From: Bacteroidales bacterium
GTDB lineage: Bacteria; Bacteroidota; Bacteroidia; Bacteroidales; UBA12170
Assembly: GCA_027858955.1 (NCBI GenBank)
Contig: JAQIBR010000204.1
Span: 1-44,950, forward strand
Reading direction: 5' to 3'
DNA: 44,950 nucleotides
In this document: positions 1 through 44,950 of the stretch, in pieces
Position numbering within the stretch: the stretch's first letter is position 1
Layout of the letters: each line of letters starts with the position of its first letter
Program-made: the position numbers and the translations under genes
The notes under the pieces: generated by a model
The model's database searches: none
What the model was told of the DNA's origin: nothing
What the model saw: only the letters and a program-made list of their open reading frames with translations

Positions 1-181
1 GAAAGTCCGTAATATAATATAGAATTTTATATTACACGACAGTCTTTCGGCCCTTGATTGTTGTTGATTACAATCACTAACATTATATATTTCTTCTTTT
101 TAAGTTGACGCCAATGCGAATCTTCGGGATTAATACCGATAGTCTATCGGTAAAAGGGCATAAAAAAATCCCGCACCTTTA
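1..181. other. Left-edge intergenic sequence with a hairpin and a terminator arm
   Basis: I see no gene in this stretch. A perfect 8-bp hairpin (TACCGATA, loop GTC, TATCGGTA) lies at 134-152. At 165-181 an AAAAATCCCG arm directly abuts the IS inverted repeat. It matches the arm found after rplI at 25467-25476 and could be the other half of one terminator stem. The sequence is too short to say what gene lies to the left. Confidence 0.6.
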
Positions 182-196
182 CAGTCTGTGTGAAAA
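182..196 (+). repeat. Left terminal inverted repeat of the split IS
   Basis: CAGTCTGTGTGAAAA reads into the element. The partner CAGGCTGTGTGAAAA at 25485-25499 also reads into its half; 14 of 15 bases match. Immediately outside both repeats are similar arms (AAAAATCCCG, then CCTT), so the repeat could be regarded as longer. The downstream position after rplI favours terminator arms over IS sequence. Confidence 0.8.
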
Positions 197-1215
197 CGCT
201 AGTAATTATTGTTAATTGCAAAAAATGTAACATATAGTATGTTAAATATCAGCATTATATCAATTATTTTGTTAACTTTAGATCACCATCAAAACTGAGA
301 TAAATGCATTTTAAAGAACAACAAAGCAGGGAACAAATAATGATGGTATCTTACGATACTATGGTTGCAGCAGACAACCCTGTCAGGCTCATTGATTTAA
401 TGTGTAAGAAGTTTATAGCAGATAATCCTTGGTGAGAAGAATGGAAAGGCAAGGAGCAAATAGGCAGGAAAAGTTATCCGCCTTCTATTATGTTAAGTTT
501 GTTAGTTTATGGTTATTTTAATGGAATATCTAGTAGTCGAAAACTAGAAGCGGAAACTTATCGTAACCTTGAAGTACTTTGGCTTATGGAAAGCTTGCAA
601 CCTGACCATTGGACTATTTGTGAATTTCGCAGGAACAACAAACAACTTATTAAAGATTTGCTAAAAAGTTTCCGTAGATTTTTAATTGATGAGGGGTTTG
701 CCTCAGGAGAAAAGCTTGTTTTTGATGGTTCAAAAATGAAAGCTTATGCAAGTCGTGATATGTTTAATTCCGAAGGCATCCGTAAGAAACTGGAAAATTT
801 GGACAAGTCTATTGCAGAATTTTTATCACAAATAGAAAGCAACGATACGCAGGACGAAGACATGAAAATGGCCTGTGATGAAATAAAACAGTTAAAAGAG
901 AAGATAACCAAGCTGGAAAAGCTAAAAATGAAATTTGAATTCACAGGCAAGGTCCTGAAAACCTGTAATAAAAAACAAATTTCACCAAATGATAAAGCTG
1001 CGGTATTGGTTTTGGGAAGGGATGGTAAATTTGCAGGTTATAATGCACTAGCAGGTACTGAAAGCAAGGGGCATTTCATTATGCACAACGAAATAACCAC
1101 AGATACTAATGACCTTCATCAATTGAAAAATTGTGTTGATAAGGTTGTCGAAGAAATTAACATTACCCCAAAAGAGGTGCTTGCAGACAAAGGATTCGGT
1201 AATATGGAACATATC
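182..1215 (+). mobile_element. Left half of an IS1182-family insertion sequence
   Basis: The element begins with the terminal repeat CAGTCTGTGTGAAAA at 182-196 and carries the N-terminal two thirds of a transposase. It stops abruptly at GAACATATC (1207-1215), about 20 bp before the tRNA-Leu terminator. The missing right half is present in opposite orientation at 25485-26170. Together the two pieces make a 1.71-kb element, in the usual size range for this family. No right terminal repeat exists next to this half, so it cannot move by itself. Confidence 0.85.
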
Positions 1216-1221
1216 TGTTGA
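304..1221 (+). pseudogene. IS1182-family transposase, N-terminal fragment (broken)
   Basis: Reading from ATG 304, the frame is interrupted by TGA at 433-435 (codon 44). It continues with typical IS1182 sequence from ATG 490 (LLVYGYFNGISSSRKLE) and carries the first catalytic Asp in VFDGSKMKAYAS. A coiled-coil-like charged segment follows, then the second catalytic Asp in VLADKGFGNMEH. The homologous sequence ends at codons GAA CAT ATC (1207-1215); the next codons, TGT TGA, are foreign flank. The third catalytic residue (Glu) and the Cys-rich part are missing here and occur at 25622-26170. With a stop and a truncation, the product cannot be an active transposase. Family assignment is from motif recognition. 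Confidence 0.88.
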
Positions 1222-1236
1222 AATGCCTATAAAAAC

Positions 1237-1266
1237 AAAAAAGCTTCGAGTTTCCTCGAAGCTTTT
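1237..1266 (-). terminator. Terminator of tRNA-Leu
   Basis: This is a 12-bp perfect stem (AAAAGCTTCGAG at 1239-1250, loop TTTC, CTCGAAGCTTTT at 1255-1266). Read on the minus strand it directly follows the tRNA 3' end and ends in a T-run. It lies between the tRNA and the IS breakpoint. Confidence 0.85.
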
Positions 1267-1267
1267 G

Positions 1268-1351
1268 TGCCCAGAACAAGAGTCGAACTTGCACACCCAT
1301 ACGGGCACCAGCCCCTCAAGCTGGCGCGTCTACCAATTTCGCCATCTGGGC
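1268..1351 (-). tRNA. tRNA-Leu (anticodon GAG)
   Basis: On the minus strand the acceptor GCCCAGA pairs with TCTGGGC over 7 bp. The D-loop contains AAATTGGTAGAC. The anticodon stem CCAGC/GCTGG holds the loop TTGAGGG, giving anticodon GAG, which reads CUC and CUU. A long variable arm (class II, as expected for Leu) and the T-loop GTTCGACTC follow. The discriminator is A and no CCA is encoded. Its 3' side faces the breakpoint of the broken IS. Confidence 0.95.
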
Positions 1352-1580
1352 TTCATTATCATTACCCCTATTTGGACGGAGCTCATTCCGATAAAATCGG
1401 AATTGGGTTCGCCACCTGAGTTTATTTTTTCAGCAAGAAAGTCAGTCTTTTCTATGAAGAGAAACGTCTTTTTTTGCACTGCAAATCTATAAATTTTTTC
1501 ATTCAGAAAAGGGAAAACTAAATTATTCTTACTTTTGAGCGCTTAGTTATTAATCATTATCAATATAATTGAAAGAACAT
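1352..1580. other. Intergenic region with a hairpin and the promoter for the DUF4301 gene
   Basis: An 8-bp perfect hairpin (ATTCCGAT, loop AAA, ATCGGAAT) lies at 1385-1403 upstream of tRNA-Leu. A Bacteroidota -7 element TACTTTTG at 1530-1537 precedes the next gene by about 45 bp; I see no clear TTG at the expected -33 distance. Confidence 0.5.
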
Positions 1581-3125
1581 ATGTTTAGCCAAAAAGACAT
1601 TGCACAGATTGAAGCTAAAGGCATGAATCTGAAACAGGTTGAGGATCAAATTAAAAATTTTAAATCGGCCTTCCCTTTTATTAAACTAAAAGCTGCCGCA
1701 ACTCCTGGAAAAGGACTTAAGACTTTTAACAAAAAAAATGTGCAAGAATTAATTGCTAACTATTCTGAAGCTATTGAAGATAAATCATTAATCAAATTTG
1801 TACCTGCTTCAGGTGCAGCTTCTCGAATGTTTAAGCATTTGTTTGAATTTCGCGAAGAACTACAAGCTGGTAAGGCTAAAGATTTGCCTGACGATAATGG
1901 ATTCAATTCTGTATCCTATTTTTTCGAGCATCTTGAAGAATTTGCATTTTATTCCGATCTAAAGGAAAAATTGGTAGAGAAAAGCATTAATCTATTAGAA
2001 AAACTTGAACAAAAAGAATACCTCTGCATTTTGAACAATCTGCTGGATACAGATGGTCTGGAATATGCATCCTTGCCAAAAGGCTTGCTTAAATTTCATT
2101 CCTATGATGATGATGGAAATCGCTTAGCTATTGAAGAACATTTGGTTGAAGGAGCCGTATATGGAAAAAATGATAAGAATAAAGTGAATCTGCATTTTAC
2201 TGTTTCGCCCGAACACCTTGCAAAATTTGAAAAAGCCATTGACCAAAAAAAATACAAATATGCTGAACATTTTAATGTGGAATTTCTCATTAAATTTTCA
2301 CAACAAAAACCTTCAACAGATACCATTTCTGTAGATTTAAATAATGAACCCTTTCGCGAAAAAGATGGCTCAATCCTATTTCGTCCGGGTGGACATGGTG
2401 CTTTGATTGAAAATCTGAATGATTTAGGTGCCGAAATAATTTTTATTAAAAACATCGACAATATAGTTCCCGATAAGCATCGTCAACCTACATATGATTA
2501 TAAAAAGCTGATTAGTAGCTATTTGATCGAAATTCAAGATGCAATTTTCGATTACTTGGAATCACTTGAGATTGGCAATTTTGATGAAGACTTTTTGAAT
2601 GAGATTTTCGATTTTATGGAAAACACTCTTTTTATCAAAGTACCAAAATATATTCGTTCTAAAGAGCTTATGGAACAGGTAGACTGGGCCTTTCAAATGT
2701 TAAATCGGCCTATTCGTGTGTGTGGTATGGTAAAAAATGAAGGTGAAACTGGTGGTGGACCATTTTTAGTTGAAGATGATAACGGAATGGAATCATTGCA
2801 AATAGTGGAATCCTCTCAAATTGATTTTTCCGATCAAACACAAGCTGATATAGTAAAAAATGCAACCCATTTTAATCCAGTCGATTTAGTTTGTGGGATT
2901 TATGATTACAAAGGAGATAAATTTGATTTGAAAGAATTTGTTGATCCAAAAACAGGGTTTATTTCTGTAAAATCGAAAAACGGAAAAAATCTTAAAGCAC
3001 AAGAATTACCAGGACTTTGGAACGGAGCTATGGCGGATTGGATTAGTATTTTTGTTGAAGTTCCAATTGATACCTTTAATCCTGTGAAAATTATTAATGA
3101 CCTTTTGAGACCGATGCATCAGTAA
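1581..3125 (+). CDS. DUF4301 family protein
   Basis: This is a 514-residue protein I recognise as the Bacteroidota-specific DUF4301 family, which has a nucleotidyltransferase-like look but no established reaction. Visible motifs are FVPASGAASRMFKHLFEF near residue 70, FRPGGHGALIENLNDL near residue 270 followed by IFIKNIDNIVPD (like the metal/sugar-binding parts of sugar-phosphate nucleotidyltransferases), and GMVKNEGETGGGPF near residue 380. I chose ATG 1581 over an in-frame TTG at 1569; both lie downstream of the TACTTTTG promoter element at 1530. There is no signal peptide, so it is probably cytosolic. The gene stands alone and is followed by a REP-like hairpin. Confidence 0.85.
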   Translation: MFSQKDIAQIEAKGMNLKQVEDQIKNFKSAFPFIKLKAAATPGKGLKTFNKKNVQELIANYSEAIEDKSLIKFVPASGAASRMFKHLFEFREELQAGKAKDLPDDNGFNSVSYFFEHLEEFAFYSDLKEKLVEKSINLLEKLEQKEYLCILNNLLDTDGLEYASLPKGLLKFHSYDDDGNRLAIEEHLVEGAVYGKNDKNKVNLHFTVSPEHLAKFEKAIDQKKYKYAEHFNVEFLIKFSQQKPSTDTISVDLNNEPFREKDGSILFRPGGHGALIENLNDLGAEIIFIKNIDNIVPDKHRQPTYDYKKLISSYLIEIQDAIFDYLESLEIGNFDEDFLNEIFDFMENTLFIKVPKYIRSKELMEQVDWAFQMLNRPIRVCGMVKNEGETGGGPFLVEDDNGMESLQIVESSQIDFSDQTQADIVKNATHFNPVDLVCGIYDYKGDKFDLKEFVDPKTGFISVKSKNGKNLKAQELPGLWNGAMADWISIFVEVPIDTFNPVKIINDLLRPMHQ

Positions 3126-3162
3126 ATAGCAGGGACACAGACCCAACGATGGTTAAAACCTT

Positions 3163-3193
3163 ACCCTACGAGGGTTTTGAACCCTCGTAGGGT
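3163..3193. repeat. REP-like palindrome, left copy
   Basis: The stem ACCCTACGAGGGTT (3163-3176) has loop TTG and its full complement at 3180-3193, 14 bp perfect. The same palindrome recurs at 3828-3858, on the other side of the decayed transposase gene. Both copies continue with TATAG on the right. Confidence 0.88.
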
Positions 3194-3207
3194 TATAGAT
3201 AAAACAA

Positions 3208-3809
3208 ATGGCAGATACAAAAAACCCATTGGAAGCGGATTATAGTTATCATGTTTATAATCGCGCTGTTGGTAATGAGTTGCTTTTTAAAACGGAAGAA
3301 AATTATTCTTTTTTCTTAATAGACTTAAAAAGTATTTATCACAGTTTGTTGATATTTATGCTTACTGCCTAATCCCAAATCACTTTCATCTGATAATAAG
3401 AGTTAAAAGTGAAAGAGAAGTTCTTAATGTTTACCAACAAATTAAAAATGAAAGAATAGGCAAAAAATTAACTAAAGAAAACTCTGTTCTCGTACCTAAA
3501 ATTATTTCTTTACAATTCTCCCACTTTTTCAATAGCTATGCTCAAGCATTCAATAAAGAAAATCATAGAAAAGGAAGCCTTTTTTCTAATAGATATAAAA
3601 GAATACAAATTCGAGATGAAGAGTATTTGAAAAGACTCATTATTTATATTCATAAAAATCCTGTTAGCCATGGTTTAGTAGATAAACCTAATGAATGGGG
3701 ATTTTCATCATACAATACAATTAATTCAGAAAAAGAATCAATATTAATTAGAAGTGAAGTAATTGAATTATTTGATGATTTAGAGAATTTTAATTTTTGT
3801 CATTTATAG
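3208..3809 (+). pseudogene. REP-associated tyrosine (Y1/HUH) transposase, frameshifted
   Basis: Translation starts at ATG 3208 (MADTKNPLEADYSYHVYNRA, the normal N-terminus of this family) and hits TAA at about 3370. The remaining protein continues in the -1 frame from about 3330: the HUH metal motif in PNHFHLIIRV, then FSHFFNSYAQAFNKENHRKGSLF, and the tyrosine helix YIHKNPVSHGL, ending LENFNFCHL. The join falls in the A-run 3327-3331, consistent with loss of a single A. Intact length would be about 200 residues, normal for the family. The enzyme nicks and joins single-stranded DNA at REP hairpins. This copy is most likely dead. Confidence 0.85.
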
Positions 3810-3827
3810 ATTAATAAAGTGTCCAGT

Positions 3828-3858
3828 ACCCTACGAGGGTTTGAAACCCTCGTAGGGT
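3828..3858. repeat. REP-like palindrome, right copy
   Basis: The stem ACCCTACGAGGGTTT (3828-3842) and its full complement (3844-3858) enclose a tight turn. It matches the left copy at 3163-3193 except in the loop. It also lies 27 bp beyond the end of xdhA on the minus strand and could serve as that gene's transcript end. Confidence 0.88.
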
Positions 3859-3884
3859 TATAGTTGAAGACGTTCGTAAAGCAG

Positions 3885-5345
3885 CTATATTTCAAGGGTA
3901 AAAAGATAAAACTTCAGCAACAAATTCTTCGCTAAAAGTTTACGCCCATCTGCTTCGGCGCGGGCATCAGAAATTGGAGTAAATTCATCTTTTAGAATTT
4001 CCATAGCTTCTTCAATAACATATTTTTCCCATGGCTTTCCCAAAAGAAATTCTTCGGTTTGATATGCTCGATAAGTAATAGCTGCCATTCCACCAAATGC
4101 TAAAACTATACTTTGTACTTTTTGGTCTTTAGTTAACTTTAATGCAAATCCGGCGCAAACAGTTGAAATATCCAAATCTCGACGCTTCGAAACTTTTTCA
4201 GACCAAATTATCTGATTTTCATCACTTGGCAAAATCACTTTTGTAATAATTTCTTCAGGCATCAGGCTAGTTTTATGATAGCCTAACAAATAATCTTTAA
4301 GCTTTTCGGTACGTCTTTCATCAACACTTTCAATCAATAGCTCTGCCTGATGTGCCATTAAAACAGGCAAAGTATCACCAATAGGTGAGCCTGAGCCTAA
4401 ATTACCACCAAGAGTGGCTACATTCCTAATTTGTTGAGAACCAAATACATCAAGCATTTTTTTAAAAGAAGAAAACTTATTTCCAAAAGCTTCTCGTAAT
4501 TGCTCAATTGAAACTCCTGCTCCTATCTCCCAATAACCATCTTTTTTTTCAATGCTTTGTAATTCTTTTATTTTCGACAAATCCAGTAAATGAGGCAAAT
4601 CCTGATACTTTTTTGTTTTTAATAATGCCAAATCGGAGGCTCCACCTATTAACATAGACTCAGGGTAATCTTTTTTATATTCCAAAGCTTGTGATAATTG
4701 ACGTGGTTGGTAATAAACTTCTTTTTCGCGGTCAATTAAAAAATTGCTTAATTTGGCATCTATTTCTTTCAAATCTCTAATATTCTTTTCTTTCAATAAA
4801 GAAAATTTATCATCTTTTGGAAGATCTTTAAACAAATATGCAGCATCTAGGATTGATTGGTAACCAGTACAACGGCATAAATTTCCACTTAGCGCCTGCT
4901 CAACATCTTCTCTATCAGGACTTTTTACTGTTTTATACAAATTGAACATCGACATAACAAAACCTGGAGTACAATATCCACATTGACTTCCATTTGTTTT
5001 TACCAAAGCCTCCTGAACAGGATGCAATTTAGTTTCTCCATTTTGCTTGTCCGATAAATATTCAACAGTAAAGAGCTGTTTACCATTTAAATAAGGCAAG
5101 AATACTATGCAAGATGTGATAGTTTTATAAAATAATTCATCATCAGCTCCTAATTCTGCAATTACTAAAGTACAAGCACCACAATCGCCTTCGGCACAAC
5201 CTTCTTTTACGCCTTTATATTTCGCGTGATCGCGGACATAATTCAAAACTGTTGTCGTAGGGCTTAAGGTTTTTTGAGAGCGAAAATCGATCGTTCTGAG
5301 CTCTTCGTTCAATAGAAACTGTATAATTGAGTTATTTTGTTCCAT
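3885..5345 (-). CDS. xdhA: Xanthine dehydrogenase-type small subunit (2Fe-2S and FAD domains)
   Basis: This 486-residue protein fuses the two electron-transfer domains of a molybdenum hydroxylase. The plant-type [2Fe-2S] site is GCAEGDCGACTLV near residue 55. The second cluster is formed by QCGYCTPGF and GNLCRCTGY near residues 120-160. The FAD domain follows from about residue 210, with GGASDLALLKTKK and NVATLGGNLGSGSPIGDTLP. Its role is to pass electrons from a molybdopterin subunit to FAD and NAD. I start at ATG 5345, which overlaps the xdhC stop by one base (TGATG); the upstream TTG is less likely. The catalytic molybdenum subunit normally encoded next to it is absent here, where a palindrome and a decayed transposase follow instead. 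Confidence 0.88.
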   Translation of the reverse strand: MEQNNSIIQFLLNEELRTIDFRSQKTLSPTTTVLNYVRDHAKYKGVKEGCAEGDCGACTLVIAELGADDELFYKTITSCIVFLPYLNGKQLFTVEYLSDKQNGETKLHPVQEALVKTNGSQCGYCTPGFVMSMFNLYKTVKSPDREDVEQALSGNLCRCTGYQSILDAAYLFKDLPKDDKFSLLKEKNIRDLKEIDAKLSNFLIDREKEVYYQPRQLSQALEYKKDYPESMLIGGASDLALLKTKKYQDLPHLLDLSKIKELQSIEKKDGYWEIGAGVSIEQLREAFGNKFSSFKKMLDVFGSQQIRNVATLGGNLGSGSPIGDTLPVLMAHQAELLIESVDERRTEKLKDYLLGYHKTSLMPEEIITKVILPSDENQIIWSEKVSKRRDLDISTVCAGFALKLTKDQKVQSIVLAFGGMAAITYRAYQTEEFLLGKPWEKYVIEEAMEILKDEFTPISDARAEADGRKLLAKNLLLKFYLFTLEI

Positions 5346-6115
5346 CAAATATTATCTAATTTATTCTTAAAATCGATAAGTTGAGCCAAAACACTTATTG
5401 CAATCTCTTCAGGAGTTTCACAATTAATTGGAACTCCAATCGGAGCATAGACTTTATCAATTTTATCTGCTTCTAAATCGGAATTCTCTGCCCATTTTTT
5501 GCGAGCCAAAGCAGCTTTTCGTTTGCTTGCCATCATTCCTAAATAAGCATGCGGTTTTGCTAAACATTTAGCTATAATTTCTTCATCGTGAAGATGTTTA
5601 TGAGTTGTTGCAATAACAAAGGTTTGAGTATCAAACTTTAATTCTTCACATAAATCGTTATACTCACCTACTAGATATTGAATCCCTTCTATCTTATTTT
5701 CAGGCATTATTTCAGGACGATTATCCAATAAAAAAACCTGAAAAGCAAACTCATTAGCAAAGCGCGAAAGTACTTTACCAATATGACCTCCACCAAAAAT
5801 ATACAATTTGGCCTGACTTTGAGCTGCCTCAAAATAGATGCTTACTTTTCCGCCACATTGCATCGCGGCATCGCCGCTCAAATCGTAATCAATTGATTTT
5901 GAAACAGAAGAATCGATCAATTTTAAAGCATCCTGAATAACTAAATGCTCAATTTTCCCGCCTCCAATACTCCCAGCAATAGAGCCATCGGCATAAACCA
6001 ACATTTTTGATCCTATTTTACGCGGAGTAGAACCTTGTGTAGAAGTAATTAAACACAAAATGGCATTTTGTCCACCGATTTTACTTTCTTGAAAGAGAGA
6101 TAATACGTCAATCAT
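5345..6115 (-). CDS. xdhC: XdhC/CoxI family molybdenum cofactor insertion protein
   Basis: At 256 residues it matches XdhC, which binds and sulfurates molybdenum cofactor and delivers it to xanthine dehydrogenase-type enzymes. Family motifs in order are STQGSTPRKIGSKMLV (about residue 25), AGSIGGGKIEH, QCGGKVSIYFE, the Rossmann glycine motif IFGGGHIGKVLS (about residue 130), MMASKRKAAL and PIGVPINCETPEEIAISVLAQ. It is the first gene of a two-gene minus-strand operon with xdhA, overlapping by one base. It diverges from prmC across 110 bp. The presence of this chaperone implies that a molybdenum subunit exists somewhere in the genome. Confidence 0.9.
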   Translation of the reverse strand: MIDVLSLFQESKIGGQNAILCLITSTQGSTPRKIGSKMLVYADGSIAGSIGGGKIEHLVIQDALKLIDSSVSKSIDYDLSGDAAMQCGGKVSIYFEAAQSQAKLYIFGGGHIGKVLSRFANEFAFQVFLLDNRPEIMPENKIEGIQYLVGEYNDLCEELKFDTQTFVIATTHKHLHDEEIIAKCLAKPHAYLGMMASKRKAALARKKWAENSDLEADKIDKVYAPIGVPINCETPEEIAISVLAQLIDFKNKLDNI

Positions 6116-6225
6116 ATTCAGTGTTTGCTTGATTTATCAAATAGTTCGAATGAACAAAGTTAGAAAATAAATCTATTTAATAAGCTCCCGAATTTTCTGC
6201 TAATTTTGTGCAACAATACATTTAA

Positions 6226-7092
6226 ATGAGAATTCCATCCAACAGGTTAAAAGCAATATTAAAATTCGCTAAAACTGAGTTAGCCCTTTTTTATGATGAG
6301 CGAGAAATCCAATCGTTCTTTTATTTGCTTTGCGAGCATTATTTAGAAATGAATAAAACGGCTGTAATTTTAAATCCCGATTATGCACTTAGCGAGTCTG
6401 AATTATTAAAATTCAACTTTGCCATCAAGGATTTAAAAAATGAAAAACCAATTCAATATATCATCGGTAGAACTGAATTTTTTGGGATGGATTTTAAAGT
6501 CAACGAGCATACCTTAATCCCCAGACCGGAAACAGAAGAATTGGTAAAATGTGTGATTGATAATGAAAAGTCGACAGCGACATTACAAATATTGGATATT
6601 GGAACAGGCAGTGGCTGCATTGCCATCAGCTTAGCTAAGAATCTTTCACAAGCAAAAGTGATGGGCGTAGATATATCAGCAGATGCGATTCAAATAGCGC
6701 AATTCAATAACGATAATCTTAATGCTTCGGTTTCTTTTGAATTGATTGACATTTTGAATCCGCCAAAAACTTTTGACTCACAGTTTGATGTAATCGTTAG
6801 CAATCCGCCTTATGTTATGGAGACAGAAAAGGCATTGATGAAAAAAAATGTGTTAGAATTCGAACCTCATCAGGCTTTATTTGTTAAGGACAGCGACCCT
6901 CTTTTATTTTACAGGAAAATATTAGATTTTGGGCAAAATCATTTAGTTTCAAACGGTAAAATCTATTTTGAGATAAATGAGAAATTGGGTGCCGAATTAT
7001 CAACTCTTCTGAACGAATTTAGCTACCGGAAAATTGAACTCAAAAACGATCCGTTCAATCGACCACGAATGATTTCTGCAATCAAAGCATAA
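6226..7092 (+). CDS. prmC: Release factor glutamine methyltransferase PrmC (HemK)
   Basis: At 288 residues this is full length for PrmC, which methylates the Gln of the GGQ motif in peptide-chain release factors using S-adenosylmethionine. An N-terminal helical domain is followed by GRTEFFGMDFKVNEHTLIPRPETEELV, the SAM loop ILDIGTGSGCIAISLA (about residue 125) and the substrate motif NPPYV (about residue 195). A -7-like TAATTTTG at 6201-6208 lies 18 bp before ATG. The gene is monocistronic, divergent from xdhC and convergent with the phosphate transporter. Confidence 0.95.
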   Translation: MRIPSNRLKAILKFAKTELALFYDEREIQSFFYLLCEHYLEMNKTAVILNPDYALSESELLKFNFAIKDLKNEKPIQYIIGRTEFFGMDFKVNEHTLIPRPETEELVKCVIDNEKSTATLQILDIGTGSGCIAISLAKNLSQAKVMGVDISADAIQIAQFNNDNLNASVSFELIDILNPPKTFDSQFDVIVSNPPYVMETEKALMKKNVLEFEPHQALFVKDSDPLLFYRKILDFGQNHLVSNGKIYFEINEKLGAELSTLLNEFSYRKIELKNDPFNRPRMISAIKA

Positions 7093-7120
7093 AAAAAGCC
7101 CGAACCTATGATTCGGGCTT
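7091..7120 (-). terminator. Terminator between prmC and the phosphate transporter
   Basis: The stem AAGCCCGAA/TTCGGGCTT has loop CCTATGA. The run of seven A on the left gives a T-run on the minus strand, so it best fits termination of the transporter gene; it may also stop prmC read-through. Confidence 0.85.
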
Positions 7121-7137
7121 CTGAGAAATTAAATTAA

Positions 7138-9417
7138 TCAATCTTTTGGTTTACACATTTTTGCATCAATTGCTAAATCGCGCTGTGCTTTTATTAAACT
7201 CACGCTGTGCAAGAGTAAAGTTTTACTTTCACCCATAATATCAAGGAAAAGTTTTGCATTTCGTTTACCGGATTTAGGCTTAGTTAAGCGCTTTATTTGC
7301 GCTTTTGTATATCCATCAATATCCTTTATGATAACAAGTTCCTTAGCCAATAATTGTTCAAGCTTTTCAAAATCAGATTCCCGTACAATAGTCTCAGCAT
7401 CCGATAAGAAATCGTTTAAAGAGTTATGAAGCTGATGAATATCGATCATCTGAAGCTCACCCACAGGCTTGTGATTATTATCAACGTGAGCCAAACTGGG
7501 ATCAACCATAAAGCTGGCAGAACGGGCTATTTCCCTTAAGAAATCGAGCGATTGCGAATAAAAATGAGCAGAATTAATTGATTCGTTATCAAGCTTTCTT
7601 ACAACCACTTGAATATTATCTTTAAGCTCTTTAGATCGTGCTGTAAATGCTTTGACTTTTTTACGGGCTTTTTTTAAGACTTTAATATCTTCTGTTTCTA
7701 AGCCATTAAAAGTTACGCCAACAATTTCATTAACTATACTAAACGATTCCGAAATTATTCTGCTATTACTATGGAAAATATCTAGCAAATTAAGCTGTTC
7801 TTTATCATTAATATCTATTTCCTTTTCTTCAGTTACTTTTTCTTTTTTAGAAACTATCAGCGTACGCATAATAAAATAGATTCCTATTCCAATAAATGCC
7901 AGTATAGCAATAAATCCGCCCCAATGAATAATAAGAGCCACACTAAAAGCGGCAGTAAAAGCGGCAAATGCGGTAAAGAACCAACCCAAAATAACTGATA
8001 TAACGCCAGTTATTCTAAATACGGCGCTTTCTCGCCCCCATGCTCTATCAGCTAATGAAGTCCCCATTGCAACCATAAATGTAACATAAGTAGTTGATAA
8101 TGGTAATTTTAAAGAAGTACCAATTGATATCAAAATTCCAGCAACCACTAAGTTAATCGAAGCTCGTATCATATCAAAGGCAGGTCTTTCTTCCAATGGG
8201 ATAGCAAGCTCTTCTGCACGCATAGAATCAAATTGTTGATCTATCTTATTAAGCACAGCATTAGGAACAACAGATTTTAATCTATTATTAAACGAAATTG
8301 CCCCACGAACCACGCTTTTAGAAAACTGACTTGAACCAAAACGTTCTTCACCTTCTGATTGGCGACTTAAGTCGACGGAAGTTTTGATTACTCTCCTCGC
8401 CTTTTTAGAAAAATATAAAGTAACAACCATTATCAAACCTGCAATCAATAAAAAGTATACAGGTGTTTGAACCTTTCCCGCCAAGCCTGCCATCATAAAT
8501 GCATTTGGATCGGCACCGGGATCAGCTATGAATATTTTAAACGATTCGTAGCCCGCCAAAGGAACTCCGATAAAGTTTACTAAATCGTTACCCGCAAAAG
8601 CCATTGCCAAGGCAAAAGTTCCTACAAAAACAATAAATTTAGGAATGTTCAATTTGAAAATCCAAGTAAACAATTGCATAATGATTGTCCAAGCAATAAA
8701 AGTAAAAATAAGAAGAAGTAAAGTATTCTCCTTCACCCATTCTGTGATAGAAAGGCCACTCCCTAATTCGTAATCAGAAAAGCTTGATCCTTTAATTCCT
8801 TTAATTAGTATAAAGTAAGTAATCGCTGTAATGGCAAAACCGCCCCAGACAGAGCCATAATATTTAATGCTTTTAGTAAATTTAAAAGAGAAAATCAATC
8901 GACTTATCCATTGAATAATAGCTCCGGCAAAAAAAGCGACAAAAACAGAGAGGAGAATACCGAAAATTATACCCAATGCCTTTGATGAGTTGATATAATC
9001 GGATACTTCGCCAACACCTGACGACATTACTTTAACCAATGCAATGGCAACTGAAGCTCCTAAAAGTTCAAATACAATAGATACCGTGGTGGAAGTAGGA
9101 AGCCCGTAACTGTTAAATCTATCGAGCAAAATCACATCTGTAACCATTACTGCAAAAAAGATGATCATGATCTCAGAAAAGTAGAACATGTTTGGATGAA
9201 AAATTCCTTTACGTGCTATTTCCATCATTCCGCTTGAAAAGGTAGCTCCAACAAAAACACCGAGAGCGGCGATAAGTATAATGATTTTGAAGTTAGCCGC
9301 TTTAGACCCAATAGCTGAGTTTAAAAAGTTAACGGCATCATTACTTACCCCAACAATTAAATCGCTAATTGCTAATGCGAATAAGGCTACAACTATTATT
9401 AAATAGATATTTTCCAT
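7138..9417 (-). CDS. PiT-family inorganic phosphate transporter with C-terminal PhoU-like domain
   Basis: This 759-residue inner-membrane protein belongs to the PHO4/PiT family of cation-coupled phosphate carriers. The duplicated family signature is present as GVSNDAVNFLNSAIGSKAA (about residues 23-41) and GNDLVNFIGVPLAG (about 272-285). Many hydrophobic segments occupy residues 1-510. A hydrophilic tail of about 230 residues (after KKEKVTEEKEIDINDKEQ) is predicted helical and resembles PhoU-like or DUF47 regulatory domains often fused or adjacent to PiT carriers. The protein is longer than the classical 400-500 residue PiT because of a large central loop and this tail. The gene is monocistronic. 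Substrate other than phosphate is possible but less likely. Confidence 0.88.
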   Translation of the reverse strand: MENIYLIIVVALFALAISDLIVGVSNDAVNFLNSAIGSKAANFKIIILIAALGVFVGATFSSGMMEIARKGIFHPNMFYFSEIMIIFFAVMVTDVILLDRFNSYGLPTSTTVSIVFELLGASVAIALVKVMSSGVGEVSDYINSSKALGIIFGILLSVFVAFFAGAIIQWISRLIFSFKFTKSIKYYGSVWGGFAITAITYFILIKGIKGSSFSDYELGSGLSITEWVKENTLLLLIFTFIAWTIIMQLFTWIFKLNIPKFIVFVGTFALAMAFAGNDLVNFIGVPLAGYESFKIFIADPGADPNAFMMAGLAGKVQTPVYFLLIAGLIMVVTLYFSKKARRVIKTSVDLSRQSEGEERFGSSQFSKSVVRGAISFNNRLKSVVPNAVLNKIDQQFDSMRAEELAIPLEERPAFDMIRASINLVVAGILISIGTSLKLPLSTTYVTFMVAMGTSLADRAWGRESAVFRITGVISVILGWFFTAFAAFTAAFSVALIIHWGGFIAILAFIGIGIYFIMRTLIVSKKEKVTEEKEIDINDKEQLNLLDIFHSNSRIISESFSIVNEIVGVTFNGLETEDIKVLKKARKKVKAFTARSKELKDNIQVVVRKLDNESINSAHFYSQSLDFLREIARSASFMVDPSLAHVDNNHKPVGELQMIDIHQLHNSLNDFLSDAETIVRESDFEKLEQLLAKELVIIKDIDGYTKAQIKRLTKPKSGKRNAKLFLDIMGESKTLLLHSVSLIKAQRDLAIDAKMCKPKD

Positions 9418-9566
9418 TCTCGATTAAATTTTGTGCAATTTACGTTTATTAATCAAAGGTATAAAAACATATTAAAGTTAAACTTATGTTTCTTTAATAT
9501 TAATTTATTGTTAATTCCTTTTTAACTTATAAAATAATCGTTTAGAGCTGCTACCGCGAATTTGTT

Positions 9567-9574
9567 TATTTTTG
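9567..9574 (+). promoter_or_regulatory. Probable -7 promoter element of the amidase gene
   Basis: TATTTTTG fits the Bacteroidota TAnnTTTG element, 29 bp upstream of ATG 9604. No TTG is found at the expected -33 position, so the call is moderate. Confidence 0.45.
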
Positions 9575-9603
9575 AACTTAATTAAAACATTTAACAAATC
9601 ATA

Positions 9604-10590
9604 ATGAAACTAACCGGTTCACAAATACTTCTTTCCTTCTCACTTTTCCTTTTTACTTCGGCTCTAATCGCTCAACAACCCATAAAAGTTAAAGCTAAAT
9701 CGGGCGACGGAATTCATCGTATCCTAAAACAGCATCAAATGGATACCGAAGAATACTATCATGAATTCATCAGACTAAATAAAACCAAACTAATAAAAGG
9801 AAATCTATTGTTTATAGGAAGAACCTATATTTTACCGCAAAAAAATGCAAATACGGGAACTAATTATTATGCTATTTTCGGAGAAAAATACGGGCATGTT
9901 AAAAATGTAGATAATAGTTTACAAGGAGCCGTTTATTATTTAGTAAGCGGACATGGCGGCCCCGATCCCGGTGCGGTCGGTAAAAGAGACGGTCATTTAC
10001 TTACTGAAGATGAATATGCATACGACATAAGTTTACGATTGGCCGTAGAGTTGATTAAACAAGGAGCAATAGTCTATATAATTGTTCGCGATCCTGACGA
10101 CGGCATACGCGATGATGCCTTTTTGAAAAACGATAAACATGAAACCGTTTGGAAAGACAAAGAAATTCCATTGAATATTAACAAGAAACTTAGACAACGA
10201 ACGCAAGTCGTAAATCAGCTTTATAGAAAAAATAGAGGACAGTATCAACGTCTTATAGTTATACATATTGATTCGCGCTCGAAAGGTGAAAGAGTTGATG
10301 TATTCGGTTATTACAACTCTAAAAGCAAATCAGGCAAAATATTTACTGAAAGATTGATTTCAGCTTTAAAACTTAACTACAAAAAGTATCAGCCAAAGCG
10401 TCTTTTCGGCGGTATAACAAATAACAGAGATGGATTATACATGCTAAAATATACCCATCCAGTAACTTCTTATCTAGAGCTTGGAAATATACAAAACGCT
10501 AAAGATCAGGTTAGATTCACAAAAAGCGAAAACAGACAAGCTCTTGCCGAATGGCTGGCGGAAGGCTGTATTTCGGATTTCGATCAATAG
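9604..10590 (+). CDS. N-acetylmuramoyl-L-alanine amidase with N-terminal LysM-like domain
   Basis: This 328-residue exported cell-wall hydrolase cleaves the amide bond between MurNAc and L-Ala in peptidoglycan. A signal peptide covers residues 1-23 (ILLSFSLFLFTSALIAQQ). A LysM-like segment (VKAKSGDGIHRILKQHQM ... LLFIGRTYILP) follows at about 28-78. The Amidase_3 domain holds the zinc ligands in SGHGGPDPGAVG (about 116), EYAYD (about 138) and VIHIDSRSKG (about 220), with the catalytic Glu in LELGNIQN (about 290). The sequence reads HIDS where many relatives have HANA, so the third ligand region is slightly unusual but keeps the His. It is probably periplasmic, acting in daughter-cell separation or wall turnover. 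Confidence 0.9.
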   Translation: MKLTGSQILLSFSLFLFTSALIAQQPIKVKAKSGDGIHRILKQHQMDTEEYYHEFIRLNKTKLIKGNLLFIGRTYILPQKNANTGTNYYAIFGEKYGHVKNVDNSLQGAVYYLVSGHGGPDPGAVGKRDGHLLTEDEYAYDISLRLAVELIKQGAIVYIIVRDPDDGIRDDAFLKNDKHETVWKDKEIPLNINKKLRQRTQVVNQLYRKNRGQYQRLIVIHIDSRSKGERVDVFGYYNSKSKSGKIFTERLISALKLNYKKYQPKRLFGGITNNRDGLYMLKYTHPVTSYLELGNIQNAKDQVRFTKSENRQALAEWLAEGCISDFDQ

Positions 10591-10711
10591 AAAATCATTT
10601 TTTAATATTTTTTTTATTCGAAAGTAACCTGCGTAAATAAATATTGTAATTTTGCCCCGAAATTTTAGGCTAAACATAAAATAAATCTGGGCAATAAAGC
10701 AAATAAAAATT

Positions 10712-10741
10712 TTGGTAAACAAAAAGATTATATTACTTTTG
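10712..10741 (+). promoter_or_regulatory. Promoter of rpsO
   Basis: TTG at 10712-10714 and TACTTTTG at 10734-10741, spaced by 19 bp, match the Bacteroidota -33/-7 consensus. The sequence continues CAGCCCGAA at the likely start site, about 30 bp before ATG. A second, weaker -7 (TAATTTTG at 10647-10654, followed by CCCCGAAA) lies about 90 bp upstream. Confidence 0.8.
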
Positions 10742-10777
10742 CAGCCCGAAAAAAGAAAATTATTTAATACATAACAT

Positions 10778-11047
10778 ATGTACTTAACAACTGACAAGAA
10801 GAAAGAGATTTTTAAAGATCATAGTAAATCGGAGATTGATAGCGGTTCAACCGAAGGTCAAGTAGCATTGTTCACTTTTCGCATCGCTCATCTAACAGGG
10901 CATTTGAAACTAAACAAAAAAGACAAAACAACTCAACGTTCTTTGGTTCTTATGGTTGGTAAAAGAAGAAAGTTGCTAGAATATTTAAAAGCTAAAGATA
11001 TTGAGCGCTATAGAGCGATCATAAAAAAATTAGGTCTTCGTAAATAA
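10778..11047 (+). CDS. rpsO: 30S ribosomal protein S15
   Basis: At 89 residues this is full length for bacterial uS15, which binds 16S rRNA at the junction of helices 20-22 and helps assemble the 30S platform. It contains the conserved DSGSTEGQVALFTFRIAHLTGHLK and the C-terminal GKRRKLLEYLKAKDIERYRAIIKKLGLRK. It has its own promoter and terminator, so it is transcribed separately from pnp downstream, as in many bacteria. Confidence 0.98.
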   Translation: MYLTTDKKKEIFKDHSKSEIDSGSTEGQVALFTFRIAHLTGHLKLNKKDKTTQRSLVLMVGKRRKLLEYLKAKDIERYRAIIKKLGLRK

Positions 11048-11070
11048 TCGTTTCGAATATTGGAAAGACC

Positions 11071-11103
11071 AAAAAAAAGGCAATTAGAACAATTGCCTTT
11101 TTT
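11071..11103 (+). terminator. rpsO terminator
   Basis: The stem AAAAAAGGCAATT has loop AGAAC and complement AATTGCCTTTTTT, a perfect intrinsic terminator 24 bp after the rpsO stop. Symmetric A and T tracts make it potentially bidirectional. Confidence 0.92.
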
Positions 11104-11157
11104 GGTATTTATATACTACGTCAAAAAATATAATAAATTTAATTAATACAAAAAATT

Positions 11158-13398
11158 ATGTCAAAAATTGGTATCACCAAAACGTTTACGATGGCTGACG
11201 GTTCAGAGATTACTCTGGAAACCGGAAAACTTGCTAAACAATCAAACGGAGCAGTTGTCGTTAAACAAGGAAACACCATGCTAATGGCAACAGTAGTTTC
11301 TAATAAAGAAGCTAGAGAAGATGTTGACTTTATGCCATTATCGGTCGATTACCAGGAAAAATACTTCGCTACTGGAAAATTCCCTGGTGGATTTTTCAAA
11401 CGTGAAGCTCGCCCATCAGAATACGAAATACTCATTGCCCGTCTTGTTGACCGCGCATTACGCCCTCTTTTTCCTGATAATTATCATGCAGAAACACAGA
11501 TGATGATCAGTCTTATTTCTTCCGACAAAACTGTTATGCCTGATACACTTGCAGCTCTTGCAGCTTCAGCAGCTTTAACAGTTTCCGATATTCCTTTCGG
11601 AGGTCCTATATCCGAAGTAAAAGTTGGTCGCATTAACGGCGAATTCATCTTAAATCCTACTGCCGAACAATTAGAAGAATCTGATATCGACCTTATGGTT
11701 GCTGCCACCATCGAAAATATTATGATGGTTGAAGGTGAAATGCAAGAGATTTCGGAAGCCGAAATGCTTGAAGCTATGAAATTTGCTCACGATGCTATTA
11801 AAATCCAATGTCAAGCACAATTGGAATTAGCAGAAATGGTAGAAAAAGCAAATCCTAAAAGAGAATACAATCACGAAAACAGTGACGAAGAATTTCAAGC
11901 TGCCGTATACAAAGCAACATACGATAAACTATATATCGTAGCTGGTTCAGCTTCTGCAAAGCACAAGCGTAGCGAAAAAATTGCTGAAATTAAAGCAGAA
12001 TTCTTCGATACTCTTTCAGAAGAAGATCAAAAAGAAAAAGCAGGAATGTTTAAACGCTATTTTCATGATGTTGAGAAAAAAGCGGTTCGCAATTATGTTT
12101 TAGATGAGCGCATAAGACTTGACGGTCGTAAGCTGGACGAAATTCGCCCTATTTGGACAGAAGTAGATTACTTGCCTATGGCACATGGTTCTGCTATCTT
12201 TACTCGTGGCGAAACTCAATCCTTAGTAAGTGTTACGTTAGGATCTAAACTTGATGAACAAAGAATTGACGGAGCAATTTATGATGACAATAACGATTTC
12301 TTATTGCATTATAACTTCCCTCCTTTCTCAGTAGGTGAAGCACGCTTTTTAAGAGGAACTAGTCGCCGCGAAATTGGTCACGGTAATTTAGCAATGCGTG
12401 CATTAAAACAAGTTCTTCCGGGAAAAGATGTTCTACCTTATACTATCCGTATTGTTTCTGATATTTTAGAGTCAAATGGCTCATCTTCAATGGCTTCTGT
12501 TTGTGGCGGAACACTTGCCTTATTAGATGCTGGAGTTAAAATTAAGAAACCTGTTTCAGGTATCGCAATGGGTTTAATTGCCGATACAGAAACCGGGAAA
12601 TATGGAATTCTTTCTGATATCTTAGGTGATGAAGATCATTTAGGCGATATGGACTTTAAAGTTACCGGAACGGCTGATGGTATTACTGCTTGTCAGATGG
12701 ATATTAAAGTTGACGGTCTTTCATACCAAATTCTTGAAGAAGCTTTGGCTCAAGCAAAAGCAGGTCGTTTACACATTTTAAATGAAATGATGAAGACCAT
12801 TTCTGAGGCTCGTGAAGATTACAAACCTCACGTACCTCGTATTGTTCAATTGATTATTGCAAAAGAATTTATCGGTGCAGTTATTGGTCCTGGTGGAAAA
12901 ATCATTCAGGAAATTCAAAAAACTACTAATTCAACTATAGTTATTGAAGAAGTTGGTGAAACCGGTGTTATCGATATTATGGCTGTTGATAAAAATGCAC
13001 TCGACCAAGCAGTTCAACGTATAAAGAATATTACTGCTGTTCCTGATGCAGGAACAATCTACAAAGGACTTATTAAGTCGATTACTACTTTTGGTGCATT
13101 TATTGAAATTATGCCAGGTAAAGAAGGCCTATTACATGTTTCCGAAATTGCATGGGAGCGGGTTCAAAATGTTGAAGATGTTTTAAAAATTGGAGAAGAA
13201 GTAGAAGTAAAACTTTTAGAAGTTGATTCTACTACCGGTAAATTAAAACTATCTAGAAAAGCGTTATTACCAAAACCTGAGGGTTATGTTGAGCGCCCAC
13301 CACGTACAGACAGACCTCGTGGCGATCGTGACAGAAACAGCAACAATCGGGGTCGAGATAGTCGCAGTGATGATCGTCGTAGACCAACAAATCGATAG
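11158..13398 (+). CDS. pnp: Polyribonucleotide nucleotidyltransferase (PNPase)
   Basis: This 746-residue phosphorolytic 3'-5' exoribonuclease acts in mRNA decay. Two RNase PH domains (about 10-145 and 330-545) flank an all-helical region. The second carries the [24 protein letters not shown]-type phosphate-binding loop, here beginning [23 protein letters not shown] domain ([13 protein letters not shown], about residue 575) and an S1 domain ([19 protein letters not shown], about 635-705) follow. The C-terminal tail of about 35 residues is rich in Arg, Asp and Asn and is probably disordered and RNA-binding. The gene sits between rpsO and rpoD. Confidence 0.98.
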
Positions 13399-13471
13399 AA
13401 ATTAACACTTATTGAAACAAGGAAATTAAAAGTACGTATAATCATCAGCCATTAGGATAGAAAATTAGAAT

Positions 13472-14335
13472 ATGAGGCAACTGAAGATAACCAAGCAGGT
13501 TACAAATCGCGAAACTGCATCCTTAGATAAATACCTACAAGAAATTGGGAAAGTTGATTTAATCACCGCTGACGAAGAAGTAGAGTTGGCAAAAAAAATT
13601 AGACTAGGCGATAAGCTTGCTCTGGAAAAATTAACAAAAGCCAATCTTCGTTTTGTTGTATCTGTTTCAAAACAGTATCAAAATCAAGGACTTAGTTTAC
13701 CCGATTTGATTAACGAAGGGAATATGGGACTTATTAAAGCTGCTCAACGCTTTGATGAAACAAGGGGGTTTAAGTTTATTTCTTATGCAGTTTGGTGGAT
13801 TCGTCAATCAATTTTACAAGCATTGGCCGAGCAATCTAGAATTGTCCGTCTGCCTTTAAATAAAATTGGTTCTATAAACAAAATCAATAAAGCATACGCA
13901 GCTCTTGAACAACAATTTGAGCGTGAACCAAAACCTGAAGAAATTGCAAAATATCTCGAAATCACCCTTGATGAGGTAAAAGAGTCGCAAAAAAACACAG
14001 GCCGTCACGTTTCTATGGATGCTCCACTTATTCAGGATGAGGACAACAATCTTTACGACGTTTTGCGTAACGACGAGAACATAACTCCAGAAACGGAATT
14101 ACTTTACGATTCTTTGCGCAAAGAAATAGACAGAGCTGTTTCAACACTTACTCCTCGCGAAGCTGATGTTGTTCGCTTCTATTTTGGTTTGGGCAATAGT
14201 CATCCAATGACCCTGGAAGAAATTGGCGAAAAATTTGATTTAACTCGCGAACGAGTTCGCCAAATCAAAGAAAAAGCCATTCGACGACTAAAACACACAT
14301 CGCGAAGCAAAATATTAAAAACTTATCTGGGATAA
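13472..14335 (+). CDS. rpoD: Primary RNA polymerase sigma factor RpoD (short Bacteroidota form)
   Basis: At 287 residues this is the short primary sigma factor typical of Bacteroidota, lacking the long N-terminal region of proteobacterial sigma-70. Region 1.2 ([23 protein letters not shown]) lies near residues 14-35. Region 2, with the core-binding and -10 reading helices ([30 protein letters not shown]), spans about 55-115. Region 4 has the helix-turn-helix [28 protein letters not shown] near the C-terminus. It would read the TTG/TAnnTTTG promoters seen through this window. It is probably transcribed with or just after pnp. Confidence 0.97.
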
Positions 14336-14340
14336 TATAT

Positions 14341-14369
14341 AAAGGGTGGCTTAAGAGCTGCCCTTTTTT
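14341..14369 (+). terminator. rpoD terminator
   Basis: AAAGGGTGGCT, loop TAAG and AGCTGCCCTTTTTT form a stem with two central mismatches followed by a T-run, 5 bp after the rpoD stop. Confidence 0.85.
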
Positions 14370-14386
14370 AACACCTATTTGAAATA

Positions 14387-14407
14387 TTTCCCGCAGATAA
14401 CACAGAT
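14387..14407 (+). repeat. Left inverted repeat flanking the GxxExxY gene
   Basis: This 21-bp sequence starts TTTCCCGCAGATAAC and ends ACAGAT. Its inverted partner at 14813-14833 matches at 19 of 21 positions, differing only at two G/A sites near the inner end. It overlaps the region just before the ORF start. Confidence 0.85.
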
Positions 14408-14420
14408 ATTCGCTAAAAAA

Positions 14421-14798
14421 ATGACTGAAAACGAAATTTCATACATACTCAGAGGGGCTATTTTTAAGGTTTATAATACCCTTGGTCCCGGTTTGTTAGA
14501 ATCAGTTTACGTTGCGGCTCTTGTATTTGAAATTAAGAAGGCAGGATTGACTGTAAAAACAGAAGTCCCTTTACCGGCAATTTATGAAGAAGAAAGATTA
14601 GACCTTGGCTTTAGATTAGATATTTTGGTGAATAACCTAGTTATTATTGAAGTGAAATCAATAGAAAAGTTAGCAGAAGTTCACCATAAAATTGTTTTGA
14701 CATATCTAAAATTATCTGGCAAAAAGTTGGCGATACTTGTAAATTTTAATACCGCCGACATTTCTAAGAGTATATTCAGAAAAGTAAATAACTTATAA
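14421..14798 (+). CDS. GxxExxY family protein (PD-(D/E)XK-like fold)
   Basis: This is a 125-residue protein of the GxxExxY family. The naming motif is GLLESVY at about residues 24-30. A nuclease-like PD-(D/E)XK core is visible as FRLDILVNNLVIIEVKS (Asp about 73, Glu-x-Lys about 82-84). The function is unknown; the fold suggests nucleic-acid binding or cleavage, but I see no proof of activity. I start at ATG 14421; the upstream TTG frame lies in the flanking repeat. The gene is bracketed by a 21-bp inverted repeat (14387-14407 and 14813-14833) between rpoD and rpe, which looks like an inserted cassette. Confidence 0.85.
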   Translation: MTENEISYILRGAIFKVYNTLGPGLLESVYVAALVFEIKKAGLTVKTEVPLPAIYEEERLDLGFRLDILVNNLVIIEVKSIEKLAEVHHKIVLTYLKLSGKKLAILVNFNTADISKSIFRKVNNL

Positions 14799-14812
14799 AA
14801 ATATCAGCGGCA

Positions 14813-14833
14813 ATCCGCGTTATCTGCGGGAAA
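14813..14833 (-). repeat. Right inverted repeat flanking the GxxExxY gene
   Basis: Reverse complement of the left copy with two differences (GCGGAT in place of ACAGAT at the inner end). It lies 15 bp after the stop codon. Confidence 0.85.
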
Positions 14834-14892
14834 AAATAAGTGTCCGAGTAGTACCCTTTTTTAAATTTAATCCATACTTTTACAAAAAAAAC

Positions 14893-15543
14893 ATGATTGC
14901 TCCATCTTTGCTTTCAGCCAATTTTGCCAATCTTGAAAAAGATATTCAAATGCTTAACAAAAGTGAAGCTGATTGGATACATTTAGATGTGATGGATGGT
15001 GTTTTTGTTCCTAATATTTCTTTTGGCTTACCAATTGTTTCAACTGTTAAAAAGCTTACTAACAAGTCTTTAGATGTCCATCTTATGATTGTAAAGCCAG
15101 AAAATTACTTTGAAGCTTTTGTTCAGGCAGGCGCTGATTATATAAGTTTTCATTTAGAAGCATCAACTCATGTTCGTCGTTCTATTCAATTATTAAAAAA
15201 ACTTGGCGTTAAAGCAGGCATAGTACTTAATCCCCACACTCCTGTTTCTCTTTTGGAGGATGTAATTGATGAGCTCGATTATGTTTTATTAATGTCAGTG
15301 AATCCAGGTTATGGTGGGCAACGATTTATTGAGCAAACTTATAGCAAAATAGAAAAACTTAAGCAACTCATTAAGGAATCTTATTCTAATGCACTTATTC
15401 AGGTTGATGGTGGCGTAAATACAGAAAATGCAAAAGCACTTTATAAGGCTGGCGCTGATGTTTTGGTTGCTGGAAATGCTGTTTTTTCGGCTCAAAATCC
15501 TGTAGAAACTATTGCTCAAATTAGAAATGCAAAAAGAACTTAA
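14893..15543 (+). CDS. rpe: Ribulose-phosphate 3-epimerase
   Basis: This 216-residue TIM-barrel enzyme interconverts ribulose 5-phosphate and xylulose 5-phosphate in the pentose phosphate pathway. Diagnostic motifs are APSLLSANFANLEKDI at the N-terminus, HLDVMDGVFVPNISFG (metal ligands His and Asp, about residues 31-46), DVHLMIVKPENY, VLLMSVNPGYGGQRF (about 130-145) and IQVDGGVNTENA (about 175). Full length, with ATG 14893 matching the usual MIAPS start. Confidence 0.97.
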   Translation: MIAPSLLSANFANLEKDIQMLNKSEADWIHLDVMDGVFVPNISFGLPIVSTVKKLTNKSLDVHLMIVKPENYFEAFVQAGADYISFHLEASTHVRRSIQLLKKLGVKAGIVLNPHTPVSLLEDVIDELDYVLLMSVNPGYGGQRFIEQTYSKIEKLKQLIKESYSNALIQVDGGVNTENAKALYKAGADVLVAGNAVFSAQNPVETIAQIRNAKRT

Positions 15544-15594
15544 ACTAATGCTTTTAAATCAGGTCTGCTTCGAAAAATTATAAGAATAATAAAA

Positions 15595-15692
15595 GCCACA
15601 AAATCACCTAGTCACTAAAACCCACAAAAGCCATATTATTTGTTTTCTAAATTTAGTGATATTCTGTGTTTTGGTGTATTGGTGGCAAAAAA
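15595..15692. repeat. Small CAC-rich inverted-repeat element, copy A
   Basis: The left arm (15595-15630) runs GCCACAAAATCACCTAGTCA and on. The right arm (15652-15692), read in reverse complement, starts ATTTTTTGCCACCAATACAC. Both are built from CAC-AAA-like units and are imperfect inverses of each other. A related pair flanks 40977-41222. It lies in the otherwise empty 216-bp gap between rpe and the HAD gene. I see no coding content. Confidence 0.6.
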
Positions 15693-15759
15693 TGTTTGGA
15701 AAGGACTCTTGGATTATTTAAATTCAGTCTATTATCAATGAGTTAGATACATTATTTAA

Positions 15760-16455
15760 ATGACTAAATACAAACACATTTTTATCGATCTCGACAAAAC
15801 ACTTTGGGATTTCGATGCCAATGCATTAATAACATTAGGTGAGCTATTCGATACATATCAATTAAAAGAAAAGGGCATAGAAAATTTTGATTGTTTCTTG
15901 ACTTTTTACAAAGCATATAATCACACTCTTTGGGAAAAATATAGAAAAGGGGAAATAAATAAAGCTGTTTTAAGCGTTGAACGTTTTAATGGAAGTCTGA
16001 AAAATTTCGGAATTGATGATTTCGACATTGCAAAAAAAATGGCATTAGATTATATTCGTATTAGTCCAACCAAAACAAAACTCTATCCAAATGCAATTGA
16101 AGTAGTTACAGAGTTAAGCATGAAATACAGTTTGCATATTATTACGAACGGCTTTTCAGAAGTTCAATTTATTAAAGTTAAGAATTCAGGACTATCTCCT
16201 TACTTTGAGACTATTATAACTTCCGAAATGATTGGAGTACAGAAACCAGATCCTAAGATATTCCTTTTTTCTTTGGGAAAAACCAGTGCCAAAATAGGAG
16301 AAGCTCTTATGATTGGTGATGATTTGGAAGCTGATATTTTAGGAGCACAGAAAATAGGAATGGACCAAATATATGTCAATTTCGAAAAAAAACCACATGC
16401 GAATTTGCCTTTATATGAGGTGAATAACCTACTTGAGATATTAGATATATTGTAA
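15760..16455 (+). CDS. yjjG: YjjG-family HAD phosphatase (noncanonical pyrimidine nucleotidase)
   Basis: This 231-residue HAD-superfamily enzyme resembles YjjG, a house-cleaning nucleotidase that dephosphorylates damaged pyrimidine nucleotides. HAD motif I is FIDLDKTLWDFDAN (nucleophile Asp about residue 11). Motif II is IITNGFSEVQFIKVKNSGL, motif III the Lys in EMIGVQKPDPKIF, and motif IV MIGDDLEADILGAQKIGM. The TLWDFDAN stretch is characteristic of YjjG-type members. Substrate is inferred from family only. Confidence 0.88.
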   Translation: MTKYKHIFIDLDKTLWDFDANALITLGELFDTYQLKEKGIENFDCFLTFYKAYNHTLWEKYRKGEINKAVLSVERFNGSLKNFGIDDFDIAKKMALDYIRISPTKTKLYPNAIEVVTELSMKYSLHIITNGFSEVQFIKVKNSGLSPYFETIITSEMIGVQKPDPKIFLFSLGKTSAKIGEALMIGDDLEADILGAQKIGMDQIYVNFEKKPHANLPLYEVNNLLEILDIL

Positions 16456-16561
16456 GCTTTTTTTTACTTTTTCCGATAAATCGTCAATTATATCTTTATA
16501 AATCAAATACACGAATATGTGTTATGCTGATATAAAATTATATTTACCGAAATTTTTGAAT

Positions 16562-17314
16562 ATGAATTTTAAAAAAATCTCCCGTAAAACCCATCGCTAT
16601 ATGGGTTTGATAATTGGCATTCAATTTCTGTTTTGGACTTTAGGAGGATTGTACTTTAGCTGGACAAATATTGAAGAAATTAGAGGAAATACTCTAAAAA
16701 AATCAGATTCTTTCTTTTCTAAGGATCTGCAAATTACAGATATAAACATTCATATTGATAGTCTAAAGCAGGCTGGAATACTTGACTCCATTAAAAATAT
16801 AGAATTAACTCAGCTTCTTGATCAGCCACATATGCTGATTACTTATTTCACATTGAAAAATAAAAAAGTTAGCGAAGAAAGACTTCTTATCGATCTTAGA
16901 ACCAATAGTGCTATAAATGAAATTGCTGCTAAACTTGCTACTAAAATCGCCCAAAATAGTTTGATAAAACCTGTAGAAGTTTCATCAACTAAACTTCTTC
17001 TGGAAGAAGATGTGAATAATCATCACGAATTTAGAGGCGGTGTTTTCCCTGCTTATGCTGTTCAATTTAATACTAAAAATAAGCTTGTCATTTATATAGA
17101 TGCAAAGAGTGGTGAATTATTAAATTATAGAACACAAAATTGGAGAATTTTTGATTTCTTATGGATGATGCATACCATGGATTACGCTGGAAGAGATAAT
17201 CTTAACAATTGGATTCTACGAACTTTTTCAGTATTAGGTCTAATTACTATTTTTTCCGGATTTATCTTATACATGAACTCAAGTAGAATGTTTAGGAAAA
17301 AGAAATTGGTTTAA
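16562..17314 (+). CDS. PepSY domain membrane protein
   Basis: This 250-residue membrane protein belongs to the PepSY-associated TM group. A first transmembrane segment lies at about residues 17-38 (MGLIIGIQFLFWTLGGLYFSW) after a basic N-terminus. A PepSY-like extracytoplasmic region (YAVQFNTKNKLVIYIDAKSGELL, about 160-183) comes next, and a last helix near 220-240 (FSVLGLITIFSGFILYM). Conserved His residues (RKTHRYMG; WMMHTMDYAGRDNLNNW) recall the heme- or iron-reductase-like PepSY_TM proteins. ATG 16562 gives the expected N-terminus; the upstream ATG 16517 adds 15 atypical residues. Its 3' end overlaps the convergent MBL gene by 4 bp. Exact role unknown. Confidence 0.75.
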   Translation: MNFKKISRKTHRYMGLIIGIQFLFWTLGGLYFSWTNIEEIRGNTLKKSDSFFSKDLQITDINIHIDSLKQAGILDSIKNIELTQLLDQPHMLITYFTLKNKKVSEERLLIDLRTNSAINEIAAKLATKIAQNSLIKPVEVSSTKLLLEEDVNNHHEFRGGVFPAYAVQFNTKNKLVIYIDAKSGELLNYRTQNWRIFDFLWMMHTMDYAGRDNLNNWILRTFSVLGLITIFSGFILYMNSSRMFRKKKLV

Positions 17315-18411
17315 TTTTTCCACCATTGTGATGTTTCATGCCAAGGATAAGTTAATATTTCTCCAGGTGTAGGTGTAAGTGCTTTATAATCAAATGATTT
17401 TGAAGCTACCAAGAATCGTTTCACAGGCTCATCCCAAGCATGAAGGCTCAAACTGAATTTCCCCCAATGAATAGGAACTACAGCTTTTGCATTTAACTCT
17501 GATCCAGCCAAAGCAGATTGTTCCGGCATCATATGAATGGCTTTCCAATCTTCATTATACTGACCATTTTCAATAAATGCTAAATCAAAAGGACCATACT
17601 TCTCGCCTACTTTTTTAAATACATCGAAATAACCAGAATCTCCGCTAAAAAATACTTTATGATTTTGCCCAATTATTGCCCAAGAACCCCAAAGAGTACG
17701 ATCACGATTTAATATTCCTCGACCTGTAAAATGTCGTGTAGGTGTAAATATTAGTTTTATGTCTTTATTGAAATCAGTGTCATCCCACCAATCTAATTCA
17801 ATTATTTTTTCCGAATCAATACCCCATTCTTCCAAATGAACACCAACACCTAAAGGCACAAAAAACCGATTTACTTTATCTTTTAAGGCAAGCATACTTT
17901 CATATTCAAGATGATCATAATGGTCGTGCGAAATTAAAACAGCATCAATATGGGGCAATTGATCAATACTGTAATAATTGCTATAATTAAACTTTTTTGG
18001 ACCTACTAATGAAAACAAAGAAACACGTTCACCAAAAACTGGATCAATTAAAATTACCTGATTTTCAATCTTTAATAAAACTGATGAATGACCAAACCAA
18101 GTAAAAGAAATTTTATCAGAGTTTGCAGACTCAAATGATTCTTTCAAGAATTTTTTTGTAGGTAAATTTCTTGTTGGAGCTTTCTCCTCACTTGAGGAAA
18201 AGAATTTAATCATTGTAGAAAATTTTGGAGCAGCCATAGCTGTTGGAACTAAATTTATAAATTTCTTTCCATTAAAGTTATCCGATAGCTGAAGTCTTAA
18301 GAGCTTCTCATTCGAATTTTTTCCGCCAAGTTTAGGGGCTACAGAATAATACACAAATAAAACCCCCATAATCAGTGCAATAGTAATAGCTGTAAACATT
18401 CTAAATTTCAT
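17311..18411 (-). CDS. MBL-fold metallohydrolase, UlaG/NAPE-PLD-like
   Basis: This 366-residue protein has an N-terminal hydrophobic segment (about residues 6-25), so it is membrane-anchored or exported. The metallo-beta-lactamase core carries FTWFGHSSVLLKIENQVILIDP-type strands and the metal motif SHDHYDHLEY (HxHxDH, about residue 155). Further ligands are in TPTRHFTGRG, FFSGDSGYFDVF and VVPIHWGKFSLS. The pattern GHSS...HDHYDH...ARHxxGRG...GDSGY resembles NAPE-PLD/RomA-type hydrolases that act on phosphodiester lipids or similar substrates. No substrate can be assigned from sequence. Monocistronic and convergent with the PepSY gene. Confidence 0.85.
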   Translation of the reverse strand: MKFRMFTAITIALIMGVLFVYYSVAPKLGGKNSNEKLLRLQLSDNFNGKKFINLVPTAMAAPKFSTMIKFFSSSEEKAPTRNLPTKKFLKESFESANSDKISFTWFGHSSVLLKIENQVILIDPVFGERVSLFSLVGPKKFNYSNYYSIDQLPHIDAVLISHDHYDHLEYESMLALKDKVNRFFVPLGVGVHLEEWGIDSEKIIELDWWDDTDFNKDIKLIFTPTRHFTGRGILNRDRTLWGSWAIIGQNHKVFFSGDSGYFDVFKKVGEKYGPFDLAFIENGQYNEDWKAIHMMPEQSALAGSELNAKAVVPIHWGKFSLSLHAWDEPVKRFLVASKSFDYKALTPTPGEILTYPWHETSQWWKN

Positions 18412-18509
18412 TAGTTAAGATTGGAATGCAAATCTATCAATTAAATATTTAAAGCCTACTTATACAATACAGGTCGAAATATTTTTATATTTGTTTAACA
18501 AAATAAACC

Positions 18510-19697
18510 ATGAAAAAATCGATCATCTTTCTTTTTTCCATTTTCTTTAGTATTGGAATATTTGCTCAGGTAATTATACGAACCAAATCAAATCTTCCGG
18601 AAATAAGTGATATCATTGCCGTTTTAGATGATGCAACAGGCTGGGTATTACAAGATAACGGAAGTTGGCTAAGCGCAAAAAACAAAATTTTACATTTTAG
18701 TTCTGAGCAAAATCTGAATGCAGATGAAATGCTTAAACTTGGTCGACAGAATTTCCAACAACTTGAACTTCGCGAAGTTTTAGTTGGGGATGAACAATAC
18801 GCTATTTTAATATTTAAATATGCAGGTGGATTTTTTGAATTTCCAGTTCTCCGCCAAAATTTCCATAGTAATGAAAATGCACTTTATATAGTTTTTCCCG
18901 CTAAAAAACTCAATAAGATTTTATCGCTTGCAAACGATTATAATGAGCCTCTGGCAGTTAATCTAGATGTATTTTGTTCGGGCGATATTATCAATTACGA
19001 TGCTAAATTATTATCAACACAAATTGCATATAATATTTCACGTGTTGACAAAATGGAAGAACCTTCTCAATTCACTATGATTTTAGCTGTTATGCCAACA
19101 ATTGTCAATGGAGAGAAATTATTCCGTTTTAGATATATAAATGTGTTTAATCAGGAAAGTCTTTACAGAAAATATTTACTTCCTGCTAATAAAAACAAAC
19201 ATTTTAAAAGTAGCTATTTTGAAGTTCCTTATCAGCATTTTATCGACTTCTTTGGAGCTCTAACCGTACAAAAAACAAACTTTAATATTCTAGAACCAAT
19301 CAATTTTAACGACTTTTATAAACGAGGAGTACTTCGTTATGAACGAGAGAATTATGAAGGTGCTTTAAACGATTTTAGAGCAGCACTTAGGCAAAAACCT
19401 GATACTGATTTTTGGCCATTATATGCTTTAATGGGTAGTACACATCATCAACTCAAAAATTACAATTCTGCAATAAGATCATTTGAAAAAGCCATAATAT
19501 TAGGACCAAAAGATACTGATCAAAAACAGACTTGGATCAGAAATTATTATAACCTTGGTCTTTCACATTTAATGCTCAACAATAAAGCCGACGCCTGTAG
19601 CAACTTTCAAAAAGCAAAATCTGGAGGTTTGGCAGATGATGAGGCGATTAAAGTGATTAGGAAAAATTGTAAAGGGAAATACAAGGTAAAAAAATAA
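18510..19697 (+). CDS. Exported TPR-repeat protein
   Basis: This 395-residue protein has a signal peptide (KKSIIFLFSIFFSIGIFAQ, cleavage after about residue 20). The N-terminal 260 residues are not recognised. The C-terminus (about 280-375) contains three tetratricopeptide-like units: FYKRGVLRYERENYEGALND, YALMGSTHHQLKNYNSAIRS and YYNLGLSHLMLNNKADACSN. TPRs mediate protein-protein contacts, so a periplasmic scaffold role is likely. A TATATTTG -7 element at 18486-18493 sits 16 bp before ATG. It precedes a barrel/SPOR-like protein on the same strand, 142 bp apart. Confidence 0.75.
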   Translation: MKKSIIFLFSIFFSIGIFAQVIIRTKSNLPEISDIIAVLDDATGWVLQDNGSWLSAKNKILHFSSEQNLNADEMLKLGRQNFQQLELREVLVGDEQYAILIFKYAGGFFEFPVLRQNFHSNENALYIVFPAKKLNKILSLANDYNEPLAVNLDVFCSGDIINYDAKLLSTQIAYNISRVDKMEEPSQFTMILAVMPTIVNGEKLFRFRYINVFNQESLYRKYLLPANKNKHFKSSYFEVPYQHFIDFFGALTVQKTNFNILEPINFNDFYKRGVLRYERENYEGALNDFRAALRQKPDTDFWPLYALMGSTHHQLKNYNSAIRSFEKAIILGPKDTDQKQTWIRNYYNLGLSHLMLNNKADACSNFQKAKSGGLADDEAIKVIRKNCKGKYKVKK

Positions 19698-19839
19698 CTA
19701 CCCTAGTCTGACTATATCCTATTTTAATTAACACTCTTTTGTTTATACATCTACCTTACTCCTTATTATTGCATAATATATTTAATTATTTTTGATACAT
19801 TGACATAAAATTATGCCAAGGGCTGAGAATTTGCATTAA

Positions 19840-21768
19840 GTGAAGAAACTATTATTACATAAAATATTAATTATCATACTTTTACTCGGAAGTATACAAA
19901 TCGCTTTTGCTCAAAAGTCGACAAAAATAAAAGACATCAACAATAAGTGGTTTGTTGGAATTAATGGAGGTGTAAATATGTTTTGGGGTGATATTAAATT
20001 CAATCCATTTTGGCCATCACCCAAAATGCAAGAACTCCAAATAGGAGGAGGTCTGGTTTTTGGTCGAAGCTTAAGTCAAAGTTTTAAAATAAGTTCTGAA
20101 TTATATTTTACATCTCTACGCGGATTACAAGAAGTTTATCCAGATACTCTGGGATTTAAAACACAAGCATTATCGTTCGCATTAAAAGGGCATTTTAACA
20201 TAATCAGTCTGTTTACTAAAAAGGACACTAAATTTGATTTATTTATAGAAAGTGGGGCGGGAATTATTGCCTGGAGAAGCCTTTTGCAAAATCATCTTAC
20301 TAACGATACTCTGAACGATTTGGGCTGGTCAAATTCAGATTATGAATTTAGTTATTATATTCCAGCCGGAATAAAATTTGAATATCAGATTAGTCCTAAA
20401 CTTTCCACACACTTTACTAGCAGCTACAATTTCGTATTTAGCGATCTACTGGATGGAGAAGCAATTGGAAGCTATGATAATTTTAGCTATAATTCACTGG
20501 GTATCAACTATCATTTTGGGAAGCAAAAAACAATTCCAAAACTATTGCCATATAGTTTTTTTAAAATTACATACGATAGTTTAACTTCTCTAACAAGCAA
20601 AAACGAAAACCCGCCAAAAAAGGCCAAGGAAACAAAAGAAGTTATCAATCCTTTTTCCGTAACGATTGATGTCCCCGAACAGGCATCACATACTGGATTC
20701 GATATTGGTATTAACATTACGAAATTAGGCATTCCTGCCAGTGGCTTTTTCCGTTTGCTTGTTCCTAGCGGATTTCTGCCCCAGTCAACACCTAATGATG
20801 ATATAAGTTTCACTAAACTTGGTTATCGTTATGATTACGATTTCATTTTGCCTTTGAATCAGGATAAAACTTCTATCCCTATTCACATAAAATTGAGCGA
20901 GATAGAAAAAGGTATATTCCCCATTTTAGTTGAAGGAGAAATTATAGATCAAAACGGAAATGTTTTCCCTATTAAGTTTGCATCTTATATCGAAATTATT
21001 TCTGAAGAAGGATGGAATAAAGGCTTGCCTATTCATGATCAGACAAAACCTGACTCTAAATATGAGATAAAAGATTCAACTAAAACCATTAAAGCAGAAA
21101 AGAATAATCAGATAATCCAAAAAGATATTTCAAGTGTTGCACTGCCTATCGAATCCAAAGATATTGAGCCACAAAAACAAAATGAATCACATATTGGAAT
21201 ATACCGCATTCAATTTATGGCGAGCCAAAAACCTTATACCAATCTGGAAAGTTTTAAGGCAAAACATAAAATTACTGATGAAATATTTATTTCGCAGGCA
21301 GATGGGTGGTATCGCTACAACCTCTATGCTGCTGAATACCGTAATGAAGCAATTCAATTATGCTTAAAAGTTAGAAATGAAAACGATATCCCGCAAGCTT
21401 TTATTACTTATTATGAAAATGGGAAACGGGTACTCTCGCCAAATGCCAAGAAAGCTGATCAAACATCTTCAACTTTAAAAGAAGCATCTTCTAAAAACAC
21501 AAATATTTCAAATAATAAATTACTTTATAGAATAGAGATTGCTATTGGTTTTGAAAAACCTATTCCACTTTATCTTTTGCAAAAGAAAGTAGGGAAAGAA
21601 CCAATCAGCGAGTTCAAACATAAGCTTAATTATTATTATACTATAGGGGAATTTGAAAATTTAGAAGTAGCTCGTGCATTTTTAGTCTATGTAAAAACAC
21701 AATTCCCATTAGGAAACGCCAAAATTGGCCAATATCAGAATAACCAACGTATTAAAGTCGTGCTTTAA
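19840..21768 (+). CDS. Outer-membrane beta-barrel protein with two C-terminal SPOR-like repeats
   Basis: This 642-residue protein starts with GTG at 19840 and a signal peptide (IIILLLGSIQIAFAQ). Residues about 35-225 resemble an outer-membrane beta-barrel domain (WFVGINGGVNMFWGDIKFN; many alternating aromatic strands ending SLGINYHFG). A middle beta-rich region of about 180 residues follows. The C-terminus holds two SPOR-like repeats of about 75 residues each (YRIQFMASQKPYTNLESF ... DGWYRYNLYAAEYRNEA, and YRIEIAIGFEKPIPLYLL ... NYYYTIGEFENLEVA). SPOR domains bind denuded septal peptidoglycan, so this could link the outer membrane to the wall. The arrangement is inferred from pattern only. Confidence 0.65.
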   Translation: MKKLLLHKILIIILLLGSIQIAFAQKSTKIKDINNKWFVGINGGVNMFWGDIKFNPFWPSPKMQELQIGGGLVFGRSLSQSFKISSELYFTSLRGLQEVYPDTLGFKTQALSFALKGHFNIISLFTKKDTKFDLFIESGAGIIAWRSLLQNHLTNDTLNDLGWSNSDYEFSYYIPAGIKFEYQISPKLSTHFTSSYNFVFSDLLDGEAIGSYDNFSYNSLGINYHFGKQKTIPKLLPYSFFKITYDSLTSLTSKNENPPKKAKETKEVINPFSVTIDVPEQASHTGFDIGINITKLGIPASGFFRLLVPSGFLPQSTPNDDISFTKLGYRYDYDFILPLNQDKTSIPIHIKLSEIEKGIFPILVEGEIIDQNGNVFPIKFASYIEIISEEGWNKGLPIHDQTKPDSKYEIKDSTKTIKAEKNNQIIQKDISSVALPIESKDIEPQKQNESHIGIYRIQFMASQKPYTNLESFKAKHKITDEIFISQADGWYRYNLYAAEYRNEAIQLCLKVRNENDIPQAFITYYENGKRVLSPNAKKADQTSSTLKEASSKNTNISNNKLLYRIEIAIGFEKPIPLYLLQKKVGKEPISEFKHKLNYYYTIGEFENLEVARAFLVYVKTQFPLGNAKIGQYQNNQRIKVVL

Positions 21769-21839
21769 GCTAATTTGCAAACATATTTTCAGTTAAATAA
21801 CAGAATTCAAAAATAATCTTGTAAAAAACAAATCAATGT

Positions 21840-21869
21840 TTGCTAATTCGCAATTTTGTATTAATTTTG
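21840..21869 (+). promoter_or_regulatory. Promoter of rpsT
   Basis: TTG at 21840-21842 and TAATTTTG at 21862-21869 are spaced by 19 bp. The sequence continues CAGCCCAAAA, nearly identical to the rpsO promoter start region. ATG follows 48 bp after the -7 element. Confidence 0.8.
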
Positions 21870-21917
21870 CAGCCCAAAATACAGGAATAGAAATCGAACT
21901 TAATAAAAATATAAAGT

Positions 21918-22172
21918 ATGGCGAATCATAAATCGGCAATTAAAAGAATCAGACAAGCTGAATCACACAGATTAAGAAACAGGTATTTCGCTCGCAGTAT
22001 GCGTAACGCTATCAAACAATTAAAAAGCTTGACAGACAAAGCAGAAGCTGCTGTTAAATTACCTTCGGTAATGTCTATAATTGACAAAAACGCAAAACGT
22101 TCGATTATTCACAAGAATAAAGCCGGCAATCTGAAATCAAAATTAACTAAAGGCATTAATACTTTAGCCTAA
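21918..22172 (+). CDS. rpsT: 30S ribosomal protein S20
   Basis: This 84-residue bS20 is a basic, all-helical primary binder of 16S rRNA. It shows the standard start [22 protein letters not shown] and a C-terminal [20 protein letters not shown]. It has its own promoter and terminator. Confidence 0.97.
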
Positions 22173-22195
22173 TTTTTAGTAAAATATTTTACTTG

Positions 22196-22226
22196 AGCCA
22201 TCTGTCATTTGACGGATGGCTTTTTT
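22196..22226 (+). terminator. rpsT terminator
   Basis: AGCCATCTGTC and GACGGATGGCT form the stem (one T-G pair) with a short ATTT loop, followed by six T. Confidence 0.88.
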
Positions 22227-22305
22227 GTTGATTTTAGTATAATCATTGATTATCTTTGGATTACAATATTCTTATCAAGAAAGCATTCCCTCAAAAGATA
22301 ATCCT

Positions 22306-23004
22306 ATGAACTACTCCACAGGAAAAAGCATTAAACATTGGGCAGAAGAAGATCGCCCTCGCGAAAAATTAATTTTAAAAGGCAAATCGAGCTTAAGCAA
22401 TGCCGAAATATTGGCTATCCTAATTGGCTCTGGCAATCGCGACGAATCAGCTGTTGAACTTTCACAAAGGATTTTAAGCAGCAGCAACAACAATTTAAAC
22501 ACTCTTTCATTACTTAGTGTAAACGATTTAAAAAAGTTTAAAGGCGTCGGGGAGGCTAAAGCGATAAATATCATTGCAGCACTTGAATTGGGTAGGCGAA
22601 GACGCTCTAGCGAAGCGCTGGAACAAAAAAGCATAACTTCTAGTCGAGATGCATTTGAATTACTATATGCCGATTTAGCCGATCAATCTTTTGAAGAGTT
22701 TTGGATTATTCTTTTAAAACGCAACAATCAAATTATTAGCAAAAGAAGGATTTCCGAAGGTGGCCTGGCAGGTACCGTAGCCGATCCAAAAAAAATATTC
22801 AAAATGGCACTCGATGCTCAGGCAAGTTCTATCATTCTTTGTCATAATCACCCCTCGGGAAATCTAAAACCAAGCGATCAAGACAAACAACTCACCCGCA
22901 AAATTGTGCAAGCAGGCAAAACACTTGAAATTGCCGTTCTTGATCATTTGATTTTTGGTAATGAAAATTATTTCAGCTTTGCCGATGAAAATTTGCTTAG
23001 TTAG
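22306..23004 (+). CDS. radC: RadC/JAB-domain protein
   Basis: This 232-residue protein is full length for RadC. An N-terminal helix-hairpin-helix-like part (KSSLSNAEILAILIGSGNRDESAVELSQRIL ... LKKFKGVGEAKAINIIAALELG; residues quoted in two parts) precedes a JAB/MPN metalloprotease-like domain with HNHPSGNLKPSDQD (about 185-198). The old link with DNA repair is not supported by later work and the function is unresolved. ATG 22306 gives the normal start MNYSTGKSIKHWAEEDRPREK; the upstream TTG at 22246 does not. It lies between rpsT and the epimerase. Confidence 0.93.
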   Translation: MNYSTGKSIKHWAEEDRPREKLILKGKSSLSNAEILAILIGSGNRDESAVELSQRILSSSNNNLNTLSLLSVNDLKKFKGVGEAKAINIIAALELGRRRRSSEALEQKSITSSRDAFELLYADLADQSFEEFWIILLKRNNQIISKRRISEGGLAGTVADPKKIFKMALDAQASSIILCHNHPSGNLKPSDQDKQLTRKIVQAGKTLEIAVLDHLIFGNENYFSFADENLLS

Positions 23005-23054
23005 TGAGTCATCTATTTTCGCTAAATTCGCAGCAATAATTCTACACTTATTCC

Positions 23055-24197
23055 ATGCGCAAAATAATAACTATCGTGGGTGCCCGACCTCAAATTATTA
23101 AAGCTGCCGCTTTAAGTCGAGCTTTTAAAATGCATCCTAAATTTAAAGAAATCATTGTTCATACGGGTCAACATTACGATTTTAATATGTCGGAGGTGTT
23201 TTTTGAAGAACTAAACATTCCAAAACCGAATTATCAGTTTGAAATTCAAGGTGGTGAACAAGGAAATCAAACGGCACAAATGCTTGTAAATATTGAAAAA
23301 GTATTGCTCGATGAAAAACCAGACTTAGTTGTTGTTTATGGAGATACTAACTCCACACTTGCCGGTGCCTTGGCTGCATCTAAGCTGCAAATCCCTGTTG
23401 TGCACATTGAAGCCGGAATGAGATCGTTTAATAAAGCGATGCCTGAAGAGGTAAATCGTATTATTACAGATCATTGTTCAACTTTACTTTTTAGTCCAAC
23501 AAAAACAGGAATCAAGAATTTAGAAAAGGAAGGATTCTCAGTTAAACATATTGGTCATATTTCAATCGATAATCCATTAGTTTATCATTGTGGCGATATA
23601 ATGTTGGATAATAGTTTATATTTCTCAACTATTGCAGCTCAAAAATCTAAAATTCTTACTCAACATAAACTTGAAAAGAATAGATTTATTTTGAGTACTG
23701 TTCATCGCAATACAACCACCGATGATCCAATACGTTTAACATCATTAATAGAAAGCTTATTAAATTTGGCGACTAAGCATAACGAAACGATAGTTTTCCC
23801 GCTGCATCCTCGCACACTAAAACAATTAAATCTAAATCAATCTAAAGAACTTTATCAGCGACTTCAGGCTACTAAAAACATTTTACTTACCGAGCCGCTT
23901 ACATATTTGGATATGATTCAATTGGAGCAAAATGCTAAACTCATTCTTACCGATTCTGGTGGAGTTCAAAAAGAAGCCTTTTATTTTCAGAAACCATGCA
24001 TAATTGCTCGCCCCGAGACAGAATGGGAAGAATTGGTAGAGTTAAAAACAGCAATACTTTGCGACGTAGAAAAGCAGAAGATAGAAGCTGCATACCTTTC
24101 ATTTATTAGCAATCCTCCACAGAATTATCCGCCAATTTTTGGCCATGGAAAAGCGGCGGAATTTATTGCAGAAGAAATTGTCAAATTCCTTTCTTAA
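23055..24197 (+). CDS. wecB: UDP-N-acetylglucosamine 2-epimerase (non-hydrolysing)
   Basis: This 380-residue enzyme interconverts UDP-GlcNAc and UDP-ManNAc for surface polysaccharide synthesis. Motifs are VGARPQIIKAAALSRAF (about residues 8-24), HTGQHYDFNMSEVFFEEL, VVVYGDTNSTLAGALAA, HIEAGMRSFNKAMPEEVNR (about 115-135), STVHRNTT and LTDSGGVQKEAFYFQKP (about 300). Length and motifs are those of the GT-B fold epimerases. The symbol reflects the family; it is not in a visible polysaccharide cluster. Confidence 0.93.
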   Translation: MRKIITIVGARPQIIKAAALSRAFKMHPKFKEIIVHTGQHYDFNMSEVFFEELNIPKPNYQFEIQGGEQGNQTAQMLVNIEKVLLDEKPDLVVVYGDTNSTLAGALAASKLQIPVVHIEAGMRSFNKAMPEEVNRIITDHCSTLLFSPTKTGIKNLEKEGFSVKHIGHISIDNPLVYHCGDIMLDNSLYFSTIAAQKSKILTQHKLEKNRFILSTVHRNTTTDDPIRLTSLIESLLNLATKHNETIVFPLHPRTLKQLNLNQSKELYQRLQATKNILLTEPLTYLDMIQLEQNAKLILTDSGGVQKEAFYFQKPCIIARPETEWEELVELKTAILCDVEKQKIEAAYLSFISNPPQNYPPIFGHGKAAEFIAEEIVKFLS

Positions 24198-24234
24198 GCC
24201 ACTCTGTATCAATAAAATTAATCTTTTTAATTGT

Positions 24235-24264
24235 TTGATATTTAGCTAAATCTTTATATCTTTG
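24235..24264 (+). promoter_or_regulatory. Promoter of the rpsF-rpsR-rplI operon
   Basis: TTG at 24235-24237 and TATCTTTG at 24257-24264 have 19-bp spacing. The start region CCGCCCAA again resembles the CAGCCC found at rpsO and rpsT. The leader to rpsF is about 70 nt. Confidence 0.8.
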
Positions 24265-24339
24265 CCGCCCAATTTGACGAGTAAATATCTACTTGTCTGT
24301 GGATCAATAAATTAATTATTAAAATAAAAATTTTACACA

Positions 24340-24696
24340 ATGGTTAAACAGTACGAAACCGTTTTCATTATGACTCCCGTTTTATCTGTCGAACAGATGA
24401 AGGAAGCGGTAAATAAGTATCGTGATCTCCTAAAGGAGTATGGTGCTGAGGTTGTCCATGAGGAAGAGTGGGGTTTGAGAAAACTCGCTTATCCTATTCA
24501 AAAAAAATCTACAGGATTCTATCAATTATTGGAATACCGTATGGAAGGCGAGCACATTCGCAATTTTGAAATCGCGTATAAACGCGACGAACGCATTCTT
24601 CGTTTCTTAACAGTAGCTTTGGACAAACATGCCATTGCATATAACGAAAAGAAAAGAAAAATGAAAAAAGGCGAATCAGAAGTTAAAGCAAATTAA
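24340..24696 (+). CDS. rpsF: 30S ribosomal protein S6
   Basis: This 118-residue bS6 forms a heterodimer with S18 on the 30S platform. It begins MVKQYETVFIMTPVLSVEQM and contains EWGLRKLAYPIQKKSTGFYQLLEY. The C-terminal tail is very basic (EKKRKMKKGESEVKAN). First gene of the three-gene operon; 21 bp to rpsR. Confidence 0.97.
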   Translation: MVKQYETVFIMTPVLSVEQMKEAVNKYRDLLKEYGAEVVHEEEWGLRKLAYPIQKKSTGFYQLLEYRMEGEHIRNFEIAYKRDERILRFLTVALDKHAIAYNEKKRKMKKGESEVKAN

Positions 24697-24717
24697 TAAC
24701 ATTAAAAAAATTTAACA

Positions 24718-24984
24718 ATGGCTCAAAATTCAGATATTAAATATCTTACCCCAATTGCGGTAGATACCAAAAAGAAAAAATATTGCCGTTTCAAGAAAAG
24801 CGGAATCAAATTTATCGATTATAAAGACGCAAACTTTTTGCTGAAATTCGTAAACGAACAAGGTAAACTTTTACCACGTCGTTTAACTGGTACTTCAACT
24901 AAATATCAGAAAAAAGTAGCTCAAGCAGTTAAGAGAGCTCGTCATATAGCATTAATGCCATATGTTGGCGATTTATTAAAATAA
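24718..24984 (+). CDS. rpsR: 30S ribosomal protein S18
   Basis: This 88-residue bS18 has the conserved core [30 protein letters not shown] (in two parts: [19 protein letters not shown] and [16 protein letters not shown]) followed by [13 protein letters not shown]. It partners S6. In Bacteroidota S18, S6 and S21 are known to help hold the 16S 3' end, which makes the strong Shine-Dalgarno at its own end notable. It is 13 bp from rplI. Confidence 0.97.
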
Positions 24985-24992
24985 AAGGAGGT
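24985..24992 (+). promoter_or_regulatory. Perfect Shine-Dalgarno sequence before rplI
   Basis: AAGGAGGT is fully complementary to the standard 16S rRNA 3' tail. The GGAGG core ends 6 nt before ATG 24998, an ideal spacing. No other gene start inspected in this window has a comparable site, and the phylum generally does not use them. It starts at the last A of the rpsR stop region. Confidence 0.85.
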
Positions 24993-24997
24993 AACCG

Positions 24998-25450
24998 ATG
25001 CAAATTATTTTAAAGAAAGATGTCCAGAATTTAGGATATATAGATGATATACTGGAAGTTAAAGACGGTTACGCACGTAACTATTTAATTCCTCAAGGTT
25101 TTGCAATTGCAGCCAACGACAGCAATAAAAAAATCCTATCAGAAGTAAGAAAGCAGCGTGCTTTTAAGATCGATAAGATCAGAAACGAAGCCTCTGCCGA
25201 AGCTAAATTATTAGATGGTTTAACCGTAAAAATTGCTACTAAAGCAGCAGCTTCTGGCAAAATATATGGTTCTGTAAATGCTATTCAAATTGCAGAAGCA
25301 ATTAAAGAACAGCATAATTATGATGTTGATCGCAAGAAAATTACTATTGAAGGCGAAACTATCAAAGAAGTGGGAACTTATAAAGCAACCGCTCAACTTT
25401 ATAAAGACATTGTCGCGGAAATAACTTTTGAAGTTGTTACCGAAGAATAA
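24998..25450 (+). CDS. rplI: 50S ribosomal protein L9
   Basis: This 150-residue bL9 has the N-terminal rRNA-binding domain (MQIILKKDVQNLGYIDDILEVKDGYARNYLIPQGFA, signature GYARNYLIP at about 24-32). A long connecting helix and a C-terminal domain (ASGKIYGSVNAIQIAEAI) follow. Last gene of the operon, preceded by an unusually strong Shine-Dalgarno. The terminator expected after it appears to be split by the IS right end. Confidence 0.97.
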   Translation: MQIILKKDVQNLGYIDDILEVKDGYARNYLIPQGFAIAANDSNKKILSEVRKQRAFKIDKIRNEASAEAKLLDGLTVKIATKAAASGKIYGSVNAIQIAEAIKEQHNYDVDRKKITIEGETIKEVGTYKATAQLYKDIVAEITFEVVTEE

Positions 25451-25466
25451 GTCTGGCAAACAGAAT

Positions 25467-25484
25467 AAAAATCCCGTTCCTTAA
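25467..25484 (+). terminator. Half of the rplI terminator, interrupted by the IS end
   Basis: AAAAATCCCG, TT and CCTTAA begin 17 bp after the rplI stop, where a terminator is expected, but no complementary arm follows. The sequence enters the IS terminal repeat instead. The missing arm is supplied by 165-181 if that flank is inverted: 10 bp of AAAAATCCCG/CGGGATTTTT plus CC/GG around a TTTAA loop. Confidence 0.7.
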
Positions 25485-25499
25485 CAGGCTGTGTGAAAA
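25485..25499 (+). repeat. Right terminal inverted repeat of the split IS
   Basis: CAGGCTGTGTGAAAA matches the left repeat at 182-196 at 14 of 15 positions. Both read inwards. Confidence 0.8.
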
Positions 25500-25621
25500 T
25501 TATGTTTTTAAATCTATTTTAAATCAATCTAAATTTTCGTATAAATTTCATTTTTTAAAATTATAGAGTTCCATCTTCTTTCTTTTAAAGATTGACAAAA
25601 AAATGGATTTATGGCCATTTT

Positions 25622-26170
25622 TCATGCTAACGTCCAACTATATTTCATCATTTTATCTATCAATTTAGTGTTTATCTCACTGTTTATCAGTCTTTTTATA
25701 TTGTAAGCAGTTGTGTAGAGATCGAATTCGATTTGAGCTTTTTCTTTCCCCGTTAGCAAGAAGTTGAACTTTCCCATTAGCCATTCTATAGTCCCGAATG
25801 GATGCTCTACAATTCCTTTGCGTTCAGCAATCCTTTCTTTCGAATATTGGGTCGTAAGTTTTTGCTTGTATTGTTCTATTTCATTCTGGTCTATATTCCT
25901 TTTATAAGTCCTACCTTTCTTTGAGCTTGTACAATTATTACGGATTGGGCATCCATCACATTCATTGCACTTATTAAAATCGTATGTTACCTTACGCTGT
26001 TTTTGACCCTTTGAAAAAAGGTGAAGCTTTTTTCCTTGTGGACAAGTGTATGTATCACTCATTTTGTCGTAACTGAAACTAATACCTTTTTCTTCTTCCT
26101 TTTCCCTAGAGGTTGTTGGAAGGGGTATATAACATTGAGCACCATTATTTTCTATGTTAAGGATATGTTC
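25622..26170 (-). pseudogene. IS1182-family transposase, C-terminal fragment (broken)
   Basis: From codons GAA CAT ATC at 26170-26162 the frame reads EHILNIENNGAQCYIPLP and continues to TAA at 25622. It includes the zinc-ribbon-like cysteines (TCPQGKK; NKCNECDGCPIRNNC) and the catalytic Glu in RKGIVEHPFGTIEWLMGKFNF. The C-terminus is TTAYNIKRLIN...MKYSWTLA. It lacks the first two catalytic Asp residues, which are in the left half at 304-1215. Joined at EHI the halves give a protein of 483 codons, apart from the TGA at 433. The open frame extends upstream through flank and tRNA-Ser, but that part is not transposase. Confidence 0.9.
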
Positions 26171-26262
26171 TCCTAGAAAAGAGAGTTGATTTTTCTGGTT
26201 CTTGGGTAATGAAATGCTAAGAAAAACAAAATTATGGACTGTAATTGGACTAGATGTAAAAC

Positions 26263-26303
26263 AAAAAAATCGTAACCTACTCGTTGAGTATAAATTACGA
26301 TTT
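26263..26303 (-). terminator. Terminator of tRNA-Ser
   Basis: The outer stem is AAATCGTAA (26267-26275) with TTACGATTT (26295-26303). An inner stem TACTC/GAGTA makes the hairpin longer. Seven A at 26263-26269 give the T-run on the minus strand, directly after the tRNA. Confidence 0.85.
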
Positions 26304-26307
26304 ACTT

Positions 26308-26395
26308 TGGCGGAGAAAGAGGGATTCGAACCCCCGGAGGTGTGACCCTCAACGGTTTTCAAGACCGCCGCATTCGACCGCTCTGCCATTTCTCC
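26308..26395 (-). tRNA. tRNA-Ser (anticodon TGA)
   Basis: On the minus strand the acceptor GGAGAAA pairs with TTTCTCC, followed by G and an encoded CCA. Anticodon loop CTTGAAA gives anticodon TGA, reading UCA and related codons. A long variable arm (class II) and T-loop GGTTCGAATCC are present. The 3' end faces the IS breakpoint at 26170. Confidence 0.96.
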
Positions 26396-26622
26396 GCTGC
26401 AAAAGTACTGCTTTTTTTATATTCTCAAACTAAAAGTGAATTATTTTTAAAACTAACAATTAGTTCATTTTATTTCAATAATTTAGCTAAATAAATACAG
26501 CAATATATTGCTAAAATATAGCCTTGATATAGCCTTGATTTTGAGAATGTCAGCAATATTATTAGTCTAAGTCCATACAAAAAGTGAATTTTCGTACTTT
26601 CGCCTTTCAATTCAACTAAAAT

Positions 26623-27648
26623 ATGATTTTACAAACAGCTATTGTTATTCTAAACTGGAATGGCAGAAAATATTTACATGATTTTCTACCATTCGTTATA
26701 AAATTTAAGCCAGATTCAGCTAAGATATATGTTGCTGATAATGCCTCATCTGATGATTCTATCGAGCTTATGAATACTCATTTCCCAAATGTTGAATTAA
26801 TAAAGCTGAAAGAAAATCATGGCTTCGCCAAAGGCTATAATGAAGCATTAAAACAAATAGAAGCTAAGTACTATGTGCTATTAAATTCAGATATTGAAGT
26901 CACCGAGAATTGGATTGAATCACTAATTGATTATCTGGAAAATAATCCTGAAGTAGCAGCTTGTCAGCCTAAAATAAAATCTTGGCACAATCGGGAAAAA
27001 TTTGAATATGCAGGTGCCGGAGGTGGATATATAGATTATCTTGGATATCCATTTTGTCGTGGACGTATTTTTAATGAAACAGAAAAAGATATTGGTCAAT
27101 ATGATGATATTCAAGAAGTATTTTGGGCCAGTGGTGCTTGTTTATTTGTAAAGGCAGATGTGTTTCATAAAATTGGCGGATTTGATAATGATTTTTTTGC
27201 TCATATGGAAGAAATTGACTTTTGCTGGCGAGCAAAAAACCAAGGATATAGTATTGTATATAATCCTGAATCTACTGTTTATCATATTGGCGGAGGTACA
27301 CTTCCCAAAAATAACTCACATAAAACTTATCTTAATTTCAAAAATAATTTTTGTCTGCTTTATAAAAACTTACCTCAAAATAGATTATTCTCTACTTTCT
27401 TTTATCGAATGCTTTTAGATGGTATTGCAGCTTTTAAATTTCTAATTGATGGGAGTTTTAAAGATTCAAGGGCCGTATTTGAGGCACATTTGTATTTTTA
27501 TAAAAACATATCTAAGCTGGCGAAAAAGAGGAAAGCATTAAGTCAAAATCAAGTTTCGGGAATTTATAAAAAGAATATAGTTTTTGAACATTTTATTCGA
27601 AATAAAAAATTATTTAGCGAACTTAATATGAGTAAATTTTCTAAATAA
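26623..27648 (+). CDS. GT2-family glycosyltransferase
   Basis: This 341-residue GT-A enzyme of family 2 has rhamnosyltransferase-like features: IVILNWNGRKYLHDFLP at the N-terminus, VADNASSDDSIEL (about 35-48), YVLLNSDIEVTENW with the metal-binding DxE/DxD-like site (about 86-99), ASGACLFVKADVFHKIGGFDNDFFAHMEEIDFCWRAKNQGY-type acceptor motif (starting near 170), and VYHIGGGTL. It transfers a sugar from a nucleotide donor, probably in cell-surface glycan synthesis at the membrane face. The 226-bp upstream gap contains a TACTTTCG near 26593. It may be co-transcribed with the small repeat protein 6 bp downstream. Confidence 0.88.
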   Translation: MILQTAIVILNWNGRKYLHDFLPFVIKFKPDSAKIYVADNASSDDSIELMNTHFPNVELIKLKENHGFAKGYNEALKQIEAKYYVLLNSDIEVTENWIESLIDYLENNPEVAACQPKIKSWHNREKFEYAGAGGGYIDYLGYPFCRGRIFNETEKDIGQYDDIQEVFWASGACLFVKADVFHKIGGFDNDFFAHMEEIDFCWRAKNQGYSIVYNPESTVYHIGGGTLPKNNSHKTYLNFKNNFCLLYKNLPQNRLFSTFFYRMLLDGIAAFKFLIDGSFKDSRAVFEAHLYFYKNISKLAKKRKALSQNQVSGIYKKNIVFEHFIRNKKLFSELNMSKFSK

Positions 27649-27654
27649 TGTAAT

Positions 27655-28068
27655 ATGCAACGAGGGCACTTAGAAACTTATCATACAAAAATATTACTGG
27701 CCTTTACAGAAGCAGTTGGCGGGAATGAGGATTTATTTGAGTGGTTACTGAAGAATGGTTATCCTGAATTAGCTCTATTGTCAAAGTCGTTGCGCGGTGG
27801 TGAAGAAAGTAATCAGCTATTAATCAAACAAAATTTCCCGCAATTTGCAGCCTTTGATGCTGCCATTCATGGAGATATTAAAGCAATCGTTTGGTTAAAA
27901 AAACACAACTTCTTATTTCTAATTCGACTGGCTGATGCCTCACGCGGTACAGAAGTTGCACTAAAATGGTTTGAAAAACAAGACCTTAAAATTTTTGTTA
28001 TGCTATCAAAAAAGATTAAGTCTTTTATCGATAATCAGGTTTTTGATGTGCATAAAAGACATTTTTAG
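27655..28068 (+). CDS. Small helical-repeat protein (ankyrin-like spacing)
   Basis: I do not recognise this 137-residue protein. It shows four consecutive units of 25-26 residues beginning at about residue 22: VGGNEDLFEWLLKNGYPELA, RGGEESNQLLIKQNFPQFAA, HGDIKAIVWLKKHNFLFLIR and RGTEVALKWFEKQDLKIFVM, each ending in a five- to six-residue L/A-rich turn. The recurring pattern is G at position 2, W or L-L near position 8-9, K-x-[NQ] near 12-14 and a second hydrophobic helix. That is shorter than a canonical 33-residue ankyrin repeat. It has no signal peptide. It follows the glycosyltransferase by 6 bp and converges on the kinase gene, so it could be a scaffold for the former. Confidence 0.6.
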   Translation: MQRGHLETYHTKILLAFTEAVGGNEDLFEWLLKNGYPELALLSKSLRGGEESNQLLIKQNFPQFAAFDAAIHGDIKAIVWLKKHNFLFLIRLADASRGTEVALKWFEKQDLKIFVMLSKKIKSFIDNQVFDVHKRHF

Positions 28069-28073
28069 AAGAA

Positions 28074-29288
28074 TTAAGTAAAGGCAGGCAAGAAAACTGT
28101 AAATTTTGCTCCTTTTTTTCTTCCCTCCTCAACTTCAATTTTACCATTATATGCTTTAACAGTTTTTTTGCAGAATTGCAAACCAATACCGGTTCCTGTT
28201 GGTGGAGCATTAATATCATTTTTATCTGCTTGTAATGCTTTGGTAGTAAAAAAAGGATCAAAAATATTACAAATTATATTCTCAGGAATACCATTACCAT
28301 TATCTTCTACTGAAAACCAATTAAAACCTTTAGAACTGCCGGTTTCTATTACAATGTTTGGATTATCAATCTCATACATTGCATCCATTGCATTTTTAAT
28401 CAAATTTTCGAAAATTTGAGCAATATCACCTAAGGAAACAAAAACCGCCAATGGTTCTGATGATAAATTTATTTTCTTATCGACTTGATTTTTAAATTTC
28501 AAATCCACATCAAGAAACTCCAACTCCTGCAATATCATTTCATTTAAATCGTACACATCATTTTCTTGAATTTGATCAGTCCTGCTTTTACGAAGCATCG
28601 ATTCTAAATTACCTGACATTTTTCGTAAAACATCATTATTGAGTTCAAGAATTTGCCATACTTCCGCCATCTCTTTCTTTAATTCATTTTTATCAATCCC
28701 TTCATCAATTTTCCAATTTAAATCATCTCTCATAGCTTGAATTAAATCTGAAGCAGCCAATGCACTTGAAATTGGTCCTCGAATATTGTGAACTACTCCC
28801 TGTATAAATTGAGCCAAAATGTTTTCTCTCTCTTTTTTCAGAAGTGCATTAGTTCGTTGATCAACAATAACTTCCAATTCTTTATTATATGCTTTTATTT
28901 GATCACGATCGAGTTTTGCCTGCAAATGATTTTTTACTCTTTCGATTACCTCCAATTCCTCAAAGGGTTTAGTTATATAATCGACTGCCCCAACTTTAAA
29001 TCCCTTGATTTTGTCAGCTGTATCATTTTTTGCTGTTAGAAATAGTACTGGAATATCCTTAGTGCTTTCTATATTCTTTAGATTTTTACAAATCTTAAAA
29101 CCGTCCTCATCAGGGAGCATAACATCGAGTAAGATAATATCAGGTGTAACTTTCTCAAGTAGCTTATAGGTTTCTTTCCCACTCGTTGTTAAGGCAAATG
29201 AATATCCCTGATTTTTTAAAATAGCACCAAGTAACTGAATATTTTCAGGGATGTCGTCAACAAGCAAAATAATGGGATTTTTTTTCAT
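28074..29288 (-). CDS. Receiver domain-histidine kinase protein
   Basis: This 404-residue cytosolic signalling protein has an N-terminal response-regulator receiver (ILLVDDIPEN with acidic pair Asp11/Asp12, phospho-acceptor Asp55 in IILLDVMLPDEDG, VLFLTAKND, ITKPFEELE). A coiled-coil linker (about 125-160) follows, then a histidine kinase with the His in VVHNIRGPISSAL (about 167), N-box ENLIKNAMDAM, G1 VEDNGNGIPENI and G2 GTGIGLQFCKK. It thus receives a phosphate and also phosphorylates, typical of a relay intermediate. The gene for a degenerate kinase-like protein lies directly upstream on the same strand (79 bp), suggesting a shared pathway. Confidence 0.9.
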   Translation of the reverse strand: MKKNPIILLVDDIPENIQLLGAILKNQGYSFALTTSGKETYKLLEKVTPDIILLDVMLPDEDGFKICKNLKNIESTKDIPVLFLTAKNDTADKIKGFKVGAVDYITKPFEELEVIERVKNHLQAKLDRDQIKAYNKELEVIVDQRTNALLKKERENILAQFIQGVVHNIRGPISSALAASDLIQAMRDDLNWKIDEGIDKNELKKEMAEVWQILELNNDVLRKMSGNLESMLRKSRTDQIQENDVYDLNEMILQELEFLDVDLKFKNQVDKKINLSSEPLAVFVSLGDIAQIFENLIKNAMDAMYEIDNPNIVIETGSSKGFNWFSVEDNGNGIPENIICNIFDPFFTTKALQADKNDINAPPTGTGIGLQFCKKTVKAYNGKIEVEEGRKKGAKFTVFLPAFT

Positions 29289-29367
29289 TACCTTTTTCTA
29301 AGAATTGTTCTTATTTGATTCTAAATGATTTAGAGATTTATTAACACTCTTAACTAAATTACATAAT

Positions 29368-30657
29368 TTATTCTATGTTACATATTTGCCTTATTCTATT
29401 CATAATCGATTGTAAGGCTTTAACATCAAATCCATCAACAGCTACGCGAATATCTTTTGCAATTTGTATAAGCTCACTCAAATTGTTGATTTTATATTTT
29501 AAACAAATGTCATCAAGTTTATCAGCTAAGATTTTCCATTCATCCAAAACAAAATTACCCTCAACTTTTGAAAAATGATTGGCAATCTCTATACGTAATT
29601 CATTAGGATATAGTTCTGTTACCCGTGAAGGCATCAAATTACTTCCGTGGCTATTGCTTATATGATTGGAATCTATACTTACATCTTGTGGCATATCTGT
29701 TTTTACAAATGGAAAAATCCATTCTGCTAAAAGTATAAAATCCGGTGCTCCACTGATTTCAAATTTAAACTCACCACCAAGTTTTTCAGCTATTAACTTG
29801 ATATAAAGCAAATAAAAAATATGATTACTTGTATTAGTAATGTTTATTCCTTTATAGAAAAAGTCGTTAAACGATTGGATTTCATTAATAAATTCCCCAT
29901 TATTGATCGCATTATATTTATATTCAAATCTTATATGGCAATTATTTTTTACATCCAATCGAAGCTTAGCATCTGAGAAATCTCCCATTTCATTAATCAA
30001 ATCGAAAAATAAATTCAAGGAAGTTTTAAAATATGGGTTCTCAATGTTTATTACAATGTTTTCTATTTCTGCATGATTGAAATCAAATGATATATTCTCT
30101 GCTATGTCTTTCCTATAGTTTAAAAATGAAGATAAATAATTAAACGGTTGAGACATTTGATACTCCAATTCGAAATTAAAATTTTTCAATTGCTCAAATT
30201 CCATTAACAACTTTGTGTTCTTGAACATTTCTCGAGCATTATGGTTTATTCGTTTAATCAATAATCTGTCATTATCATCTAAAACTTCAACATCTTGTAA
30301 TACATCAGAAAATCCAATAAGCGAATTGTATTGATTAAATAGCGTATGCTTCAACCTCAACAAAATGTTCTGGTTTAATGTTTCATTTATATTCAAATTA
30401 AACACAAATAATTCATCAATTTCCTTAATAAATCGCACATTATAAAAGGTAATCAGAAAATTAAAAATCGGTAAATCATTGAATTTTTTTTTATAATGGG
30501 ATTGAATAAAACTCGCAAAGTGATTTAAAAGCAATTCATCAGGCTTAAGCAAATAGCTGTCTTTCAATGAAATAAGGCTTTGGTTATTTAGCTTTAAATT
30601 TCGTGGGAGCTTGATGGTAAAAGCATTTAAACTATGCTGCGTTAAATATTTTTGCAT
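29368..30657 (-). CDS. Degenerate histidine-kinase-like protein
   Basis: This 429-residue protein is not a clear member of a named family. Residues about 105-165 (LLRLKHTLFNQYNSLIGFSDVL ... NHNAREMFKNTKLLMEFEQL) strongly resemble a HisKA dimerisation domain, whose usual motif is SHEIRTPLN...IGFSELL, but the H-box His-Glu is not conserved. The following about 200 residues occupy the place of an ATPase domain without N, G1 or G2 boxes. The C-terminal 75 residues (YPNELRIEIANHFSKVEGNF...) resemble the small helical domains at the ends of hybrid kinases. I infer a pseudokinase partner of the receiver-kinase encoded 79 bp downstream. No signal peptide or transmembrane segment. Confidence 0.55.
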   Translation of the reverse strand: MQKYLTQHSLNAFTIKLPRNLKLNNQSLISLKDSYLLKPDELLLNHFASFIQSHYKKKFNDLPIFNFLITFYNVRFIKEIDELFVFNLNINETLNQNILLRLKHTLFNQYNSLIGFSDVLQDVEVLDDNDRLLIKRINHNAREMFKNTKLLMEFEQLKNFNFELEYQMSQPFNYLSSFLNYRKDIAENISFDFNHAEIENIVINIENPYFKTSLNLFFDLINEMGDFSDAKLRLDVKNNCHIRFEYKYNAINNGEFINEIQSFNDFFYKGINITNTSNHIFYLLYIKLIAEKLGGEFKFEISGAPDFILLAEWIFPFVKTDMPQDVSIDSNHISNSHGSNLMPSRVTELYPNELRIEIANHFSKVEGNFVLDEWKILADKLDDICLKYKINNLSELIQIAKDIRVAVDGFDVKALQSIMNRIRQICNIE

Positions 30658-30745
30658 CTTTGCATTATCTTATTGGATTAACCGCTAAGATAAACAAATT
30701 AACTTTTCATCACCAACACAAACAAATACGAAACTAAACTATTCG

Positions 30746-32116
30746 ATGAAGGATTTTACAAAAGGAAAAATTTCAAAACAAATTTTTTATTTTGCTCTAC
30801 CAATTGTATTTAGCAGTCTTCTTCAACAATTATACAGTATAGTTGATAGTATTTTTATAGGTCATTATGTTGGAAAACAAGGGCTTGCAGCTATTGGCGC
30901 TTCATTCCCTTTAATTTTCGCATTAATTTCATTTGTAATTGGAATTGGATCGGGATCTACAGTGGTGATTTCTCAATACCTAGGCGCAAAGAGAATGGAA
31001 TCAGTTAAAAAAGCTGTCGAAACCATGTATATTTTCATGTTCTTCGGGGGAATTATTTTGACTGTTATTGGAGTATTTATATCACCATATATTTTTATAT
31101 TAACTAATCTCCCGGCCGATGTAATTCCAGAGGCTATCGACTATATTCAAGTTTATTTGATGGGAACTGTTCTTTTCTTTGGTTTTGCCGGAACAAATGC
31201 AATTCTTCGCGGCTTGGGCGATTCAAAAACACCTTTCTATTTTACACTTATTGCAACTATTACAAATATTTTACTCGATTGGTTATTTATTGCAGAATTA
31301 GGAATGGGAGTTAAGGGAGCTGCATTAGGAACCATAATGGCCCAAGGTGGAGCTTTTTTTACGGCGATCATTTATCTAAATCGTAATCATGAACTTATCA
31401 GTATTTATATAAACAAGCTTAGTTTCGATAGAAAAATCTTTAAAGAAAGTGTTAGAATAGGATTACCTACAGGATTTCAGCAAACTATTGTTTCATTTGG
31501 AATGATTGCCCTTTTTGGAATAGTTAATGGCTTTGGAACCGATGTTGTTGCAGCATATAGTATCGCTCTTCGAATAGAATCAATTCCTTTAATGCTGGCG
31601 ATGAGTTTTGCAGCGGCGATTGCGCCGTTTGTCGGTCAAAATGTTGGTGCTGATCAAATGTTACGGGTTAAAAAAGGATATCGAAGTGCTCTTTTGATGA
31701 CCAATGCAATTTCGATTCTGATAAGTATTTTATTCTTAATTGCTCCACGTTTAATTATTCAGGTTTTTACCAACGATAAAGCTGTTATAGAGATAGGAGT
31801 AGAATATATGTATATAGTTGCTCCCTTTTATCTTATTTTCTCAACAATGTTTATTCTTAATGGTACTTTAAGAGGTGCCGGAGCTACTTTAATTCCGATG
31901 TTTATAACACTAATTGCACTTTGGGCAGTTAGAATACCTGTATCTTGGATACTTTCAGACACAATTGGAAGAACTGGAATATGGTGGGGCGTTCCTATCG
32001 GTTGGTTTGTAGGGATGGTAATTTCTTATATTTATTATAAAACTGGATATTGGAAAAAATCAAAAATTAAAATTAAACCTATACCTGTCGATGCTAGGGT
32101 AGATCTGCCGAAATAA
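30746..32116 (+). CDS. MATE-family efflux transporter
   Basis: This 456-residue polytopic inner-membrane protein is of MATE type (twelve hydrophobic segments). The N-terminal signature IFYFALPIVFSSLLQQLYSIVDSIFIG and the repeated half (LPTGFQQTIVSFGMIALFGIVNGFG, about residue 245) are visible. NAILRGLGDSKTPF and NGTLRGAGATLIPM are the paired loops of the two halves. Such carriers expel cationic drugs or metabolites using Na+ or H+ gradients. It is divergent from the kinase-like gene across 88 bp. Specific substrate unknown. Confidence 0.92.
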   Translation: MKDFTKGKISKQIFYFALPIVFSSLLQQLYSIVDSIFIGHYVGKQGLAAIGASFPLIFALISFVIGIGSGSTVVISQYLGAKRMESVKKAVETMYIFMFFGGIILTVIGVFISPYIFILTNLPADVIPEAIDYIQVYLMGTVLFFGFAGTNAILRGLGDSKTPFYFTLIATITNILLDWLFIAELGMGVKGAALGTIMAQGGAFFTAIIYLNRNHELISIYINKLSFDRKIFKESVRIGLPTGFQQTIVSFGMIALFGIVNGFGTDVVAAYSIALRIESIPLMLAMSFAAAIAPFVGQNVGADQMLRVKKGYRSALLMTNAISILISILFLIAPRLIIQVFTNDKAVIEIGVEYMYIVAPFYLIFSTMFILNGTLRGAGATLIPMFITLIALWAVRIPVSWILSDTIGRTGIWWGVPIGWFVGMVISYIYYKTGYWKKSKIKIKPIPVDARVDLPK

Positions 32117-32123
32117 ATATGCA

Positions 32124-32531
32124 GAGACCTTTTCAAAACTCCTGATCTATCATTTCGAGTCCAAACACCTAAAAAAGGCTCGTAAAGTGATATGACAAAA
32201 GTGAATATCGAATATCGATTAACGAATGCTGATTTCAGAAATAGCGTTTTTCTATTGATCCTCATTCCTTCTAAAATCGTTAATCGGTGTTCCTTGTTCG
32301 ATATTAATTCTAGTATAGACTTAACATACACCCAGTTATGTAATGTTGTCAATGGTAACGAAGTGAGAAATCTTCTATAAGTCTAATATTCAATATATTG
32401 AGATTACCTTCGGTGAGAGCGTTGCACTTCCTCACTTCGCCTGTCTGCCCAGTCTGCGGTGGCACGCCAGACAGGAAAGGCACGCCAGGCAGGTTCGGAA
32501 TGAAGGTTCTTTTTAGTTTTGCAAAGGTCTC
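32124..32531. mobile_element. MITE-like element with 17-bp terminal inverted repeats
   Basis: GAGACCTTTTCAAAACT (32124-32140) and the reverse complement of 32515-32531, GAGACCTTTGCAAAACT, match at 16 of 17 positions and bound 408 bp with no credible gene. Inside are a further imperfect inverted repeat (GATTAACGA... at 32215-32224 with TCGTTAATC at 32277-32285) and a GC-rich hairpin CCTGTCTG/CAGACAGG (32440-32475). A direct repeat of CACGCCAGACAGG at 32481 (CACGCCAGGCAGG) is also present. It fills the gap between the MATE gene and DUF2461. I could not make out a target-site duplication. Confidence 0.7.
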
Positions 32532-32614
32532 ATTACGTGCTCAATAATTAAAAAGGCTAAAGCTAAAATACAACAGCTTTCAGATACTTTTTGTCTAAAA
32601 ACGTTTATATATAT

Positions 32615-33274
32615 TTATTTTGTAAACGCTCTGTTTAAAAAAGCATTAAATGGTTTCATTGATTTTAATACTGGAATAAGGTGATCTACAAAGTTCTCTC
32701 TGGCTAAAATTGTATCGTCTAATTTCTTAAATACGGTAAAGCTTTTCATCTTAAGTATATCGATATACTTAGAATTAGGATCGAAATTTTTTGGTGGTCG
32801 GACTAAAGAATCACCTTCAATTTTAGAAAAATGGCGCTTAAAGTTTCTTGCTACGGTAATTGATATTAATTCCTCGCCAGCATAATCAATTTCCTCGCGA
32901 ATAGCTTTTAATTTTTTTGGTCCAGGATTATAAATTCCACCTCCGACAAACGAATTGTCTGGTTCCAAATGTATATAATATCCTGCATTACCACTTTTAC
33001 GGCCACCTTTTGCAATAAATCCTCCCATATTAATTTTGTAAGGATCTTTATTCTTTGAAAAACGAACATCTCGATAAATGCGAAAAAGACAATCCTTAGG
33101 TTCTAAATGCCCAACATCGTGATCAAAATTTGGGGCCTCATCAATAAGATTCTGCAACAATCCAATCATAGCCAACTTGGCTTCTTCGTACTTATCTTTA
33201 TTTAGTTGAAACCAATCACGATTATTATTATTTTTTAATTCACTTAAAAAATCTAATATTATTTTTATTTCCAT
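32615..33274 (-). CDS. DUF2461 family protein
   Basis: This 219-residue protein of the DUF2461/TIGR02453 family is widespread in Bacteroidota and Actinobacteria and has no known function. Family features are FLSELKNNNNRDWFQLNKDKYEEAK at the N-terminus, CLFRIYRDVRFSKNKDPYKINMGG (about 62-85) and GYYIHLEPDNSFVGGGIYNPGPKKL (about 98-122). It is cytosolic. Gene stands alone, divergent from the outer-membrane pair. Confidence 0.9.
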   Translation of the reverse strand: MEIKIILDFLSELKNNNNRDWFQLNKDKYEEAKLAMIGLLQNLIDEAPNFDHDVGHLEPKDCLFRIYRDVRFSKNKDPYKINMGGFIAKGGRKSGNAGYYIHLEPDNSFVGGGIYNPGPKKLKAIREEIDYAGEELISITVARNFKRHFSKIEGDSLVRPPKNFDPNSKYIDILKMKSFTVFKKLDDTILARENFVDHLIPVLKSMKPFNAFLNRAFTK

Positions 33275-33361
33275 TACGTAATATTTTAAAATTCAGATGA
33301 TTTACTTGAACTCTTGCATCTTTAAGTGGTATATTTACATACAAATGTAAGCATTTAATCC

Positions 33362-34180
33362 ATGAAGTGGTTTTTTGGAATCCTCTTTATTTTTATTTTT
33401 CACTCATCATCAATAGCATTTCAACCTACTCAACCGATTGGTGCTCGGGCTCTTGCCATGGGTGGAATAAGTTTATTGCCAGCTGATTTTTGGTCGGTAT
33501 TTAATAATCAAGCAGGATTGGGTTCACAAACAAATTGGGCTTTTGGTTTTGCTTACGATAGTTATTTTGGCTTGGATAAAAATCTAAGTTTAAAGTCAGG
33601 TGCTTTTCTTATTCCAACAAATAGCGGAACATTTGGCCTGACTTTAAATTACTTTGGTTATAGTGCTTACCACGAACAGAAAATAGGATTGGCCTTTGGC
33701 AAATCACTTAGCAAAGTTTTTTCTGTTGGAATACAAATAGATTACATTTCTATTTCTATTGGAAATGATTACGGCAGAGCTGGAGCTTTTACATTTGAAA
33801 TTGGGGTTCTGGCAAAACTTAGTGAATCATTACAAATTGCAAGCCATATTTACAATCCTTATCTGGTTAAAATAGGAAAAGTTAACCCTGAGCCTACTCC
33901 AGCAGTCTTTAAGTTTGCAGCAGCCTATAAAATCGATAAAGATTTACTCTTGCTTGCTGAATATGAACAAAGGAATGACATTAATGGCATTTTAAAAATA
34001 GGAATGGAATATCATTTAGTTGAGCAATATTTTGTCAGAGGAGGGTTGTCAACAAATCCAAATTTATTCAGTTTTGGATTTGGATTAAACATCAATGGCT
34101 TTAACATCGATTTTGGAAGCAGTTATCATCAAATTCTAGGGTTTTCACCAAAAGCGGCTTTGTATTATCGCATAAAATAA
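33362..34180 (+). CDS. PorV/UPF0164-like outer-membrane beta-barrel protein
   Basis: This 272-residue protein has a signal peptide (WFFGILFIFIFHSSSIAF). It begins the mature part with QPIGARALAMGGISLLPADFWSVFNNQAGL, the characteristic opening of PorV- and FadL-like barrels that serve the type IX secretion system or transport hydrophobic molecules. The rest consists of alternating amphipathic strands ending SPKAALYYRIK. It is followed after 11 bp by the helix-hairpin-helix barrel gene, probably in one transcript. Assignment to PorV itself is uncertain, as several paralogues exist. Confidence 0.75.
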   Translation: MKWFFGILFIFIFHSSSIAFQPTQPIGARALAMGGISLLPADFWSVFNNQAGLGSQTNWAFGFAYDSYFGLDKNLSLKSGAFLIPTNSGTFGLTLNYFGYSAYHEQKIGLAFGKSLSKVFSVGIQIDYISISIGNDYGRAGAFTFEIGVLAKLSESLQIASHIYNPYLVKIGKVNPEPTPAVFKFAAAYKIDKDLLLLAEYEQRNDINGILKIGMEYHLVEQYFVRGGLSTNPNLFSFGFGLNINGFNIDFGSSYHQILGFSPKAALYYRIK

Positions 34181-34191
34181 TTTCTGTTAAG

Positions 34192-36276
34192 ATGCACTTT
34201 AAGATTATATTTCTATGGTTTTTACTTTTTCCAGTATTATTGTTTTCGCAAAGCGAAGCTATCCAACAAACATTAGAAAATCTGAGTGAAAATCAAGATA
34301 TTCTTTTAGACTATAGCAAACTAATTGAAGAGCTTGAAATGCTTGAATCTCATCCAATAAACCTAAATTCAGATCAAATATATCAGCTTCACAGGCTTTT
34401 TCTATTAAACGAGTATCAGCTCGAAAATTTAAAGTCCTATATTTTGGAAAACGATCATTTATTAAGTGTATACGAGCTTCTCTTAATTGATGGATTCACT
34501 CGAGAAAATATAGAAACTATACTTCCATTTATAGAAGTTAAGCCACTTGAAAAGATGAATTTGCCAAAACTCAATCAACTTATTAAATATGGTAGACATG
34601 ATCTTTTTTTACGTTATCAAAGAAAGCTTCAAACTCAAAATGGATATCAGAATTTTGAAAATGGTGATAACACAAATTCGTATTATCTGGGAAATGCAGA
34701 TAAGTATTATGTAAAATACAAGTTCAGTTATTCAAGGCAAATTCAATGGGGATTTACCACCGAAAAAGATGCAGGAGAGCTCTTTTATAAAGAGCCTGAA
34801 AATAAACAACTTCAATCTGAAATAGATAATTATTTTCACAAAGGATTCGATTTTACATCTTTGCATTTATATGGACAAGATTTTGGTCTTATTAAACAAA
34901 TTGCTTTAGGAGACTATCATTTACTTTTTGGCCAAGGTTTAACAATATGGACTGGACTTTCTTTTGGCAAGAGTTCTGACGCCGTACAATTAAAGAGATT
35001 TGAAAGTTATATTAAACCCTATACTTCTTCAAATGAAAATGGATTTTTAAGAGGCGCTGCTATCCATTTGGGTCAAAAACATTGGTCGACAGTATTGTTC
35101 TATTCAAAAAATAAACAAGACGCTACTTTACAAATTGATGAAAACGGAAATGAATATGTTTCAACACTATTGTATACAGGCTTACACAGAACATCAACAG
35201 AATTAAGCAAGAAAGCCATACTTGATATCCAGGTTTTTGGAGGAAGATTCAAATATACATTTAAAACTGTTTCTTTGGGTTTTACTGCCTTCAATACAAG
35301 TTTATCGAAAGATTTAATCAGCAGTTATACACCGGAAAATCTTTTCGATCTCAGAGGAAACAAGCTTACGAATTATGGAATAGATTACGCATTTAAATGG
35401 TGGAAGGCTAATTTTTATGGCGAAGTAGCGTTGAGTTCAGCAGGTGGAAAAGCAATAATTAGCGGTATAAGTCTTCCTTTTAATTCTAGGATGAAGCTTT
35501 CTTTGCTTTACAGAAATTACGAAAGAGATTATCAAAATTTATTTGCTTCGGCTCTGGCTGAAAATAGTAGTCCAAATAATGAAAAAGGATTTTATGCAGG
35601 AACAAACGTATTGCTAAGCAAAAAATTAAGACTTCAAGCTTATGTCGATTTTTTCTCTTTCCCATGGCTAAAATACAAGCAAGATAGCCCTTCACATGGA
35701 ATAGAATACAGAGCACAACTATTCTATGATTATAATCAAAATATTCGGATGCACATTAAATTCAAATACAAACAAAAAGATGTCAACCTAGGCTCAGAAA
35801 ATACAGGAGAAGTCAATTTTCTGAAGGATGAGACTAAATCAGGATTCCAATATCAAATTAATTATAGCCTGAACGAAAGATTTGAGCTTAGAAACAGGAT
35901 AGAATTTTCTCGATTCTTGGATGGAAATCAAGAAAAGAGTTTAGGATTTATGCTTTATCAAGACATAAATTATCATTCTGTTAACCAACGATTTGGAAGC
36001 AACACTCGATTGGCTGTTTTTAATACTGATAGCTTTTCAAGTGCCATTTACGCTTATGAAAATGATGTTCTTTATGCTTTTAGCATTCCAGCTTACTTTG
36101 GACAAGGAATTAGATTTTACCAATTATTAAATTATGACTTAAGCCAAAAAATCAAATGTTGGTTTCGATATAGTCTTAGCTATTTTCCGGATCAAGAAAG
36201 TATTGGTAGTGGTTTGGATGAAATAAGTGGCTCAATAAAATCAGAAATAAAGCTCCAGCTACGTATTAAAATTTAA
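34192..36276 (+). CDS. Outer-membrane protein with N-terminal helix-hairpin-helix (ComEA-like) domain
   Basis: This 694-residue protein has a signal peptide (IIFLWFLLFPVLLFSQSEA). Residues about 30-120 contain two helix-hairpin-helix-like units (HPINLNSDQIYQLHRLFLLN and LSVYELLLIDGFTRENIETILPF), the pattern annotated in Bacteroidota as ComEA-type or T2SS-K-like. The remaining about 570 residues are rich in alternating aromatic strands (GLTIWTGLSFGKSSDAVQLK; SLSYFPDQESIGSGLDEISG), consistent with a large beta-barrel or surface protein. It is 11 bp downstream of the PorV-like gene. The HHH motif suggests contact with nucleic acid or with a helix partner; no function is established. Confidence 0.7.
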   Translation: MHFKIIFLWFLLFPVLLFSQSEAIQQTLENLSENQDILLDYSKLIEELEMLESHPINLNSDQIYQLHRLFLLNEYQLENLKSYILENDHLLSVYELLLIDGFTRENIETILPFIEVKPLEKMNLPKLNQLIKYGRHDLFLRYQRKLQTQNGYQNFENGDNTNSYYLGNADKYYVKYKFSYSRQIQWGFTTEKDAGELFYKEPENKQLQSEIDNYFHKGFDFTSLHLYGQDFGLIKQIALGDYHLLFGQGLTIWTGLSFGKSSDAVQLKRFESYIKPYTSSNENGFLRGAAIHLGQKHWSTVLFYSKNKQDATLQIDENGNEYVSTLLYTGLHRTSTELSKKAILDIQVFGGRFKYTFKTVSLGFTAFNTSLSKDLISSYTPENLFDLRGNKLTNYGIDYAFKWWKANFYGEVALSSAGGKAIISGISLPFNSRMKLSLLYRNYERDYQNLFASALAENSSPNNEKGFYAGTNVLLSKKLRLQAYVDFFSFPWLKYKQDSPSHGIEYRAQLFYDYNQNIRMHIKFKYKQKDVNLGSENTGEVNFLKDETKSGFQYQINYSLNERFELRNRIEFSRFLDGNQEKSLGFMLYQDINYHSVNQRFGSNTRLAVFNTDSFSSAIYAYENDVLYAFSIPAYFGQGIRFYQLLNYDLSQKIKCWFRYSLSYFPDQESIGSGLDEISGSIKSEIKLQLRIKI

Positions 36277-36408
36277 AAGCAATAACAATTCCATTAATAT
36301 AATCATCCATAAAGGAAAACTTCCATCCCTATTTGCTTATATCATCAGAATAGGATAATCTGTCAAGTATTGAAATGTAATTTGATAGAAGCTATGTTCC
36401 AAAAAACA

Positions 36409-37716
36409 TTAATTTTTTCGAATTATTTTAGCTCCCAAAGCCCTTAAACGTGTATCGATATTTTGATATCCTCTATCAATTTGTTCAATATTATCAATTA
36501 TACTTGTTCCTTCAGCAGACAGCGATGCAATTAACAAAGCCACTCCGGCACGTATATCTGGAGAAGTCATCCGAATGCCTCTTAAACGTGACTGCCTATT
36601 CATTCCAATTACAGTAGCACGATGGGGATCACAGAGAATAATCTGCGCTCCCATTTCTATCAATTTATCAACAAAAAACAAACGGCTCTCAAACATTTTT
36701 TGATGAATAAGAACACTTCCTTTAACTTGAGTTGCTACTACCAAAGCTATGCTTATTAAATCAGGAGTAAAACCAGGCCATGGAGCATCTGATATTGTCA
36801 TTATTGCGCCATCCATATATGTTTCGGCAATATATTCATCCTGTTCAGGAATAAAAATATCATCGCTCTTACGCTCAATTTTAATACCTAATCGCATAAA
36901 AATTTCAGGAATAATACCCAGAGCATCGTAATTCACATTTTTAATGGTCAAGGATGAATGAGTCATTGCCGCCATACCAATAAAACTGCCGACTTCAATC
37001 ATATCAGGCAAGAGTGTATGTGAGGTTCCACCCAATTGAGAAACACCTTGAATTTTCAATAAATTAGAGCCCACACCTTCAATTTTGGCACCCATTCTAT
37101 TTAACATCGATGCTAATTGCAAAAGATAGGGTTCGCAAGCGGCATTGAAAATTGTTGTCTCGCCTTTAGCCATAACTGCTGCCATCAGAATATTAGCCGT
37201 TCCTGTAACAGATGCCTCATCCAATAGCATATAATTTCCCTCTAATTTTTTAGCCTGAATATGATAATAATTTTTATCACGAAAAAATTCAAATTGCGCT
37301 CCTAATTTCTCAAAACCGGTAAAATGTGTGTCCATGCGCCTACGGCCAATCTTATCTCCTCCCGGTGTTGGTAAATATGCTTCACCAAACCTAGCTAACA
37401 GAGGCCCCATCAACATTACCGTACCACGTAAACGTCCTCCCTGCTCAAAAAAAGAATCAGATTTAAGATATTCCAAATCAATATTATCGGACTTAAAACT
37501 AAAAGAATGATTCCCCAAATCATCAATCTTTACGCCCATTTCTCGTAATATGTCAATCAAGCAGTTAACATCGTGAATATCAGGAATATTATGAATTTCG
37601 ACTTTTTTGTCAGTCAACAAAACGGCACATAATACTTGAAGGGCTTCATTTTTAGCACCTTGAGGCTGAATGCTCCCAGATAATTTGTACCCGCCTTCAA
37701 TAACAAAGGAGCTCAT
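36409..37716 (-). CDS. murA: UDP-N-acetylglucosamine 1-carboxyvinyltransferase MurA (Asp variant)
   Basis: At 435 residues it catalyses the first committed step of peptidoglycan synthesis, moving enolpyruvate from PEP to UDP-GlcNAc. The Lys/Asn pair is in QGAKNEALQVL (about 20-30). The loop that normally holds the catalytic Cys reads TPGGDKIGRRRMDTHF, with Asp121 (GAT at 37354-37356) in place of Cys. The general-base Asp is in WPGFTPDLISIALV (about 315) and the C-terminal signature in TSPDIRAGVALLIASL. Cys-to-Asp MurA is active but not alkylated by fosfomycin. It is 58 bp downstream of the DUF4290 gene and likely in the uvrD-DUF4290-murA transcript. Confidence 0.96.
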   Translation of the reverse strand: MSSFVIEGGYKLSGSIQPQGAKNEALQVLCAVLLTDKKVEIHNIPDIHDVNCLIDILREMGVKIDDLGNHSFSFKSDNIDLEYLKSDSFFEQGGRLRGTVMLMGPLLARFGEAYLPTPGGDKIGRRRMDTHFTGFEKLGAQFEFFRDKNYYHIQAKKLEGNYMLLDEASVTGTANILMAAVMAKGETTIFNAACEPYLLQLASMLNRMGAKIEGVGSNLLKIQGVSQLGGTSHTLLPDMIEVGSFIGMAAMTHSSLTIKNVNYDALGIIPEIFMRLGIKIERKSDDIFIPEQDEYIAETYMDGAIMTISDAPWPGFTPDLISIALVVATQVKGSVLIHQKMFESRLFFVDKLIEMGAQIILCDPHRATVIGMNRQSRLRGIRMTSPDIRAGVALLIASLSAEGTSIIDNIEQIDRGYQNIDTRLRALGAKIIRKN

Positions 37717-37774
37717 AGTTTGGAATAAATTTTATTTCGTATATAAGTATTGAAAAGTCAAATTATTGCATCAA

Positions 37775-38443
37775 TTAGCGAAATTGTTTTCTTTTCGGAT
37801 TTTGTTTGCCTCTATTATTCTGCCTGTTCGTAGATCTACTCCCACTTCTTGCCGAGCCTCTATTATCGACCCATTTCTTTTTATTGCTTTGAGCTACTAA
37901 ATCTTCGGTGGATATAAATTTAAAATCATCATTCAGAGTTAATTTACCATCAGATAAAACAGCCAAGTGTTTTATAATGACATCATCACCCACTGATTCT
38001 CTGTTCCAATTTATATAAGCTTTTTTTAGATGATTGGCAATATTTTCTATAAGACTGGTTTTTTCTTCACCCTCCTCGTAATCTATAGCTAGTTTAATCA
38101 TCTTTTCGATATTCAAACCATAAGGCTTATACTTAATCCTAGCCGTAGAATATTTTATTATTTTAGGTTTGGCTTCAACAGCTTCTTTATCAGGCTTTGC
38201 GTATGGAGAATCCACATCCATTTTATAATCGGCAATTATATGAAGATGATCCCAAATCATATGATTATAATCGCCATATGATCCATTGCTGATATGCATT
38301 TGAGTCATCACGCCGACTATATATTTAACAAATGACGTTCGTTTCTCGCGATCTTCTATTGTAAGTGCTTTATAAATCATTTTTTGAACATTGCGGCCAT
38401 ATTCAGGTATAATCAATTTTTCGCGCGTGCTGTTGTAATCCAT
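37775..38443 (-). CDS. DUF4290 family protein
   Basis: This 222-residue protein belongs to the Bacteroidota-specific DUF4290 family, of unknown function. The start MDYNSTREKLIIPEYGRNVQKMI is the conserved one. A second ATG at 38473 would add 10 residues (MSVPHLNFIH). Nothing in the sequence excludes it, so the start is uncertain. The C-terminal 40 residues are basic and low complexity (RGSARSGSRSTNRQNNRGKQ), suggesting RNA or DNA contact. A TACCTTTG -7 element lies at 38494-38501 on this strand. It sits between a UvrD-type helicase and murA. Confidence 0.85.
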   Translation of the reverse strand: MDYNSTREKLIIPEYGRNVQKMIYKALTIEDREKRTSFVKYIVGVMTQMHISNGSYGDYNHMIWDHLHIIADYKMDVDSPYAKPDKEAVEAKPKIIKYSTARIKYKPYGLNIEKMIKLAIDYEEGEEKTSLIENIANHLKKAYINWNRESVGDDVIIKHLAVLSDGKLTLNDDFKFISTEDLVAQSNKKKWVDNRGSARSGSRSTNRQNNRGKQNPKRKQFR

Positions 38444-38506
38444 GTGTATGAAATTAAGATGTGGTACTGACATGTATGCTTGGAATATTTCAGCAAAGGT
38501 ACAAAA

Positions 38507-40837
38507 TTATTTTACAATCCGCAGTTTTGCAAAGCGCAGAAGCAATTGCTTTTCGCCAATTTTGGAGAAACGAACAGTTGCCATTTTATTTGATGCTGCA
38601 CCTTCAATTTTAAGGATTTTACCAAGACCAAAGCGTTGATGTTCTATTTCCATATTCACTTGCAAATCTTCTATTTCGGCAGCTTTAAATTTCGATGTCG
38701 GTCGGTTTACAATTCCCGATGCTTCACTTTGAATTCGCTTATAAGTTGATTTTCCTGCTTCACCGCTTATGGAACTTGGATTATTTGCCAACCCGCGAGT
38801 ATTACGATTTGAAACTGCTTTGTAAGGATTTGAAGGCAAAGCTGATTTTGAAAACGATCTACTCCTAGGAAAATCTAAAAACTTATCTTCTATTTCCTCA
38901 ATAAACCTGCTAGGTTCGCAATAGCTCAGATTTCCCCAACGAAAACGACTTTCGGCATAAGACAAAACAACTCTTTTTTCTGCACGCGTAAGTGCAACAT
39001 AAAACAATCTTCGCTCTTCTTCCAAATCAGCCCTTGAACCAATGGATTGAACAGACGGAAACAGGTTTTCTTCCAATCCAACAATGGAAACATAAGGATA
39101 TTCCAATCCTTTAGCTTGGTGAATGGTCATTAAGGATACTTTCTCAATATTGTCTTTATCTTCCTTATCTGCATCTGTAAGCAAAGCAATATCCTGCATA
39201 AAATATGAAAGACCTTTAGATGATACTTCCTCAGGCATATCACTTTCATCCTTATCCACAAACTCTTTAATACCATTTAAAAGTGCTTCCAAATTCTCAT
39301 ACCGACTAATACCTTCAGGAGTTTTATCATTATGCAAATTAGAAATCAATCCTGATCCTCTAGCAATTTTATTTGCTAATTCGAAAGCATCAATTGTTTT
39401 TAACTCAGCCTGAAAACTCTTAATCATTAGAACAAAATCGTTGAGTTTTTTTTGGGCACCGGCATTAATGGCTAATTTAAATTGATTTGCTTGTTCGATA
39501 ATATCCCAATAACTCAACTCGCGTTTTGATGCTTCAATAGTTATGTGTTCAAGGGTTGTTTTGCCAATTCCACGTGCAGGAAAATTTATAATCCTATTGA
39601 AAGCTTCATTGTCTTTTGTATTGATAACTAAGCGAAAATAAGCTAAAACGTCTTTTATTTCTTTCCTTTTGTAAAAGGATAAACCGCCATAAATGCGATA
39701 GGGAATATTCATTTTCCTAAGTGCTTCTTCAAGCGATCGAGACTGAGCATTGGTTCGATAAAGAATTGCAAAATCGCTGTTTTTGGCCAACAAATTCATT
39801 TTATCCTCGAAAATCTGTTGAGCAATTAATCGCCCTTCTTCCATATCAGAAGAAGCTCGAACTAGTTTAATGCGATCACCTTCATCATTCGATGTCCAAA
39901 CAGTTTTAAATATTTGATTTTTATTATTATGAATCAGCGAATTAGCAGCATTTACTATTACCTGAGTCGACCTGTAATTTTGTTCCAATTTAACAATGCT
40001 TACATCGGGATAGTCTTTCTTAAAGTTGAGAATATTTTTGATGTCAGCACCTCGAAAGCCATAAATACTTTGAGCATCATCGCCTACAACGCAGATGTTT
40101 TCGTTATTTGCAGCCAATTTCTTTACTATCAAATATTGAGAATAATTTGTGTCCTGATACTCATCAACCAAAACGTATTTAAATTTCTGTTGATATTTGT
40201 AAAGCAGTTCAGGAAAATCGCGAAGAAGCACATTTGTTTTAAACAGCAAATCATCGAAATCCATGGCTGCCGATTGTGTCAACCTTTTTTGATATACAGT
40301 GTATATATGGCCAAGATGGGGTTTTCCTGCTTTTTTATCTTCAAGCATATAATCATCGTTTTGATTATAGCCTGCGGCTGATATTAAATTGTTTTTGGCA
40401 GAAGAAATTCGTCCCAAAATATGGGATGCCTGATAAATTTTAGGGTCGAGATTACCCTCTTTAACAATTGTTTTTATCAGGTTCTTTGAATCGTCAGCAT
40501 CATAAATTGTAAAATTAGATGGGAAGCCTAACTTATCTGATTCAAAGCGCAATATACGTGCAAAAACTGAATGAAAAGTTCCTCCCCAAACATTTCTTGC
40601 TGAATGATAACCAACCAATTCGCCAATCCTGGTCTTCATCTCTTTGGCCGCTTTATTGGTAAAAGTCAATGCCAGAATATTAAAAGGATCTATACCTTTT
40701 TGTAAAAGATATGCGATGCGATATGTGAGCATACGAGTTTTACCTGAACCTGCTCCGGCAATAACCATTAAGGGACCTTCGGTTTTCTTTGCGGCAATTT
40801 GTTGTTCTTTATTTAAACCTTCTAATAATGAATTCAA
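38507..40837 (-). CDS. UvrD/PcrA-type superfamily 1A DNA helicase
   Basis: This ATP-dependent 3'-5' DNA helicase acts in repair and replication restart. Visible motifs are LNKEQQIAA (Q motif), VIAGAGSGKTRMLTYRIAYLL (Walker A), TFTNKAAKEM, DEYQDTN (Walker B), VGDDAQSIYGFRGA, QNYRSTQ, SLMTIHQAKGLEYPYV and YVALTRAEKRVVL. There is no ATG near the expected N-terminus. I prefer TTG 40837, giving LNSLLEGLNKEQ as in homologues (776 residues), because a -7 element TATTTTTG at 40855-40862 on this strand lies inside the longer frame that begins at TTG 40873. The basic C-terminal region resembles PcrA's RNA-polymerase-contacting tail. First gene of the group leading to murA. Confidence 0.9.
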   Translation of the reverse strand: MNSLLEGLNKEQQIAAKKTEGPLMVIAGAGSGKTRMLTYRIAYLLQKGIDPFNILALTFTNKAAKEMKTRIGELVGYHSARNVWGGTFHSVFARILRFESDKLGFPSNFTIYDADDSKNLIKTIVKEGNLDPKIYQASHILGRISSAKNNLISAAGYNQNDDYMLEDKKAGKPHLGHIYTVYQKRLTQSAAMDFDDLLFKTNVLLRDFPELLYKYQQKFKYVLVDEYQDTNYSQYLIVKKLAANNENICVVGDDAQSIYGFRGADIKNILNFKKDYPDVSIVKLEQNYRSTQVIVNAANSLIHNNKNQIFKTVWTSNDEGDRIKLVRASSDMEEGRLIAQQIFEDKMNLLAKNSDFAILYRTNAQSRSLEEALRKMNIPYRIYGGLSFYKRKEIKDVLAYFRLVINTKDNEAFNRIINFPARGIGKTTLEHITIEASKRELSYWDIIEQANQFKLAINAGAQKKLNDFVLMIKSFQAELKTIDAFELANKIARGSGLISNLHNDKTPEGISRYENLEALLNGIKEFVDKDESDMPEEVSSKGLSYFMQDIALLTDADKEDKDNIEKVSLMTIHQAKGLEYPYVSIVGLEENLFPSVQSIGSRADLEEERRLFYVALTRAEKRVVLSYAESRFRWGNLSYCEPSRFIEEIEDKFLDFPRSRSFSKSALPSNPYKAVSNRNTRGLANNPSSISGEAGKSTYKRIQSEASGIVNRPTSKFKAAEIEDLQVNMEIEHQRFGLGKILKIEGAASNKMATVRFSKIGEKQLLLRFAKLRIVK

Positions 40838-40976
40838 TTGGATTTTCTTTGTTGCAAAAATACCAGTTTTCAAACTGCCTGAAAACTTAGGGAATTGAAA
40901 TTATTAACAATTTTAAATACGAGCTATTTCTTTATTTGATGCACTGGTAGATTTCGAATCTTCATCAAATAAAAAT

Positions 40977-41222
40977 AAAAAAATGCCACCAAGACTCCAA
41001 AACACAAAATTCCACAAAAAATAATTTATGGCGTTAAATTTATTGAATTGTATAAATTTATTAAACACTCTGATTTCTAGGTATTTGAAATTGACGGATA
41101 AACATTTAAGATGTCTGATTAATCTTAACGTTTTCAATATTGTCAATCATATAAAAAGGTTCATAAGGAGCATTTTAATTTTAGTGTGATTTGGTGATTT
41201 AGTGATTTGGTGGCAAAAAATA
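40977..41222. repeat. CAC-rich inverted-repeat element, copy B
   Basis: The left arm (40977-41022) runs AAAAAAATGCCACCAAGACT and on, with CCAAAACACAAAAT next. The right arm (about 41179-41222), read in reverse complement, starts TTTTTTGCCACCAAATCACT. About 155 bp of AT-rich sequence separates them. Both arms match copy A at 15595-15692 in the TTTTTTGCCACCAA end and the CACnAAA units. It fills most of the 409-bp gap between the helicase and dus genes. A 77-residue open frame overlapping it is probably chance. Confidence 0.6.
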
Positions 41223-41282
41223 TTTTCAGCGCATAATTTACTGAGGAAGTCCAAATACGTTTGACGATCTATAAATATCTTT

Positions 41283-42275
41283 TTATAAAAATTTGATAAA
41301 TGTAAATTGATCATTTTCAGTCAAACCCGCTCTCCAAATTCCATTTTTTCTAATTTCATCAATAATGATGCGAAAATTTTCAAAATCAGCAGCACGCGAA
41401 ATTTTAAAAAAAATATTTTCAGAATCGTTAAAGGCCTGCGAAAAATATCGCCAATATTCTTTTAATTTATTTAACTGATTTTTGGGTCTATCGCGATAAG
41501 TTAAAATTTCATCCTCCAAATCGTTATGAAATTCCCAAAATCTATAAAGCTCATCCTTAACCCAACTGCAATCGTTCTTTTTTATAATTTCAGGTAAAAA
41601 AGGAGAAAATAATAAACCTCGTCCAATCATCCAACGGCTTATGCCAGGAAATTTATTTTGCATTTTTTTAAAAGTTGCCAAATCAAAAATATCTCCGCTG
41701 TATACTATCGGCGCCTTTGCATTTTCTACACACCAAGAAAAGGAATCTAAATCAACTGTGCCTTCATACATTTGAGTTCCGATACGCGGATGTATAATCA
41801 ATTCCTTTAAAGGAAATTGATTTATGACTGGAATTAGTGCCTTTACTTCTTCTGCCGACTCATTTCCCAATCTAATTTTTAGTGATATCTTATTTTGCAA
41901 TTCGTTATACAGTTTTTCCAAAAGCATTTCAACCATTTCAGGATAAGCAAGAATACCCGAACCGCGCATTTTAGCCCGAATAGTGGGAATTGGGCAGCCC
42001 ATATTTATATTTAGAGTATCGTAGCCATAATCAAAAAGATATTTCCCAACAGGCACAATTTCGGGAGCACTTTTGCCTAAAATTTGTGGATCTATAGGAA
42101 TCAGCTCATTATGCTCCTTCCATAAATCCTTGATACGCTTATGCTTAACTGTAACGCCTAATCCTGATGGAAGAAAAGGAGCGATAGTCTTATCTATACC
42201 TCCAAAATGTCGTGCATAGGCATTACGAAACAAAAATTCGGTATATCCCTGTAAAGGGGCAAGATAAAGCTGCAT
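41283..42275 (-). CDS. tRNA-dihydrouridine synthase family protein
   Basis: This 330-residue FMN-dependent TIM-barrel enzyme reduces uridine in tRNA D-loops. It shows APLQGYTEFLFRNAYARHFGG at the N-terminus, INMGCPIPTIRAKMRGSGIL with the catalytic Cys (about residue 95), LKIRLGNESAEE, LIIHPRIGTQMYEGTVDL with the FMN-binding His/Arg, PIVYSGDIFD and WMIGRGLLFSPFLPEI. Which Dus subtype it is cannot be told. It has a clear promoter on this strand (42292-42321). Confidence 0.92.
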   Translation of the reverse strand: MQLYLAPLQGYTEFLFRNAYARHFGGIDKTIAPFLPSGLGVTVKHKRIKDLWKEHNELIPIDPQILGKSAPEIVPVGKYLFDYGYDTLNINMGCPIPTIRAKMRGSGILAYPEMVEMLLEKLYNELQNKISLKIRLGNESAEEVKALIPVINQFPLKELIIHPRIGTQMYEGTVDLDSFSWCVENAKAPIVYSGDIFDLATFKKMQNKFPGISRWMIGRGLLFSPFLPEIIKKNDCSWVKDELYRFWEFHNDLEDEILTYRDRPKNQLNKLKEYWRYFSQAFNDSENIFFKISRAADFENFRIIIDEIRKNGIWRAGLTENDQFTFIKFL

Positions 42276-42291
42276 AAATATTGTTTAAATG

Positions 42292-42321
42292 CAAAAGTAA
42301 ACGCTTATACCGATTAGTCAA
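42292..42321 (-). promoter_or_regulatory. Promoter of the dihydrouridine synthase gene
   Basis: Minus-strand TTG (42319-42321) and TACTTTTG (42292-42299) are spaced by 19 bp, 16 bp before ATG 42275. Likely leader about 10 nt. Confidence 0.75.
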
Positions 42322-42748
42322 CTAAATGCCGCATATATTAGCTCAGCATTATTATTATTTTTTATTTGCCTTCGCTGTGATTTTCAATTCACATCGTTCA
42401 ATTAGCGGTTTAGTTGATATATCAGCATTAATCCCTAAGATTCGGGATTAATTCAAAATTTGCTACGCGGCATTTTGAACTACAATTGGTATTATTTCAT
42501 TGCGCCGATAAAGATTTTGAAAAGCAGAAGCTTTTTTTTGATTACATTTTTTAGTGGAATATCGATTGCTATAACTTTATTTGTCTTAATTTTACCTTAG
42601 TAGCTTTAAGGATAAATAAATATTCAACCTTATTTCAGCTGGGCTCAACATAAATATTACTCTATTTCGTCAATACTCAATATAAATATTTCGATTCTGC
42701 TTAAAATAATTTTGATTTGATTAGTAAACAATAAATTAATAAGCATTT
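42322..42748. other. Intergenic region with several inverted repeats
   Basis: No gene is seen. TCAACTAAATGCCGC near 42318 and GCGGTTTAGTTGA at about 42401-42413 are near-inverse. ATGCCGC (42325-42332) also matches GCGGCAT at about 42469. A hairpin ATTAATCCC, loop TAAGATTC, GGGATTAAT lies at 42428-42453. The region separates divergent dus and lipid kinase genes and may be a degenerate repeat element. Confidence 0.45.
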
Positions 42749-42777
42749 TTGTGATATTTCAGGATTTGCTATATTTG
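42749..42777 (+). promoter_or_regulatory. Promoter of the lipid kinase gene (near-leaderless)
   Basis: TTG at 42749-42751 and TATATTTG at 42770-42777 (spacing 18) are followed by CCCCCG and ATG at 42784. A start site 4-7 nt after the -7 element would fall at 42781-42784. Confidence 0.75.
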
Positions 42778-42783
42778 CCCCCG

Positions 42784-43716
42784 ATGGAGAAAAAAGAATT
42801 AAAATGGGGTGTTGTTGTAAACCCTAACGCCGGTATCGGGAAATGCGGGAAAAATTGGCCTATAATACAAAAACTCATCAAACGTGCTAAAATCGAATTC
42901 GAATTTGAAAAGACTGAAAGAAAAGGCCACGCTATTGAGCTGACAAAACAACTTATCGATAGAGGATTTCGCAAATTAATTGTTGTTGGTGGAGATGGAA
43001 CTTTAAATGAAGTTGTAAATGGTATTTTTACTCAAGGAGATATTGATGCTAAAACTATAACTCTTGGAATGATACCTGTAGGAACCGGTAACGATTGGTG
43101 CAGAACTTTTCAAGTATCTACCAAATATATTGATGCCATTAAATTGATTCGCGACGAAAAAACTGTGATTCAAGATATTGGGCTGGTCGATTTTCATAAT
43201 AATGGTATTCCAAACAGGTATTTTGCTAATGTTGCAGGTATTGGTTTTGATGCAAATGTTGCTCATGCCGCAAACAAATTGAAAGAACAGGGAAAAGGCA
43301 ATGCTATGAGTTATATGCTTATTTTATTGAAAACACTGTTGAAATACAATTCTAAACAAATGAATCTAACTATTGGTGGTCAGGAGTTTAAAGAACGTAT
43401 GTTTAGTATTGGAATTGGAATTGGTCAATACAATGGCGGCGGTATGAAACAACTTCCTAATGCTATTGCAAACGATGGCCTTTTAGACATTACTGTCATT
43501 AAAAATATCAGCAAGTGGACGGTTATTAAAGAATTAAAAGGCTTATATGATGGCACATTTATTACCCATCCAAAAATTGTAGCACTCCAAGATATCGCTG
43601 TTTCTTTCAAACTTAATCAACTGGAAATTGAAACTGACGGTGAATCTGTTGGTCAAGGACCTCAAAATTTCAGCATTTTACCAAAAGCATTGCGTGTTGT
43701 TGGTTCTTTAAAATAA
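42784..43716 (+). CDS. Diacylglycerol kinase-family lipid kinase
   Basis: This 310-residue protein of the DAGK catalytic/YegS family phosphorylates a lipid or sphingoid-like alcohol with ATP. It contains VVNPNAGIGKCGKNWPIIQ at the N-terminus, IVVGGDGTLNEVVNGIF (about 67-83), GMIPVGTGNDWCRTF (about 98-112), YFANVAGIGFDANVA and NDGLLDITVIKN. ATG 42784 is chosen because the promoter occupies 42749-42777; the longer frame from GTG 42751 would start inside the -33 element. It converges on tilS with a 1-bp gap. Confidence 0.9.
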   Translation: MEKKELKWGVVVNPNAGIGKCGKNWPIIQKLIKRAKIEFEFEKTERKGHAIELTKQLIDRGFRKLIVVGGDGTLNEVVNGIFTQGDIDAKTITLGMIPVGTGNDWCRTFQVSTKYIDAIKLIRDEKTVIQDIGLVDFHNNGIPNRYFANVAGIGFDANVAHAANKLKEQGKGNAMSYMLILLKTLLKYNSKQMNLTIGGQEFKERMFSIGIGIGQYNGGGMKQLPNAIANDGLLDITVIKNISKWTVIKELKGLYDGTFITHPKIVALQDIAVSFKLNQLEIETDGESVGQGPQNFSILPKALRVVGSLK

Positions 43717-43717
43717 T

Positions 43718-44950
43718 TCAAGAGTTTAACTCAAGTTTAAAAGTGCGTTTTGTATCTGCCGAAATGCGATATCGATTATCAATACGAATGCCGACAACCC
43801 AAACAATATCTTGACCCGATAATAGCAAATACGTATTTTCCTTTTCAAAACGATTTAATTTTAGATCGATAAAAAAGTCGCTGAGCATTTTTTTGCCTTG
43901 CATTCCCAAAGGATAAAAAGCATCGCCCTGCTCCCAATTCCTGAGCTTTAACGGAAATTTTAATTTATCGAAATCAAGAAAAGCCATAGGTGATGCGATT
44001 TCAAATATTGCATCGTTTACTGTTTCCCATTTCAAATTAATCGGTGAATTGATTTCGCCTTTTTCCGTCCATATTTCGATAATCGCGCTTCTATATTCTT
44101 GATTTTCAGCCAATATTAGATCATCACGATCTCGCAAGAGCACATGAGTATTAGAAATAAATTGTGCTCCGGGCTGACCATTTTTTATCGACTCAACAAT
44201 TTCCTCAGCTTGAGAAAATACAAATCCATAAGGCTTTATAAATTCGTATAAATAGGTTGATGTATTTGACAAGGCCACTAATGCACGAATTGAAATAGTT
44301 AATTTATCTTCTTTATAACTGCAAACTTTTTGCTTTTCTTCATCGATTTTTTGCAAATAAATTGATTCTGCTGTCGAGAAACGTTGCATATTCTGGATCA
44401 AAATATCTCGATAAGTAGGCCGAATATCTTCCAAAACAGGCATTATATTGTGTCGTAAACTATTTCTTAAATATTTGGTCGATTTATTTGAACTGTCTTC
44501 GCGATAGCTTAATTTATTTTTCTTGATATATGAATCGATTTCTTTCCTTGTTGTATACAAAAGCGGATGAATTAATTTCCCGTTTTTTGGCAATAATCCA
44601 TGTAAACCGGCAATTCCTGTTCCACGTATCTGATTAATAAAATAAGTTTCAATTGCATCATCAATATGATGAGCCGTGGCATAAACAGCATATCTTTCAG
44701 TTCTACAAAGCTCTTCGAACCAGGCAAAGCGCAAATCGCGAGCTGCCATTTGAATAGAGATTTTATTCTCTTTTGCATAGTCCGATGCATCACAGTTTTT
44801 TAAATAAAAAGGAACGGCGAATTGTTTGGCTAAACCTTCAACAAATAAGGCATCGCCATCAGATTCCTTTCCACGTAATCTGAAATTACAATGAGCTATT
44901 CCAAAAGAATAGTCAGTTTGAGCAAATAAATGACACATTACAACAGAATC
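43718..44950 (-). CDS. tilS: tRNA(Ile)-lysidine synthase TilS, 5' end beyond the window
   Basis: This ATP-dependent enzyme makes lysidine at C34 of tRNA-Ile(CAU) so that it reads AUA. The frame stays open to the right edge: the last in-window codons upstream of Met 44938 read DSVV, the end of the SGGxDS PP-loop, so the true start lies outside. Visible are AHCNFRLRGKESDGDA, the YATAHHIDDAIETYFINQIRGTGIAGLHG stretch (first part YATAHHIDDAIETYF), REDSSNKSTKYLRNSLRHNIMP and a C-terminal domain (LKLRNWEQGDAFYPLGMQGK). About 411 residues are in the window of an expected about 440. Confidence 0.93.
   Translation of the reverse strand, partial: DSVVMCHLFAQTDYSFGIAHCNFRLRGKESDGDALFVEGLAKQFAVPFYLKNCDASDYAKENKISIQMAARDLRFAWFEELCRTERYAVYATAHHIDDAIETYFINQIRGTGIAGLHGLLPKNGKLIHPLLYTTRKEIDSYIKKNKLSYREDSSNKSTKYLRNSLRHNIMPVLEDIRPTYRDILIQNMQRFSTAESIYLQKIDEEKQKVCSYKEDKLTISIRALVALSNTSTYLYEFIKPYGFVFSQAEEIVESIKNGQPGAQFISNTHVLLRDRDDLILAENQEYRSAIIEIWTEKGEINSPINLKWETVNDAIFEIASPMAFLDFDKLKFPLKLRNWEQGDAFYPLGMQGKKMLSDFFIDLKLNRFEKENTYLLLSGQDIVWVVGIRIDNRYRISADTKRTFKLELNS

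Follow-up and report, generated by a model that had tools for sequence, protein, structure and literature searches.

The question raised by this locus is how two fragments of a transposase gene, each carrying one terminal repeat, came to lie ∼25 kb apart on opposite strands. The window analysed here comprises contig C233 (44,950 bp) in full, from a draft assembly that totals 3.46 Mb in 273 contigs. An earlier note had read the fragments as one insertion sequence (IS) split by an inversion. It was found that 182–1215 (+) and 25485–26170 (–) are parts of one IS1182-family element. The best explanation, to which we give a probability of about 0.85, is that this single IS was broken once and that its halves now lie on opposite sides of an inverted block of ∼25 kb. 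The common origin of the halves, their one insertion site and their opposite orientation were read directly from the window and its relatives; that there was a single break, that recombination took place at a short stretch of chance microhomology and that the event took the form of an inversion, is what we infer from them. The features are collected in Table 1.

Table 1. Features of the window that bear on the divided IS
Feature	Position	Strand	Basis or remark
Dispersed repeat at contig edge	1..142	.	Matches to parts of 1-142 across the assembly
Distal (3') arm of rplI terminator, now outside left IS half	157..181	-	Search with 24-mer 157-180
Left half of IS1182-family element: inverted repeat and N-terminal transposase	182..1215	+	NF033551 58-327; PF05598; inverted repeat CAGTCTGTGTGAAAA
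In-frame TGA, codon 44 of transposase frame	433..435	+	Pseudogene
GAACATATC, 9 bp common to both halves, left junction	1207..1215	+	Sequence
Spacer with tRNA-Leu terminator; left breakpoint 1215/1216	1216..1266	.	Match to G006
tRNA-Leu (gag), end of displaced block	1267..1351	-	tRNA call
DUF4301 gene, adjoins tRNA-Leu(gag) also in 8 relatives	1569..3125	+	Comparison with relatives
rplI (ribosomal protein L9)	24998..25450	+	TIGR00158
Proximal (5') arm of rplI terminator, abuts right IS half	25467..25484	+	AAAAATCCCGTTCC resembles rplI terminators of close relatives
Right half of IS: C-terminal transposase and other inverted repeat	25485..26170	-	NF033551 326-486; PF13751
Second copy of GAACATATC, right junction	26162..26170	-	Sequence
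tRNA-Ser (tga), first gene past right junction	26308..26395	-	tRNA call
Family-2 glycosyltransferase, beside tRNA-Ser(tga) also in G001, G005, G006 and G010	26623..27648	+	Comparison with relatives

The coordinates and strands of the halves, their nine common bases and the match of their terminal inverted repeats at 14 of 15 positions (at 182 and 25485, ends CAG[T/G]CTGTGTGAAAA) were as the earlier note had described them. Inspection of the translations against the IS1182 transposase model NF033551 (488 positions) placed the left half on positions 58–327 (E 6e-46, 157 bits) and the right half on positions 326–486 (E 1e-36, 127 bits), each half alone falling below the whole-protein cut-off of 270 bits. 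This placement on adjoining parts of the model indicates that the transposase belongs to the IS1182 family. The halves were also compared with L018, an unbroken copy of 484 residues on a Prolixibacteraceae contig, with terminal inverted repeats matching at 14/14 positions. The left half aligned with its residues 1–304 (186/304 identical) and the right half, three shared residues included, with residues 302–483 (118/182 identical), which bore out the description of the two fragments as complementary halves of one IS. When the nine bases were counted once, the join was exact relative to L018, with no residue missing or extra; the fused element measures 1711 bp, the length previously given, and the fused frame comprises 484 codons including the stop. 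The proposed in-phase fusion to a 483-codon protein therefore stood as far as the join is concerned, but the frame is not open: because of the in-frame stop at codon 44 the fused frame is a pseudogene, and a 483-codon protein could be obtained only by read-through of this TGA. Given the stop codon and the split, the transposase is presumably dead.

The earlier note had suggested looking for an intact copy in the same genome. For the left half no second copy was found by DNA search of the same assembly; for the right half, the search returned its terminal portion alone, in two related sequences with ∼80% identity over 80–90 bp, each located at the end of a contig (C237 and C83), as well as 33 bp that match the left end of the window itself. 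The two contigs (L004 1–129 on C237, and the end of L005 on C83) both stop in the same IS1182-like right end, the body of which lies beyond the contig ends. Because two contig ends carry this ∼80% similar right end, the genome probably contains a related second IS with an unassembled body. A DUF772 match on C263 of the same genome was considered as an intact copy and rejected, since it is a distant relative with 32% identity. When the left half was searched as DNA in 60 genomes, two matched, namely its own genome and G014 (61 bp only). No match to the element was found in the plasmid records.

The strongest evidence in this analysis, which is independent of the transposase and was absent from the earlier reading, came from the outer flanks of the halves. 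The gene rplI is present in 10 of the 11 genus genomes, i.e. in this one and nine relatives. In the five nearest (G001, G004, G005, G006 and G010), the terminator after rplI reads AATCCCG[T/A]TCC-loop-AGGT[T/G]CGGGATTTTTTT; in the four most distant (G002, G003, G008 and G009) a different terminator, read by eye, follows. A 24-mer from the left flank (157–180) was searched at up to three mismatches in the 11 genus genomes. Four matches were obtained in total: the window itself and the rplI terminators of G001 (0 mismatches), G005 (2) and G010 (3), while the reversed control pattern gave no match in the same genomes at the same threshold. The 24-mer was thus found at the rplI terminator in three of the nine relatives with rplI, with more than three differences in the other six; among the latter, G004 and G006 lay beyond the three-mismatch limit, and G006 showed a looser match at the same place (51 bp, 84%). 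In its own genome the 24-mer had a single match at up to three mismatches, i.e. no second, intact terminator was detected. When the two arms are placed side by side, they fold into a terminator stem similar to the ones in the relatives. The joined arms gave a value of –31.2, which none of 1500 random partners reached (lowest random value –29.3), although this folding control is generous, since the distal arm as given contains a hairpin of its own, and the 24-mer search is the sounder test. The outer flanks of the halves together make up a single terminator, that of rplI, with one arm each, and were therefore once contiguous; the element has one insertion site. The link between the left edge and the rplI site spans ∼50 bp at most, because the contig edge is a dispersed repeat and the methyltransferase gene expected beyond it was not found in the genome's own assembly (best of four matches, 32% identity).

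With an rplI terminator arm on either outer side of the IS halves, the insertion lies in a hairpin. This was reminiscent of TnSha1, a transposon moved by IS1272 of the IS1182 family: TnSha1 is reported always to insert into hairpins, among them several confirmed terminators, and to do so without duplicating its target; the same behaviour is reported for IS1272 on its own (PMC4923244). These reports concern TnSha1 and IS1272, and hairpin insertion may not hold for the whole IS1182 family. L018 also sits between two hairpin arms. Taken with the reports on TnSha1 and IS1272, this makes insertion into a terminator ordinary for such elements.

The gene order in relatives was compared next to the block and to each of its edges, as the earlier note had advised. 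In G005 (C33) the order of the window is retained from tRNA-Leu as far as the gene at 19840, at which point the contig stops; in G010 (C160) it is retained from the gene at 7138 through to rplI; and in G001 (C22) from the DUF4301 gene through to the gene at 17311. The agreement is imperfect: the genes at 16517, 21918, 22246 and 23055 found no match in G010, the one at 23055 found none in G004, and G005 carries the gene at 7138 twice. In G006 the match to the window ends beyond the gene at 18510, and no single contig among those compared spans the whole block. These comparisons indicate that the block from tRNA-Leu to rplI is older than the rearrangement, with imperfect order and some genes missing in relatives. 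Since the block itself is old, it is its edges that were rejoined.

At the rplI edge, the genes that follow rplI correspond among G001, G004, G005 and G006, and in G001 and G006 reading of the translations named them as an RNA methyltransferase, sucD and mnmE. In G010, the 4.6 kb after rplI gave no match to the post-rplI genes of those four relatives. The window has the far terminator arm next to tRNA-Leu and the N-terminal IS half; rplI, accompanied by its near arm and by the C-terminal IS half, faces tRNA-Ser. At the other two edges, tRNA-Leu was beside tRNA-Ser in none of the stretches compared, whether in the eight relatives examined for tRNA-Leu flanks (356 bp in G003 and 8.2–9.6 kb in the other seven) or in the five with tRNA-Ser(tga) close to the glycosyltransferase gene, four of which have short outer flanks of 69–1185 bp before the contig end. 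The comparison thus upheld the window order in G005, G010 and G001 and the age of the block, but tRNA-Leu and tRNA-Ser were never found as neighbours. In G006 (C18; L073 10286–10814), 5S and 23S rRNA genes in convergent orientation come after tRNA-Ser(tga). Such rRNA genes may explain why the contigs of relatives end near this tRNA.

Outside tRNA-Leu, G001 and G005 have in common a fabI cluster, and in G001 genes read as nucleotidase-like and CDGSH-like lie between tRNA-Leu and fabI. In the genome studied here, the fabI, CDGSH-like and nucleotidase-like genes are on another contig, C272. There the nucleotidase-like gene precedes a truncated nuoN (L095, 2727–3632), which retains its C-terminal part, covering model positions 261–468 of 472. 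The truncation may reflect a further rearrangement breakpoint, decay of the gene or a contig that is chimeric. Because the fabI counterparts are on C272 beside truncated nuoN, at least one further change occurred at the tRNA-Leu edge, before, after or with the split.

The nine bases at the junctions were then considered. Within the window GAACATATC occurs twice, at 1207 and, inverted, at 26162, and nowhere else. The spacer beside tRNA-Leu could be recognized from G006, in which 1237–1298, a segment that includes tRNA bases, matches at tRNA-Leu with 92% over 64 columns. When the reconstructed spacer (197 bp) was put through 500 mononucleotide shuffles, tested in one orientation, 466 of them shared a word of at least 9 bp with the IS, so the microhomology needs no special cause. 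Even without GAACATATC, an inverted word of 11 bp is common to the spacer and the IS, and the idea that the 9 bp are something special was rejected on both counts. Nine bases in common are what can be expected from chance microhomology, and recombination at them would be in keeping with their position: GAACATATC would have stood by chance in the spacer between the tRNA genes, and recombination at the 9-bp inverted match would have left one copy on each side. A second transposon with a 9-bp target duplication at the junctions was also rejected, as the bases beyond GAACATATC differ (TGTTGAAATG versus TCCTAGAAAA) and no common element end is seen.

In its strictest form, the earlier note's account is exactly one simple inversion of 1216–26161, in which tRNA-Leu and tRNA-Ser were formerly convergent neighbours and recombined at the 9-bp inverted match. 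Two breaks would then account for the orientation, for the 9 bp and for the two junctions alike, and in a comparison of an IS of 1711 bp with a spacer ∼200 bp long a chance match of that length is expected. Against it, none of the relatives compared has the two tRNA genes side by side, and the fabI cluster, which lies outside tRNA-Leu in G001 and G005, is here on C272 beside truncated nuoN; another rearrangement therefore preceded, or there were three or more breaks. We consider this account to have slightly less than an even chance. It is a stricter form of the preferred explanation, and the odds of the two overlap. What the rplI terminator arms uphold in the earlier claim is one IS, one break and the opposite orientation of the halves, whereas the single two-break inversion was not established.

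It is unlikely that the junctions are absent from the cell and arose as a chimera of the assembly or library. The draft has 273 contigs, the overlap is 9 bp, and the contig end lies 181 bp from the left IS half. In addition, the left contig edge is a dispersed repeat: among the 40 of 62 candidates scored, at least 39 further matches to parts of 1–142 were found at E up to 10, at least 26 further matches were limited to ∼117–142 alone, and longer parts recur on C5 and C174. This repeat is a likely reason why the contig stops there. Tn5-based library cutting leaves nine shared bases at neighbouring fragment ends. On the other hand, a chimera would have to produce two reciprocal junctions in one contig and dominate the reads at both places, and assemblers as a rule do not join on 9 bp.

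Alternatively, though with quite a low probability, the nine bases might be the filled-in overhangs of one staggered, transposase-like 9-bp cut, rejoined to distant ends. If so, the event would have been transposition-like with no mobile element at either junction, so that only the rearrangement remains. Finally, two independent IS1182 copies, separately truncated and each in its own terminator, are highly improbable: the family is reported in terminator hairpins, so that separate flanks could both look like terminators (PMC4923244), but both flanks belong to the rplI terminator, the coverage is complementary without a gap, and no near-identical second copy of either half was found in DNA searches of the assembly, so the pair is read as one IS and, as the earlier note had argued, two unrelated truncated copies are not to be expected.

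The preferred explanation of one insertion and one break begins with an IS1182-family copy entering the rplI terminator hairpin, between rplI and, judging from the relatives, an RNA-methyltransferase gene. Possibly an earlier rearrangement first brought tRNA-Leu and tRNA-Ser together. A later illegitimate rearrangement would have broken the element once, at GAACATATC, joining the end of the N-terminal half beside tRNA-Leu and the end of the C-terminal half, still attached to rplI, beside tRNA-Ser. As a result, the block from tRNA-Leu to rplI (∼25 kb) would now be in reverse orientation with respect to the flank outside its own IS. However many further breaks there were, a single one within the IS accounts for both halves.

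Known biology is unchanged by this finding: it is not a new system but a clean and well-preserved scar, left by a rearrangement of an ordinary kind in an equally ordinary IS. The scar is unusually legible, with the element, its insertion site and its break point all still recognizable. The terminator arms provide transposase-independent evidence that two distant fragments were one insertion. In other draft genomes, matching outer flanks to the terminator of a relative could help to tell genuinely split elements from remnants that are unrelated.

The division of a single mobile element between two breakpoints is a general kind of rearrangement scar. Like other scars of this kind, the locus shows complementary halves in opposite orientation at both edges of a block. 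It is unlike recombination between two full IS copies, none of which was seen here, the match at the break being 9 bp. The element resembles the IS1182 family (NF033551; IS1272 and its TnSha1 of staphylococci) in its transposase, its short inverted repeats and its insertion into a terminator hairpin, as reported for TnSha1 and IS1272 (PMC4923244); the latter are described there as inserting bluntly, with loss of part of the stem. Unlike intact IS1182 members, the copy in the window is in two pieces and carries an in-frame stop.
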